Source: Brachionus manjavacas (taxonomy: Eukaryota > Rotifera > Eurotatoria > Ploima > Brachionidae). Taken from it: a stretch of 64,000 nucleotides of DNA. A model generated the notes under the pieces. The model had not been told where the DNA came from, did not search any database, and was given only the letters and a program-made list of their open reading frames with translations. Within the stretch, counting starts at the first letter, position 1. Each line of letters opens with the position of its first letter. Location: assembly GCA_019054805.1 (NCBI GenBank), contig JAHQIY010000011.1, positions 1,121,001 to 1,185,000 on the forward strand. The letters run 5' to 3'. Shown in pieces: positions 1-64,000 of this stretch. Both the position numbers and the translations under genes were made by a program.

Positions 1-1350
1 GGAATTAGTGACGAAATTTGAGTTGTTTAAATTGAATATCTTGTTGTTAAATATTTTCAAATAATCCCGGAGTCAAAATATTATTTTAATTTAAATTATG
101 ATTTAAAATTTTGAAAAATACTTTTATGCCGAATTTAAATAAATTAAGTATTAATCATTTTAAAAGATAGCGACACCAACCTGATGATTCACCTTGTAAT
201 TGAAAAAAAAAGATATATAAAACAATTAATTTTTTGGTTTTTCATTTCTAGCTCACAAAAAATTTTCTTATCAAAAAAATTTATTTTTTTCCCATTTTAT
301 AATTCTTGATAAGATCTTAAGCAGAATCTCTTAAGGGTTTCTCAAAGAATCCTATCCAAATCTTCAATAAAATCTTCAAGATAATTTCTTTATCAAGCTT
401 AGTATTGCCAAAACAGGAAAAAGTAGAATTTTCTGGGCAAGTTAAGATTTTCAAATAAGTTTCTACGTTGAATGTAAAAAATATTGATGATAAATATAAT
501 ATGACTTTAATAAGATTATGGAATTAACAAAATTATATTTTAGAAAAATAATATAAAGAAATTTAAAGAATAAAAGAGATAAAAAGTTCAGCATGTTAAC
601 TTTTGAATTTAAAAATATCCATTTTTAGACATTTTTAAATTTTAAATCACCTATTGACGGTGGCTGTTAATTTGACTTACTATGAAAAGAGTTATCATTT
701 TTATACTTTAGGTTAGAGTTCTACTCATATTATTCATTTTGCTTATTTTATACATTTTGTTCTTAGTTTGACTTAACCTTTTAAGCTTGGTTTAAAAGTA
801 TATAGAAACCATTAGTTGATCTTTGGTTTCAAAAGGTTGAATAAAATTTTTGAAAAATTCTATAAAATTTGTTATCATTTTTATCAAAAATATTTAAAAA
901 AGATTAAATAGTTATTGATTATTTTTTAATAAATGATTCATCAATGATTAAAAATTGATTAAAAGTAACAAAATTGAGCACATTATTTCCCTTCCCTGAT
1001 AATTTCATTAAACCTTTCGCCTATTCTATTATAAAATAGACCCCCCAAATCAAATTAAATTAGCTTGTGCTTATTCTTAATTATTAATTACATAAATAAT
1101 TTGATTTTATTTGATAAAAATATTCATTCTGTATTATCAAAAATCGTCAATATATTATAAAAATGAATCAGAACAAACAAAAAGAAGTTGAAAAAAAAAG
1201 TATTCGATGGAAGATCTTGATAACGCAAAAAAAGATGTTTTTGAAAAAAAAATGAACACTGCTCAAGTCAAAATCAAAATTTTGTAAAAAATGCAATTTT
1301 TAAATTTATCACCAAAAAATATTATTGTATGAATATAACAAAAAAATTAC
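1..1350. other. AT-rich stretch, no gene recognised
   Basis: Very AT-rich sequence without a coding pattern I recognise on either strand. The missing 3' exons of the serine protease (those with the catalytic Asp and Ser) would be expected here or beyond the left edge. I could not find them here. Confidence 0.5.
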
Positions 1351-4300
1351 TTTTATTATTCTAGCTACGTTGACTTCAATTGCAGGATCAATATTTTGTG
1401 CGAAATCAATCAAAGTTCTATCATGCAGTCCCAAATACACTTTGTACATAGATTCTTTTGTGGGAAAATACTTGTTTGGAACAACTTCAATTTGCTTATT
1501 TTGATAGTAAATTGTTTCGAAAATGCAATGAGCAGCAGTAAGAATGGTCACACGGTCGATTAAAGTCCCTCCGCAAAAATAAACTGCTAGTGCTGCATTT
1601 TCTTCGGTTCGATACTTAAAGTAAATTAATGCTGTCCAAGGCCAACTATTTGGAATGGCTTCTATTCCACCTACTATTTTTACATTTGGCTCGACAAAAC
1701 TTTTGCCACATTCTAAAATTTTAAATAATTAAATTTTTATTTAGCAGTAAAAGTCAATTAAGTAAATATTAATTAAAAAAAATTAAAATTAATTTAAAAT
1801 AATAATTCATTTAAATTAATTGTTAATTGTTAATGCTACTTATAATTTAAAGATCGAAAACTTCGCAACGATTCCAACAGCCAACGCGAGAGCTAGTCTC
1901 TATCTTGTTTAATCATATAACTAGTTTATAATTTATAATTTATATTTTTGTAGCAATTTACGATATGTCTGACAATTCTTACTTTATATTTTTATAACAA
2001 TTATTGTACAATTAGATTTAATTCTCAAATCAATAATTTTTAATCAATAAAACGTTTGAAACTCAGATTTAAATATTTTTTAACTTAAATTTTTATACTA
2101 TCTTTCTTTAATATTCCACTATTTCTAATAGTAAATGATTATTTATAGGTAAGTGTTCTTGTATTTTCAAAGTTTTTTCCTTTATTTTTCTAAATATAAA
2201 CTTTTATATTTTCCATTTTGCAGACTCTGTCTTGAGGTATAACAAACTTGTTCCAAGTTGTAACATTTTGCAGGACCAGTTTATTTCATTCCATATAAAA
2301 GCTATTAGCAAGGAACCGAATTGAAATGATCGAATTGAAACGAACTTCACTACCCCTCAAAAACGCACTTTTGCCTCTATGCAAATATTTTCTGGGATTT
2401 TCCAAAAATTACGTATAATTAAGTAATTTTACGTGAGATTTGGTAAAATAACATTTTTTTACAAACGATGATTGTTGTAATATTTTGTAATCTTACCTTA
2501 CTAATTTCAACTTATAAATATTTAAAACTTTAAAATAATTTTATCCGTTTAAAATTAAAATTGAATTTTTTTTTAAAATTTAAAAATTTTATCAACATTT
2601 AAAAGATTCTATGCTTAGAATTTAGATGTCATTTATTCGCTCTTGAATCATTGAATTCCTCAAACAATTTTTTAGCCTCCTAAAGACATAAAGACGGTTC
2701 TGCATTTGCAATTCAAATTTAAAAAAAAAATTTAAATTCTAAACAAAGTAAAAGCTTTGATTACATTATTTAAAAAAAAGTCTTTTATATTATACTACAT
2801 GCAAATCTAAATCAAAATGACAAACATTATAATCATACCTGCATTTTTTCTCTTAAAATCGAACCAAAGATTTAATTTTTTAGAAAATTTTTTCTTTTCT
2901 ACAAGATTTACAGAATTTCTTAATATTTTAAATTAAAATCTTCGCCAATATTTTTTTTAAAAAAATCAAAGCACAAAGAAACAAAGTCTAACCGGTAGCC
3001 CCATTTTTTATCGCCCATTTTGTTCAAAAACTTCAAAAATAGTAACCCAATTTCCCTCATTATTTTATGGCCCAAAAGTGTTAAAGCGGTTAAGCCGATT
3101 ACACATAAAATTATAAATATTAACCCTAAATGAAAAATTTTAACCCCTTTTACCCATTTAATAAATCATTAAGGAATAATTTTTTTTGGTTTTTCAAAAA
3201 ATTTAAATAACGACCATTTAATCGATTATTAATCATTCTTTTGTACAAAATAAACCAAGTTTTTACGATTTGATTTCATTCTATTAGTAAAAAGTTAAAA
3301 AAAAAAAAGGAAACAATTTGGAATGCTGTAAAATTTCAAAATAAATTGAAATTAACACTTTTTTTTGAAAAAAGAAAATTTAAGAAAATTTTTTTATGAG
3401 CGAGAGAGAGAAAATGTATTTTTAATTATTAAAAAAAATAGCATCACTGCATATTTATAGTTCTACACGGCTAAATAGGTTAAAAAGAATAATATTTGGG
3501 TTAAAAATGATAAACCTTAAGTAATACTAAGGATCTTTAAAATTTTTTTTGCCGAAATACTAATTCGAGACTTTTTCACCTCATTAGAGGTGATCAAACC
3601 TAAAGAAAACTTATTCATTAGGCTTCAAAATTTTTAAATCAATGACGTTTATTTTCACGTTCGAAGCCAAACTTAATCCTTTAAAATTTTAACAAAACAT
3701 TTTTACGAGTCCAATTTAAAAAAAATTTGAAATAAAAACTTGACAAAGCCTAAATTTAGCTTTCAAAGGTTTTGTTAATCTTTTAAAATTGCCTAACAAC
3801 AAAAAACTAAAAGAATCCTAAAAACACATGTTAAAGAATGTTGGAAAAATTTTTATTTACCATCTTCACAATTGATCCCACTAAAACCATAATCACAATT
3901 TTTCCGCATCACAGGCTTCTGTGTCTCCGTTATAAAAGTGGTTGTGGAAGAAAATTTTCTAGTCATTTGAGTTGTCAAATGAATAGTTGACTGGGTTGTC
4001 AGCTGAATTTTCGTGGAAATATCTCTAGAAATGGTTTTGTATAAAGTTGACATTTGCTGAGTTTTATCGTCATCTGTCACATCTGTCGATGCACACTTTT
4101 GTACCAAACAAGACTCTAAAAAAAATCTAAGTATTCTTGAAATTAAAAAAAATTAATCATTACTATTTATTACAACAGAAAGTGCAATTGATAAAACAAT
4201 TCCAATAATAACCAACAAAACAATACAAATAGTGAAAATAATAAAATATTTTTTTAATTTTTTGGTCAAAATTTTATACTCATGACTAAAACCACCATTT

Positions 4301-4860
4301 TCTTTTTGATTTAAAGACTTTGTGTCCAGTGTAACAGCCAGAGGTTGCTCAATTTTTTGAGGCTGATTTGCATAAAGCCGTGGTACTTGTAACTTTGGTT
4401 TGAATTTTTCATTTTTCGAAGGCTTTCGCTTTACTTCATTAGTAATTATTAAATTATCTTTTTTTGTTTTTTCTTGAAGAGACGGTTTGTGGCTTACTGA
4501 ATTAGAGCGTCTAATGTCTTTGGTAAGCTCTTGGGTCCGAGGCTCTTTATTAGAGCTGGATCGTTCGGGAAGCTTCGGGTTTTGATTAGGGACTTTAAGG
4601 TTTATCTGCTGGCTGCTGACTGGCTCTTTGGTTGGCTTTGATTTGGCTTCTTTTCTGGCCCAGACAAAATCTGAAATCTCAATGAATTTGGTAAGATCCG
4701 GGTCGTCGTGCTCTGACTGCTCTGGGGTGTCAATCTCAATATTTATGGCTTTGTTCAAACCGGACAACAACTCGCTTGGACTAAAGCTACGTCGACTTTT
4801 TCGAGTCTTCCGGCTTTGCCGTGCTTTGACAGCGCTGTAATTATTTTCTGCTTTTTTCAT
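1351..4860 (-). CDS. Type II transmembrane trypsin-like serine protease, 5' part (three exons)
   Basis: Predicted cell-surface protease anchored by an N-terminal signal anchor. Exons on the minus strand are 4860-4164, 4115-3861 and 1712-1351. The 48-bp intron 1 and the 2.1-kb intron 2 both have GT/AG ends, and the reading frame is kept across both, giving 438 residues. Exon 1 starts at the ATG at 4860. It encodes a long basic, Ser/Lys-rich cytoplasmic region and one hydrophobic helix (IIFTICIVLLVIIGIVLSIA). Exon 2 encodes a Thr-rich stalk with an EGF-like end (CDYGFSGINCED). Exon 3 opens with ECGKSF, has the activation site KIVGG, then CGGTLI and TAAHC with the catalytic His, and ends at a donor after ARIIK. 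The exons for the catalytic Asp and Ser are not visible, so the gene either runs off the left edge or is truncated. The domain order is that of type II transmembrane serine proteases. The substrate is unknown. Confidence 0.75.
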
Positions 4861-6028
4861 TTTTTTACCTTTAAAATCAAAATAAATAAATTTAGCAAAT
4901 TTTCTTCTTTAAGAATACAGGTAAATAGTTTTGGAGTTGTTTAGAAACTAAAAAATAACAGGCGAGACTTGATTTTTTATTTAGAATAAAAATTTTAAAA
5001 AAATATTATGTAATTTGACAGGAATGACTCTTTTTATAGCTATTCGAAAATCTTATTGTCAATTTTTTTTCTACTGAGTAAGATCAAATTTTAAATAAAT
5101 TGACAAAATTTTTTTTAAGTATTCAAGACACTTATTTATTTCAAATTTTATTTATTTGTGAACAAAACAAAATTTAAAAGTTACCATTTAATGAAACATT
5201 TCGAAGAAAAGAAATAAAATTGGGTTCTTGAAACCTGGAATATTTTCCTGAATTAGTCTCGAAAAATAAATGTTTCTCAAGCTTTTTGAAGCTTAATTTG
5301 ACATTCAATTTTTCACGTCATTTTTTGGTAAATTTGACAGATTTTTAAAATTAATTTTATTTAACTTTTATTTTTAGTGTATGATAGAGTGAAGCAAAGG
5401 GCAATCAAACAATTTTTCAAAAACAAAGGTACTTTAAATACGGACCTGAATCTTTTCATGGCAAATTGATGTTCATGATCAAATGTAAATTTCAAATACA
5501 AATTTTTAGTTTATGATTTAAATAAAAAGGAATTTTTATCAATTTTTTAATAATAAATGACTAAACTTTTTTGTTTAATCAATAATTAGATAGAAAATTA
5601 TATGAATTTCTATCTGAAGTAAATTGAATACTTAACCAATATTTTAAAATTTTACAATACAAAATTTAATTTTGTTTCGCCGTAATATAATATAATTGAT
5701 ATTAAAATATCATTTAAAGCGTTTATTTGGTTTTTTTTTTTATTTTAAATTTGTCTTTAAAGTTTTCAAATAAAGACTTTAGAATAATCAATTAAATGTC
5801 AATTAGAGAAAAAAAGATTTGTTTTTTTTTTAATTAAAAAAATAAACATCTTATGTTTTATTTAAAAAAAAAATAAAAAAAATCTAATTTTATCATTTTT
5901 ATTAAGATTTTAATCAATTAAATTTTGATCATTTGATTATGATCATGAACTTCAAGTTGCCTCTTTTCATTGAAATTTTTTTTCAAAGCATAATTGACGA
6001 ATAAATAGTATTTTATTAATAAAAATCG
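4861..6028. other. AT-rich intergenic, 5' flank of the protease gene
   Basis: No coding pattern seen. It contains long A/T runs and probably the promoter of the minus-strand protease gene. I could not single out a convincing TATA element. Confidence 0.4.
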
Positions 6029-6650
6029 GAGTTGTTTAAAAGTCACAAGTCTCAAGTCAAGTCCAAGTCCGGACTTTTTTTTCAAAAGTCCGAGTCAAAG
6101 ACTTTTTAATTTTTAATTTTTAATTTTTAAATATCATGACTAGAAATTTCTTTAAGTATTTTACAATAATAATTGTCTTAATCTTGATGACTCGAAGTTC
6201 CGAGATCCCTAAGTCAATTTTTTCTCTAATTTTACAAATTAATCAAATAAATTTTCCTGTTTTCCTATTTATGTAGAGTAATTATTCTAGGAAAATTCAG
6301 ACTTGTTTTTAAGTCACAGTTTTAAGTCTAAGTCACAAAAATTTAAGTCAAAGTCATGACTTAAAATTTTTTTTTTTTTTTTTATTAAATTATGGTTTTT
6401 TTTTTAATTAATAAACATATTTAATTTTCTTAACTTTTTAATTTTTATATTTTTATGATATTTTGGCATCTTTTTTTTCAGCGCCGCAGTCCCAAATTCT
6501 GGCCGCCAAGCCGAACGGCTAAATGACTGCCCGCCACAATGTTGACCGTAACTTTGACTTGCCGCTTTTTTTTTACCGATTTTTTAAACTTAAAAATTTT
6601 TTAAGTCATTGACTTGACTTGACTTAAGACTTGTGACTTAAAAACAACTC
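6029..6650. mobile_element. MITE-like element with ~35-bp terminal inverted repeats
   Basis: The left end reads GAGTTGTTTAAAAGTCACAA and the right end, reverse complemented, GAGTTGTTTTTAAGTCACAA. The match continues through further CAAGTC iterations for about 35 bp. There is no coding capacity. The interior has AAGTC-type iterations and a GC-richer island at 6480-6565. I saw no clear target-site duplication. Partial copies of the same ends occur at 21545-21620 (right end) and 37112-37172 (left end), which supports a dispersed non-autonomous family. Confidence 0.6.
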
Positions 6651-7626
6651 TGGGAAAATTATATTAATCGGAAGATCATGAAAATTTCTGCCTAATTCTC
6701 AACTACTGTCAAAGCGTCGTCTGTAAAATCTAGATAAAAGAAATTATCTAGATTTTGTTGATATTCAAATTTACACAAAAAATTAAATTTTTTTTGGATT
6801 TCTATGATATTTATTTTTATTTTTTTTATTTTTAAATTTTTTCTAATTCAACTGAGTAAAAAAAATAGCATCGTCTCAGTTGGTTATTATGGAAGCCAAG
6901 CAAGTGTTGGACTTTTTTTTAATGACATAATGAACGATACGTCTTGATCTTAAGTTTTTTACTGAATGTGAGAAATTTAAAAAAAAAATTTAAGAAGTTT
7001 TTATTCATTTACTTTTTTTCATTAAATGTAAATTTTCGACAAATGCGATGAAAATTTATTTGTCTACTATGAAAAATAAAATGCTATGAAACATTTCACA
7101 GCCTTTAATAAACTTGAATTTGTTCAAACCAAAGCAAAGCAAGCTTGTTTATTCCAAATTAAATTCAGCTTTTATTCTATTTATTTTTCATAGAATAAAA
7201 TAGAATGTCTGATTTTAAATCAATTTCCAGATTTTATAAAAGATAATCGGTAAATTTTTTTTGTTTTTCGAAAATAAATTTTTTAAGTATTAAAGATACT
7301 AATTTTAATTAAATTTTTTTTTTAATTTTTAATTCTTTTTGAAACATAAAAAATTTAAAACTTGCTATTTATTTAAATAAAAATTAAATTATATTCTAAA
7401 AAATTGGAATATTTTCATGAATAAGTCTTAAAAAAAATTTTCTTTTTTTTTTTAAAGCTTATTTTGACTTTGAAATTTTTATGCCATATTTTCATAATTT
7501 GACAAATTCTTAAAATTACCCCTTTTGAAACTTGTTTACAAGAGTAAAGAACAGGAGAAATTTTCTAAAAAAAGTACTATAAATAATATTGAATAGGATT
7601 GTTAAATCTAAATTTAATTTAGCTAA
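6651..7626. other. AT-rich, no gene recognised
   Basis: No gene seen. A short perfect palindrome of 13-bp arms (AAAATCTAGATAA, 6-nt loop) lies at about 6725-6757. Its function is unknown. Confidence 0.4.
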
Positions 7627-7805
7627 CTTCGAGTCCGTGTCTAAATAATGGCACCTGTATTGATGAATCACAAGGCTTTAGATGCCAATGTGTTAAAGAA
7701 TACTTTTACGGAAAGAATTGTGGAAAAGCAATTGATTTGTGTGCAACAAATGGCTTATGTGTGGTAAAAAAAATTTTGAGATTTTTTGTAAATGTTTTTG
7801 TTTAC
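7627..7805 (+). pseudogene. Decayed inverted copy of EGF-coding sequence from the WD40-EGF gene
   Basis: This stretch matches the reverse complement of 11341-11528, the second and third EGF modules of the gene at 11119-12768. Similarity is near-identical and begins at CTTCGAGTCC. Relative to that gene it has a few substitutions, a 15-nt deletion removing one EGF cysteine segment, and loss of one A in an A-run that shifts the frame. Flanking sequence is unrelated and no start or splice context remains. It is therefore a partial, inverted, non-functional duplicate about 3.5 kb from its source. Confidence 0.85.
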
Positions 7806-8080
7806 TCTTAATTTTTATACACAATTTTTTTAGTAAAAATTTGTCGAGCTAGTTAGAATTTTTTTAATTCGTTTCCGTTTGAAACTTTGGTAAAATCTAG
7901 ACTTGGAATTAATGTCATAATTATTCAATTAATGACTGTTCCAAACTAAATTTAATTTTTGGCAAGAAAAGCTTTTTAAACTGAAAATAATTTAACAAAA
8001 AAGATAAAAAATAATTGAATTTATTGTATAATCTTTTTATTAAAAAATTTTTCACTGAAATTAAATCAGAATTTTGATCA

Positions 8081-8470
8081 TTGTATTTAAATTTTGATCG
8101 TCCTCTTTTTGAATCTGCTGTGCCTGTATGTTCTCCATTTCTTAAGTCGGACTGTCAGAATCTTGAGAGGATTCAACGCAGAGCTACGAAATTTGTTTCT
8201 TCAATTAGAAACAAACCGTATGAAAGCAGATTGAGGGCTTTGAACATTCCAAATCAGGTGGAAAGAAGAAAAAGAGGTGATCTAATTCAATTATACAAGT
8301 TCATGCATGGAATAGAATTGGTTGAATTTATTAATTTATTTAAAAGATAATTTAGGAAAGGGGAATTTCCAGGGCAGCTCCGAATGGCATAGCCTTCTTT
8401 TCAGCCCTCTTGTTAGCAATTTTAATTTTACAAAATTTAGATTATAAAGAAAAAAATAAAAATAAATTAG
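8081..8470 (+). mobile_element. 3' fragment of a CR1/L2-type LINE
   Basis: An open frame from 8081 to 8350 encodes the region after the reverse transcriptase of CR1/L2-like non-LTR elements. The signature is LERIQRRATKFV followed by RRKRGDLIQLYKF. The rest of the protein is absent. The sequence ends in an A-rich tail (AAATAAAAATAAATT) near 8470, as expected for the 3' end of an integrated copy. It is severely 5'-truncated and non-functional. The family name rests on motif recall. Confidence 0.65.
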
Positions 8471-8475
8471 GAATG

Positions 8476-9420
8476 TTTTTTTTTTTTTTTTTTTTTTTAA
8501 TTTTATAATTTGTATTTACATTGTTAAGTAGATTCAGCTATGTACTTGGCAGGGAAGGTATAGTATCGAATGGAGTTTTGTATTTTGAGTTGTTTCTGTT
8601 AGTGCTATGAACCAGATAGTCCTTTATTTCCTCAGCTGTTAATTCATGGTTCTGCTTTGTAGCAACAAATTTCAAAAATAGCTTGTTTGCTCTTTCATCG
8701 ATCAGATCAGCTTTTAATTCTTTTTGAATTATTTTGATACTTGTCTTTAGCAGGATAAATTTGATGATTTCAAAATCCGATTTTGCATTTTTTGAATTTC
8801 GGATTTAATCTTCTGGGTACCCGATTGAAGTATTATAAAGCAGTAGTCGAAAAGTGATCTTATGAGAGACATATAAAGCATTCTATTGATTTTTATTGAG
8901 GATCCCCACTTAAAGCTCTTAACCTTCCTGATTAGATTAATTTTGGAGATTTGTTTTGAGTTGATTATCTTTAGATGTTCTTTGTAGTCAATCTTAGGGT
9001 CTAATTTTATACCAAGGAATGTCGGATTGGGTTCAATTGGGATTTGACTGTTTCCGATTTTTAATTTCATTCCATACGTTTTCTCATAGTTCTTTCGATG
9101 TCCAGCTTTGGTAAATGTTGTATAGCAGGTCTTCTTTTCGTTGATTTTAAAACCACACTTTTTGCAGTACTCAATAATTTTGTCAATTGCGTTTTGAAGA
9201 ATTTTTTGGATATCCTTCTTAGAAGCTTTGGATACCCAAATGCAAACAAGGCTATTTTAACATCAGGATGAATTATTTTTGCTATATCGCTAAAGAACAA
9301 AATGAAAATAGTTGGTGATAAGCAACTGCCTTGTGGTACTCCACAGTTAATGAGCTTATCTTCTAATGTATGACCTTTGTAGCTTACCAGAAACAGTCGC
9401 CTTTATCTATAAACAATTTT
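8476..9420 (-). mobile_element. 5'-truncated LINE with poly(A) tail; reverse transcriptase lacks its ADD residues
   Basis: Read on the minus strand, this encodes the RT motif GVPQGS (about 9345-9325), then FFSDIAKIIHPDVKIALF. The thumb follows (FLGIKLDPK), then RSLFDYCF and a C-terminus ending LPST-stop near 8545. A 23-nt T run on the plus strand (8476-8498) is its poly(A) tail. Near 9240 the sequence jumps from IALF directly to CIWVSKAS in another frame. The [Y/F]ADD catalytic box that belongs there has been deleted with a frameshift. From the lesion to the stop the frame is otherwise open for over 600 nt. It is a dead, 5'-truncated retrocopy that seems relatively young. Confidence 0.75.
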
Positions 9421-9473
9421 GTCAATCAATTCTGAGACACTTAATGGATATAGTTTTTTAAACAGACAATAAA

Positions 9474-10125
9474 TTGAAAGAACTTGATACTCGGCAAAAT
9501 ATCCTAATAAAAAACACGATTGGTATTAGTAAATACTCACAGACAAGACCATTGTATAGTGCTATCAATCTGGAATTTGTTTCTAAAATTTGTATGAAAC
9601 ATAAATTATTTTTTCTAGGACAAATTTTGAACAATGATCTGAGCAGGAAACTCTTTATGGAGATAAAAAAATGCCTGTAATTACTTCGAGAAATGATACT
9701 TTTTTTGGCAGACAATTGAGAACATTGGAACAAAAGATCAGTGTTGAATGCCCGGAATATGAAAAAAAAGTCTTACTCTAATTTATAACAGAGGCTTAAT
9801 AGACTCAGTTAAGTTTTTTGTTCATTAAATTAGAATTTCATTAGATAGTAATTAACTTTTTTACTTTCATTTTGACTACTTGAATCTTTTACTTAAGCCT
9901 GCAATTTCTAAATTATTTAGATTTTTTTTCTTTTTTTACCCCTCTTTTATGTAATCTAGACTTTAAAATTTAAAATTTTATATTAATGGATTAATTAATT
10001 ATTTATGAAAATTAATGCGATTTGTAAATAATATTTTTTTCTTTAAATGTAATTTGTATTTTTGCGTTTCTTTTTCAATTTGCCCAAGAGGCTTTAAGTT
10101 TTTTTAAAATAAATAAATAAATTAT
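9474..10125 (+). mobile_element. 3' end of a LINE (second family)
   Basis: The frame 9474-9680 encodes a post-RT region with RQNILIKNTIG, SKYSQTRPLYSA and KHKLFFLGQILNN. It is clearly related to the minus-strand segment at 61690-61860 (SKFSKTKPLNKA, IIFFVKQILNNQ). A non-coding 3' region follows, ending in a tail of AAATAAATAAATAAAT at about 10105-10125. RT and endonuclease are missing. It lies immediately next to the oppositely oriented LINE ending at 9420. Confidence 0.65.
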
Positions 10126-11118
10126 CATCCAAATACTGACAGCAAATGCCAACAAAAATTTAGAAAAGAAAAGGTGGTAGTTCAGAGTTGAACAGGCATT
10201 TCATTAATTATAAGAGTCAACTTTTAATATTTAAATTGCTTAAAATGCTTTTTCTTAAAAATACTAAAGATACTAATTAAATATTAAAAATACTAATTTA
10301 AACTGAAAAAAAGCTATTTACAGTACATTTCTAAACAAAATTAACAGTATTTCGAAACAACGCTAAAGCAGTGTTTATGAGCGGCTTTAAAACCGCTTAA
10401 GCAACCTGTTAACTTTGTTTAGAAATCCATTAAGTGTCTCAGAATATTTAGCGATCATGGTTTTCATCTTTATAATCTTAATCATTGAATATTCCATTCA
10501 ATTATCTGAATTGGCCCTAATAAATAAATATTTACGGCTTAACTTTTTTAAAAAAAATTTGAAGATATTTTAGAGAAAAATGTAACCCTACGATAACCTT
10601 TATTAAATTTAAAATTTCCAAAATTTCCTTAAAGATCCTTTAAAATTTAGTTGACTGGGAAGTGTTCGTGTTTTTTTTTTGATAAAATAAAATAAAGGTT
10701 ATTAAGATTGTAATGGAAAAGAATGGAAATGGTTTGATTTAAAAAAATTAAAGTCATTAAAATTTCAATTTTTTCTTGAAAATTCGTTTTTTTTTCGCCA
10801 AATTTTTGAAATTTTTTTCAAAATTTTACTTTAATTATGGGAAATTTAGGATAATTTTCGTTTTACGAAAAATACCATTTAATAGATAACCATATTTTAC
10901 GTAATATATGGTGGATTCATGATATCGTAGTAGCACTGTAAATTTAGAATAAATTGAAGTTTAGTAATTTATTATGAAATAAATTACAATAGGATTATTT
11001 TAAGTAAAAATATTAAAACAAAATTAATGTTGTTGTTATATTTTTGTTTGCTTTTAATAATAAGAAAAAAGTGTATTTATATTAAATTGTTTAATTAGAT
11101 CTTTTTTGTCAATCGATT
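10126..11118. other. Intergenic, 3' flank of the WD40-EGF gene
   Basis: No gene seen. It holds a 100-bp palindromic element (10327-10426, listed separately) and AT-rich sequence. The poly(A) site of the downstream minus-strand gene must lie here. I did not single out a unique signal. Confidence 0.4.
10327..10426. repeat. 100-bp palindromic mini-element
   Basis: The first 21 bp (starting ATTTCTAAACAAAATTAACA) match the reverse complement of the last 21 bp with one mismatch. The centre carries a second hairpin, AGCGG...CCGCT, around a TTTAAAA core. The size and nested symmetry resemble a very small MITE. No target duplication was identified. Confidence 0.5.
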
Positions 11119-12768
11119 TTATCTATTAACATAAACAAATTTTTTTACTACAATTTTGTTATCTAATTTTCTGTTTTGCCTTTTCTTTTTCATCCAAACA
11201 TTTATTAAATCATTTGACAACAATAAACCATAAATAGAAATAATGATTATTAAAGCAATTATTTGTGAAGTTTTGATCACATATTTTCTAATTACCATTT
11301 GTACACTTTCTATTTCGCATTTTTCACCACTGTATAAATAAAAACATTTACAAAAAATCTCAAAATTTTTTTTTACCACACATAAGCCATTTTTTGAACA
11401 TGTCTCATTTGCACACAAATCAATTGCTTTTTCACAATTCTTTCCGTAAAAGTATTCTTTAACACATTGGCATCTAAAGCCTTGTGATTCATCAACACAG
11501 GTGCCATTATTTAGGCACGGACTCGAAGAACATTGTCTTTTGTCGACTTGGCAAGATGGCCCAGTATAATTCTCGAAACATTCACATTCTAAATAATTTT
11601 TTTTGGTATTATAAAAACACTTGCCATTGCTTGAACAATTGATTAAGCAATTTGTCAAGTCCAATTTGGATGAAATTAAGTTAAGAAATTGATGGAAATT
11701 ATCCAAATTTAGGTTAAGTATTTCGGGTGCTTCATTTAATTCAGATTCTTTTGAAGATGTTATTTCTACATTAACATCAGTATTTGTTGTTATAAAATTC
11801 TGTGTACATAAATTGGAAGGACTGTATTCTAAACTATTGAGTGGGGTATTGGTTTGAAAATAATCTAAAATTATCAAGTGTTTTGGTTTCTCGATTTCAA
11901 ATGAATTAATAAAATTTAAATTTTCTTTATTCCAAAATTTGACCAAGTTATCACCCCCAACTGTAATTAGAGTGTTATTGAATATTTTCATTGACCAGAC
12001 ATTTTCTGAATGTGCTTTGACTGTGATCACAAATTTTTTTAGATTAAAATCTAAGATCCTTATATTTCCATTTGCAAGACCACTAAAAAAAAAGGATGAA
12101 TTTAATTTTGCCAAACTTAATGTTTGAGAGTCAGCTTTTGAATTAAAATTTCTTTTTCCATTTATAAAAATAATTTGCGTATTTGTTTGGCAAGCCAAAG
12201 CAGCAATTTCACTTTGAACAAATTCAAAATTTTTAAAGTTTTTACACCCAAAATAATAAAATCTAATAAATTCAAAATTTGAAATTTCCCAAAATTTAAG
12301 GTAATTATCATTGCTAAAAGAGACAAATCTACTTTGATCATTCGGGATCATTTTGAGTTTCATAAGACCTTTACCATGAGCATTTGAAATGAGCTTCATT
12401 TCAGAAAAATCAGTCAAATTCCATATTTTCAAGGTTCCATCGGTCGAAGCACTTAGCAAATACGTGTCATTGATTGCCAAAAGAGAACTGGTTTCGGACT
12501 CAGAATGACAAAGAATAAATTCAAGTTTCATTTCATTATAATTCCAAATGTAAATTTCTCCATCAGTTGTTCCAGCTGCCAAAAAACGTCTCCCAAAAGA
12601 TTCGAGAGATGAAAATTTTTTGTTCTTGACAATCATTGCATAAATCTCTCTGGTTTGATTAAAAAATTTGACATGACCATTCTCGGATGCAACTGCCACA
12701 TTTAAATCATCCATTTTGATTTTAAAAAACATTGTAAAACCAATGATGAGAATTATTTCAAAGTTCAT
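11119..12768 (-). CDS. Single-pass membrane protein with extracellular WD40 repeats and three EGF modules
   Basis: Intronless 549-residue protein. The first residues are hydrophobic (IILIIGFTMFF) and fit a signal peptide. Residues of roughly 25-330 form WD40-type repeats, visible as DGEIYIWN, DGTLKIWN, NDNYLKFWE, NGNIRILD and DNLVKFWN. At least six blades are recognisable, so a beta-propeller is likely. After a linker with acidic and Asn-rich sequence come three EGF-like modules at about residues 375-490, each with six cysteines (for example CSSSPCLNNGTC). A transmembrane helix follows at about 500-520 (TSQIIALIIIISIYGLLLSN), then a short basic cytoplasmic tail. WD40 propellers are usually intracellular. 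Here the signal peptide, EGFs and TM predict an extracellular one. The ligand is unknown. A partial inverted duplicate of its EGF region lies at 7627-7805. Confidence 0.8.
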   Translation of the reverse strand: MNFEIILIIGFTMFFKIKMDDLNVAVASENGHVKFFNQTREIYAMIVKNKKFSSLESFGRRFLAAGTTDGEIYIWNYNEMKLEFILCHSESETSSLLAINDTYLLSASTDGTLKIWNLTDFSEMKLISNAHGKGLMKLKMIPNDQSRFVSFSNDNYLKFWEISNFEFIRFYYFGCKNFKNFEFVQSEIAALACQTNTQIIFINGKRNFNSKADSQTLSLAKLNSSFFFSGLANGNIRILDFNLKKFVITVKAHSENVWSMKIFNNTLITVGGDNLVKFWNKENLNFINSFEIEKPKHLIILDYFQTNTPLNSLEYSPSNLCTQNFITTNTDVNVEITSSKESELNEAPEILNLNLDNFHQFLNLISSKLDLTNCLINCSSNGKCFYNTKKNYLECECFENYTGPSCQVDKRQCSSSPCLNNGTCVDESQGFRCQCVKEYFYGKNCEKAIDLCANETCSKNGLCVVKKNFEIFCKCFYLYSGEKCEIESVQMVIRKYVIKTSQIIALIIIISIYGLLLSNDLINVWMKKKRQNRKLDNKIVVKKFVYVNR

Positions 12769-13576
12769 AATGATTTTTAAATTTTTAATCTCCTTTTTTG
12801 ATTAATTTTTTTGTAAATGTGCAAACTTTTTAAACTTATAATAACTTTGGTCCAAATTTAAAATCAATATTTGTTTTATTGATTTAAGTTAAATATTTAA
12901 TAAGTTTTTCAAAATAAATAAAAATTTTCTAGAATATTTAATCATGCCAAAAATTGCGTTGACAATGTTGTTTGTGATGTAGTTTATTTACTTATCAAAT
13001 TTGATTGTGGAACTTTGCCGTCTTTTTAATTTGAATTTTAATTAATCATTAGTTTAAAATCTGCAAAAATTTGAATGAATTAAAAAAAATTGTCAATCTT
13101 AAATTAAAAATTAAAAACTCATGTAATCAATCATTAAACATTTTTTGAACATAAAATTTCCAATTTACAAAAAAAAAAGCTGGAAATTGAGAATTTAATA
13201 TGTAAATAAATAGTTCAAGTAGCACACAATACCTGGTTGGAGCTAAAATTTTTAAATAATTTAAACAAAACTGAAGTTGAACAATTTTACATGGTAATGA
13301 ATTAACTGATGAAAAATTAAATTAGGTTTATTGCCAGAGAATTAAATCCGTCATCAAGAATCGAAAATTTTTGGCAAATTTGAAACTGAAGCATATTTGA
13401 AAGAATAGAAGGTTTCTAAAGGAAAGAAAAAAGACTATTTGAAAAAACTTGAGCTATGAGGAACTCCTTTAAAATTTTCCAAAATATAAATCTTACAATG
13501 AATATTATAGATGATATTTAAAATAAAATCATTAGCTAATCCTAAAAAAATTCAAAATAAAATCTTAATTTTTGAA
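12769..13576. other. Intergenic, 5' flank of the WD40-EGF gene
   Basis: AT-rich with no coding pattern. It presumably includes the promoter of the minus-strand gene starting at 12768. Nothing else could be supported. Confidence 0.4.
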
Positions 13577-13748
13577 CTTGATAAGATATCAGAGTTAAAC
13601 TCTTTAAGATTTGTTTAAGATTTATTTGTCTTTTTCGTAAGACTTAAGTCAAAAAAAAATACGCAAAAAATGAGAAATGTTCAAGATAAATTTAAAAGAA
13701 CCTGAATTGTTAGCATTAATATTAATTTTAAGAAATAAATGAAAATCT

Positions 13749-14806
13749 GGGTAAGGATTAAAATACCATAAAAAGAGTGAATCAAAAAACAGAACACATA
13801 AAACTAAAAATGCTAATCAAAATTCTAAAAAGATTAACCAACACATAAATTTTTTGTATAACAATTGAAACAGATTAAAAACCATAAAAACTAAATTAAA
13901 TTTTTTTTATCTGTTAAAAACACATAATTGTTAAATCAATTCTAAAAAATTAAATTTTTTTTTTCTGTTAAAAACACATATAATTTAGAGCAAAATGAGA
14001 AAAAAAATTGAATGGATTTTTATGACCCAGCTTAAGTCCGTAGTCGAACTCGAATTTTTCTTAAAACAATTTCCATCTGCGCCTACAAAAAAGTCAAATA
14101 AGAACAATTGTACATTATGCTCAGATAATACAGACTTACATAAAATGAGAGTTTCGTATCAGTTTTGTGAATGTTCAGCTAAATTCCAAACTCGTTATTT
14201 AACATCAAAATGTCAAAATTCCGGCGCAATAACACTTAAGGGTATTAACTTGCATCAGCCTTTGGAATATATTCCGAATGAACCAGCTAAAAAGCAAAAT
14301 GGTATTTCACCGAAATTTAAAGAAATAATCGATGAGTTACTTTACCGCAATATATCTCGGCCGTATAAAATATACCAAGACATTTTATTAAACAATTACA
14401 ATGATCTTGCAAGACCAAGTTTGTTACAAATTCAAAACTATTAGTAGAATCAATAAATTTTCCAGGTATTGTATTGAAGTCTTTTATTAGCAAAACTAAA
14501 TCAAAAAAACGAAAAGCTGGGTATTGGTATGAAAAAGATTAAATTAAATATTTTGAAAAATTTTATTTTTATGTGTTTTTAACTTTTTATCTGAATGAAA
14601 TTTAGAATAACTTATGTGTCACTAACACTTATATCAAATAAAAGACTTAATTTTTTTTTTTATAAATTAATTTTATGTGTTTGTAACATTTTATTAGAAT
14701 CATTTTATGTGGTTGTAATCTTTTTTGATAAATAAATATAAGTTTATTTGTCGTTCACATTATTTATGTTTTTTTATCCTTTTTTATGGTATTTTAATCC
14801 TCACTC
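13749..14806. mobile_element. MULE-like DNA transposon with 9-bp target-site duplication
   Basis: The ends are GGGTAA and GAGTGA followed by the identical 19-mer GGATTAAAATACCATAAAA in inverted orientation. The 9-bp direct repeat TGAAAATCT flanks the element at 13740-13748 and 14807-14815. The opposite arm of the surrounding inverted repeat (about 15745-15765) shows the unoccupied site with a single TGAAAATCT, so insertion boundaries and duplication are confirmed within the window. Inside each end, the motif ACACATA is iterated: about 13794, 13842, 13919 and 13974 on the left, and inverted at about 14570, 14610, 14672 and 14707 on the right. A 9-bp duplication is typical of the Mutator superfamily. 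Only a short coding region remains. Confidence 0.85.
13995..14444 (+). CDS. N-terminal remnant of a MULE-type transposase
   Basis: 149-residue frame inside the 13749-14806 transposon, with an ATG start at 13995. It has a cysteine arrangement (CTLC, CEC and a later single Cys) that could bind zinc, and a C-terminal basic segment (SPKFKEIIDELLYRNISRPY). This layout resembles the N-terminal DNA-binding part of MULE proteins. The catalytic core and SWIM finger are absent. A second short frame ending KRKAGYWYEKD at about 14470-14540 may be the original C-terminus, which would imply an internal deletion. Function as a transposase is excluded. A role in DNA binding is possible but unproven. Confidence 0.5.
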   Translation: MRKKIEWIFMTQLKSVVELEFFLKQFPSAPTKKSNKNNCTLCSDNTDLHKMRVSYQFCECSAKFQTRYLTSKCQNSGAITLKGINLHQPLEYIPNEPAKKQNGISPKFKEIIDELLYRNISRPYKIYQDILLNNYNDLARPSLLQIQNY

Positions 14807-14879
14807 TGAAAATCTTAAATTTAGATTTTTTTTTTCAAAATATCAAATTTTTACATTTAAATTAATAATAATGATAGTA

Positions 14880-15258
14880 ATAAAAAGCTACAGCAGACTG
14901 ACTGCGGAGTAACTGCTATAGTAGCTGTTTGATTTTAAATGTGACATAAAAAGATTATTGGAAAATATTATTTTTTTTTCAAAAAGTTATCCAATTTGTT
15001 TTTAAATTCATTTTTAGATTTTGCATTTACGAACTCTATAGGTAATTCGTTCCACGCATTCATCACTCGGTTTGTTAGAAAGTTATCTCTAATCTTGATC
15101 CTTGTCATTTGCTTGATCAATCTACTTTGATGTCCTCGGATTCTAGTTAGTGCATGGCTTTTAATGTACGGATTCTTCCATTAAACTTTGCTGAAACAAT
15201 TCATTGTTCTGAAGGTTTCAATTAGGTCTCCTCGATCCCGTCTTGTCTTTAGTGTCTA
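14880..15258 (-). mobile_element. 3' fragment of a CR1/L2-type LINE
   Basis: The minus strand encodes the final part of a CR1/L2 ORF2: TRRDRGDLIETFR, then RGHQSRLIKQMTR, DNFLTNRVMNAWNELP and the end near 14985. One in-frame stop interrupts it near 15182. The 3' region (about 14885-14935) can form a hairpin between GCTACAGCAG and CTGCTATAGTAGC and is followed by an ATT-rich tail. This matches the 3' ends of such elements. It is nested inside the long inverted repeat. Confidence 0.7.
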
Positions 15259-15919
15259 AAATGTAATTAAATTAAAAAATACAATCATTTTTTTTCTCTT
15301 GAGTAAATTTATTTTTATTTTTTTTCTGAAATTTCATGAATTATACAATTGTTGCTTAAAATTTTTTTTTCTTTATAAAAATTTCGCTAAAACTCAAATT
15401 TTCAAAAAGTTTTCGGCTTTGGCTAGTTCTTCTACAATCAATCGGACATAAATTTCGAATTCAAATACAAATGAAAGAAGGCTTTTTTTAAATCGATAAT
15501 ATATTTTTCAGAAGGACTAATGGGGTTTTCTATTTTTAAATTAATTGAAAAATTTGAAAAATCTTGATTTATCTTGCATCTTTTGAAATAAATTGATTCC
15601 CTGTACCATTCTAAATAGTTCTTAGAGAGAAAGAAATTATATCTTAAAATTTCTTAATTCTAAGCTTATTTTATTAGATTTTTAAAAGAACCGAAATTTC
15701 TACTTTTCGTGAAATTGCACGATCCATTTTAAGAAAAAATTTAAGATTTTCATTTATTTCTTAAAATTAATATTAATGCTAACAATTCAGGTTCTTTTAA
15801 ATTTATCTTGAACATTTCTCATTTTTTTGGGTATTTTTTTTTGACTTAAGTCTTACGAAAAAGACAAATAAATCTTAAACAAATCTTAAAGAGTTTAACT
15901 CTGATATCTTATCAAGTTC

Positions 15920-16696
15920 TTCATATCGTTTACATTGTTATGATCCGAAGTTAAGAAAAATCTTAGATCTTTGCTGAGAATTTTTACCATGAAAATGTAA
16001 TAAAGCTTTGGAGTATAAAAAAACCCTGTTGCTTGTCCTGTTTGAGGTACTTATTTTCAAAAAAAAAAGAGGCTTAAAATCTTTCATAACAGGAATGCAT
16101 TGAATTTGATTTATTAATTTTTTTTTTTAATTCACTTGTATTTTTTGTCACTTATTTCAGTATGATTCTTTGGTTACAAAATTAGTACATATATTTTTAT
16201 TCGTATCTTTTTTTTAATAGTATTAGAAAGAGATTTAAAAAAATCTCAAGAATTTACCAAGATTTGACAATTTTTAGTATTTAATTCATTTAGAATATTG
16301 AAAAAAAGGTCCAATTTTCAAATTTTTGATATTTTCTAATATTGCCCCGTATCTTTTATCTCTTTTAACAAACAAAAAAAAAACATTTTAGATATTAAGA
16401 TATTTTTTTAAACCTTTAAATTTGACGAATCTTTAATAAATTAATAAATTTTATTAAATAAAAATCATTTGAAAACAAAGCAGGGATAGTTTTTTTTGAA
16501 AAAATTTACACATTTTTTGACCATCTTCCAAGTTTGTTTTCTAAGGTTTACTGTCGATTCACCAAATTTCACCAATTCATTCATCAATTTCAGCAATTTT
16601 TTGATGGTTAAAAGTCCAGCGAGAGTTTTTTTTTTAAATAAAAATTTCTTATTCTACTCAAAAATTGAGTCTATTTTCTAAAGAATTTAGATAAAT
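15920..16696. other. Intergenic, 3' flank of the LRR gene
   Basis: AT-rich, no gene recognised. A small open stretch at 16496-16681 on the plus strand has no recognisable features and is probably chance. Confidence 0.4.
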
Positions 16697-19156
16697 TTAT
16701 TCATAGTAAAAAACTAAAGTGAAGCAAGTAAATAGTAAATTGTTGTAAAAAAACAAAATTGGTGACTTGGACATTGAATTGTTTAGTGTTTGGTTTGGAA
16801 ATAAGGCAAGATTTAGTCTACAGGACAAATCGTTTGGATTCAATTGACCCAGTCCATTTTTGATAACAAAATTGTCAAAAAATTCTGATAGATTTGCAAA
16901 TGTACTCGGACCAGATTTGAAAGTATAGTTCAGCTTATTATTCCTATTCTTAAGGCAACCATTTTTAACCATTCCGCTTATTTTATCAACCAAATACTTT
17001 TTGGTCCTTAAAAGCAACGAATACTTATTTTTTTCTTTTTTTATCAAAACAGCTGTCTCCGAATTTTGATGATAGATTAGCACAGATCTGGCGAAAAATT
17101 CTGCCACCACAAAATTCGACTTGTCATCCACCAACTCATAGCTATAGTCACTCAAATGTCCAGCTTGTCCAAGAGTCGAACAATTCACAACCAAAAATTC
17201 ACTCTTCACACAAAACGCATTCTCGACCATATCGCACAAATCCGAGGCCAATATTTCCAAAATTTCAAATTGGCCATCTTCAAAATCTATGTTACAATTA
17301 AAATTCCCATTGAAATCATAATTGCAGTCGTCCACAAATTGATGATCTGTACAATTACCTTGATTGATGCCTTTTATCGAAACACTTTGATTCTTGGACA
17401 TTTCAGATAAATCACAGCCAACTGGTTCACTCAGTTGAAAAGTTACATTTCGATTTTGCAATTGTCTCAGAGTGCATTTGTCCAAAAATGTTATATTTTC
17501 CATATTGATTTCTATATTTTTAAAAGAAGTTGAGCAAAAAATTTTGCTATTTACATAAAGAAATTTGTTGAAAAGAAAATCTATTTTCAGCGGGAAAATG
17601 TTGGTAAAATTTCCGAAAAAATTCTTCACAAGTATTTTCATATATTTCATGTTATTCAGATTTAAATATGTTAGTTTTGATAAAAAGCTGAGGTCGGGAA
17701 TTTCCACAAAATTGTTATTATCCAAATAGACACTTTGAAGCCTGGTATTGAACTCAAAGCTATCAGACTCGATGTATACAATGCGATTGAGAGACAAGCG
17801 CAATACAGTCAAATTTAATAAATTTCTAAATGTGGCTTTTTTGATTAAAAATAAATTATTATTAGTCATTATTAAAATTTTTAGATTTTTTAAAAAAGGA
17901 AATTGAATGTGCTCGATCTGATTGATGGACAAATTTAGCTCGGTGGTATTTTCAAATTTTTGCAGATCGCCTTCGCTCAGATGTCCCACTGAGTTTTTGG
18001 CCAGCATTATTTTCTCATAATTGTCCAATTTGTTCAAATTCAATTCGGACACATTCACTAAATTTCCACTAAAGTCCAAAACCGAGCCACTCGCTGAATA
18101 AATCAGCTTGATCCTATTCTGTGAGGCAAACAGTGACTTGAGACGTGGCAGGTCTATGTCCAAAGTTTCGATCATATTAAAAGACAAGTGCAGGTATTTT
18201 ATCGTATTTGAATTATTTAGATTTTTTCGCGACGAAAAAGAAGTAAACTTATTACTATTTAGATTCAGGTATTCCAATGAAATGAAATTTAATTGAACAG
18301 ATTCATTCAGTAGGTTACCAACGAGATACACTTCATTAAGTTGGTCCAAATGGTCAAAACTTCCGGGCTCAATAAAATCTAAATTATTCCAACTCAATGA
18401 CAAAACCTCCAGTCCATTCAATAAATTAAATTTCTCTTTTGACAATTTTTTTAACTGATTATTGTCGAGAGTTAATTTTTTTAAATTGGCCTCAGATAAA
18501 TTTGCTTTGAACTCTATATTTGATACATTGCTACAATTGATATCAATATTTTCTATTTTCATACCTAACGTGATCTCAAAATGTTGAATAGCGCAATTTT
18601 GAAAATTTAATTTTGAAATTTTTTTTAAATTTAACAAATTGAGTCTGAGGGTTTTGAGCTTGACAAAACCAATTGTGAATTCCTTGATGCCTAGGCGGTC
18701 CATTTTTTCCAGGAAGCAAATTAGTGCAGATTCTTGAACATCAAGGGCTTGTTTAACAGCAATTGAGTTTATTCTGTTGGAAAATTTTGAAATCGTCTCA
18801 TCACTAATCGCTTCACTTGAGTTTGTTATTTTGCTTAACACAAGTCGTTCTATGTAGTTTACACCGGACAGTTTTTCAAAAATATTACTGTTCCCAATTT
18901 CTTCATTTAAAGTTAAGGATGATATGTTCAGGTTGGTAAAGCTACCATGCGGCAATGTGTTCAAATTGTTCAAAATAATTTTTATGTTGCTTAGATTGGA
19001 AGTGTTTATTTGGGAAGTGAATGGTGTACAAGAAAACGAGCATGATGAGCCCTGGTTGTTTAGACTTATACAGATCTCGGCAAAATCTCGCGAATTCAAA
19101 GCATCTAAGCTTAATAGAATAACAATGAAGTGAAAAATAAAATTTTTTGAAGTCAT
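16697..19156 (-). CDS. Secreted/surface leucine-rich-repeat protein, probably GPI-anchored
   Basis: Intronless 819-residue protein starting at the ATG at 19156. Residues 1-22 form a signal peptide (FIFHFIVILLSLDALNS). A Cys-rich N-terminal cap follows (CISLNNQGSSCSFSC). From about residue 165 to 520 there are repeated LRR units, for example LKKLTLDNNQLKKLS, LEVLSLSWNNLDFIE, LKILIMTNNNLFLI and LQSVYLDNNNFVEIP. After the LRRs there is a Cys-containing region of unrecognised fold with many Asn-linked glycosylation sequons. The extreme C-terminus is hydrophobic with no cytoplasmic tail (ILFFYNNLLFTCFTLVFYYE), preceded by small residues (NNSMSKS). This suggests a GPI-attachment signal, or less likely a terminal TM helix. 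Expected role: extracellular recognition or adhesion. The ligand is unknown. Confidence 0.8.
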   Translation of the reverse strand: MTSKNFIFHFIVILLSLDALNSRDFAEICISLNNQGSSCSFSCTPFTSQINTSNLSNIKIILNNLNTLPHGSFTNLNISSLTLNEEIGNSNIFEKLSGVNYIERLVLSKITNSSEAISDETISKFSNRINSIAVKQALDVQESALICFLEKMDRLGIKEFTIGFVKLKTLRLNLLNLKKISKLNFQNCAIQHFEITLGMKIENIDINCSNVSNIEFKANLSEANLKKLTLDNNQLKKLSKEKFNLLNGLEVLSLSWNNLDFIEPGSFDHLDQLNEVYLVGNLLNESVQLNFISLEYLNLNSNKFTSFSSRKNLNNSNTIKYLHLSFNMIETLDIDLPRLKSLFASQNRIKLIYSASGSVLDFSGNLVNVSELNLNKLDNYEKIMLAKNSVGHLSEGDLQKFENTTELNLSINQIEHIQFPFLKNLKILIMTNNNLFLIKKATFRNLLNLTVLRLSLNRIVYIESDSFEFNTRLQSVYLDNNNFVEIPDLSFLSKLTYLNLNNMKYMKILVKNFFGNFTNIFPLKIDFLFNKFLYVNSKIFCSTSFKNIEINMENITFLDKCTLRQLQNRNVTFQLSEPVGCDLSEMSKNQSVSIKGINQGNCTDHQFVDDCNYDFNGNFNCNIDFEDGQFEILEILASDLCDMVENAFCVKSEFLVVNCSTLGQAGHLSDYSYELVDDKSNFVVAEFFARSVLIYHQNSETAVLIKKEKNKYSLLLRTKKYLVDKISGMVKNGCLKNRNNKLNYTFKSGPSTFANLSEFFDNFVIKNGLGQLNPNDLSCRLNLALFPNQTLNNSMSKSPILFFYNNLLFTCFTLVFYYE

Positions 19157-19818
19157 TTTTTAAATTTTTTAAATTAAAAAAATTTCAGTATATTGAATCT
19201 GTTTTTATTTACTAGATAAGATTTGATTTACAACATTAAAAATTATTGAAATCAATCTTGACGCATGAATATTGATGTCTTAAAGAAGTAATAAATATGA
19301 CTTAATGAAAGGTTTATTTAGTTTTTTTTATTAAAAATCGATTTCGTCTAAACAAAATGAAATTTGATAAAAATTTTGGGGACATTTATTGTAATAAGCT
19401 ATTAGAAAATGAATGAAATTTATAGGATTATTTTTTAATAATAAAAAAAACGGATAAAAAAGGAAGGAAAAATTAATAAGCGATCAAATTTTTGGCTTAC
19501 AAATTATAATTATAATTTCTTTAGCTGAAATCTTAAAATATTGAACTAAAGAAACAAAAAACGAATGAAATAATTTAGTTAGTCCGGTTAAGCTTGCTAT
19601 TATTTCAGATGAAAAAGGATAACATTTGATAAAAATTTCTTTGATATAGAATTTTTACAATAAATAATTGATATTCTTTTCAGGATTAAATTTGAAAAAT
19701 TTTTTTAATGAATTTATTTAGGCTTGAAATAAATTTTCGTAAGATTTATTTAATTCTTAAGAGTAAAGGGAAATGTAAAGCTAAAATCTGGTATAGTCAA
19801 GCTTAAATCTGTTAAAGT
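19157..19818. other. AT-rich intergenic, 5' flank of the LRR gene
   Basis: No gene recognised. The last ~30 bp (19792-19818) carry an extra AGTCAAGC unit. The adjacent transposon end may therefore extend slightly further left than 19819. Confidence 0.4.
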
Positions 19819-21106
19819 CAAGCAAATTTTTTTTTATCAGTCTCACCGAGAAAGTCAAGCCAAAAATATCTAAACTGTGAAATCAAGCTTAAATTATTTT
19901 TTTCTGTTAAAGTCAAGCCAAAGAAAGTGGAAACCAAGCAAATGAGATTAAAGTCAAGCTTTTTTTAAAAAAATTTATTTTTGTACATATTACATATTTT
20001 AACGGATAAAATTGTTTTTAATTATTTAAAAGACATTTAATTAACAACAAAAACTATTTTTATAAAACGACCTAATTATCTTTTGTTAAACAAAATTTTG
20101 CCAAACTATGTCTCCCTACTTTTTTATTTGATTTATTTACAAATTCGTCATCTTTTAGTTTTAAACCTGGATAATTTTTTTTTAAACAAATTAAAGCTGC
20201 TATTAAATGAGGACAAGTCCCAATGTTTAAATACTTGACACAACTGCAGGTATTGCATTCTAAACAATTGCATTCTGGATCACTGATCTCAATGTAATCA
20301 ATGTTATTGCTTTTGTGACGATACTTAAAAACTGCTAGTCCATTTGTATTGCTCACCTTCTCAAACTTTTTGCTTTTCAAAACCACTTTGGAATAGCTTA
20401 CGTCTTTTTTTTGAAGTTTTGGAATTTCTTTTGGTTGTTTGCAGCTTTTAGATTCAAATTTTACCACATTCACAAAGATTTCAATCACCGGCAACATATT
20501 AAATTTAACTATATTAGTAAAATAATCTTTAATGACTCTATTATAACTTTCTATCGGTGAGTTGCTCATTTCCATGCCAGGTCTTGTCAAAAACAATTGC
20601 CAATTTTTAAATTCACTACATATCCACTGTTTTGAAAAATACTCTGCAAAATCGCTGAACCCTTTTTTTTTCCATTTGGACAGTATTTTGGTCTTTGTAG
20701 ACTGAAAATCTTGTAAGCTCTTTGTATCTCTCATTTTGTAAACATCTTTGTAAATCTCTTTGCGACTCTCTTCTTGGATTTTCGTTGTTTGTTTTTTAAC
20801 ATTTTGCATTAAATGGAAAAAACACATTATTGACAAACAAAAACAACAAAAATTTTATAAGCTAAAATTTTAGAAAATCATTCAAAAAAACATGATTCAC
20901 TCGGTTGATAAATGATTTCTTTATTTTAAAGAAAAATTCTTTTGATTGAAAAAAAATTTAAAAAGCTTGACTTTAATCTCATTTGCTTGCTTTCTACTTT
21001 TTTTGGCTTGACTTTATAGAAAAAAATAATTTAAGCTTGATTTTCCAAGTTTAGATATTTTTGGCTTGACTTTCTCGGTGAGACTGATAAAAAAAAAATT
21101 TGCTTG
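19819..21106. mobile_element. MULE-like element with ~145-bp TIRs built of AGTCAAGC iterations
   Basis: The left end 19819-19961 and right end 20961-21106 are inverted copies with high identity over about 145 bp (left reads CAAGCAAATTTTTTTTTATC). Each TIR contains about five iterations of AAAGTCAAGC or close variants, inverted at the right end. The element encloses the 3' half of a transposase gene on the minus strand. Internal loss of the catalytic half makes it non-autonomous. A target duplication could not be fixed, because the right end seems to lack one motif unit present on the left. Confidence 0.75.
20072..20836 (-). CDS. C-terminal half of a MULE transposase with SWIM zinc finger
   Basis: Open frame of about 250 residues. 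The first ATG in frame is at 20827. It begins at the conserved region that normally follows the catalytic Asp residues (MCFFHLMQNVKKQ), continues through SNSPIESYNRVIK, and ends with a SWIM-type finger (CSCVKYLNIGTCPHLIAALI). That order is typical of Mutator-like transposases. The N-terminal DNA-binding and DDE catalytic region is missing, so it cannot transpose DNA by itself. The frame is fully open, which suggests recent activity or retention. It lies between the two TIRs of 19819-21106. Confidence 0.7.
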   Translation of the reverse strand: MSIMCFFHLMQNVKKQTTKIQEESRKEIYKDVYKMRDTKSLQDFQSTKTKILSKWKKKGFSDFAEYFSKQWICSEFKNWQLFLTRPGMEMSNSPIESYNRVIKDYFTNIVKFNMLPVIEIFVNVVKFESKSCKQPKEIPKLQKKDVSYSKVVLKSKKFEKVSNTNGLAVFKYRHKSNNIDYIEISDPECNCLECNTCSCVKYLNIGTCPHLIAALICLKKNYPGLKLKDDEFVNKSNKKVGRHSLAKFCLTKDN

Positions 21107-21774
21107 GTATCATCACGTGAAAAACTTGAACTTTGTCCCATTAACTAAATAAAAATTTTGTCCATTATTTGTTAAAATGGTTTGATTTTTTGTTCCAATC
21201 GTACACATGTAAGAGATCGCTATTTTTGAGACAAAAACCTTACTAAATTATTGCGACCCTCTTTTAAGGATTCTGATAAAATCTTAAATTCTGTCATGAG
21301 TTGATTCCAAAGCGTTAGTTGTATATTGTTAATCTGACCTGATTCGGAGCCACTTTCACATATGCCTAGCATTTATAATCCGCATTTTTCCATAACCAAC
21401 TCGGACGTTGACACTTACTAGACCACCATAATAACTAAATGAAACGGCAAAAATATCATTTGTCCGTGATTGATGGATTGCCGATGCTATTTTTTTGACT
21501 CAGTTTAATTAAAAATAAAATTTATTTTTTAAATAATCAAGATAAAAGTCTTTGACTCGGACTTTTGAAAAAATAATTTTTTAAAGTCCGGACCTGGACT
21601 TGTGACTTTTAACTCAACTCTGGTCAGAATTAGAAATTTCCAAAATTTAGTCAAGAAATTTTCAACTTTTTTTCTGCTAAGATTGGATTCATCAATGCAA
21701 GCAATTTTTTTAATCTAACTTAATTTTTTTGAAACTAAGATGTTTTCAAAAAACTTGTTGAACATCCATTTTTA
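21107..21774. other. Intergenic with a MITE end fragment
   Basis: No gene recognised. 21545-21620 is a partial copy of the right end of the MITE at 6029-6650 (GACTTGTGACTTTTAACTCA and AAGTCCGGAC in the same order). Confidence 0.5.
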
Positions 21775-22632
21775 TAGCTAATCTAAATGATTTAAACAAT
21801 ATAATAAATTTAGCAATAAACCTAATTGAATTAAGAAAAAAAATTAGCAAACAGATTAAGCTAAAATTAGCATGCTTATTTTAGCAAGTTTTTTTAGCAA
21901 AAAAGATTTTCTACTTTTTTTGGTTTAAGTGTGCCTTATTCCAAGTGCCCGCAACATCGAAAAGTTTTAAAATTGGCCCAAGTTTTAGCTTTTGTCCCCC
22001 CAGTTGATGTTAAATACTTGTTTAAAAAAATAAAATCTGAACTTGACTCTAATTTAGAATTTTTCAAAAATGCATTAAAATTATCCAATTATATGGAAGA
22101 GACTTGGATTGGGTAAGACACCACTAAGAAAGCTGGTAGAGGAAGAGGAGTGAAAGTTATAACAACTTATGTTGAATCTAGATTTAAAATTGAGTTGTGG
22201 AATGTTAGCAGCGGAATTAATGATTGCCTACCGCGCACTAACAACTCTGTAGAGGCTTGGCATAATGCCTTTAGTAACATGCTCAGTAAGCACCCGTCCA
22301 TTTATCCGCTGGTGGACAAATTTCGAGAAGAACAGAAAAAACAGAGGATTTATTAGTAAAATTAGAAACCGGTGTCCAATACAAACGGAAACCAGCTTAT
22401 ATTTTATTAGACGATAGAATTAAAGAAATACAAAAAAAATTATTCTTTAGCTAATTTTGATAAGTACTATGATAGTTTGTCGCTAATTTTGGATTTTTAG
22501 GTTTTTCTTTTTTTTAAAATTTGCTAAATTGACTATTTCTCTTTTTGTTTATTGCTAATTTTAATAAAATTATTGCTATATTTGTGTTGCTAAATTTTTT
22601 TTATTACTTGCTAATTTAATCAATTTAAATTA
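21775..22632. mobile_element. MULE-like relic with ends built of TTAGCAA iterations
   Basis: The left flank (21775-21905) has five TTAGCA units. The right flank (22440-22632) has about seven inverted TTGCTAA-type units. Between them lies a decayed transposase fragment. The repeat units are spaced irregularly by AT-rich sequence, unlike simple tandem repeats. The exact termini and target duplication could not be determined. The arrangement parallels the elements at 13749, 19819 and 47915 but with its own motif. Confidence 0.6.
21931..22450 (+). pseudogene. Decayed MULE transposase fragment
   Basis: Two in-frame pieces are separated by a stop near 22112. The first is LAFVPPVDVKYLFKKIKSEL up to METWIG-like sequence. 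The second is VESRFKIELWNVSSG with LPRTNNSVEAWHNAFS. After LVDKFREEQKK a frameshift leads into the remaining C-terminal part (VQYKRKPAYILLDDRIKEI) ending near 22450. The motif RTNNSVEAWH recurs in the relic at 48311 (KTNNASETWH), so the two transposases are homologous. It is inactive. Confidence 0.65.
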
Positions 22633-22740
22633 ATCAATTCTAAAATGAACCGTCCCCGTAGTCTGTCCATAGTCTGTCCAACTGGAATTTGAAGCTGTTT
22701 AAGGACCTAGCATTTATTATTTAGCATTTAGTTACATTCT

Positions 22741-23672
22741 TTATTTATAACAAAAAGGGGAACCTAGAAAATAAGATAAATAAATACACCAACGAACTAG
22801 AACAATGGCTTATTAAATGGAAAATGAAGATATCAGTTGAAAAGTCATGTTCAGTAGTCTTTTCTAGGTACAAAAAAGAGGATGATAATCTAAACTTAAA
22901 AATCTATGGAAACAGAATAGTGAGCCAAAAAGAAATCAAGTTTCTTGGTATAAATTTGATTCTAAATTAAACTTTAATATATTAGTAGACCAAATTAAAG
23001 AACGCTGCAACAAAAGGCTAAATATTATTAAGATATTGTCAAATAAAAAATGGCGCCTTAATCAAAACACACTAGGAAATTTATATAAATCTTTAGTCGG
23101 ATCGATTTTAGACTATTCTTTTCCTTGCTTGAATTCATTTTCAGAAAATAATATCAAAAAACTACAAGCAATTCAGAATACAGCAGTAAGATCTATCCTT
23201 AAGTTAAAATATGATACTCCCTCCAACATCGTACAACATGAAGCTTTTAATAAACTAAAATTACTAACAGTCTCGAATCGTCTTTTTGAGTTGAGTGAGA
23301 AATATGTTGGGACAGGACTGAGTCATTCTATTCCATTGGTTGAAAGACTGGTGAAAGAATACAAAGAAGGTTTCGAATCAAGATATATTGAATACCCAAC
23401 TCCATTGTGTAATTGCTGCCTTACTATTTCTTCTTTTTTTCCTGAAACTTGAACTATTTAAACATGTGCCACATGTAACAATCTTTTCCAATTTATGTCT
23501 TTTAAACTTTCTTTTTTTTAGCATATTTACTCTATTTTGATTCTTTTTTTTTTATCTAATTTTATTAACTTTAATTTTATTTTTATTCAATTTTTTTAAT
23601 TTTATTTTTAACTTATTCTGAAGGAGCTCTAGCTCGGTACAGAAAACAAATAAATAAAAATAAAAATAAAAT
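22741..23672 (+). mobile_element. 5'-truncated Jockey/CR1-like LINE relic
   Basis: The plus strand encodes the RT palm/thumb end: LEQWLIKWKMKISVEKSCSV, a frameshift at about 22965 just after KEIKFLGI, then NKKWRLNQNTLGNLYKSLVG, SILDYSFPCL and a final stop at about 23452. The 3' region ends in AAATAAATAAAAATAAAAA at about 23650-23672. RT catalytic residues, endonuclease and ORF1 are missing. It abuts the oppositely oriented LINE starting at about 23685. Confidence 0.7.
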
Positions 23673-23684
23673 TATTTCACTAGG

Positions 23685-24970
23685 TAACTTGTTCAAGCTC
23701 TTGACTACTCTATTAGTCAAAAAATTACCACGTTGTGTTGTTTTGGTAAGTTGTTTGGTGAATCTTTGTTTGTGTCCTCGAATATTGTTTGCAGGACCAT
23801 CCGCTGTAAGGGAGTTACATCTAAGTACAGGATTCTGCAAGATCATCAAGTTTAGCCGTTTAATACATTTAAAAAACTGTATAAGGTCTCCTCTTTCTCG
23901 TCTCACTTTTAGAGATGTTAAACCGAGCGCTAATAATCTGTGTTCATAATTTAAGTTCCTAATCTCAGGGACCAATTTAGTTGCACGTCTTTGTATTCTT
24001 TCAGATTTTTTTAAATCCTTTTTCAATTATGGATTCCAAGCTGCAGCGGCGTACTCTAGGTGGGGCCTTACAAAAGTTGCATAAAGTTGTCTAAAAGTTT
24101 TAATTGACCACCACTTGAAAACTTGATGTTTAAGTTGACCAAGAATAGCGTTAGTTTTGTTCGCTGCATGAGATACTTGATGGTTCCGTATTAGGTCAAT
24201 CTTGAGGTAGATTCCAAGATCTCGCTCAATATCTGTTTGTTGCATTTGAGCATTTTCAATCTTTAAATTTATTTCTCGGAAATGCTGGTTCTTAAAGAAC
24301 ATAAATTTGCTTTTATCTTCATTGAAGCTCATTTGCCATTTGTTTGCTCAAGGTATAAGTCTGTCAATGTCAATTTGAAGATCTTGCACATCAATACTGT
24401 TCCTAATGGTGGCTATTAATTTAGTGTCGTCAGCAAAAAGCTTAATTACGCTGTTAACTTCTTCAGGTAAATCATTTATGAAAATGGTAAAAAGTAGTGG
24501 TAAGAGTACCGATCCTTGAGGTACACCACTTTTCACTTCCTTCTAATCAGATATCACTTCACCTAAGACTACTCTTTAGAAGAAGAGAACCTCTGAAACC
24601 ATAAGCTTCAAGTTTTTTTGTCAGCGCTCTATGACATGCCTTATCAAATAATTTGGCAAAATCCATAAATACAACTGCTGAAGCGAAACCGTGATCTAAA
24701 GCTTCTGTCACTGAGTCAATTGTTTCAAGGAGGTTAGTCAAGCATGATCGTTTAGTAACGAAACCGTGTTGCTGCAACGCAACTAAGTCATGTTTTATTA
24801 GATGGGCCATCATTGCTTCCTTGATAATTCTTTTCATTATTTTACATGATACTGATGCTAGTGAGACCGGTCTGTTGTTAACCGGTTAACCGGAAGATAG
24901 GAGTTATATTTGCCTCTTTCCACACATTTGGTAATTTTCCAGACACGAAACTTGTTTTAAAAAAAGGTTC
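23685..24970 (-). mobile_element. CR1/L2-type LINE reverse transcriptase relic
   Basis: The minus strand encodes most of an RT. In order it has KIMKRIIKEAMMAH, FMDFAKLFDKACHRAL, SGVPQGSVLLPLLF, KLFADDTKLIATI and ERDLGIYLK. It continues with RPHLEYAAAAWNP, RIQRRATKLVPEI, RRERGDLIQFFK and NFLTNRVVKSLNKLP. Several stops and frameshifts break it (for example at about 24840, 24545, 24345 and 24026). The catalytic FADD is intact. The C-terminus is cut off where the neighbouring LINE tail begins. Endonuclease and ORF1 are absent. Confidence 0.8.
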
Positions 24971-25464
24971 CAAAATAATTGAAAAAAAATTTAGTAATTG
25001 CTTAACTTATATTTGTGTCAAGTCTGAATGCAACTAGAAATAAAAATTCGAAATTCTATCTTCAAAAATCTATGAGTAACAGAAATAGAGATTAAAAACG
25101 CGATTAAACCTTGAAACAAAATTGTTAATAAGTAATAAGTAATTTTTTGCAAAGACAAACTAAAGCAAAAAGAAAGCCAAGAGAGCAAAATTTAATTTAT
25201 TTAAAAATCCAATTAATCTTTTAAATAAGAAACAAAATTATAATTAAAAAAAAATCCTCTTGAATATTTTTAGAAATAATAAACAAATTCAAAAATTAAA
25301 TTAAAAAATTCGTCTTTCAATAGCCTCTCATCTTATCTATTTAGCTTATCGCACAAATAAAGTCTTGTCATTATTACCTCAAACTTCAATATTTTAAACA
25401 ATTCTGTGCTAAATTTTAATAAATTATTACTTAAATTTAGAACAACTGTTCAATTCACTTTGCC
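24971..25464. other. Promoter/5' flank of the SLC17-like gene
   Basis: AT-rich sequence preceding the ATG at 25465. No distinct element could be supported. Confidence 0.4.
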
Positions 25465-28400
25465 ATGAAAGAACCATTAGACCCAAAATCCAATCCATCA
25501 TTGCTCATATCAGTCCGATTTTTGCTAGCCTTGATGATTTTTTTCGGCGTAGCCTTGCAGTACATGCAAAAGATCGACATGGGCATCAGTATTGTGGTCA
25601 TGGTCAACTCAACTGCTATTCAACAAACAGACCCAAATCATCATATTGGTCCAATAATTGATGACGCAAATGACACATGTCTTTTCAAACCTGACCAAAA
25701 AAATTCGACCAAAGATTCAGGGTCTTTTGTATGGTCTAAATCAGTCCAAGGCCTAATTTTGTCTTCATATTTCTATGGCTACATTTTTACTCAAGTAAGG
25801 TTGGTAAAAAAAATTAATTTTAACTTAAAGATTATATAAGATCCCAGGTGGATGGCTTTCGATGAAGTACGGTGCTAAAACGATCCTTGGAGTTTCAATG
25901 CTGATCGGTTCCATTTTCACAATTTTGATAGTTCCCAGTGCTCAATTTGGCTATGGGGTCCTTATGACTTGTAGATTTTTAATAGGACTTGCTCATGTTT
26001 GTTTTGAATTTTGATTTTTTCTCTTGGTAAATTTTTTTGCTCAGGGTATGATGTGGCCGGCAATTAGTGCCATGTTTATAAAATGGGCGCCGCCGTTCGA
26101 AAAATCGCGGATCATCGGTTTTGCATCATCTGGCGCCAATATTGGCAATGTAATCGCTTTACCTCTGGGAGGATTTTTGTGTGGCCTACAAGACGGATGG
26201 AAACTAATGTTTTATTTATTTGGTAATTATTTTATTAGAAAAATTAAAAATTAAAATTTTAAAAGGATCGTTGGGGATTTTGTGGTTCATATTGTTTGTT
26301 TGTCTGACTGCCGATTCACCTCATGACCATCGTTTTATTAGTTCCAGGGAAAAAAGTTTTGTTATAAGTCACACATGCGATGATTTTACTAAAATAAATG
26401 AAGAAGAGCCTCTAAAAGTAAAAGTAAAGCGGTCAAATTCAATTCCATGGATGTCAATTTTCACTTCCAAAGCTTGCATTGCCATTTTTACAGCTCACTT
26501 GTGTCATAATTGGGGCAATTATATGTTTTTGACTCAGTTGCCTAGTTTTATGAAGGATGTTCTTCGTTTTGACATCAAATCGGTAAATAAAATAAAAATC
26601 TCATCTTTTATCTTAAAAGTTGAATTTAATTTTAATTGAAGTTTAATGAATTTGGATTTTTGTGTCTTAAAATTTAGTTCTTTGAGTAAATTTCTAAAGA
26701 ACTGTCTTAAGTCAAAAGTCTTATGTCAAGTCTAATTGTTTTGTAAGAACAACAGAATAAGAGAAATTAAAAATATAAAAATTAAAAAATTAAAATAATA
26801 ATTAACTCTTAATTATTATTTTAATATAAAATATAATAATTAACTAAAAAAAAATAATCGTAAATTTACATAACCTTTAGAGAAATTGATAATATCTAAA
26901 TATAATCTTATCTTATTTATTCTTGTTGAAAATATTATAAAGGATTTACTTTTGTGGCAAAAAAATAAATTGATTAAGAAATGTTTACTCGGTGATCTAG
27001 GGTTTAGATATTTAGAAACCCTTTCGTTATTCTTATATAAGCTTATTAAATCTAGTATTATAATCTCTTCTTAGATTCAACAATGGCGTTATTTAGAGGT
27101 GTAAAGTTAGATCATCTTCTCGTGGTACCTTGGAATTTTGTATCCAAATACTTTTGCTGTAAATATGTAATGACAAGGATGATCAAAAAAAATGGTCTTT
27201 TAATAACATCCTAAATGAAAGTTGATCGATTGATAATTTTTTGACTCAAATTTTAGAAAAATTTAAATTTTCAATTATTTCTTAAAAAAATAATTTAGAA
27301 TAGTTTTTAATAATTTTTTTTTAAAGATTGAATTATTAAACATAATGAGAAAAAATAAAAATGGTTGAACAAATAAGATTGAGTTAGGTTGCGCACTAAG
27401 CTTATGAACAAAACTTTGCATGCCCCCTCATCTCTGCTATTTTTTGTAAAAAAAATTTTAGTCAACAAAAAATTTAAATTTGAACATAAATTTGTCAATT
27501 AATTATTTAGTCTTCAAAAATTGTATTTGATTTTGAACTCATCAATTTTCGTCAAAAATCAACTTTAAGACCAACATTAAAAATCAGGTTCAAAGATTAT
27601 TTTATTAATACTAGGTTTTAGATTTATTAACGAGTCCAAAAATTAAAAAAAATCCTAATATTAAGGATTTAAAGTTTAGAAAGTCTTGTAATTAATGGAA
27701 AAATAGCAAGATGGTTGTCGAGACGTGGTTTTAAACCTGTAATTTAAGAAAATATGTCATATTGTAAGTGCTTATGGAACATTACATGTGAAGACTTGTC
27801 ATTTTTCCCATATTGGTTAAATAAATCTTGTTGCGTTGATATTTTAAAAAGGAATAAAAATTTATCAAAAAAAGAATTCGGAGAATTAATTTAATTTTTT
27901 TTTCTGCAACAAATAAAAAATTCTTATAATTTTTGAATAAATTTTTTACTTAAAGTTATCAAGAAAATTTTAGTAAATAATCAATGTAGACTTAAAAAAA
28001 AATTTAATTTGTCTTAGTAATTTTTTAATTTTAAGGTTAAAAAAATTTCAAATAAATTAAATTTTTTTAACCTTAAAATTAAAAAATTACTAAGAACTTA
28101 AATACTTTCGTCATAAAAATAGGGGGACCAGTTTCGACTGGGTAATAATTGCGGTTTAGATGATCAACTCGATGCAGTAGCCTCTGTGTCAGATCGTAGC
28201 CGTTGCTCAAAAAGGTACTTGAAAAGGAGATGAGCGCCTCCCCCATTATCCACTAGGATAGAATAGGGTCAATTATACAAAAACTTTCATTATTTAAATA
28301 AATTTTTGATTAGCTTGTCGACAATTTTTCATTGAGTTGAAAATATAAAGATGTGTATTGATTTAAAACTTTATTCCTAATTATTTTATTGTTATTTTTT

Positions 28401-29236
28401 TCAAATTGAGGAAAGAATTTCTTTTACTTATTCAAATAATAGAAAATAAAATTTTATTTATTCTATAGATTAAAATAGGGTTTTATTTTTTAAATGTGAT
28501 GAAATTTTTTCTTATTTAGATTTTCCAAGTCAATTACGCAATTTCATTTTTTTTTCTACACCGGAAAGTATTTAACTAAAACTTAATTACACAAATTAAA
28601 ACTTAAATTGTTCAAACACCCTTTAAAAAAAAAACAAAACAATTTCCATAAATAAAAAACTTTTTAATAATCAAAAAAATTTGACCAAAAATTCAAAATT
28701 TCTTTTTGTAAACATTCTTAAAATTAAAATTTAAGAATGGCTTATTCTCATCAATACCTTACATCAGTTGCTGGACGTGTGCTATGATTTCGAGTGTTAT
28801 AAGTGACAGATTGATTTTAAGCGGAGCAATTTCCAAATCATCAATAAGAAAAATTTTCAATGGAATCGGTTTCTTTGTGCCCATGGTGGCTGTGATACTT
28901 CTTTCTTTGGTGACATGTACTAATCCGTACATGGGGGTAGTCTTACTTGCTTTTGGTGTTGGATTTTTGGGCTGCAATTCTGGTGCAGGCTTCCATGTGA
29001 ACATAAATGAAATCGGTGGAGAATATTCCGGAATTTTATTCGGAATTTCGAACACATTTGCCACCATATCTGGAATAGTTTCTCCATACATTGTCGGTGT
29101 CATGACTCCAGATAGCACTCAACACGAATGGCAGCATGTTTTTTACCTAACAGCAGCTATTTATTTATTCGGTGCCATCGTTTATATTTTGTTCAGCAAA
29201 GCAACAGTCGAAAAATGGGCTCAAAACAGTAATTAA
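25465..29236 (+). CDS. SLC17-family (anion/sialin/VGLUT-type) MFS transporter, five exons
   Basis: Membrane transporter of the major facilitator superfamily, SLC17 type. These move organic anions such as sialic acid, glutamate, nucleotides or phosphate. The substrate here is not decidable. Exons: 25465-25794, 25841-25996, 26045-26222, 26266-26582 and 28736-29236. All introns are GT/AG and the phases join to 493 residues. Visible hallmarks: first helix VRFLLALMIFFGVALQYMQK with the following GISIVVMVN; glycosylation sites in the first loop; WSKSVQGLILSSYFYGYIFT joined to IPGGWLSMKYG; GLAHGMMWPAISAMFIKWAP; SSGANIGNVIALPLGG; the second half with WGNYMFLTQLPSFMKDVL and NINEIGGEYSGILFG. Introns 1-3 are 43-48 bp. 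Intron 4 is 2.15 kb and holds a perfect hairpin and a SINE-like repeat. A poly(A) signal candidate AATAAA lies just after the stop at about 29247. The next gene starts only 137 bp downstream. Confidence 0.85.
28013..28094. repeat. Perfect 36-bp inverted repeat with 10-nt loop
   Basis: The arms 28013-28048 and 28059-28094 are exact reverse complements (CTTAGTAATTTTTTAATTTT...), separated by CAAATAAATT. It lies in intron 4 of the SLC17-like gene, directly before the SINE-like repeat. Perfect symmetry in such AT-rich sequence suggests recent formation or selection. It could be a foldback insertion, or a hairpin in the transcript. Confidence 0.85.
28096..28262 (+). repeat. SINE-like dispersed repeat, copy 1
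   Basis: About 165 bp that closely match, in inverted orientation, the sequence at 60062-60240. A shared core is GGAGATGAGCGCCTCCCC and another CTCTGTGTCAGATCG. It is GC-richer than the surroundings and has no open frame. Compared with copy 2 it lacks the tRNA-like 5' section. It lies in intron 4 of the SLC17-like gene. Confidence 0.6.
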
Positions 29237-29373
29237 ACAAAAATCAATAAAAAATAAACTTAATTTAATTGATTGTTATTGTTAACAGCATAAATAAAAA
29301 GAAATTATTTTAGTTACTTAATTTTAAATAAATTTTTTTATAAGAAATCTTTTATTTTGCTTTAATAAAAAAA

Positions 29374-31451
29374 ATGAGCGAAAAAAACATCCAAATTGAC
29401 TCGAACAATAAGGAAAACTCTGTTCAAAGGTTGCTTAATAAAATAATTAAAAAATTTTGCTTTTTTTTCATTTTTAATAAATTTTTAGACCAGAGAAAAG
29501 TTTTTTTAGAAAAAATTTGCCAATAATTGGAGCAGTGGTCGGAGTAGTAGTCGTTGGTATAGTGATAGGCTTGATACCAGTGTACAAGTCTACATCGGAC
29601 ACCTCTACACAAGAGATAGACTCGACACAATCATCTATTATGCCTGGTCAGACCAGCACGTCAACCAGCTCATTGCCTGCGAAGTCTGCTACAAGCTCAA
29701 GCACTACCACAACCTCTACGACCTCTTCTACAACAACCACAACTATAACCACTACCACTACTACCACCACTACATCGACTACTACAACTTCGACCACAAC
29801 TACCACCACCAGCACCACTACAACCACTATTCAAACATGCATCATCAAAACAAATATTAACTCGGTTTATCCATCCGACTACAATTCCAATTCCTGTCCC
29901 AAAAATTATTTTGCAGAACCAAATAATTTGACACTAACAGACTCATTTTTCTTCAACTATCCAGTAATACAAGTAATTTACTGCTACGGAACAAAAGTTT
30001 CTCTACAATGCCCGGGAAATCAAGTGCTTAAGTTTCTTGCGGTGTATTACGGAATTCAGCCGAATACAAACACAGATTTTTGCAGACTGGGCTATGTGCA
30101 ACATGACGCTTGTTACTGGGTGCCAGAGAACATAGTCAGAGGCTGCGAGGGTGAGCAGAAGTGCGAGATAGAAGTTAAAGATGGACTTTTGGGTGACCCA
30201 TGCAAAGGCTCCAACAATCATCAGTTATTTTTTCAGTACCAGTGCATTGACTTGGACAGATTTGATGAAATAAATTCCTGCTCTAAAAATATAACCAAAA
30301 AATCCATCTGTTCACCACTAACTCCTGGAGCACAGAACAACTTCTGGTGCGAAAATGAAGTTCTGATATCTTGCCCTAGTGGTTTGATTATCAGAATTCT
30401 GTGCGCTTTTTATGGCATTGATCCTAATTTTAAAATTTGCCCCAAGGGATTTTACACCGGAAGTCCGGACACATGCTATTCCAGCGAGTCTCAAACTTAT
30501 ATGGAAACTATTTGCAATGGTAGAAATTTTTGCCGAATACCCGATTTGGATCGGAATATTCCGGACTATTTAAAAGTATGCTCTGGATATCAGAATATAC
30601 TTTACGCTGAATGGGAATGTGTAGCCTCTCTAATTACCACGACTACACAAGCACCAAGCACTGTGTCCACATTGCCATTTTGTCCATTTGAGCAAAATTT
30701 AATCGGGAGTTGTGTGTCGCAGACTTTTTCACCCCATGTGCCGGTAGAGATTGAAAATTCAACATCTACCTACTTTGGTTTTCCGATCGTTGAATACACT
30801 CTGTGCCAGGATTCAATAATGGTTCTAACATGTCCCACTGATTTGGTTATTCACATACACGCGGCATACTTTGGTATTCAGCCGAATACAAGCAGGTCTT
30901 TGTGTATGAGTGACTCGGAACTTCCAGTATGTTACACTAACACTGGCTACGAGACAATTTTAAGGGCCTGTGAAGCCAAGAGCTCGTGCTCGCTGCTCGC
31001 CACCGCCAACACAATCGCAGGAGTAGATCTCTGTCCGTCACACAGCAAACAACTTTTTGTCCAGTACCAGTGTGTAGATGCCATAGGCTGGAATAAAACA
31101 ATCAGCAAATGCCAAGTAAATACAGATTTGCCAGAAATTTGTCCAGCTATTAATGAAACGGAAAATGTGCTCGAGCAAACTTGGTGTGAAGATAGTGACA
31201 TGAACATAGAGTGTGTGAGTGGAAGAATAGAGGTTGTTTGTGCTTTTTATGGACTTCATCCGTCTGTCTCCGAGTGTGGTAACTTGGAATATATTAATTT
31301 TAAGCCAGTGTGTTATTTTGAAAGCTCGTTTAATTACATAGATGCCCTATGTTCTAATCAGACCAGGTGTGAAATAAGTGATTACTCGGTATTTTCTGAT
31401 CCGTGCACTGATTTTCAAAAGGCTATTTACGTACAATGGAAGTGTGTATGA
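29374..31451 (+). CDS. Type II membrane protein with four SUEL/Gal-lectin domains (lectin 1)
   Basis: Predicted cell-surface carbohydrate-binding protein of 672 residues. Exon 1 (29374-29429) and exon 2 (29489-31451) are joined across a 59-bp GT/AG intron with the frame kept. The N-terminus is cytoplasmic, followed by a TM helix (GAVVGVVVVGIVIGLIPVYK). An extracellular mucin-like Ser/Thr stalk comes next, dominated by Thr runs (about residues 55-135). Four Cys-rich domains follow, each with a pattern such as YCYGTKVSLQCPG, VYYGIQPNTN, GDPC and LFFQYQC. These are hallmarks of the sea-urchin-egg-lectin/rhamnose-binding family (Gal_Lectin). Domains alternate between two subtypes (AYFGIQ-type and CAFYGLHPS-type). 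A poly(A) signal AATAAA overlaps the last base of the stop codon. Two paralogs follow on the same strand at 43 and 46-50 kb. The sugar specificity is unknown. Confidence 0.85.
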
Positions 31452-34400
31452 ATAAAAAAATTTTGTGTGATATTTTTCAAAAACATTAGAAAATTAAAAA
31501 AAAAAAAATTTTTTGTTTTATTATTTGTTCATAATTACGAGTAAAAACGTAATATTTAAAAATTATTATTTTCTAAAAATATTTCTATTAAAAAGTTTTT
31601 GATGAGTAAAAATTAAAATTTGAAGCTTTGAATTAGTGAAATCAAATCTTTTAAGAAAAATAAAAACTAACATAATATTTTATAAATTTTTCATTTAAAA
31701 AATTTGAATCTAATTACTTCTTTTTCATTTAAAATGTAAAATGTACTGTTTAAATTTTTGTGCGAAAAATCTTAGCACATATAAAAAAGCCAATAGTTAA
31801 AAAAATTCTTTTAATTAATTTTATTTTAAATTTTAACCTAACAAAAAATTATTTAAAAATTAAAATTTCTAATTAAAAAGAAATAAAAATCGCGCTCTTT
31901 GGCTTTGACTACTATTATTTTTGATAGAAAATTGTCATAGTTTTATCTCACCTTAAGTCTGAAATTAAAAAAATTTAGAATTTTCTGTATATAATGTATA
32001 TGGGACAATATTATTTAAATGTTTTATACTCTTTAACAGTTTTTGATTTAGGCTTTAGTGAAAATAATAATGAGCATTCTTGTTCAAAATTTATTGAATT
32101 AAATTTATCTGATTTATAATTTTAGTAAATTAAGAAATTGAATTTTTTTGTTGATTAACAGTTTGATTCACAATTTTTTTTAAGATAAATTCAAAAAGGG
32201 TGGTTGTTCACCAAAAAAATCAAAATTTTGTTTTTTAATTTATATTATTACTAGAAATGATCGTTGACACTTTATGGTAAAAGCCTTCAAATTTTATTCA
32301 TAATTAAGAAAAAAAAATATTGTAAAAAGTATTCTTGGAAATAAAGCAAAATTTTATTATAAATTTTTAAGACCAAAATTAAGAAATAGTTTTTATAAAA
32401 TTTAAAGAAATATTTTTGATTTTTAGAAATGATTTATAATTTAAAAGTCTTAAATTAACTCTCAATTTGATTAATTGGTTTATTAAAAAAATCAGAGATT
32501 TTTAAAATTTTAGTTTCGAAATAAATCAAAATAAGCAAAAAAAAATTATCATTTAAGTACAATTTAATTTAAATTTTTAAATTTGGAATTTTTGTTAGCC
32601 ATATTGGTTCGCTAATATTCTTAAAATTAGATTATTAGATCAGATAGTCAAATCATATGAGCATTTCAATAAACATATTGAATATAGATTCAGATTACTT
32701 GAATTTTACGCTCTTTGCAAAAAAGTTTTAATCAAAAATCACTTTTTAGTATTCAATTAAATAAATAAATTTGACTTTCAAGCTCAATTATTTAGATACA
32801 ATTTTTAATTTTTTTAATTTTTGTATTTGATTTAAATTAAACTTAATTAAAATAAGCCGCGGTGATTAAAAAATTTTTATGTTTAAAGAAAAGGTCGAAC
32901 ATTAGGGGAAAACAAACTAAATGTTAATTTTTTTTTTATTACATTTAAACTTTTTTTTTGATTTTAATGCAAAAAATTTTTTAAATTTTCTATCTATTTT
33001 TGAATTTTAATATTTTGCTCTTAACTTCACCGTCACGTTTCACTAAAAAAAAAGTTGTTTTGTTTATATTTAATTGTATTAAAAAAAAAGAGATAAAAAT
33101 CTTTATTTTGCAATTAAAATCCTTTGTCAAAACAAAAATTTATTTTTTTAATCAATTTTAAAGATTTTATATTCATATTCTAATTAAATTCTTCAATTTT
33201 CTTGATTTTTTTAATTGTTGTTTGTGTTTTCGACATTTCTTAATTTTGATGTTTTTTTTAATTACTTCCAAATGAACTTATTTACTTTAAATTTAAAGAG
33301 ACCTTTAATACTCATTTTTTGCTTCTGTTTCGACACGAAACCCTAATTGTATCCATTGAAATTTATTTTGTTGTGCCTCTTGTCTTGTGATAAAATAATT
33401 TTCCTTTGACAAAATTTAAAATAAAACTCGAAAAAAAGAACTTTTAACTAATCAGAGAAAATAAAAAGAGAATTCGGGTTGTTTTTGTCTAAAATAGTTC
33501 GCCGGAGTACCTTGTTAATTTTTTTCTGCTTAATGGAGTGGAATGGTCACCCTAAAAAGGTCTTAGTAAAAAATTTATCAGATTTAAATTAGCTCAAAGC
33601 TAAACAAAAAAAGAAAAAAAAAGATTTTGTTTGAAAAAAAAAATTCCAGTAATTATTTGATAGATAAGAATTTATTTCCGTAAAAAATAATCAATTTTAA
33701 TTCAAAAGATTATTAAAAATAAAAAAATAAATAAAATTTAATAAACATCATAATAATTAATTATTATTATTATTTATTATTATTATTATTATTAATTTAA
33801 TATAATTTATTTATTATGTACTTGCTATTCATAAACGATGTTAAGAGAAAGGATGTTAAAAAATTTTGTTATTCAAATTTTATTTTAAAAAAAAGAAAAA
33901 CAAGATTTAATATTATTTGTCACATTAAATCTTTATGAGACATTTTGCAGTATTTTGTGAACCAAAAATTTTTTGTTGTCTGTTTTTTTAATGCTGATAA
34001 ATCAAGTATTTTTTCTGGTCCAATTTTAACTAAATAAAAAATAGCCCCAATCTATAATTCAAATATTAAATTAAATAAAAAATCCATTTATTTGAAATTT
34101 GAATTTAGCTTTAAATAATCATCCTCAAGAGCCTTTTTGTTTATACAAACAAATTCAGGTTACTCCAATACTTATATTTAAAAAAAAAACATTGAAAATT
34201 AAAGATTGTATAATTTAAAAAAAGGCCGGTCTTGGCAACAAGTTACTAGTGACAAACTGGTCATCGAAAAAATTCAAATTCTTAAATTTAAAAATTTTCG
34301 AGCCTGACAAAATACTTCAAATTTGGGAGAAAATGAATCAATTTTCTAAAGTTCCAAAACAAAACTAGGCTACAATTTTTTCTAATAGAAACCGCATCAA

Positions 34401-35366
34401 ACAAGATTTTAATTAGGCCAAAGTTTAAGCACCTATCTTAAACTTAATAGATTTAAATTAAATAAATTACGCAAGTTGAAAATTTCTATCAACTAATTTA
34501 AGGCATCATTAGAAACCTACCATTTGGTAAAAAATTGTTTGCCATCGCATCGCCTTGTTCTGCTTTTATTCAATAAAAAAAAAGTCATTTTTGTTGGGCT
34601 CTATTAGTTAATGGACAGAATGTTAAATTTTATTTATGGTAAAATATTTTTATTTAGACGACTTAATCAGGATTCAATAAACAACTTTTTTTTTCTAAAG
34701 AGAGAAAATAAGCGAACAAGTGTGAGTGTGTGATATTTTTAATCTTTTTAGAAAATTCAAGTGGCCACAAATTGAAGCTACAAAAATATCAACTTGAAAT
34801 ATATTGCTACAAAACAGATTAAAATAAACAACTCAATCCATTAAATTAATAGACCTTATTTGCGCTTCGAATGGAATTTGGATTTTTTTCTAAGCTTTTT
34901 TTTGATTTCATATAAACAAGTCTTGTTTTTGGCCGACTATGGCTCTGTGTCCAACTATTGCTCTTTGTGGAAGCAAATGTTGTTTTCAGACATTAGTTTT
35001 TAGTCGGGCGACCAAAAAATTGCTCCAATTCATCAAATACGAAAAACAAATTTATTCACCTTTTTAAACAAATTAAAATTTAATTACAAGGAAGCAATTA
35101 GATTTATTAAGTTGCCTTTAGTAAAAAATTAGAGTTTTGTTTCCTTAGCGCTGTGCATTTGACTGGCGTAAATTGAAAACAGTTTCTTCTCCAGAACTTG
35201 TTTTAAATTGAGAGCAATCTAATTTAAAAATTTAAAGCCAGCACAGATTTTCTTGTTTGCTTAAGCTTATGTTTATTTAGATATTGTGGATATACTTGAG
35301 TATATTTCATCAGTCCTTTCAAATCAATGATTTTGATTTAAAATTTTTGTCATCGATTTACTAATC
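31452..35366. other. 3.9-kb AT-rich intergenic region
   Basis: No gene or element recognised. It includes low-complexity A/T sequence, notably an ATT/TTA microsatellite at about 33750-33800. Confidence 0.45.
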
Positions 35367-35538
35367 ATGAAAAGCGAGAATAACATTTCTCCAACTCAAC
35401 TGTCAAAGTCTTTTAAGGTAAAAGCCATTTTAATTTAAATAATTTTTTAAAGCCGGTCTTTTCAAGCTTGTGAATAGCATGTCAGATCTTGAACAAGGAA
35501 GATTCTATTCCGTGAACAAAGATGGATCTTTTGTTAAA
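35367..35538 (+). CDS. Two short coding-like exons, possibly the 5' end of the lectin 2 gene
   Basis: Exon A, 35367-35417, begins at an ATG and encodes 17 residues (MKSENNISPTQLSKSFK), with a donor GTAAAA. Exon B, 35467-35538, follows an acceptor TCTTTTCAAG and encodes 24 residues (starting LVNSMSDLEQGRFYSV). It ends at a donor GTAAAT in phase 0. The next exon must be phase 0 and downstream. The exon at 43181-43263 of lectin 2 is phase 0 and lacks a start codon, so a 7.6-kb intron could join them. This is inference. The composition (hydrophilic, Ser/Lys-rich) suits the cytoplasmic N-terminus of the lectin family (compare MSEKNIQIDSNNKENS in lectin 1). It could also be a remnant of another gene. 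Confidence 0.35.
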
Positions 35539-36483
35539 GTAAATACTCATTTTTTAACAACACCTAAAATTCTTGGTTTGCTTTATTTCAAAGAGGATTT
35601 TAGAATTTCAAAAGTTTCTTGTTATGTCATTTAATTCCAGTTAAATACTTTCTAATGTTAGAAAGAATAAATTGTGTAATTAATTTTGAAAATTTCATAG
35701 AGGAAAAGGTGTTGTGAAATTTTAGAAAAAATTAAAATTTTAAGTTGCGAAAAATAAAAAATTTGCAAAAATTTGATCTCCAATTTTGTAGTTTTCTTTT
35801 AATTTATTTTTAAATAATCAACATTTAAAAAAAGCCTTGGGTGAAAAATGTTATCTATCTCTCTCATGGATAGACGACTAGTTTTAACTTTTAAAAAAAT
35901 AGTTACTTTTTTGATCTCTCAATACTAAATGGGAATTTTATTTTGTTTGACTCTGCTCCTTTTTGTTCTTTTTGGTTATTTTAATCATTAGAATAAAAAT
36001 TGATAGGTGGTCCGAGGCGAAGCCATGCTATAGAGAGTTGGGTATGTTGTAGATTAAAGAACTATAAGTTAAAATTAAAAATTAATAATTAAATATTTTG
36101 ATTAATTTAAATCTTAAATTTAATTATCAAAAAATACAAAAAGTACTAAGAGCAGCAGGGTAAAAAAGAATAAAAATACCACCAAGGACATTAAGCGTAA
36201 AAAGAAATTTAATTTTTTTTCTATTCTCTTTACCTCTTTTTTAAGGTTAAAATTTGAAGCAAATTTCAATTAAAAATTAACCCTTTTAAAAATACAAAAC
36301 TTCATTAAAAAATTTAATAAATTATATTTTAATATATTTTATTTTATTTTTCTCATTTTTTTAAGAATTTTTTTCAAAAGAAGTTATTTCGTCTAAGTCT
36401 TTTTTAAGCAAAAAACAATGACAAGTCGGTCTTTATAATCTCTTCAAGTCTTTTTTTTTCTTATTAACTTCTAGAGGAGCATA
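35539..36483. other. AT-rich, no gene recognised
   Basis: No coding pattern or repeat family recognised. If the 35.4-kb exons belong to lectin 2, this is intron sequence. Confidence 0.35.
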
Positions 36484-36745
36484 GGGTCATAACTTTTCAA
36501 GTCGATCTTTGGCCTTTATCCTCGCTTCTCCCAATGTAATTCCCATTTCGATGAGCTCTTTCATGATTGTTGACCTTCATATTACTGCTGGTCGTTCTAC
36601 CTTGGGTCGACCTTGTCCATTGAAGTGCTCTTTTTGGTATCCTTGTTTCTTTCATTCTAAGTACATGCCCAAGCCATCGCAGTCTTTTATTCGTAATGCA
36701 TTGATGGTATTGTTCCTTTCCATACAAAAATTCCAATACAAAGTT
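36484..36745 (-). mobile_element. C-terminal fragment of a LINE (WLGHVLRM type)
   Basis: The minus strand encodes the C-terminal signature of a widespread non-LTR ORF2 type: NKRLRWLGHVLRMKETRIP, then KRALQW. A frameshift at about 36610 moves the rest to another frame, where MKELIEMGITLGEARIKAKD is readable. It ends near the stop at about 36484. It is a different LINE type from the CR1/L2 relics elsewhere in the window. Only about 260 bp remain. Confidence 0.7.
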
Positions 36746-39295
36746 TAAATCCTTAATAAAATATGGATTTTGTGCTAGAGATTTTTCAAATTTAAAATTT
36801 TTAAAAGGTGAAACAGACTTTGTTTCATTTAACAGTTCAGTTTAAACAATATTAAGGAAATGTTTATTTAAAATTGCAAAATAAAATTTAAACAATTATA
36901 ATCACTTAATTCAAAATTATTTAAAAAGGGATGACAGAATTTTGACATTTAAATGAAATGAATCTACATGTAACAAAAAAAATTCTGTCAGATTAGAGAC
37001 AAAAAAAATAAATCCCAAAATGTTGATATTGTTTTGATCATTTTATTTTCCTGTATTAATTTAAAAAAAATTTATTTATTGAATTTAATGAAACATATTT
37101 TGTTTCATGCAGAGTTGTTTAAGAGTCACAAATCTTGTCAATTAAAGCCAAGTCCAAGACCGCACTTAACTTTAATTATAATATAACAATAAATTTCCAT
37201 CGCGAATATTTTATTAGTTATTTGATCATGTATCTGACAAGATCGAATTTTGGCTTAGTTTAATTTTTTAAAAAAAATAATTACTTATTAATTCCAAGCT
37301 TATTAAAATTAAGCTAACATCGTAAAATTACGAGCGTGTAAGTTTAAGAAAAAAAAAGTTAACCGAGAAAGTTAAGCTAAAACCTCTAATTAATGGCATA
37401 GTCAGATTAAAAAATTTGATACAATTATTTTTTTTTATTTATTCAATTTTTTGTAAGTGCAAATTAATACTTTTTTTTAGCTTTAAGCCTTAAATAAAAT
37501 TCAAAGATCAAAAATTGTAAATATGAGAAACTTTTTTAAAATTTCTTTTTGAAAAATTATTCACCTTCTTTTCTATGCTTTGGGTTGCATACTTTCGATT
37601 GATTTTTTTTGTCTTCCCTTCGTAAAAACCAATTGTTGGCGTAATAATTATTATTTTATTAATATAAATACTTGGTCCAATAAAATTTTTAAACAATAAC
37701 ATAATTCCTTTTATTTAATTATTTTAAAAGTGAGAAATACCCATAGTGAGAATTAATTTAAGTTTTTCCCCAATTTTGTAAAGAATACCCTCAAAATTAA
37801 AAAACACATAAAAATAAAATTATACTTTTATATTTTGATTGACACCTAATTTTTTAAAACGACAATAGAATTTTTTGTATCTAAATTTTTGTGTTGTGTT
37901 ACAAAATCTTAAATACAACTTTCTTTGATTCCATCTATCATTAAATTAAAAAATAATTTTGAATTTAATTTAATTTAACTTTTTATTCTATTTGTTATCT
38001 ATATCGAGGGAAAGCTCCCCCAAGTATCAAAAAACTTCATAAATTAAAACTTTAATTTTTAAATGAAAAGTGTCAATAATTTTAAAAGAGATTTTTATTA
38101 AGTCTGGTGTTAATTTATTTTATTTTGAATAATTGAAGTATTTAATTTAAATGTCGTCCATCTCAATGACCCTTTAAATTGCAAAAAATTCAAAATCTTC
38201 TAGTTGAGTCCCTAAAACCTCAAAAAACTCTTAGTAAATTGTAAAAGAGTTATTATGTCAAATTGCTTGAAGTTTTTTTCAGTTTATATTGTCAATACGA
38301 GTGTATTTAAATAATAATAAAATTAGCTAAATAAGTATCGCTTCTTTTTCATTCTTTCTCTCTAAATGAAATTGACTCCAATCTTTTAAGTCAATTTTTT
38401 TTGCAATTCTTGATGTCAAAAAAACTTAAGGCTCTAAACTTTTTTAACAAAATTTATCTTTTAAAAACTGTATAAATCTTATCACTTTTTACTTAATCTT
38501 TTAAATTTTAAATTTATTTCAAAATTTACAATATTTTACATAAAATAATCCATAATTTATTTTAATAAATAATTTTATTTAAAAAAATAAAAAGAATGGT
38601 GAGATTAATTCGAAAATTCAAGTGTATAGTGCGGTGAATAAGGATATTAACCCTTTTATTTGGATCCAAATTAGCAACAAAAATAATATTTAATTTGATA
38701 ATCAGAAAATGATGAATAAAATTTGCTACTTCTTTTGTTTTTTCCAAAAATTTTTAATACAAAAATTATATCTATTCTATAAAATATAATTTAATATAAT
38801 TTATTATATTAAATAAATTTATATTAAATAAATAATATTAAATATATTTAATATTATTTTATAATTGATTTAATGATTCTAAAAATTCAGGTAAAATTTC
38901 GGCCTACAAAGATTCAATTTATTAGCCAATGCCAAAATATTCAAGTTAAATTTTTTATTTTTTTCCAAATATTTAATCAATTAGATTGATATTATTAATT
39001 ATTAAATACTTAAATGTTGCAAACGTAAGTATTGATCTCTTTATCACAAAGCTTTTCACTAGTTCTTTTTAAAATATTTTTTGCATCAATTCTTTTTTAA
39101 AAAAAGCTTAAAAATAAAAAAGTAGAATGTAGTTTAAACAAAATTTAGATCTTTAATGCTCTTTATTGCAAAAGATGGGTACCTTTACCAAAGTTCATTC
39201 CATTACGTCAATCATCCAATTGACTTTAGAGTAGTTTGAATTTCTAGAATAATTTTCAAAGAAAATTTTAGTTTAATTTAGACTGAGCTTCAATT
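36746..39295. other. 2.5-kb AT-rich region with a MITE end
   Basis: No gene recognised. 37112-37172 is a partial left end of the MITE family described at 6029 (GAGTTGTTTAAGAGTCACAA). 38760-38870 is TA-rich low complexity. Confidence 0.45.
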
Positions 39296-40850
39296 AAATA
39301 GTAGTAGTAGTAGTAGTAGTAGATAACTGCGTGGATCTTATCCACAAAGCTGAGAACGCCTGAGCGTTTTATTTTCAGCTATAGCAGTCCTATACATTTT
39401 CTTAAAATTATATATAAAATATTAATATAATATTTTTTTTTTTTTCTAAATTAGTTTAAATTAGTTTTGACTCGTTCGATTCCAGCCATTTGTCTAGCTT
39501 TGCTTTAAACGAGTTGACCGATTTCGCTACGACTATGTCATTAGGTAATTTATTCCACCACTTGCTTGTTCTGTTTGTGAAAAAGTTAAGTCTAGTACTG
39601 ACTGATGAACAAAAATCGTTTCTCTCTCTCGCGTTGAAGCTTTGGGATCTCACTCTCTTACTGTTGCCTCTTGTAGACGATGAAGGCCCTTGTAGTAGTA
39701 AGCTATCTCTAGGCAAAGGTTTATTTAGTAAGTTAAGGGCATCGACTTGGTTAAAAAATTTGTAGAATTGAATGAGATCACCTCGTTTTCTTCTTAGCTC
39801 GAGAGTTGTTAGTTTCATGTTCTTCAATCTTTCGTCGTAGTTTAAGTTGAAGTGCTTGGCGGGGATTCTCGTGGCTCTTTGTTGAACTTTTTCGAGTAGC
39901 ATGATCTCGGCCGTGTTGGGAGGGGACCAGGCTGACACTGCAAACTCAAAGTGGGGTCTTACGAAAATTTTGATTAAATAAGACCAAAGCTCGCAGTCTC
40001 GGCTTTCAAAGGTGTTTTTGAGCACTCCGAGAACCCGAGATGCTTTATTGACACAGATTTGAGTGTGCTCTTTCCATTTAAGATCAGGCTGAACTTGAAT
40101 TCCAAGATCTCGTTCCGACTCGCTCAGTTCTAAAGCAGTAATTTTGCCCTTAAAATCCATGTTGTATGTTTGTTCAACCTTTTCGACCACTTGAGAATTG
40201 CCAAAGTGAATGAGCTTGCATTTTTTACAGTTAAGTTCCATACACCAAGTTTCACACCATTTTGTTACATTATCAATATCTTGTTGAAGGATTAAACGGT
40301 TTTCGTTGGTCAGCACATCAGCTATAATTTTTCAGTCGTCTGCGTACATTTTGAAGAGATTTCGGACAACGCTTGGTAAGTCATTAATGAAAATGATGAA
40401 AATAATCGGGCCTAAGACAGAGCCCTGGGGAACACCACTGGTCACTTCAGTCCAGTTTGACTGATTATTGCCCAGTACAACTCGTTGTTTTCGCTCATTG
40501 AGAAAATTCTCAATCCATTCCAAGTATTTGCCACGTATGCCATATGCTTGAAGCTTATGTATTAGCCTTTTATGAGGAACTTTATCAAATGCTTTGGCAA
40601 AGTCTAAGTATACCACTAGCGGCTCAGATTCCACTACTGTGGTCTGGTTCTTGTTTTTTGGGCTGATACGATACGTAGATTTAACAAATACGTGTCTATT
40701 TAGGGCTATGAGAATTTTTTCAAATTCTTCTTCGTCTTGCTTTTTTCTTTCTGCGACCGTTTCTTTTTTTGAGTTTGGGATACCGACTACAATAATATTT
40801 TTCGACTTTTTTTCAGTTAAAACTTCGTTGTTTTTCACTGATTTTACGGC
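39296..40850 (-). mobile_element. Internally deleted LINE: ORF1 start fused in frame to the RT palm
   Basis: On the minus strand, a frame from 40838 down to 39456 is broken by a single stop. It begins with ORF1-like sequence (KSKNIIVVGIPNSKKETVAE, FEKILIALNRHVF). It continues in frame into RT: VVYLDFAKAFDKVPHKRL, SGVPQGSVLGPIIF, MYADD, then TGA, then KIIADVLTN. After that come ERDLGIQVQPDLKW, RPHFEFAVSAW, QQRATRIPAKHF, RRKRGDLIQFYKF and NFFTNRTSKWWNKLPNDI. The end is LESNESKLI. The endonuclease and N-terminal RT were deleted. The 3' region contains a CGCTCAGGCG hairpin (about 39355-39370) and a (CTA)n tail seen as TAG repeats at 39300-39322. Except for the stop after the catalytic DD, the remaining frame is intact, so it is a young copy. 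Confidence 0.8.
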
Positions 40851-43180
40851 GGCGTTGTACAGGATAATATCTTTATTTATTTATATTTTAATTTACAGCT
40901 GTCTTTTTAAAAGGATTAGGTCAATTTCGATAAAAATTCATTTAATGAAAAATATTAAAATTAACTTTAATATATTTTATAATTTAAATTCAGCGCAAAG
41001 AAACCACGCTCAGATAATTATTCACTATTTTCTGTTTAGTCCTTGACGAAATTTCTTACTCTAATACAAAAATATTGACTGTCTGATGTTGAATTAAAAA
41101 AATTTTTTCTTTTATTGAAGATAGAAATCAAGAAAGAAACATAAAAATTTTAATATTTTTTTTTTAATTTTTCAATAAAAATTTTTACTGATAGAAAGGA
41201 TTTTTCCAGAGTCAGATTTTTTAATTCGTTTATCGCATTTGGCAATGCATTAATGGGGTCCTCAAGATATTAAAGTAACCATACTCAAAAATTTATGTAT
41301 TTTTTAACTTTACTAATACTATTAACAATTTTTTTAAATCAAAAATAGTATTAAACAATTATGTCATTTCTCTTTGAAACTTTTAGGCGCCTTATTTCTT
41401 AAAATAATTATCATATGAATAAAATAGTTATATAAACTGAATCACCTCTCCTAACTTTAAATCGACTTATTTTTTTTAGACAATTAATAAAAAATTTATC
41501 TCTAAATAAAAGCTAAATAAGAAAAAAATATTTTTTCCGACAAAATTGCACCCAACTAATCACCACATCATCAGCAGAGTTTGACAGCTGATGCAACTTT
41601 GAATGTTGCCCCACTGACAGAACCAATTTTAGACATTAAGAAAAAAAATTATTTAACTATTTTTAAACTTTGTTCTGTTCTTTTGTGCTGAACTTGACAA
41701 AACCAAAAATTTTAAATAAAAATATGATTAGTAAAATACTTAAGTTAAAAATTTTATTAAAATTGTAAAAAACCCTTTTTAAACAGCCAATTTAGTAGTA
41801 GTATTTATAACTATTTTACCATTTTTTGGTCAAAATAAAATTTTAGTGTAATTCATAAAATCTCATTTAAATAAAACTACTCTGAAAACACAATGTCTCT
41901 CAATTGTCTTTAGTAGGTACCGCTCTTTTAAAGATTGAGTTTCAAACATTTTTCTAAATCTCTTGGTCCACACAATGTTTTTTAGCATTAAAGATCTAAA
42001 TTTTGTTTAAACTTAATTCTCCTTTTTTAATTTTTTAAGTTTTATTTAAAAAATTTAAATTTTATAATTTTAACATCAAGTTAACCTTTTTCTTTTTTTT
42101 GGAAAAGTGCTTTTCTTGCTGAAAGGAGAGATAACGATCTCCAAGCAACTGGGCTATTTGTAAATAAATAAATAAATCTTAATTTTGATGTTTGATACCA
42201 AATTTTTCCTAATTTTATCTTAATAATTTTTTTTATGTAAGCAAAAATTTAGTATTATTTTTCTCTATTATTTGAAAAAAATACCACGGTCTACCCGGTA
42301 GTGTTATCAATGGATAACCAAGGCTTTTTGGCAGGTTAGGTTGTAAAACTGATAATTAAGATGGTTTTCATCAAAAATTTTGAATAAAAATATTCCTTTT
42401 GATTACAGAATTTCTAGTCTCATTATTTTTGTAACACAAAATTCATTAAAATGTTTAATTAAATTTAAATTCATTTGATTTTAATATACTTTAAAATAAA
42501 ATAAATTTAAATTTTTTTTTTGGTTATATAATTTTGATGTCGAATTGCATGAAATGGCAAATTGATGTTTGTGATTAAATTTTCATGGTCATACTCAAAA
42601 ATTATCTTTAAAAAAAGGTTTTTAGGGTACTCTTGTTTTTAAATTTTACTACAAAGCAAATATTTAAAGTAAACATTCAATATTCAGCTGAATTTTTTTA
42701 TATCTGCAAATATCTTAAAAAATCTTATGTTATGCACAATACAAGGGTATGGTTTTAACATGGTTTGCTACACATAAAAATGTATCTCTGGATAAAAAAA
42801 ATTTTTTTGGTAATTTTTGATCAATTAAAACTTTATTTTGGCCATGAAATTTATTTAATAAAAAAAATCTTTTTTTTAATTTTGTTAATCTTTTTTAATT
42901 TTGATAAATTCATTGAAATTGATAGCATAAATATTATAAAATCAATTTAACAAAAAATTTTATAACAAAAATTATAGCATCATTAAAAATTAAATTAAAC
43001 TAAAGTAATTTCTGATAACATTGCTGGTGATAACCAATATGATAGCATAACCGGTCAAAGTGCCTTGGATGACAAGAATTGTTATCCATCGATAGCACCA
43101 ACGTATAGACTTCAAAACTATTCTTCAAAGAAAAAATATTTTTTAATTATTTTTTTAATTTTAAAGCTTTTTTTTTAAAG
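40851..43180. other. AT-rich region with a LINE tail
   Basis: No gene recognised. About 42110-42178 looks like the 3' end of a plus-strand LINE: a short hairpin-forming piece (GGAGAGATAACGATCTCC) followed by AAATAAATAAATAAAT. The stretch 43030-43125 is locally GC-richer and open in one frame but has no donor or recognised product. Confidence 0.45.
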
Positions 43181-45354
43181 AAAAATGACGGAATTGAATC
43201 GGTACCATCTAAAGACTTGGTCGAATCACCGGCTCTAGTTAAACAAAATCGTTTTCAAAAAATGTAACTAAAACTAAAAAAATTAAAAAAAAAAATCATT
43301 TAATTTTTTTTCTAAATGCATTTAGAATGAGTGTTGTGTTCTCTTCTTACGGCTTGTTTATAATTCTCGTCTTGATTATTATTTTAGGCATCCTTTTGGG
43401 TCTAATACCGGTATTTCTAAACAACACTAAACAAACAAATATTTTAGTCAGTGACAATAGCAATTCTACAATAATCGACAAAATTTTGAACTCCACCGAC
43501 TCAATTACTCAAACATTAAGCAAACTGGAGCCAACTGTTCCTATTACAACCACTTTGCAGACAATACCATTTGAGCCGACATCCCAGCCTCAACCGGCCA
43601 CCAGTCTTCTTGCCACAACTGAACACGAAGACACCTCGACACAAACAACACTGGTCCCAAGCACTCTGAGCACAGAAGACGCCACAACAGAAGAAACAAT
43701 CATTACCACCGAAAAGCTCTGCGAAATAGACCCTGATCCCGAGTCCATAATTCCCATCGACTACAACTCCAACGATTGTCCCACTCAGTCAATCTACAGC
43801 CCAAAATTTATAAGCCTAACAAACTCCTACAACTTCGAGTATCCCATCAACCAAATTATAGTCTGTCCTGGCTCTAAGCTCGAGCTCAAATGCCCATCCA
43901 GCCAACTTCTTCATGTTTTCTCGGCCTATTACGGCATCCAGCCCGACACCAATACATTCAGCTGCAGCAAAAAGTCCAGTCTGCACGAAATCTGCTATTT
44001 TGATTTGACTTTTAGTAATTTGACCACTATTTGTGAAAAAAAAACTTCATGTGAAATCACAGTAAATGTGGGCAGTTTTGGCGATCCGTGCATAAACTCA
44101 AAAAACAAACAACTATTTGTTCAATACCAGTGTTTGGACACCATCAACTATGACTTGGTCAGCACTTGTGATCTGAACAAAAACAAGAGCTCAATATGTC
44201 CGGACAAAAATGGTGCCCAGCACGAAATCATGATATGTGATTCGAAGCCTTTTTCCATCGAGTGTCCAAATGGTCACTTGATCAGCATTTTGTGCGCCTT
44301 CTACGGACTTGATCCGAATCTGAGGTGCCCAGGCACATTTTACTACGGTGCTCCCAGCGCTTGCTACTCAAAACAGTCCTACGATCTGGTCATCGAAAAC
44401 TGTCACGGAAAACAAAACTGCACTTTTAGGGACGAGACCGGCACTAAGTACGACATTGGCTTCACTGAAGTATGTCCTGGTTTCCAGAACATACTGCTAA
44501 TTCAATGGGAATGTGTCTCAAATGAACAAACAACACCACAACCACACACTACATTGACTACACTGCCTACATGCTCAACTAGGCCTTTCGTTAACGCGAG
44601 CTGTGACTCGACCCACTCGCCATATGTGCCCCAGCCACTCACCAACTCAACCCTAACCTACTTTTCCTACCCCATCTACCAGCAAATTGTTTGCCAAGGC
44701 TCTACCCTGGTCCTAGTCTGTCCATCAGACTTGGTCATTCACATTTACTCGGCATACTTTGGCATACAGGAACCCACTAGGTCCGCTTTTTGCATGTCCA
44801 GTCCCTTCATGGAAAATCCGTACATGTTCTACATCCCACAAAGCTTTGACATTATAAAGAATACATGCGAATACAAGACTAAATGTGTACTCAGGGCCTA
44901 TGCAGTTACAATGGGAGGCATAGAGCTAAATTCAGCGTATAGCAAACAGTTAGTGGTGCAGTACCAGTGTGTCAATCCGACTGTGCTAGCTGAGCAGATA
45001 AACCAGTGTCCAAGCAAAAATCAAATACCAGAAATTTGTGCCAAAGTGGAAGAAAATGCAGAAGTCTACGAACAAACAATATGTGATGGCAGTGCGATGA
45101 GTTTAAGCTGTGGATCAAAGAGAATTAGTGTGGTATGTGCGTTTTATGGTGTGCATCCGTCGCTGACCAGCTGTGGGGTGCCCGATCTTCCTGCCAAGCC
45201 AGTGTGCTATTTTAACAGTTCGTACACAACCGTGAAAAATGAGTGCGATGGACGCACTAGTTGTTCCTACAATGCCATCGGATCTAATGTATTTTTTGAC
45301 GATCCGTGTACTGGATTTAAGAAAGCTTTGTTTATTCAATGGAAGTGTACTTGA
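43181..45354 (+). CDS. Type II membrane protein with four SUEL/Gal-lectin domains (lectin 2)
   Basis: The main exon 43326-45354 encodes a TM helix (YGLFIILVLIIILGILLGLI), a Ser/Thr/Pro-rich stalk, and four lectin domains. Domain landmarks are IIVCPGSKLELKCP/AYYGIQPD, IECPNGHLISILCAFYGLDP, IVCQGSTLVLVCP/AYFGIQEP and SVVCAFYGVHPS. Each ends with a DPC/QYQC or IQWKC-type motif. A preceding exon, 43181-43263 (starting KNDGIESVPSKDLVES), joins in frame through a 62-bp GT/AG intron. It has no start codon, so upstream exons are needed. The pair at 35367-35538 is the best candidate. A start at the Met at 43327 is the fallback. The coding sequence is richer in C-ending codons than its paralogs. Positions 44479-44784 are identical to lectin 3. 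Confidence 0.82.
44479..44784 (+). repeat. 306-bp tract identical to lectin 3 (49809-50114)
   Basis: I compared the two stretches in register (offset 5330) and found no difference from GGTTTCCAGAACATACTG to the GTCC before position 44785. Immediately outside, sequences differ at many positions. The tract covers the end of domain 2, the Thr-rich linker and the first part of domain 3. Confidence 0.9.
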
Positions 45355-45730
45355 GCACAATTTTTTTTTTACCTAAAGATTATTATTGACAACGATTTTT
45401 TGTGTAATTTTTTTTTTTTAAATAAATTATTTAAAGCCGTATATTTGTTTTCGTGTTGTGCGACTGGTTTTAATGGCCGTAAAGGTAACCTAATATTCTA
45501 TTGATAGTCTCCTGGTTGCTAAAGCAATTCTCATAGTTGATAAATATTTGTGCTGAAATTGAGAGGTTTTGGATTTTTTTTGAATTCTGCTAATTTGTTA
45601 CAAAATAGGCGGAATGAATTAGGCCGAAAAAAAACCGATGGAATCAATTTTTTATTTTTTTTTTTCTCAAATTAACCAGTCTAGTTATTTATTTTTTGGC
45701 TCTATTTGTATTTGAATTTTTTTTTAGAAA
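45355..45730. other. Intergenic between lectins 2 and 3
   Basis: Holds the 3' end of lectin 2 (AATAAA at about 45420) and the 5' flank of lectin 3. 45450-45560 is a GC-richer patch of unknown nature. Confidence 0.4.
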
Positions 45731-48700
45731 ATGAATTTTATCAATGAAAAGGTATTTTGGATTTTTTCCTATTTCCTTTTAGCTTAATGTGATTCATTAT
45801 TTAGATTTTGAGAAGAAAATTTCGAACCAAAGTGTTTAGGTTCTACCCACCGGGCTTATGGATTTCTGTAAGTTGGAACTCGTAGAATTAATGAGCCTAT
45901 TTAAAAATAATCTATGTGAAGTCTTTCACGAACAATTTAATTTATTAAAGAATGCTTGAAGTGTTTGATAGACATGTTCTGAAAATTTTTCTAATAAATT
46001 CTGCTAAAGAATCGATTTAGATTAAATATTAATTGTCTTTAAATATTAATATTAAGCTAATGAATTTTATTTTTTAGAACGATGGCTCGAATAAACGAGA
46101 ACAATCAGATGACGGGATCACAAATAGCGACTCGCAAAGAATGTAAATTTAGAAAGTTTTAATTAATATATTTTTTTAATTATTTTGTTTAGGTGGACTT
46201 TTAAAAAATTTACTAAATTAATATTCGGTTTTTGTCTGGCTGCTTTGATTACCGGACTTGCAATTTTGATGATTTTATTAATAATCAGATCAAGTAATTT
46301 TTTTATCTATAAAAATTGTATACTTCAGTTTTTTTAAATTCAAAAGGCAAAATAATTAATTACTTTGTAAATTTTTGTACAACTTCACTCAAAATTATAA
46401 TAAATATTCAAGATAAGATTTTTATAATTTAAAATTTTTTTTTTAATGATTTGCAAATTTGAACAATTTAAAAATATTTGTCCATTTTTAATTCTGCAAT
46501 TTGTTTATTGTATCAAAAAAAACTATATTTGGATATTTTTTTAAAAAGACCATTTCAAAGATCATGATCAAAACATTTCTAAAAATTTGTAAATACAGAA
46601 ACATGATTGACTTTAAAAAGGTGTCAAAGGTTGAATTGTATCTAAAGATTTTTTAAAAATAAAAAAAATATTATGTTTGACTCATAGATTTCAAAATTCA
46701 AAATAATTTAATAAAATAATTTTCTATCTATAAAACCGAGAATTTTACTTTATTAAAAAATTTACTAAATTTAATTGATGAGGTTTTTTTAAGAAATTTA
46801 GATTATGTAAGCCCGGTTAGCTCAGTTGGTTAGAGCGTCGTGCTAATAACGCGAAGGTCGTGAGTTCGATCCTCCCACTGGGCAAATTTTTTTTTTTAAA
46901 AAATAGTTAGTTTTATAAACATGAATTGTTTTTTTAAATTGCATTTTTGCAAGTGGCATCTGATCTTAGGTTTTACTCAAATCAAAAACTTAATTTTTCG
47001 AAAGCTTACCATTAATTAAAATCTAAATTTACCGTATGAAATCATTATTTAAAAAACTTTTTTTATAAATAAGAAAAATTTTAAGTTTTTTTTTGTTTGT
47101 TTTAAATTTTTAATATTTTTTTCTCATTTTGATCAAATATAATGAATAAAATTTGAATAAAATATGAATATTTAAAATTAAATCTGAAATTAGGATTTTT
47201 TAAAGTTTAAAAGGAAAATTTAAAGATCATTGAGATTGAAAAAAAGTGTTCATTTTTACATCCTTTTTTTTAAATTTTATAATTATTTTTCAAAATTGAT
47301 CACAAAAAAATGCTTTACAATAGGAATCCCAAATGATTAATTTGATTTAAGTTAAGAAAAAATAATGTAAATTTTTTTTTATAAATTGATTCAAAATTAA
47401 ATGCTTAATAATTCATAATTTTCAATTTTTATTTAATTATAGTTTTTTTATTTTAAAGATTAAATTGAGAATGTTGAACTTCAAAATTTAACTTCAGTGG
47501 GATTGAGAAAAAATTTATTTAACGATTTTAATGCTAAAATATGCACCGTGAAAAAGCTAAAATAAAAGACAAAGGAGTCATTAAAGTAAATCAAAAATTA
47601 TAAATAAAAATACAGACATGACTATCAAAATATGCTTCTGCTCATTTATTTTTTTAGCGCAGTCTGAAAATAATTAGAAAAATACAATTAATAATTATTG
47701 ACTATTTGAATTTAATTTTGAATAGCTCGTGATAATTTAATATTATTTGAATAGTTCATTAGTTGGCATTGTATGTGACTAAAAACAAAATTGGCTTATT
47801 GCTAAAAGGAAGAGCTAAAATTATTCTTTTGTTTTCGAATCGAACCGAAATATATTGATAAATTATAAATTTAAGCTTTAATTTTATAATTAAAATCTTT
47901 CAAAGGCTGTGTATTAAAATAGCATTGATCAAAATAGCAAAATCATAATAGCGATATCATAATAGCAAAAATTACATGTTGTTTTAAAGTTCAAAATAAA
48001 CATAATAATTTTTGAATACTCAAAATAACACGTTCACAATAGCTTATTCAAAATATCAGGTTTGAAGCTAAATTAAATTGTTTATTTATTTATTTAAAAA
48101 ATAATTTAGGCGAGGCCTTGGCCGGATGGAATGAAGACTTAGTCCTTCCTTGCAGCCACATGATAGATTTTTGATACCACATAATGTAAAAAAAAATAAT
48201 ACAATTTTTTGAAAAAAGTTAAATTAGTTGTAGTTTAGTTTTTAAATTTTCCTTTATATGTTAAATGAAAACAAATTTACAATTTTCATGAAAAAAATTA
48301 AAATTTAAATGTGCATGACAGGTTAATGCAAGATTTACCTAAAACTAACAATGCTTCTGAGACCTGGCATAATTCATTCTCAGGTCTTTTGGACGTCCAT
48401 CCATTGATATATGAATTAATCGATACTTTGATAAAGGAACAAAATAAAATGGAAACAAATTGGTTGAAGTTTAACAGTGGTTTAATTGTCAAAAATTCAG
48501 CTTCATTAAATGATGATTCGTTTGTCAAAGTAATGAAAAAGTATGATCCTTCAAAAAAATTAGGAACATTACACAATTTAGCTTTATTACTTATATAATT
48601 TTTGTTCTAATTGATAAATTAGTTGATGTATGCTATTTTGAATTTAATAAAAGTGTCGATATTCTAATAATGTTATTTTGAATTCGCTAATTTAAACATT

Positions 48701-50690
48701 GTTATTTTAGTGACCAAAAAAACTTTAAAAAAAAATATTTTTTAAATTATCATATTGATTAAAAAAAAGTTAATTATTTAACAAATATTTTCTCTTAGTC
48801 AATAAACACATGTTGGTTTAGCTGTGTTTTTGTTTTAAAAAAATTTGCCCAGTGGGAGGATCGAACTCACGACCTTCGCGTTATTAGCACGACGCTCTAA
48901 CCAACTGAGCTAACCGGGCCTTCATTTTTTTAATTAATTTCAATTTTTTAGCAAAATATTCCCAAGCATCATGGACATCGAAGCAAAATTTAAACCAAGT
49001 CAAATCGGATCTGAACATATCATCATATACTTCAAATTCACTGATTGAGACGCCGTGTAAAATCGAGAAAAAGCCGGAAATAGAACTAAATCTGGACATA
49101 TGCTTAAACACAAGCGTATATGAACCAGCTCCGATAGATTCACAATTCATCTACTCTCTAGGAAGTCCAATATTGCAGGCAGTCGTGTGCTACGGTTCAA
49201 AACTTCACCTAAAATGTCCTTCTTTGAACCATAAGCTACACATACACTCAGCCTATTTTGGAATTCAAAAAAATACCAAAAATTACTGTTGGTCCAACCC
49301 CAATGGTCTAGTATGCTACAGAAATTTGACATATCACTACTTAAGAAATTTATGCCAAAACAAATTTTCATGTGATCTGATCGTCACTGACACCTACTTT
49401 GGCAATCCGTGTCCCATTCAAAATTTATACCATAATCAACTGCTCATTCAATATCAATGCTTTGACGACCAAAGTATAAATTTGATAAAAAAATGTGACA
49501 TAAATACATCAATTTCAGATATTTGTCCTGTGTTAAACAATTCCAATCATTACCAGCAGCAGTGGTGTGATCCTTCCAAAGCTATCGTTAAATGCCCCAA
49601 GGGCACTTTTATTAAAATAATTTGTGCCTATTACGGAATCGATAATAAGCACAAATGCGCTCATTCCGAATATAAAGGATGTCCGACTAAATGCTATGCG
49701 GAAAACACAATTTCTAGAATACAAAACATGTGCAATCAAAGATCAATTTGTTTCCTAGAGGGACAAAACTCATTCGAATTTGGCTCTGGTCTGACAAACG
49801 CATGCCAAGGTTTCCAGAACATACTGCTAATTCAATGGGAATGTGTCTCAAATGAACAAACAACACCACAACCACACACTACATTGACTACACTGCCTAC
49901 ATGCTCAACTAGGCCTTTCGTTAACGCGAGCTGTGACTCGACCCACTCGCCATATGTGCCCCAGCCACTCACCAACTCAACCCTAACCTACTTTTCCTAC
50001 CCCATCTACCAGCAAATTGTTTGCCAAGGCTCTACCCTGGTCCTAGTCTGTCCATCAGACTTGGTCATTCACATTTACTCGGCATACTTTGGCATACAGG
50101 AACCCACTAGGTCCACTTTTTGCACCAATATTGAATTTAAAGAAATGCCAGCCATGATGTATTCAATTGAGAGTTTTAAAACTGTTAGTTCAATTTGTGA
50201 ATCAAAAAATGTTTGTCAACTCAAAGCCTTGGTGAATAGCTTAGGTGGTGCAGATTTAAATCGAGAGTTTAGCAAGCAATTAGTTGTACAGTATCAATGT
50301 GTTGATCCTTATGTATTGGAGCATCAAATGAGCAAATGTGATCTTGATCCGGAAGTTGACGAAATTTGTCCGAAAATTGAAAGCCATGGACAAGTGGCTT
50401 ATGAGGATGTGTGGTGTGATGAGGATCAGTTGAACATAACTTGTGAATTGGGTAGAAAAATAAAAATTTTATGCGCCTTTTATGGAATTCATCCATCTAT
50501 TTCCAAATGTGACATAGCTAATTTACCATTTAGACCAGTGTGCTATTTTAATAGTTCGTTTAGTAAATTAAAGGATTTGTGTGATTCGAAAGAAATTTGC
50601 TCAGTGGATGTAATTAATTCCGCTTTGTTTAATCATGATCCATGCAATGGACTCAGAAAAGCCATTTTTGTTCAATGGAAATGCTATTGA
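45731..50690 (+). CDS. Type II membrane protein with four SUEL/Gal-lectin domains (lectin 3), four exons
   Basis: Exons 45731-45751 (MNFINEK), 46078-46142, 46193-46293 and 48952-50690 join in frame through GT/AG introns to 641 residues. Exon 2 begins with NDGSNKREQS, like the NDG exon of lectin 2. Exon 3 encodes the TM helix (LIFGFCLAALITGLAILMIL). Exon 4 encodes a short stalk and four lectin domains: AVVCYGSKLHLKCP/AYFGIQKN, AIVKCPKGTFIKIICAYYGI, IVCQGSTLVLVCP/AYFGIQEP and KIKILCAFYGIHPS. The last domain ends VQWKCY-stop. The 2.66-kb intron 3 contains two tRNA-Ile genes, a MULE relic and a LINE tail. Unlike lectins 1 and 2 it lacks a long Thr stalk. Part of domains 2-3 was overwritten by sequence identical to lectin 2. 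A poly(A) signal candidate is near 50735. Confidence 0.85.
46811..46884 (+). tRNA. tRNA-Ile (anticodon AAU)
   Basis: Cloverleaf read by eye: acceptor GCCCGGT pairs with ACTGGGC (one G-U), D arm GCTC/GAGC, anticodon stem TCGTG/CGCGA with loop CTAATAA giving anticodon AAT. The T arm is GTGAG/CTCCC around TTCGATC with one T-C mismatch, and the discriminator is A. A T run right after the gene is a Pol III terminator. The A box (TAGCTCAGTTGG) and B box (GTTCGATCC) are present. It lies in the sense orientation in intron 3 of lectin 3. Confidence 0.92.
48100..48160 (-). mobile_element. 3' tail fragment of a LINE
   Basis: The minus strand reads GGCTGCAAGGAAGGACTAAG, continues through a GC-richer piece and ends in a TAAATAAATAAATAAA-type tail (plus 48080-48096). 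Such tails end the other LINE copies here. Only the last tens of bases are present. Confidence 0.5.
48311..48598 (+). pseudogene. MULE transposase fragment
   Basis: 95-residue open stretch beginning within LMQDLPKTNNASETWHNSFS and continuing with HPLIYELIDTLIKEQNKMET. It is homologous to the segment at 22200-22340 (LPRTNNSVEAWHNAFS, KHPSIYPLVDKF). It represents the region close to the transposase C-terminus. The catalytic part is missing, so it is inactive. Confidence 0.65.
48846..48919 (-). tRNA. tRNA-Ile (anticodon AAU), inverted second copy
   Basis: Identical over all 74 nt to the tRNA at 46811-46884, including the T-stem mismatch, but on the opposite strand. It is followed by AAATTTTTTT as terminator. 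It lies only 32 bp upstream of exon 4 of lectin 3, so its 5' end is next to that exon's acceptor region. Confidence 0.92.
49809..50114 (+). repeat. 306-bp tract identical to lectin 2 (44479-44784)
   Basis: Partner of the tract described at 44479. The surrounding lectin 3 sequence uses A/T-ending codons, whereas the tract has the C-richer codon use of lectin 2. Lectin 2 was therefore the likely donor. Confidence 0.9.
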
Positions 50691-52136
50691 TTTTTTTTAA
50701 TTGATTCTTTTATTTTAGATTATCTAATTAATATAAAATAAAAATGAAATTTTAATTTTAAAAAATATTCTAATATTTTTTTGTCTTCTTTGCATCCCCT
50801 TTAAGCGTTTATTAAAATAAATTATTATTATTTAAAAAAATTAATTACATAATGAATAAGTAAAATTATTTATTTATTTAATTAATATTGAGCCTCATAG
50901 GCAAATTTAAAAAAAAAATCTATCATGAATCTTCTATTCAATTACGAAAAAAGCAAAATAAAATTTAATAATACAATATAAATTTTTTAAAAAAATATTT
51001 AATTTTTTTTGATGAGAGTTCATAATAAAATAAAACGATTCTACCATAATATACGTTAATTTCCGTAATTTATCAAAAATTTTCGATAATTAACATAAAT
51101 AAGGGACAAAATTTCTTGAAAATTTTAAATTTTTGAAATATTTTTTTTACTTAAATAAATGAAATTTTAGATTTTTTTGGTGTAAAATTTGGTAAATTTT
51201 CGTAATAAATGAAAAAATTGGTAAAATTAAGTTAATTATTTTAATTACGAACAAACACAGAAATTTAAAATAAAACATCGGAAGATAAAATTTAAAATTA
51301 AAATTTATTTCAATTTTTATTTAGAAAAAAAATGTTATTCATGCTCAAAGTTTTACAATATGTCATTAGATTTAATTTACATATAAAAAAAAGAAAATTT
51401 TCAATTAATTTTAATAAAATTATCTAATTCTGAGAAATAAATGAAAAAAATTAGTTTGTTAGATTATTTGGTTCCATCGTTAATGAGACGAAATATATAA
51501 TTTCGAAATTTTACTTCAAGACAGAAGTTGGTAATTTTAAATTATAATATTATTTTTAAATTTTATTGATTATAGATTAAAATTAAGAGGTTGATTTTTT
51601 TTCATTGGAATAAATTTTTTGTCTTTCTAGTTTAAGCGCATGCAACCTTTTGAGAAGTTTGGCGAAAATTTTTAGTTTATTTTTACGAAAAAATTAAATG
51701 AATTAAAATTTAAAAAAAATAAGGATTGTTCCAGAAAAATTGATATTAAATTTGTCAAAATAATTTTTTAATTTTTTAAAATTGGCCCATTTAAATTTCA
51801 GTTTAAGAAAAGCCTCTCTTCAAAAATTTGATAAGATTGCCTTTTTTATTTATTGCTTAAAAAAATGTATCTAATGCTCGACCTCGAATCGCATCATGGT
51901 AATTTTCTCCAACTATTCATAATTGATTAAGTTCTTTTTTAATAAATTTTTTTGATATTTTTTCTTTTAACTTTTTTTTAATTTAATTCTTAAAAGTTTT
52001 AATAATTTTTTTTTTGAGAAAAATAATTATTTTAAAAAAAATTTAGAAAAATAATGAAAAAAACATTTATTAATCTTAAAATTTTTAAATCCGATTTCAG
52101 AGATTTGGATAAAATTAATTTAAAACTAAAAAATGT
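50691..52136. other. Intergenic between lectin 3 and INO1
   Basis: AT-rich, no gene recognised. On the minus strand a poly(A) signal for the INO1 gene is available at about 52070 (TTTATT on the plus strand). Confidence 0.4.
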
Positions 52137-53654
52137 TTATCTGAGCATTTTGTTGAAGATTAAATCGTTGATGGGCGCCATACCGATACAAGCTCTGAAA
52201 AAATTCTCAATTGTGCTGCGCTGTTTAAAAAGTGAGTTAACTGGTCGTCCCACACTCAAAGGTGCTTTGAGCATGTAGCTCAAAATGGTCAAAATTGGAT
52301 GAAAATTTTCGTACTCTGTATGTCCTTGCTGTTTTACTTGTATTCTGGTCATAAGTTCAGTAAGAATAGCCAAATCGAGAATCAACGGCGAGGCCAGCAA
52401 TGAGTCTTCACAAGTATTGTGAATTGAAATAGTCTTTCTGCCACCCATGAATATTTCATTCTCATATTCATCCAAAGCTCGCTTGCTGTCGCCAACCGAT
52501 GGAACATACTTGATCACAACCACGTGATCCGGTTGCTCGCCTTTTTTGTACAAAATTGGATTAGAGTCGACCATGTCGTCGACTACATTTGTTTTGGATA
52601 TTTCCTTGCTTCTAAATTGACTGGGCGAGTTCAGGTTGAGACCGTCATTATTTCCCAAATGATTGTAGCTTGTAATAGCCAAAGGCTTGATGCCAGCATT
52701 TACCAAAAAATCCACAAGTACACTTTTGAGCTTGGTTTGGCCTGATTTAAAGTCATCGCCACCAATGTAGACATTTTTTTTGTACGCCAAATCCAACACA
52801 CCAGGCACAAATGTGTTCTGAGGACTGCCATTTATGAAGGGACAATCTTCAAGTATACTAGCAATGGCAAACATGGATGAAGCTGATATCTCTGCATGAT
52901 TGCTCTCGATTGACTTGAGCAAATTTTCTGATGAGTCATTCACACCATCGATCAATTCAGCAAACCTCTCTGTATTTGCTGTCCACAAAACAATAACTTT
53001 GTCGAGGCTATTCGATTTTTTAAAATGTCGAATATCCTCTCTGATAATTTCCAGCTGATCTCTCTTGTTGGTTTCTTTGATCAAGTTGTCTGCGCGATTC
53101 TCTTGATTAGCTGCAATAAAGTCCTTGTAGTAAATGCTTGGCAATGGTTTGAGCTTGACCATTTCATCATAAACTTGCCGCTGCAGATCGGGCTCAAGGA
53201 CCTGGGCTCGTTGCATCGATTCGGCCAAATTTTTGGAGCTTATGTCCCATCCACCAATGACCAAATCATTCGGCTCCACCATAGGCAACAGTTTGTTCAA
53301 AGGCACAAATACATCCTCTCCATTTTGATCGACGCCTATTTTGCTGGTCGATGCCATAAGCAATGATCCAAAGTAATTGGCGTGTTGTACACCTCTTCTT
53401 GTATTCCAGCTTAGTTTATTTCTGTTCGCGATGATAGCTGCCGTAAGTGTAGAACCATTGTTGCCACCCCATCCCACTAGCATCAGTCCCACACGAGGCA
53501 CTCTCAAATCTGTTCTTAGCTGGTATTTTTTAAACTCACTTACCAAGTCATACTGATCCGTGGAGCTGTTTTTCAAGGCTTTGGTCACTTCATACGTGTA
53601 GTCCGTGTACAGATAATTGTCTTTGATTTGTGTGTTTGGAGAGTTAATGTACAT
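52137..53654 (-). CDS. INO1: myo-inositol-3-phosphate synthase
   Basis: Converts glucose 6-phosphate to 1D-myo-inositol 3-phosphate with bound NAD, the first step of inositol and phosphoinositide synthesis, in the cytosol. Intronless, 505 residues. I start at the ATG at 53654 because the open frame further upstream has no other ATG and homologs begin near this point ([16 protein letters not shown]). Family landmarks are all present: the NAD-binding loop [35 protein letters not shown]-like [48 protein letters not shown] with the catalytic Lys, [42 protein letters not shown] and [10 protein letters not shown]. Length and conservation indicate a functional housekeeping gene. The gene symbol follows the family name used in yeast (ISYNA1 in vertebrates). 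Confidence 0.95.
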
Positions 53655-53713
53655 GTTTGCAAGACTAATACTACTAGATAAATAAAGTGATTTGTAAATT
53701 AATAGATCCTTGG

Positions 53714-53721
53714 TATTTATA
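53714..53721 (-). promoter_or_regulatory. TATA box of the INO1 gene
   Basis: The minus strand reads CCATATAAATACC, with TATAAATA 60-67 bp upstream of the chosen ATG. Transcription would start about 30 bp downstream, leaving a short 5' UTR. This supports the ATG at 53654. Confidence 0.5.
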
Positions 53722-53750
53722 TGGTTCAGAAATAATGGTTCGATAGACAA

Positions 53751-55489
53751 TTATTATTCTAAGTTTATTCAAGTCATTAATTACACACGTTTTAAAAAAG
53801 AAAAAAAAGAAAAAAGATTGTATCACTTTAATTAAAAGCATTTTTTTCATAGACTTAAATGATTTTATAATTTTTTTGTTAAAAGTTATTCAACAAAATT
53901 TCCAAGGTTCATTCATTGAACATGATCAAACGATGTCTTAAAAGTTTTACAAACGATTTCTTTATTTTTGTCTCTTTGTTCATTTTTTCCAAGAGCTTAG
54001 ATCAATGATCTGGCAATTCATTTTCTCTTTTCAAAATGAGTTTTACAGATTGCTAAAAAAAGTGTATCCGATCAAAAATAGCTAAAACTAAATCAATTAA
54101 TAAATTTGATATTTATTAAAAAAACAAAAGAATTAATTTAAATAGCCAAAAAAAAATAAATTTCATTAAAATGTACATTATTGGAACATCTACAAAAACT
54201 TAATTAATTGAAATGAAATCAGCTCTTTTATTACTGACTCAACAGAAATGTTTTTGCCAGAATTCACTTAAAAAATATAAAAAAGTTGAAATAGCTAAAA
54301 ATTATGTATTTGATTTAAAAATTTCTTTAAAAATGAAAATAATAAAATTGGGGGATTTTGAACAGACTTTTTGGGAGCAAATCGCTTCTCTCTTTCAACC
54401 TCCATTTGATTTTTTATTCAAAAAAAAATTAATCAAAAATTAACAATTGATTTATTGAGTTTTGAATTTTCTTGTTAGTTTAGCTATGAATATTCAAATT
54501 AAAATTAAAAGAAAAATTTAATTAGACCAACAGATTTTTTAAAAAATATTCTGTGTTTTAAGAAAACATCGTATAAGGCGTAAGTGAATATTTTCGCTCA
54601 ATCACTTATATGATAAAAGATATGGCCAGCTACGGACAACGCAACCATTTAAAATCTAAATTGAAAAAAATAGCAAAATTTTTTTAATTTAAATTATTTA
54701 CAATTCAATTGCCCATATTAAATTTTACTTTAATTTCTGTTATTTAAAAAAGGCGACTCAACCGGCTACACTTTTAAGTCAATAATCAAATAAGAAATAC
54801 CCTTCACTTTGTATTTTTTTTCTTTTTTTTATAAAATAATAATTATAAAGAAAATGAATTCTTGTTTTAACCACCTTAAATATTCAAATGTGTGACTGTG
54901 TAAAAATAAATTTTTAAATTTTAAATTATTCAAAAAGTAACAGAAAGTAAATTACAGTCTTGAAACAAACCTTTTTTATTTTTTTTTTTTTTTTTTTTTT
55001 AAATTGTTTTTCAAATAAAAATTTGGTTTCATGACCACAAATATTTGGCATGATAGGCATATTTTTTCCTCAAAAAGTCCTTTCAAATTCTGACTTTTTC
55101 ATTACATTGATTTTTTTCTATTTTGAATATTTCACAAAGGAAAATGAAAAAATTAGAACTTTGCTTAAATTATATTTATGTTAATTTCTAATTTCAAATT
55201 TAAATTTTTAAAAATTATAAATTAAGACCATTTAAATGCAAGATTACGTTATCTTACTTAAACTAAAATTTCAAAAATAAAATTTTTCAACAAAAAATTT
55301 ATTTATTTTGAGGGATTCTTTAAGACGCAGATTCCATTCTGACTTTGAAATTTCTAAATTTTGAATTCAAGAATTCTTTTCCTTACTTTATAAATCCAAA
55401 GGAACAATTTATCGATACTGATATACAAATATATTAAATTTATACAACGAATAAAATCTCCCATAAACTTGAAAAAATTTTTGAAAATT
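53751..55489. other. 1.7-kb AT-rich region
   Basis: No gene recognised. It includes a long T run at about 54978-55001. An open stretch at 54213-54443 shows no domain or splice context and is probably chance. Confidence 0.4.
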
Positions 55490-55985
55490 TTAATTTAAAT
55501 CTTATAATTTATTAAAAAATGATAAAAAATTTAAAAAAAAGTACCTAAATTATGAAAAGAGAGTATTAGTTAGACAAACAGATAATATTCAATCGAGTTT
55601 TATGCTGATAATCATGTCAGCCATATTTTTCTAGAAAGTTGTTTATGTCATTGAAGTTATTAGCTTCAATTTTAAATTTAAATAATATAAAAATCGAAAA
55701 ATAATAACGTTTAGCAAGTTTGATTATTGCATTTTATGAAAAATAACATTCATGAGTAGAACAATAATCAAAATAAAGTAAAATAAATGATTTAATTAAT
55801 AATAATTAAATTATTTAAATTTAAAAATGAAGCTAATAACTTCAACAAAAATATGAATGACATGATTTTCAGCATAAAACTCGATTGAAAATTATCTGTT
55901 TTTCTAACAAACACTCTTTTTTCATTATTTAAATACTTTTTCTTAAATTTGTCATCATCTTTTAATAAAAAGTGTTAATAAGTTA
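55490..55985. repeat. ~490-bp foldback (palindromic) element
   Basis: The left half (about 55490-55690) and right half (about 55815-55985) are inverted copies. The best matching part is CAATCGAGTTTTATGCTGA (left) against its reverse complement at about 55868-55890. A second block is GAAGTTATTAGCTTCA. There is no coding capacity. It is probably a MITE or foldback transposon. The left arm carries an extra ~20 bp (about 55635-55655) not in the right arm. Confidence 0.7.
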
Positions 55986-56901
55986 AAAATAGTGGATTTC
56001 TATTTAATTTAGTGCTAATTAATTTTTTTATGTATAAACTTAATAATTGGGGAATTTATTTAATATTTGGGGAAAAAACAGAAAATTTGGGATACTCGAA
56101 ATAAATTTCTCATTTAAAAACATAGACAGTGAAGGAGGATGGTTCAAAAAACTCGTTTTCAAATGTTTAAAAAAATAATTAATAAATTAAAAAATTAAAG
56201 ATCTAATTAAAAAAACTTAAAAAATTTTGGAATCAAAATTGATTCTAGTTTGTTTAAAAAGAAGGAGAAAAATACACTTTGAAGCAAACCCTTATCAGCA
56301 ATATTTAGTTCTAACAATAATTTGCTAAACTCGGAAAAAGAAAGTGAAATAAATGATTTTAACCTGAATTTTTCCGAGGTAAATAAACATTATTCTCTGA
56401 ACGAAACAATTAATATGAATGAATATTGCTCCCAAAAAAACTGAGGAATGATGCAGCATAGGAATGATACGATATTGGTTAAAACGATGTCCATTTTTTC
56501 CGCACAAACACATCGTATTATCCAGACTCGACTGTATACAAGTTTATAAAAATGAACCTCCTACATTACCTCATTCACTGGATAAAGCCTTCGCTTGACT
56601 TAATGTAATTCAAAATAAACGTAATTATTATTCAAAATAAAGTAAATTAGTCCATTATTATTCAGAATATTTATTAATGATAACCAAAAAAGAAATAAAA
56701 CAAATAATAAATACTCCTTTTTGCTGACAATCTTGTCATTTTTATTATTTATAAGAAACAGGGTAATTTAGAATATAAGATCAATAAGTACTAAGATGAT
56801 CAAGAACAGTGGCTTTGCAAGTGGAAAATGAAAACAAAATTTAAAAAATTTAAAATTTTTTTCACTATTTAAGAAAATACGAAGACAAATTAAATCTTAG
56901 A
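55986..56901. other. AT-rich region with a transposon-end-like sequence
   Basis: No gene recognised. 56514-56536 resembles a pogo/Tigger-type end (listed separately). 56595-56670 has several TTATTCAAAATAAA-like units of unknown origin. Confidence 0.35.
56514..56536 (-). repeat. Possible pogo/Tigger-type terminal repeat
   Basis: The minus strand reads TA followed by CAGTCGAGTCTGGATAATAC. This resembles the CAG-TCGA-GATAA ends of pogo/Tigger-like transposons inserted at TA. No second inverted end was found, so it would be a solo end. Low certainty. Confidence 0.3.
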
Positions 56902-57369
56902 TTAATCTTCAAATGCCATAGGCAACAAGCCCAATGTTATTCCAAGGATAATGATGAATACAATCATGATGATTAAACCTTTGGTAGAAAAAATTTCATT
57001 CATTCTAAAATTAAAAATTTAAAATTAACTGATTATATACAGCAAGTTTAAATTACATATCGTTGAATTTTATTTTTTTCAATTTTTGAACAAATTTTTG
57101 AAATTTTGACTTGGATTGAAATTCATCTTCAAGTGTTAATTCCTTGGAAAAAGATAATTCATTAATATTCAGCTTAAATAAAGTCTTACTTTCGAATTCA
57201 TTTTGAAAATATTGATTTTGAAATTTTTTCAAAATCTCTTATGTAGCTTATTTTTCTTCCTTTAATTATTTTTTGAATTATGACAACGAAAGTTTTATTT
57301 GATTTTCAGCATAAATACTTTGCTAAAATTTTTTTCAAGAAAATTCTTGATCAATACTCTTTTTGACAT
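56902..57369 (-). CDS. Short type II membrane protein related to the lectin N-termini (lectin domains absent)
   Basis: Proposed exons on the minus strand: 57369-57319 (MSKRVLIKNFLEKNFSK), 57235-57057 and 57004-56902, giving 110 residues. The second and third join through a 52-bp GT/AG intron so that ATA-ATG is formed, exactly as at the TM exon of lectin 2 (FNDI/MNEIFSTKG against FQKI/MSVVFSSYG). The TM helix LIIMIVFIIILGITLGLLPM parallels lectin 2 LFIILVLIIILGILLGLIPV. A stop follows right after the helix (AFED-stop), and no SUEL domain is visible downstream. It is either a truncated, dying paralog or a small TM protein. Exon 1 and its acceptor are weakly supported; the other two exons are better. 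Confidence 0.45.
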
Positions 57370-58319
57370 TAATTTAATAATTCACTCGTGTTTCCCAGCT
57401 ACTGGATTATTTTTTTTTCTTAAAAATAATTTAACAAATTAAAACTTTTTCATGTTTGCTATTTTTAAATCAAAAAAAAATAATTGAAAAAATTGTAAAG
57501 TATTTTGGTTTATTAATCCTCTTAAAATTATTTTAATGACATTTTACCATTTAAGATAATTTTGATTAGGATTCATTTTATTTGAAATGAAGAGGAAAAA
57601 ACTGAAAAAGAAGATATGATTCAACAACAAACTGCTAATAAATCAACGTTTTTGTATCCTTTAATTTTTATTAATTTTTGAAATTTTTTCTTGATTATTA
57701 TTTGAATTTTCAAGAAAGTTTTAATTTATTTGACGGGAAAGGTGAGAAAGCGTTCCAATCTGGCCTGAAAGACGAAACTATAAATATATTTTTGGTTTAA
57801 TTTTTTGTGTTTGATTTATAAATGAATCAACTGATGAAATAACATTGAAAAAGTCTATTTAACACATTTCAATTTTTAAAAAAATATAATTGGAAACAGA
57901 AACAAGTTATTAAAATTTATTTAAAGAAGTTTTGTGAATTTTGACTTGTTTGATTTTTTATTAATAAAAATTATTTTTTTTTTCAAACTTTTTTTACTTT
58001 TAGGTTTTATAATTTTAGTGGTTAAAACAAGTATTTTAAAAATTTGAAAGCTTTTATTTTAAGAGGTAAAAAATTACAAAATAGAGGTATTTATAAAAAG
58101 ATCTATATTAACCCGTCTAATCAAAAATGAATGCGTCAAATATAAATATTATTTGTCTAATAAAAAAATCAAACAAAATTGCTATTAAAATTTAATACAT
58201 TTTTAAGAAACACACTAAAATATAATCACACATTAGCCAAAATTCAGGAAAAAAAAGCACAAGGAAGCAAAAATAAAATAAAAAGCACGCAGTTTTTGTT
58301 AAATGGACTCAAATTTATT
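57370..58319. other. AT-rich, no gene recognised
   Basis: No coding pattern or repeat family recognised. Confidence 0.4.
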
Positions 58320-60950
58320 GCTTGAAACAATCTGGCCAACATTTGGACAGGGTACAGTATCTGGGCATTCAAAATTTTGCATGAATGGTGCGGTAATATT
58401 TCGAAATTCGTTCTGGAGCTTTCAAATCATGTGAAACATCTAGAGGAAAGAGAAATGGAGAAAGACATTGAATAAATAAACTGTAATCTGAATTGGTAAA
58501 AGGAAATAAAACAGCAAACTCATCCAACATCAGTAGTCAGTGGGTTCAAGTGGGAAAAGAAGGGACAAAAAATGCAAAAAAACATGCCGACCAGATAGCT
58601 GTAGCAAATGCAACCATCAGCGAAATGAATGAAAGAATCAAAAGAAAAAGAAATGTGATCATTTATGGTGTGCCAGAATCAAAGAAAAAGATTTTAACAT
58701 ACAGACAGGAGAGCAGAAGATGAAGAAAAAATCAAACAAATTCTGACCCTTATTGGGGAAAGTGATGTAAAGCCAGCGTATTCGAAACGTTTGAGATCTA
58801 AGGACCAAAGTAAACCAGGCTCAAATCAAGTGGGACTCAAAAAAGAAACAAACAGAGATCCACTACTCCAAACATCCAAAAATTTGCGAGATCCAACTAC
58901 TTTCAAATTGTTTATCTTAGTCCAAATTTGACTGAAACCGAAAAAGCGAAACGAAGCAAATAAAGAAAGAAACGAAGTAATCGAGAAAACAAAGAAACGA
59001 AGCAAATAATGGTCTTTCACAAGATACACCCTTTCGATATGGGATTCGTGGAAATCAGATCGTCAAATTAAAGAAGCGATAATCGTTCATCAAAAGCGTA
59101 ATCACGTTTAGATAATCTCGAATCTTTAAAATTTAGATATTTAAATGCTACTTCTTTGGACAATAAACTTGATGAATTCAGTGTTGTTATTGAAACAAAT
59201 AGCCGACAATTTTGGCAGTTAGTGACACTTTGTTTAAGAGCATCTCAAATACAAACGTTTAAGAATATAATTTGTACAGAAAGGACAGAAGTGATGGACG
59301 CAGAGGCGGGGATGTATGACATTGATGAAAATATTAATTCATTTGAATTAATTGATTCAGATTTTAATTTAAGTAAAATGAACAAATTAAAGTAGTAGTC
59401 AAATTTAACTGTGAAAAGATTTAGTTGGCTGTCTTTATAGGCCAAACGATTTTGTTGATATGAAAGATTTTGATTAAGTCTTCAAACAAGCTAAAGACTA
59501 TGTGGATGATATTCTAATAATGAATGACTTTAACTTTCCATTAATAATCTGGTCAAATGGCTGTGTCAGAAATCTTAATGAAAAAATGGCATCATACAAA
59601 AAATCAGAGAGAAGGTAAGCAACAATTTTCTATATCAACATGTTTATGTCACGAAATTTCGAATGTCTAACGAAAAAGCTGTTATCACTTTAGATTTGAT
59701 TTTCAGAAGCCTGGCAGAGTGTATGCAATCGATGCTAAATTTGTGCTTGGTTACATTATTAAAGGACATCTGTTTTTTTTCAATCTTATTCTCAAAAGCA
59801 AGGTAAGTAAGTAATTATATGATGTTGAAAAATTTATTTATTGTAAAGCTGACTCTGAAAAAATTTCTGATTTTTTATCAAATATTGATTGGGTTCACTT
59901 ATTTGAGAATTTAAATATTCAGGAAATGCGCAATGAGTTTTTTTTCTACGTCAGCGTAGCTAGTTATCGATTCATTCCAGTGCGGATGGTTCAAAAAAGA
60001 AAAGAATCTGAAAACATTGTCATCGGAAGGCCAAAATAACTTATGAAAAATTAATGTTCTTTTTCTATCCTAGTGGATAATGGGGAGGCGCTCATCTCCT
60101 TTTCAAGTATCTTTTTGAGCAAAGGTTCCGATCTGACACAGAGGTTACTGCATCAGTTGATCATCTACACTGCAATTGTTACTCAGTAATAATTGTCGAA
60201 ATTATTTCACCTATTTTTATGATGAAAAAGGTTTAGCAGTCGCCCCATTTTGCAGAGATATTTCGAAGATTTTTTCACGCTCAGCAGGTTTTGAAACCTC
60301 GATCCTCTGCTTGCATGACTAACACCAAAACCATTCGGCTATACGGGCTCTCAAAATATAAAAATATTTAATGGAAAAAGCTAAGAAGAAACCAAAATTA
60401 TTGTACCAATACCTAAATTATTAACAAGTAATCAGAGTATCAATTAAACCATTAAAATATTCAAACACTGAATTAAAGCAAGAACCGAAAGAGATATCAA
60501 ATCTGCTAAATAAATTTGTTACAAGATGTTTTTGGTATTAAACAAGATGGGGAGCTTCCACCTTTTGGAGTTTAACTTAAAGAAAACTGTTCAGAATATA
60601 TTGACATAGAACCAAATGATATTAGTTATGTTGTCTATAAATTACAAGACAAAATCAAATAAAATTATGTGATGAAGACAAGCTTCATCCGCTCTTGCTA
60701 AAATACTGTGGAGAAGCCTCTACTGTTCCTTTAACTGTGATTTTGAGAATCTTTATCTAAAAGTTAGCATCAAATACAATTCAGATCAGCAAATATTACT
60801 GCATTGTTTAAAAAAGTTGATAAAGCAACGGCTAGCTATAATCGTTTTGTGTCTTTGATTTTTCCGTGCAAAATTATGGAAAGCATAATAAAAACCAAAA
60901 TGGAAGACTATCTTTTTTCCTATTGGTGGGATTAACGAATTAAAAAGCTA
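58320..60950 (+). mobile_element. Degenerate near-full-length CR1-type LINE (ORF1 to N-terminal RT)
   Basis: In order on the plus strand: ORF1-like sequence (KRNVIIYGVPESKKK, then in another frame DEEKIKQILTLIGESD and NLTETEKAKR). The endonuclease follows as FNFPLIIWSNGC at about 59530, corresponding to the DFNFP block. A linker comes next (KKKPKLLYQYLN), then the start of RT (DKLHPLLLKYCGEAS, ANITALFKK, CKIMESIIKTKMEDYLF). Many stops and frameshifts interrupt it. The RT catalytic half is missing after 60950. The SINE-like repeat 60062-60350 is inserted within it, so the LINE is older than that insertion. Confidence 0.7.
60062..60350 (-). mobile_element. SINE-like repeat, copy 2, with a tRNA-like head
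   Basis: Read on the minus strand. The first ~75 bp (60347-60270) resemble a decayed tRNA: an A-box-like TAGCCGAATGG and a B-box-like GGTTTCAAAACC at tRNA-like spacing, though stems pair poorly. The following body (60240-60062) matches the repeat at 28096-28262. It disrupts the LINE at 58320-60950. The tRNA origin of the head is inference. The repeat relation to copy 1 is directly visible. Confidence 0.5.
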
Positions 60951-61673
60951 ATTATGCAAAATAAAATTATTGAAAAAAAAATAATTTAAACAGTCTTTAA
61001 AGGAGTAAAAAAAAACTAAAAAAAATAACAAAACAATCAAATCTCTCTTGAACTGAACTATTAAATGTCTTTTACTCTCGATACAATGAATATCGAGGGA
61101 GTCTTTGTAAGTGAAAGGTGATTTTTTATGAATTCGAAATTTGATCGTTTTATCATCGATTCTGATTAGATTATTATGAGGATTGAATTTGATTTGATTC
61201 AATTAATTTTTACTCAATCAATCGTTTATTTGTTATGAATCAAGCGCCAAATTTAAACTTTGAGGACAACAACTTTAGGACAACACACTTTCGTTTGATT
61301 GCTGTCAAGTAAAGAGGATTTTTTTTTGGCTTTAATTTATTTTTTTATTTAATTAGAGTTTAAGTCCCATGGACAAATTGAAATAAAAATTAATAGAAAA
61401 TTAAATATCCATTTTACAATTAAGTAAAAAATTCAGTTTGTTATATACAAAAAAATGATTAAGATTTTTCAAAATACAATATTCTATTAAATAAAAATAG
61501 TATTTTAACGAGTCGGTTAGTCCATTGTTGTTACATTCAAGGCACCATTCAATCAAAGCAACCTGAATGTTAAATCATATTCAGTGCAATTTATATCAGA
61601 GTCAGATCTTCTACTTCTGATAACTGTTTAATAAAAGACTTATTCTCTCTATCAAATATCTTGTAATCTTTTC
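60951..61673. other. AT-rich, no gene recognised
   Basis: No coding pattern recognised. A short open stretch at 60948-61202 (minus) has no recognisable domain. Confidence 0.4.
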
Positions 61674-61914
61674 TTAAAACTCAAATACGTTTTTGCATAA
61701 TTGGTTATTTAAAATTTGTTTGACAAAGAATATTATATGCTTGAAATAAATTTGTCTAATTGACTCCAATTTTAGTGCTTTGTTCAAAGGCTTTGTTTTT
61801 GAAAATTTACTGAATATAATAAATCCTTTTATTAACATATTTAGCCGTATATCAAATTCCTTCTCATTAATAAAGATATTATCTACAGCGGTTCTATTAA
61901 ATTCGTAACGCAGT

Positions 61915-62098
61915 TCGGCCGGCCGGCGCGGCCTCGGCCATTTTGTCGGCCTGGCGCGGCCTTCAAACGGCGCCGGCGCGGCCGGCCTAGTCGGCCAAAA
62001 CGGCCAAGTTGTTCGGCCATGTAAGCCATTTAGGCCAAGTTGTTCGGCCATGACGGCCAAGGTGTTCGCCCATGCCGGCCATGTCGGCCAAGGTTTTC
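61915..62098. repeat. GC-rich GGCC/CGGCCA repeat block
   Basis: About 180 bp composed mostly of degenerate CGGCCA, GCGCGGCC and TCGGCCAAG units. The boundaries with AT-rich sequence are abrupt. It is by far the most GC-rich stretch of the window. It lies inside LINE-derived sequence. Confidence 0.85.
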
Positions 62099-62375
62099 CA
62101 TTCATATTTTAGTAAAAATTTTATTATTTTTATCTTAAAATTTTTTTTTTGATTCAAAAAATTTTAATTTCTTTTGTTAATTTGATTTTGATACCGCTAT
62201 TAAATTTTATTCGTGGAGTGTTTTACTCTTTCTTGTATCTTCAAATAAAATTTAATTTTTCAAATTTATTTTTATTTTTTTATTTAAGCCAACTCTTCAG
62301 AGCAATAAATGAAATTTTTTTTTTTTATTCCTTAAGCAAAGAAACAAAAAAATTTTTTATTTTTAGCTCGATTTG

Positions 62376-62500
62376 TCAACAACACAGTCTGCCATTCCAC
62401 TCGTCTGATCATGTCCACTTTTACAGACAACCAGTCCGAACCATCCGACTCATCACTTTCTCAAGCAACCCGTCCGACCCCTCCGACTCATCATTAAAAA
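62376..62500. repeat. Short TCCGAC-type direct repeat
   Basis: Two related units containing CATCCGACTCATCA and CCTCCGACTCATCA occur about 38 bp apart, in sequence that is GC-richer than its surroundings. The origin is unknown. Confidence 0.4.
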
Positions 62501-64000
62501 AAATATTTTTAACTTTATTTGTTTTTTAAATAAAGCAAAAAAATTAAAGTTATTTTTCAATTTTATTTATTTAAAAATACTGTTCTAGCAGTTTTAAGAA
62601 TTTTTGGAATTTCTTCATGAATCTTATCTAACTTTTTAATTACCGAATTGATATTTGATGTATTGATAAAAGATATTTCATTCAATAAATCTTTTACATT
62701 ATTTGAGAGTAAAATTTTATAGTTTAGAACAAATTCAGGCTTATCTAATGAAAGAAATGGAAATGTTTTTTCTATTGTATTTATTTATCATGGATATATA
62801 TCCTAAGTCATGAATTTCACACAATATTGGCTTGTTCAAATTTTTTGATATTTTGATAAAATGACTCTTTTATAAAAAAATGCTCAATAATGGATGTGTA
62901 TTCACCTTTCTTTCAACCATTTTTATGTTGAGGTTCTAATTTGTTCAGGATTCGGCACAATCAAACCTTTAAGACTTGTATAAATTTTATAAAAATTTTT
63001 CCATATACAATTTGATTTTCTTAAATATTTTGATACGAGTTGTTGAAGGTAGACTATTCTCTATTGAATACTCTCGTTAATACTCGCTAATACTCTTTTC
63101 TTTGTTTTTAAAAATCTTCATAAAAAATCAAATCAATTAAAGACATTTAAAGTTAGAATAAGTAAGAATTGTATTTCTTTTTAAAAAAAAAATGATAACT
63201 TAAATTCGCTGTTCAAAACTGTAAGATCATTCTTTAAGGACTTTTGTTTAATAACAGAAATGAATTTCAATCAAACCGATTATTCAATTATCGATTTAGA
63301 GTCTTTCCAAATGATCATTCTCAAAAGGGAAGATCTTAAAATATTTAGACAACAAATTAGACGAGCAAAGCATAGAATCAATGATCAATAAATTTTTCTG
63401 TTAAAATTATGATTTATTTTAACCCAATCAAAACATTTTTTTAACCCAATCAAAATATTGTTCATTTTATTCAAAAATGCCAACAATACATGTAAAAATC
63501 TCGATATGGAAATCCTTAAATAAATTATCAAAACGTCTTCCTCTTTTAATATCAAAGTTCCAATCACCAAAAATTAATACTGATTCATTAGATATATATT
63601 CTAGTTTCCTATCTAGTAAAGAGACAAGGCTTTTGAATTCAGCAAGTTTAGTTTGACTTCACTCATCAAAAGGCTTCAAAGTGCTTATTAAAATAGATTT
63701 TTTCATTTTTCTTTACATTATGATTAGAAAAACAGCTATCCTTAAAATCATAAGATAAAATTTTAATATCTTTTTTAATAATCCAACACTTCCCCCAAAA
63801 GGTCTTCCTCTAGAGATAAAAGAATGATCGTCTTGCATATCTGATTGAAATAAAATAGTGAAATTTTTGTATCTCTCACCTATACATCTAATTTCAAATG
63901 ATTTAAACAAATGTTCACACAAGAATATAAAATCGTTTATTTCAGTAAATTAATCCACGGTTAAATAATTCGATTTAAAATTCTGACAATTGTATGATGC

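Follow-up and report, generated by a model that had tools for sequence, protein, structure and literature searches.

Spacing of iterated terminal motifs follows the transposase tree in the MULE families compared

The distance between copies of an iterated terminal motif follows the transposase tree in the MULE families compared here, even where the motif itself is altered. We rate this agreement between pitch and clade highest among our findings. Five families on the FLYWCH side of the tree have 27 of their 48 spacings at 13-16 bp, against 0 of 66 in ten families of the other clade, where the pitch is about 21, 30 or 38 bp. The window, the whole 64-kb stretch of DNA that was analysed, contains four MULE-like elements. 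E1 and E2 are of the non-FLYWCH type, and E3 and E4 belong to FLYWCH-side families with a pitch of mostly 13-16 bp, E4 being put there by its C-terminal piece only. All four share a design that a first-pass annotation had described and that our analysis confirmed, in which a directional iterated motif, inverted at the opposite end, flanks a piece of MULE transposase. Jointly with the explanation of the arrays by transposase binding given below, we consider it probable that E1 to E4 are inactive, internally deleted MULEs in an AT-rich, animal-like genome.

Structure and classification of the four elements

E1 (13749-14806, CATAA class) is a complete MULE with an internal deletion, identified by a search for target-site duplications (TSDs) and terminal inverted repeats (TIRs) and by its match to the relative L032. 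Two 9-bp TSD copies of TGAAAATCT (13740-13748 and 14807-14815) flank its tips, GGGTAAGG at one end and GAGTGAGG at the other. Sequence comparison revealed an empty site on the minus strand (15726-15919), an inverted copy of the E1 flank with a single TSD copy and without the element. E1 corresponds to L032 minus about 1.1 kb, with the deletion at 14443 and 654/695 and 351/363 identical positions on its two sides; this and the other element-to-relative and end-to-end identities come from BLAST comparisons. Motif counts place inward-pointing ACACATA copies in the left end (13749-13990, plus strand) and inverted copies in the right end (14560-14806, minus strand), where Tandem Repeats Finder reports a period of 21 at 14763-14801. 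The likeness of the two ends is confined to the outer 44 bp (36/44) plus patches, and in E1 and L032 the end-to-end match covers only the outermost 20-44 bp plus patches, so the second motif row of E1 is not merely a copied long repeat. The ORF at 13989-14444 (plus strand) encodes an N-terminal cysteine/histidine domain of the transposase, with the MULE domain gone and no Pfam family at E<=1.

The limits given by the annotation proved exact for E1; E2, E3 and E4 are damaged, and their limits were corrected from relatives. The annotated transposase piece inside each element is a C-terminal one in E2, E3 and E4, whereas E1 retains mainly an N-terminal piece without the MULE domain.

E2 (19761-21106, AAGTCA class) matches two parts of L002 (1056/1082 and 262/270 identical) and carries an internal deletion. 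Its one surviving tip, GAGTAAAGG, lies at 19761 rather than at the annotated 19819, and the annotated right limit of 21106 is a cut end, not a tip. The left terminal repeat (19761-19981, plus strand), recognised by motif count, Tandem Repeats Finder and BLAST, contains AGTCAAGC copies with a 21-bp period at 19778-19823. The right terminal repeat (20960-21106, minus strand) has the motif inverted and is truncated, with 144/148 positions identical to the matching L002 repeat. The arms of E2 agree at 86% over 141 nt and the ends of L002 at 193/195, which indicates long terminal inverted repeats in this family. An ORF for the C-terminal part of the transposase (20072-20854, minus strand) shares 95% identity with residues 311-532 of the L002 ORF, which is 540 aa long. 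The TTGAC core of the E2 motif, a W-box sequence, prompted the idea of a WRKY-like N-terminal domain in clade 1, the non-FLYWCH clade. This idea was dropped, as seven clade-1-type proteins had no Pfam WRKY (E<=10) and no PDB match; fold searches with weak models gave nothing at E<=0.001.

E3 (21790-22657) is a TAGC-class, FLYWCH-type MULE with an internal deletion, identified by its match to L067 (124/132 identical at 21790-21920, 305/325 at 22348-22657). The annotated limits of 21775-22632 shift on both sides: secure homology starts at 21790, the kept right terminus ending in CCGTCCCC lies at 22657, and some 69 bp, among them the left tip, are missing. A left TTAGCAA array (21806-21905, plus strand; motif count) and a right array with TTAGCAA inverted plus the right tip (22430-22657, minus strand; motif count and BLAST) accompany a C-terminal transposase remnant with a broken frame (22100-22450, plus strand), recognised by homology. 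E4 (47905-48709), also of the TAGC class, is 775/830 identical to L061, one of its relatives L061-L065. Annotated at 47915-48725, it keeps its left tip, GGCTGTGTATTA, at 47905; the right tip is lost, with homology to L061 running out at 48709, where about 88 bp remain to that relative's right tip. The iteration annotated for E4 holds, but the exact 9-mer occurs only 3 times and the iterated core is TCA[AT]AATAGC. This core forms a left array (47905-48065, plus strand; motif count) with a Tandem Repeats Finder period of 14 at 47928-47970 and an inverted, decayed and truncated right array (48625-48709, minus strand; motif count and BLAST). The transposase remnant (48320-48589, plus strand) matches the C-terminal part of the E3-family transposase at 40% identity across 77 residues, and the ends of the E4 family agree at about 73% over 118-121 bp.

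The MULE domain PF10551, listed at no fewer than 150 places, was found in the relatives L002 (E2 family) and L066/L067 (E3 family). The Pfam search gave no MULE match in E1 and E2 as they stand in the window, and the pieces of E3 and E4 were assigned to MULE transposase by homology. TSDs in the 8-11 bp range used as a criterion for MULEs occur in E1 itself (9 bp) and in relatives of the other three elements, measuring 9 bp in L002, L067, L061 and L063 and 8 bp in L064 and L065; that of L062 is imperfect. FLYWCH (PF04500) is present in L066 and L067 of the E3 family and in L129, L135 and L137, with no match in L134. The N-terminal domain of E1 and E2 gave no Pfam DNA-binding family and no FLYWCH at E<=10, a probability of 0.2% against the FLYWCH profile, no PDB sequence match and, from models with pLDDT of 59 and 69, no match in fold searches at E<=0.001; its role in DNA binding is therefore an assumption. 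Judged by sequence, E1 and E2 would not be MULEs of the Phantom/Muta1 (FLYWCH) type.

Motif arrays, pitch and transposase clade

Exact inward motif copies at the left and right ends number 4/3 for ACACATA in E1, 5/3 for AGTCAAGC in E2, 4/4 for TTAGCAA in E3 and 2/1 for AAAATAGCA in E4, with 0 exact copies on the wrong strand at the ends of each. The enrichment over shuffled flanks, a check set beforehand, was borne out: with 300 dinucleotide-preserving shuffles per element and the best 6-, 7- and 8-mer count scored, observed counts were reached by 0/300 in every element. Random places of the window (6-mers, 1500 per element) reached the observed count 2 times for E1, 0 for E2, 3 for E3 and 6 for E4, all of them on E3, E4 or a GGCC-rich islet near 62 kb. 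Tandem Repeats Finder, an independent check blind to the motifs, recovered a period of 21 at the right end of E1 and the left end of E2 and of 14 at the left end of E4; its period-54 row in E1 and period-14 row in E3 do not follow the individual motif copies. The pattern extends beyond the window: in 16 of 18 families tested, no more than 15 of 1000 shuffles matched or exceeded the two-end motif counts, with L096 and L138 failing this test. Tested singly, 23 of 36 ends lay at or below 50 of 1000 shuffles and 13 above, the top 6-mer not being the family motif in a few of the 23. No motif excess appeared in 400 random window pairs (mean -0.01).

The idea of one motif per element was rejected. 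E3 and E4, annotated with separate motifs, carry TAGC variants of one class on related transposases, and such variants recur in most of 27 dissimilar shared-tip clusters (L084 has none; L078, L090 and L105 have one copy each). Across these clusters TAGC peaks at 15, 30, 44, 58, 72 and 87-89 bp from the tip, the copy at 15 bp being built into the search pattern. Spacings of 13-16 or 28-30 bp make up 53% of 74 (null mean 11%, maximum 22%), and 100 copies lie in sense versus 18 in antisense orientation. The first motif copy usually lies about 11-17 bp in from the tip, and a short tip is common to many families. Genome-wide, TAGC triples with a 13-15 bp pitch occur at 185 places versus 38 in the reversed control, and those with a 19-21 bp pitch at 87 versus 30; with both pitches above control, the specificity of these letters by themselves is mixed. 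Many of the 19-21 bp triples carry another, TAGCGGAATTTTTATTAAAA-like 21-bp unit. We read these triples as different families; the one nearby transposase checked, in a single later check of the locus L139 with its TAGC letters at 19-21 bp pitch, is placed in the 21-bp clade.

Motif class also tracks transposase clade, with 5 classes and 4 changes on the tree and 0 of 200 shuffles as low. The transposase types include L002 (AAGTCA), E1/L041 (CATAA), L131 (ACCCC) and L067/L135 (TAGC/AGAAA). Locus association in 54 non-training loci, many of them overlapping, gave 30 concordant, 1 discordant and 23 without a call. Of the suggested co-evolution of each transposase lineage with its iterated site, the agreement of motif class with clade is supported and an independent motif for each element is not. 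The choice of several core motifs and degenerate patterns followed inspection, the L129 core is low in complexity and no duplication fixes the L132 ends. The agreement with clade is partly expected from descent and could reflect common ancestry, though a grid that stays while its letters change speaks for constraint.

Known systems and a proposed function of the arrays

The design is that of a known class of animal MULEs, in print for mosquito Muta families and nematode Tm1. The first-pass annotation was not aware of the one-motif-per-element pattern having been described for MULEs in such a genome; the architecture appears in both sources (PMC5225508, PMC3169594). Among Aedes aegypti Muta1-Muta14, 10/12 long-TIR families carry 9-15 bp repeats in subterminal tandem arrays, and Muta1 combines 9 copies of a 12-bp repeat, 3-4 bp spacers and a 15-16 bp pitch with a FLYWCH transposase (PMC5225508). 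These families, with 8-9 bp TSDs, long TIRs, subterminal repeats and FLYWCH, closely resemble the E3/E4 type, and the E3 and E4 families show the Phantom/Muta1 feature of subterminal repeats about 9-15 bp long in tandem. The E1/E2 type differs in lacking a recognisable FLYWCH; a 21-bp class, a pitch-by-clade rule and tip-anchored positions under changing letters are not described in the excerpt of that source (PMC5225508). Tm1, a Mutator/Foldback element of root-knot nematodes, shares 9-bp TSDs, end-specific terminal motifs, a TIR with tandem units of 13-15 bp and a FLYWCH-MULE transposase; it is one family with one repeat sequence (PMC3169594), whereas several families and motifs are compared here.

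Building on the observed termini, duplications, arrays, orientation, pitch and agreement with the transposase tree, we favour as likely, though by no means assured, that the arrays are putative binding sites of the element's own transposase and that pitch is the footprint of the assembly. The motif would be bound by the N-terminal DNA-binding domain; each end would take up a row of several transposase molecules, and these would bring both ends together. For the FLYWCH side (E3, E4) the footprint would be about 14-15 bp; for the other clade (E1, E2) it would be about 21 bp, with further, longer steps near 30 and 38 bp. A change of letters from family to family while the grid stays roughly fixed would keep families from mobilising each other. 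The same mechanism is found in another superfamily in Galileo (P superfamily, THAP domain), whose long TIRs contain multiple sites to which the N-terminal domain of the transposase binds; the same source calls transposase binding to Foldback and Phantom repeats untested (PMC3688188).

It is unlikely that the arrays are instead read by a different protein, for example a host factor of transcription or chromatin or an anti-silencing factor like VANC, and have a role in expression or silencing rather than end recognition. Such readers have precedents. Arabidopsis VANDALs are likewise MULE families whose family-specific short tandem motifs diverge with a reader, the separate anti-silencing protein VANC (excerpt of PMC5735166), and in placozoans a motif of Mutator TIRs falls at the anchors of chromatin loops (PMC12221973). 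VANDAL TIRs are absent or short and degenerate, and MULEs with short or no TIRs are known (excerpt of PMC6446971); those of the E2 family are long (193/195 in L002) and those of E1 short (36/44). The L002 locus has the transposase as its single ORF of at least 100 aa, with none further of that size and no VANC gene beside it, so L002 encodes no second candidate reader of at least 100 aa. The mirror-oriented arrays at both ends, the tip-anchored grid and a pitch that tracks the transposase tree also speak for transposase binding over another reader.

Slightly less probable still are neutral minisatellites, generated by slippage within the ends and inherited by descent with no binding role. Internal repeats have been described in Foldback-type ends (excerpt of PMC3169594), and slippage does contribute, given the near-perfect 21-bp tandem units in L132 and L006/L115 and the more alike spacers of the 21-bp clade (46-66% identity, versus 42-51% in FLYWCH-side arrays). 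The poorly conserved FLYWCH-side spacers speak against simple recent duplication, with cores (selected by pattern) and pitch persisting between them, and a grid common to 27 dissimilar clusters with few antisense copies does not fit slippage well. Chance in AT-rich DNA has next to no prospect: some motifs are AT-rich and 13/36 single-end tests exceed 50/1000, but the shuffles of all four elements and the random window pairs contradict it, and the two-end results refute it across the whole set.

Implications of the spacing

We see about an even chance that array spacing is a deep, slow trait set by the geometry of transposase assembly, with letters replaced wholesale on a fixed tip-anchored grid. 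If so, about 10 sites per element would change together as families split, leaving in one genome with two rulers (about 14.4 and 21 bp) a natural record of the joint evolution of a DNA-binding domain and its many sites. This bears on how a transposase shifts its DNA specificity when all copies of a many-site array must shift too. With at least 12 MULE families, different motifs and two spacing rules, the genome makes this question testable on existing sequences. The pitch rule could also aid the annotation of non-autonomous MULEs from pitch and tip alone. Two pairings of motif and transposase were rejected: a TTAGAGAA motif in L005, where an AAGTCA-family fragment lies inside the element, and the TATCGA element of L035, where an E1-type remnant lies beside and not within it. 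Both orphan elements have a pitch of about 15 bp and are therefore predicted to be mobilised by a FLYWCH-side transposase.

Motif arrays at the ends of the four elements

The motif arrays at the element ends are real and well formed, and they are of an already known kind seen in most tested families. The regularity in their spacing is the new part, and it is testable. The window (contig C11:1121001-1185000, G+C 19-38% in 2-kb steps) belongs to a 114-Mb assembly of 61 contigs. Counts of the end motifs exceed chance in all four MULE copies, E1 to E4, as the first-pass annotation had proposed. The inversion it described at the opposite flank also holds, as all exact end copies counted for the four named motifs are directed inward. 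For E4, the iterated array stands, but the exact 9-mer named there occurs only 3 times and the core is shorter. E1 (13749-14806) is the cleanest of the four, with tips GGGTAAGG and GAGTGAGG and a perfect flanking 9-bp duplication. An inverted copy of its flank about 1 kb away lacks the element and is continuous across a single target site. E1 is flanked by near-identical inverted arms (13574-13748 and 15726-15919), the right arm being this empty site. E2 retains a single tip (19761), its other end being cut at 21106; E3 retains its right terminus (22657) with a secure start at 21790; and in E4 the left tip (47905) survives, with secure sequence as far as 48709. An independent Tandem Repeats Finder listing gives period 21 at the E1 right end and E2 left end, and period 14 at the E4 left end.

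Each window element has an internal deletion or a truncation and belongs to the family of a locus elsewhere in the assembly (L002, L032, L067 or L061). L002 (E2 family) is a 2420-bp element with a 540-aa open frame and 9-bp duplications; its ends are identical at 193/195 positions, and each has six copies of the motif core in its outer 200 bp. E1 corresponds to the 2137-bp copy L032 minus a deletion at 14443. End-to-end likeness in both is limited to the outermost 20-44 bp and patches, and the motif is nonetheless present at both ends. In the E3 family, L067 is 1583 bp long and flanked by 9-bp duplications, and FLYWCH and MULE domains are encoded in the family's open frames. The E4 family is multicopy (71 matches, five copies read). 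Degraded E2-type transposase copies also recur every ~3.5 kb at C24:625877-651635 (G000), where a decayed MULE unit is tandemly arrayed.

End arrays across families and the genome

Element ends were detected by duplication and inverted similarity in fetched loci, except that the E3 and E4 families were delimited by their shared tips. One element from each of 18 families was tested over the outer 200 bp at each end. In a two-end 6-mer test, 16 of the 18 families fell at ≤15/1000 shuffles; L138 (47/1000) and L096 (311/1000) failed. The mean excess among 400 random window pairs was -0.01. A short G+C-rich islet with repeated GGCC-containing words in AT-rich surroundings (window 61915-62095) was the sole non-MULE place rivalling the E4 array in a separate control of random window places. 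Because one end of an element can be a copy of the other, a single-end test was added, with 23/36 ends at ≤50/1000 shuffles, in a few of which the word differs from the family motif. The ends of L129, L131, L134, L135 and L138 are best candidates, short of proven.

Genome-wide, tip sequences show a strong excess, with 63 places for GGCTSTGTATTAWWWTAG (≤1 mismatch) vs 1 in the reversed control, and 33 for GGGTGAGGTWNAA vs 5. Among the 21 of 33 GGGTGAGGTWNAA places fetched (L108-L128), at least five (L109, L112, L114, L119, L128) lack arrays and resemble coding or other sequence. For 39 loci sharing the tip of TAGC-array elements, the 6-mer test on single sequences was often non-significant and the positional test is the stronger evidence. 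At L005:1275-3180, an element of the TTAGAGAA class flanked by 9-bp duplications encloses an AAGTCA-class MULE fragment including its transposase, through nesting or capture.

Motif class, array pitch and transposase phylogeny

Pairing motifs with the transposase phylogeny, a check the first-pass annotation had put forward, showed that motif class tracks the tree. The classes are AAGTCA (E2, L006, L012), CATAA (E1, L041, L047, L056, and L046 with CGCATAAA), ACC[CT]C (L131, L132), TAGC (E3, E4) and AGAAA (L129, L135-L137), the last a group with support of only 63/62. The five classes need 4 changes, the minimum possible, and 0/200 label shuffles were equally low; the tree comprises 16 transposases (13 in the five classes), near copies included (L066/L067, L135/L136, L041/L028). 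Transposase similarity retrieved 60 loci, 54 of them non-training. The array predicted by the best-matching transposase was present in 30 of the 54 and 23 had no clear array, in a count where many loci are overlapping or tandem copies, L051 is the L002 place and several had been previously inspected. The single discordant locus, L054, has near-tied transposase scores.

Pitch, the distance between consecutive motif copies, also follows the tree. When exact cores are counted, ten E1/E2-clade families have 0/66 spacings at 13-16 bp and 25/66 at 19-22 bp. The five families of the other, FLYWCH side (E4, E3, L129, L135 and L134, of which L134 lacks a FLYWCH match) have 27/48 and 3/48, respectively. 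The orphan families L005 and L035 have 16/25 and 1/25. Measured from the tip, TAGC copies peak at 15, 30, 44, 58, 72 and 87-89 bp (27 clusters at the shared-tip loci), the peak at 15 bp being set by the search pattern. In the E1/E2 clade, positions near 11-17, 32-38, 53-59 and 93-96 are common to families with different letters, as located with motif patterns selected post hoc. In a single case (n=1), L139, found through a TAGC array stepping by 21 and 19 bp, the transposase groups with L131/L132 (support 100/99), apart from other TAGC families. Further TAGC arrays beyond the shared-tip families include L139:1681-1800, C15:1228279, C13:2026349 and L002:3320-3430, the last identified by eye only. 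Those of L139, C15, C13 and similar places have 19-21 bp pitch, and some have a unit like TAGCGGAATTTTTATTAAAA, similar to the unit TACCTCAAATTTATTAAAATT of L132 but differing in its letters.

Reading of the arrays and known systems

The arrays are most likely read by the element's own transposase, which would load at multiple end sites through its N-terminal domain. Such multi-site binding is demonstrated for Galileo, of another superfamily, and is putative here; the same source describes Foldback and Phantom repeats as not yet tested for it (PMC3688188). Subterminal tandem repeats are on record for Aedes Muta families (PMC5225508) and Tm1 (PMC3169594), whose ends carry repeat rows as the elements here do. 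VANDALs have family-specific motif arrays co-evolving with a reader protein (PMC5735166), and one motif in placozoan Mutator TIRs is tied to chromatin loops (PMC12221973). The word "subterminal" is absent from the main text of PMC6446971. No pitch-by-clade rule, 21-bp class or rotifer MULE arrays were found in searches limited to open-licence PMC papers.

FLYWCH domains are recognised in L067, L066, L129, L135, L136 and L137. The N-terminal domain of the E1/E2 side has conserved cysteines and one histidine, and matched no recognisable family in Pfam, PDB sequences, a FLYWCH profile or fold searches of models. Two open frames, one of 426 aa at L042:799-2076 (C28:360722) and one of 387 aa at L045:1504-2664 (C14:1263612), combine this cysteine domain with a different charged C-terminal part and a shared ending NKKRKLDF. 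Both appear to be host genes that arose from the DNA-binding domain of a MULE.
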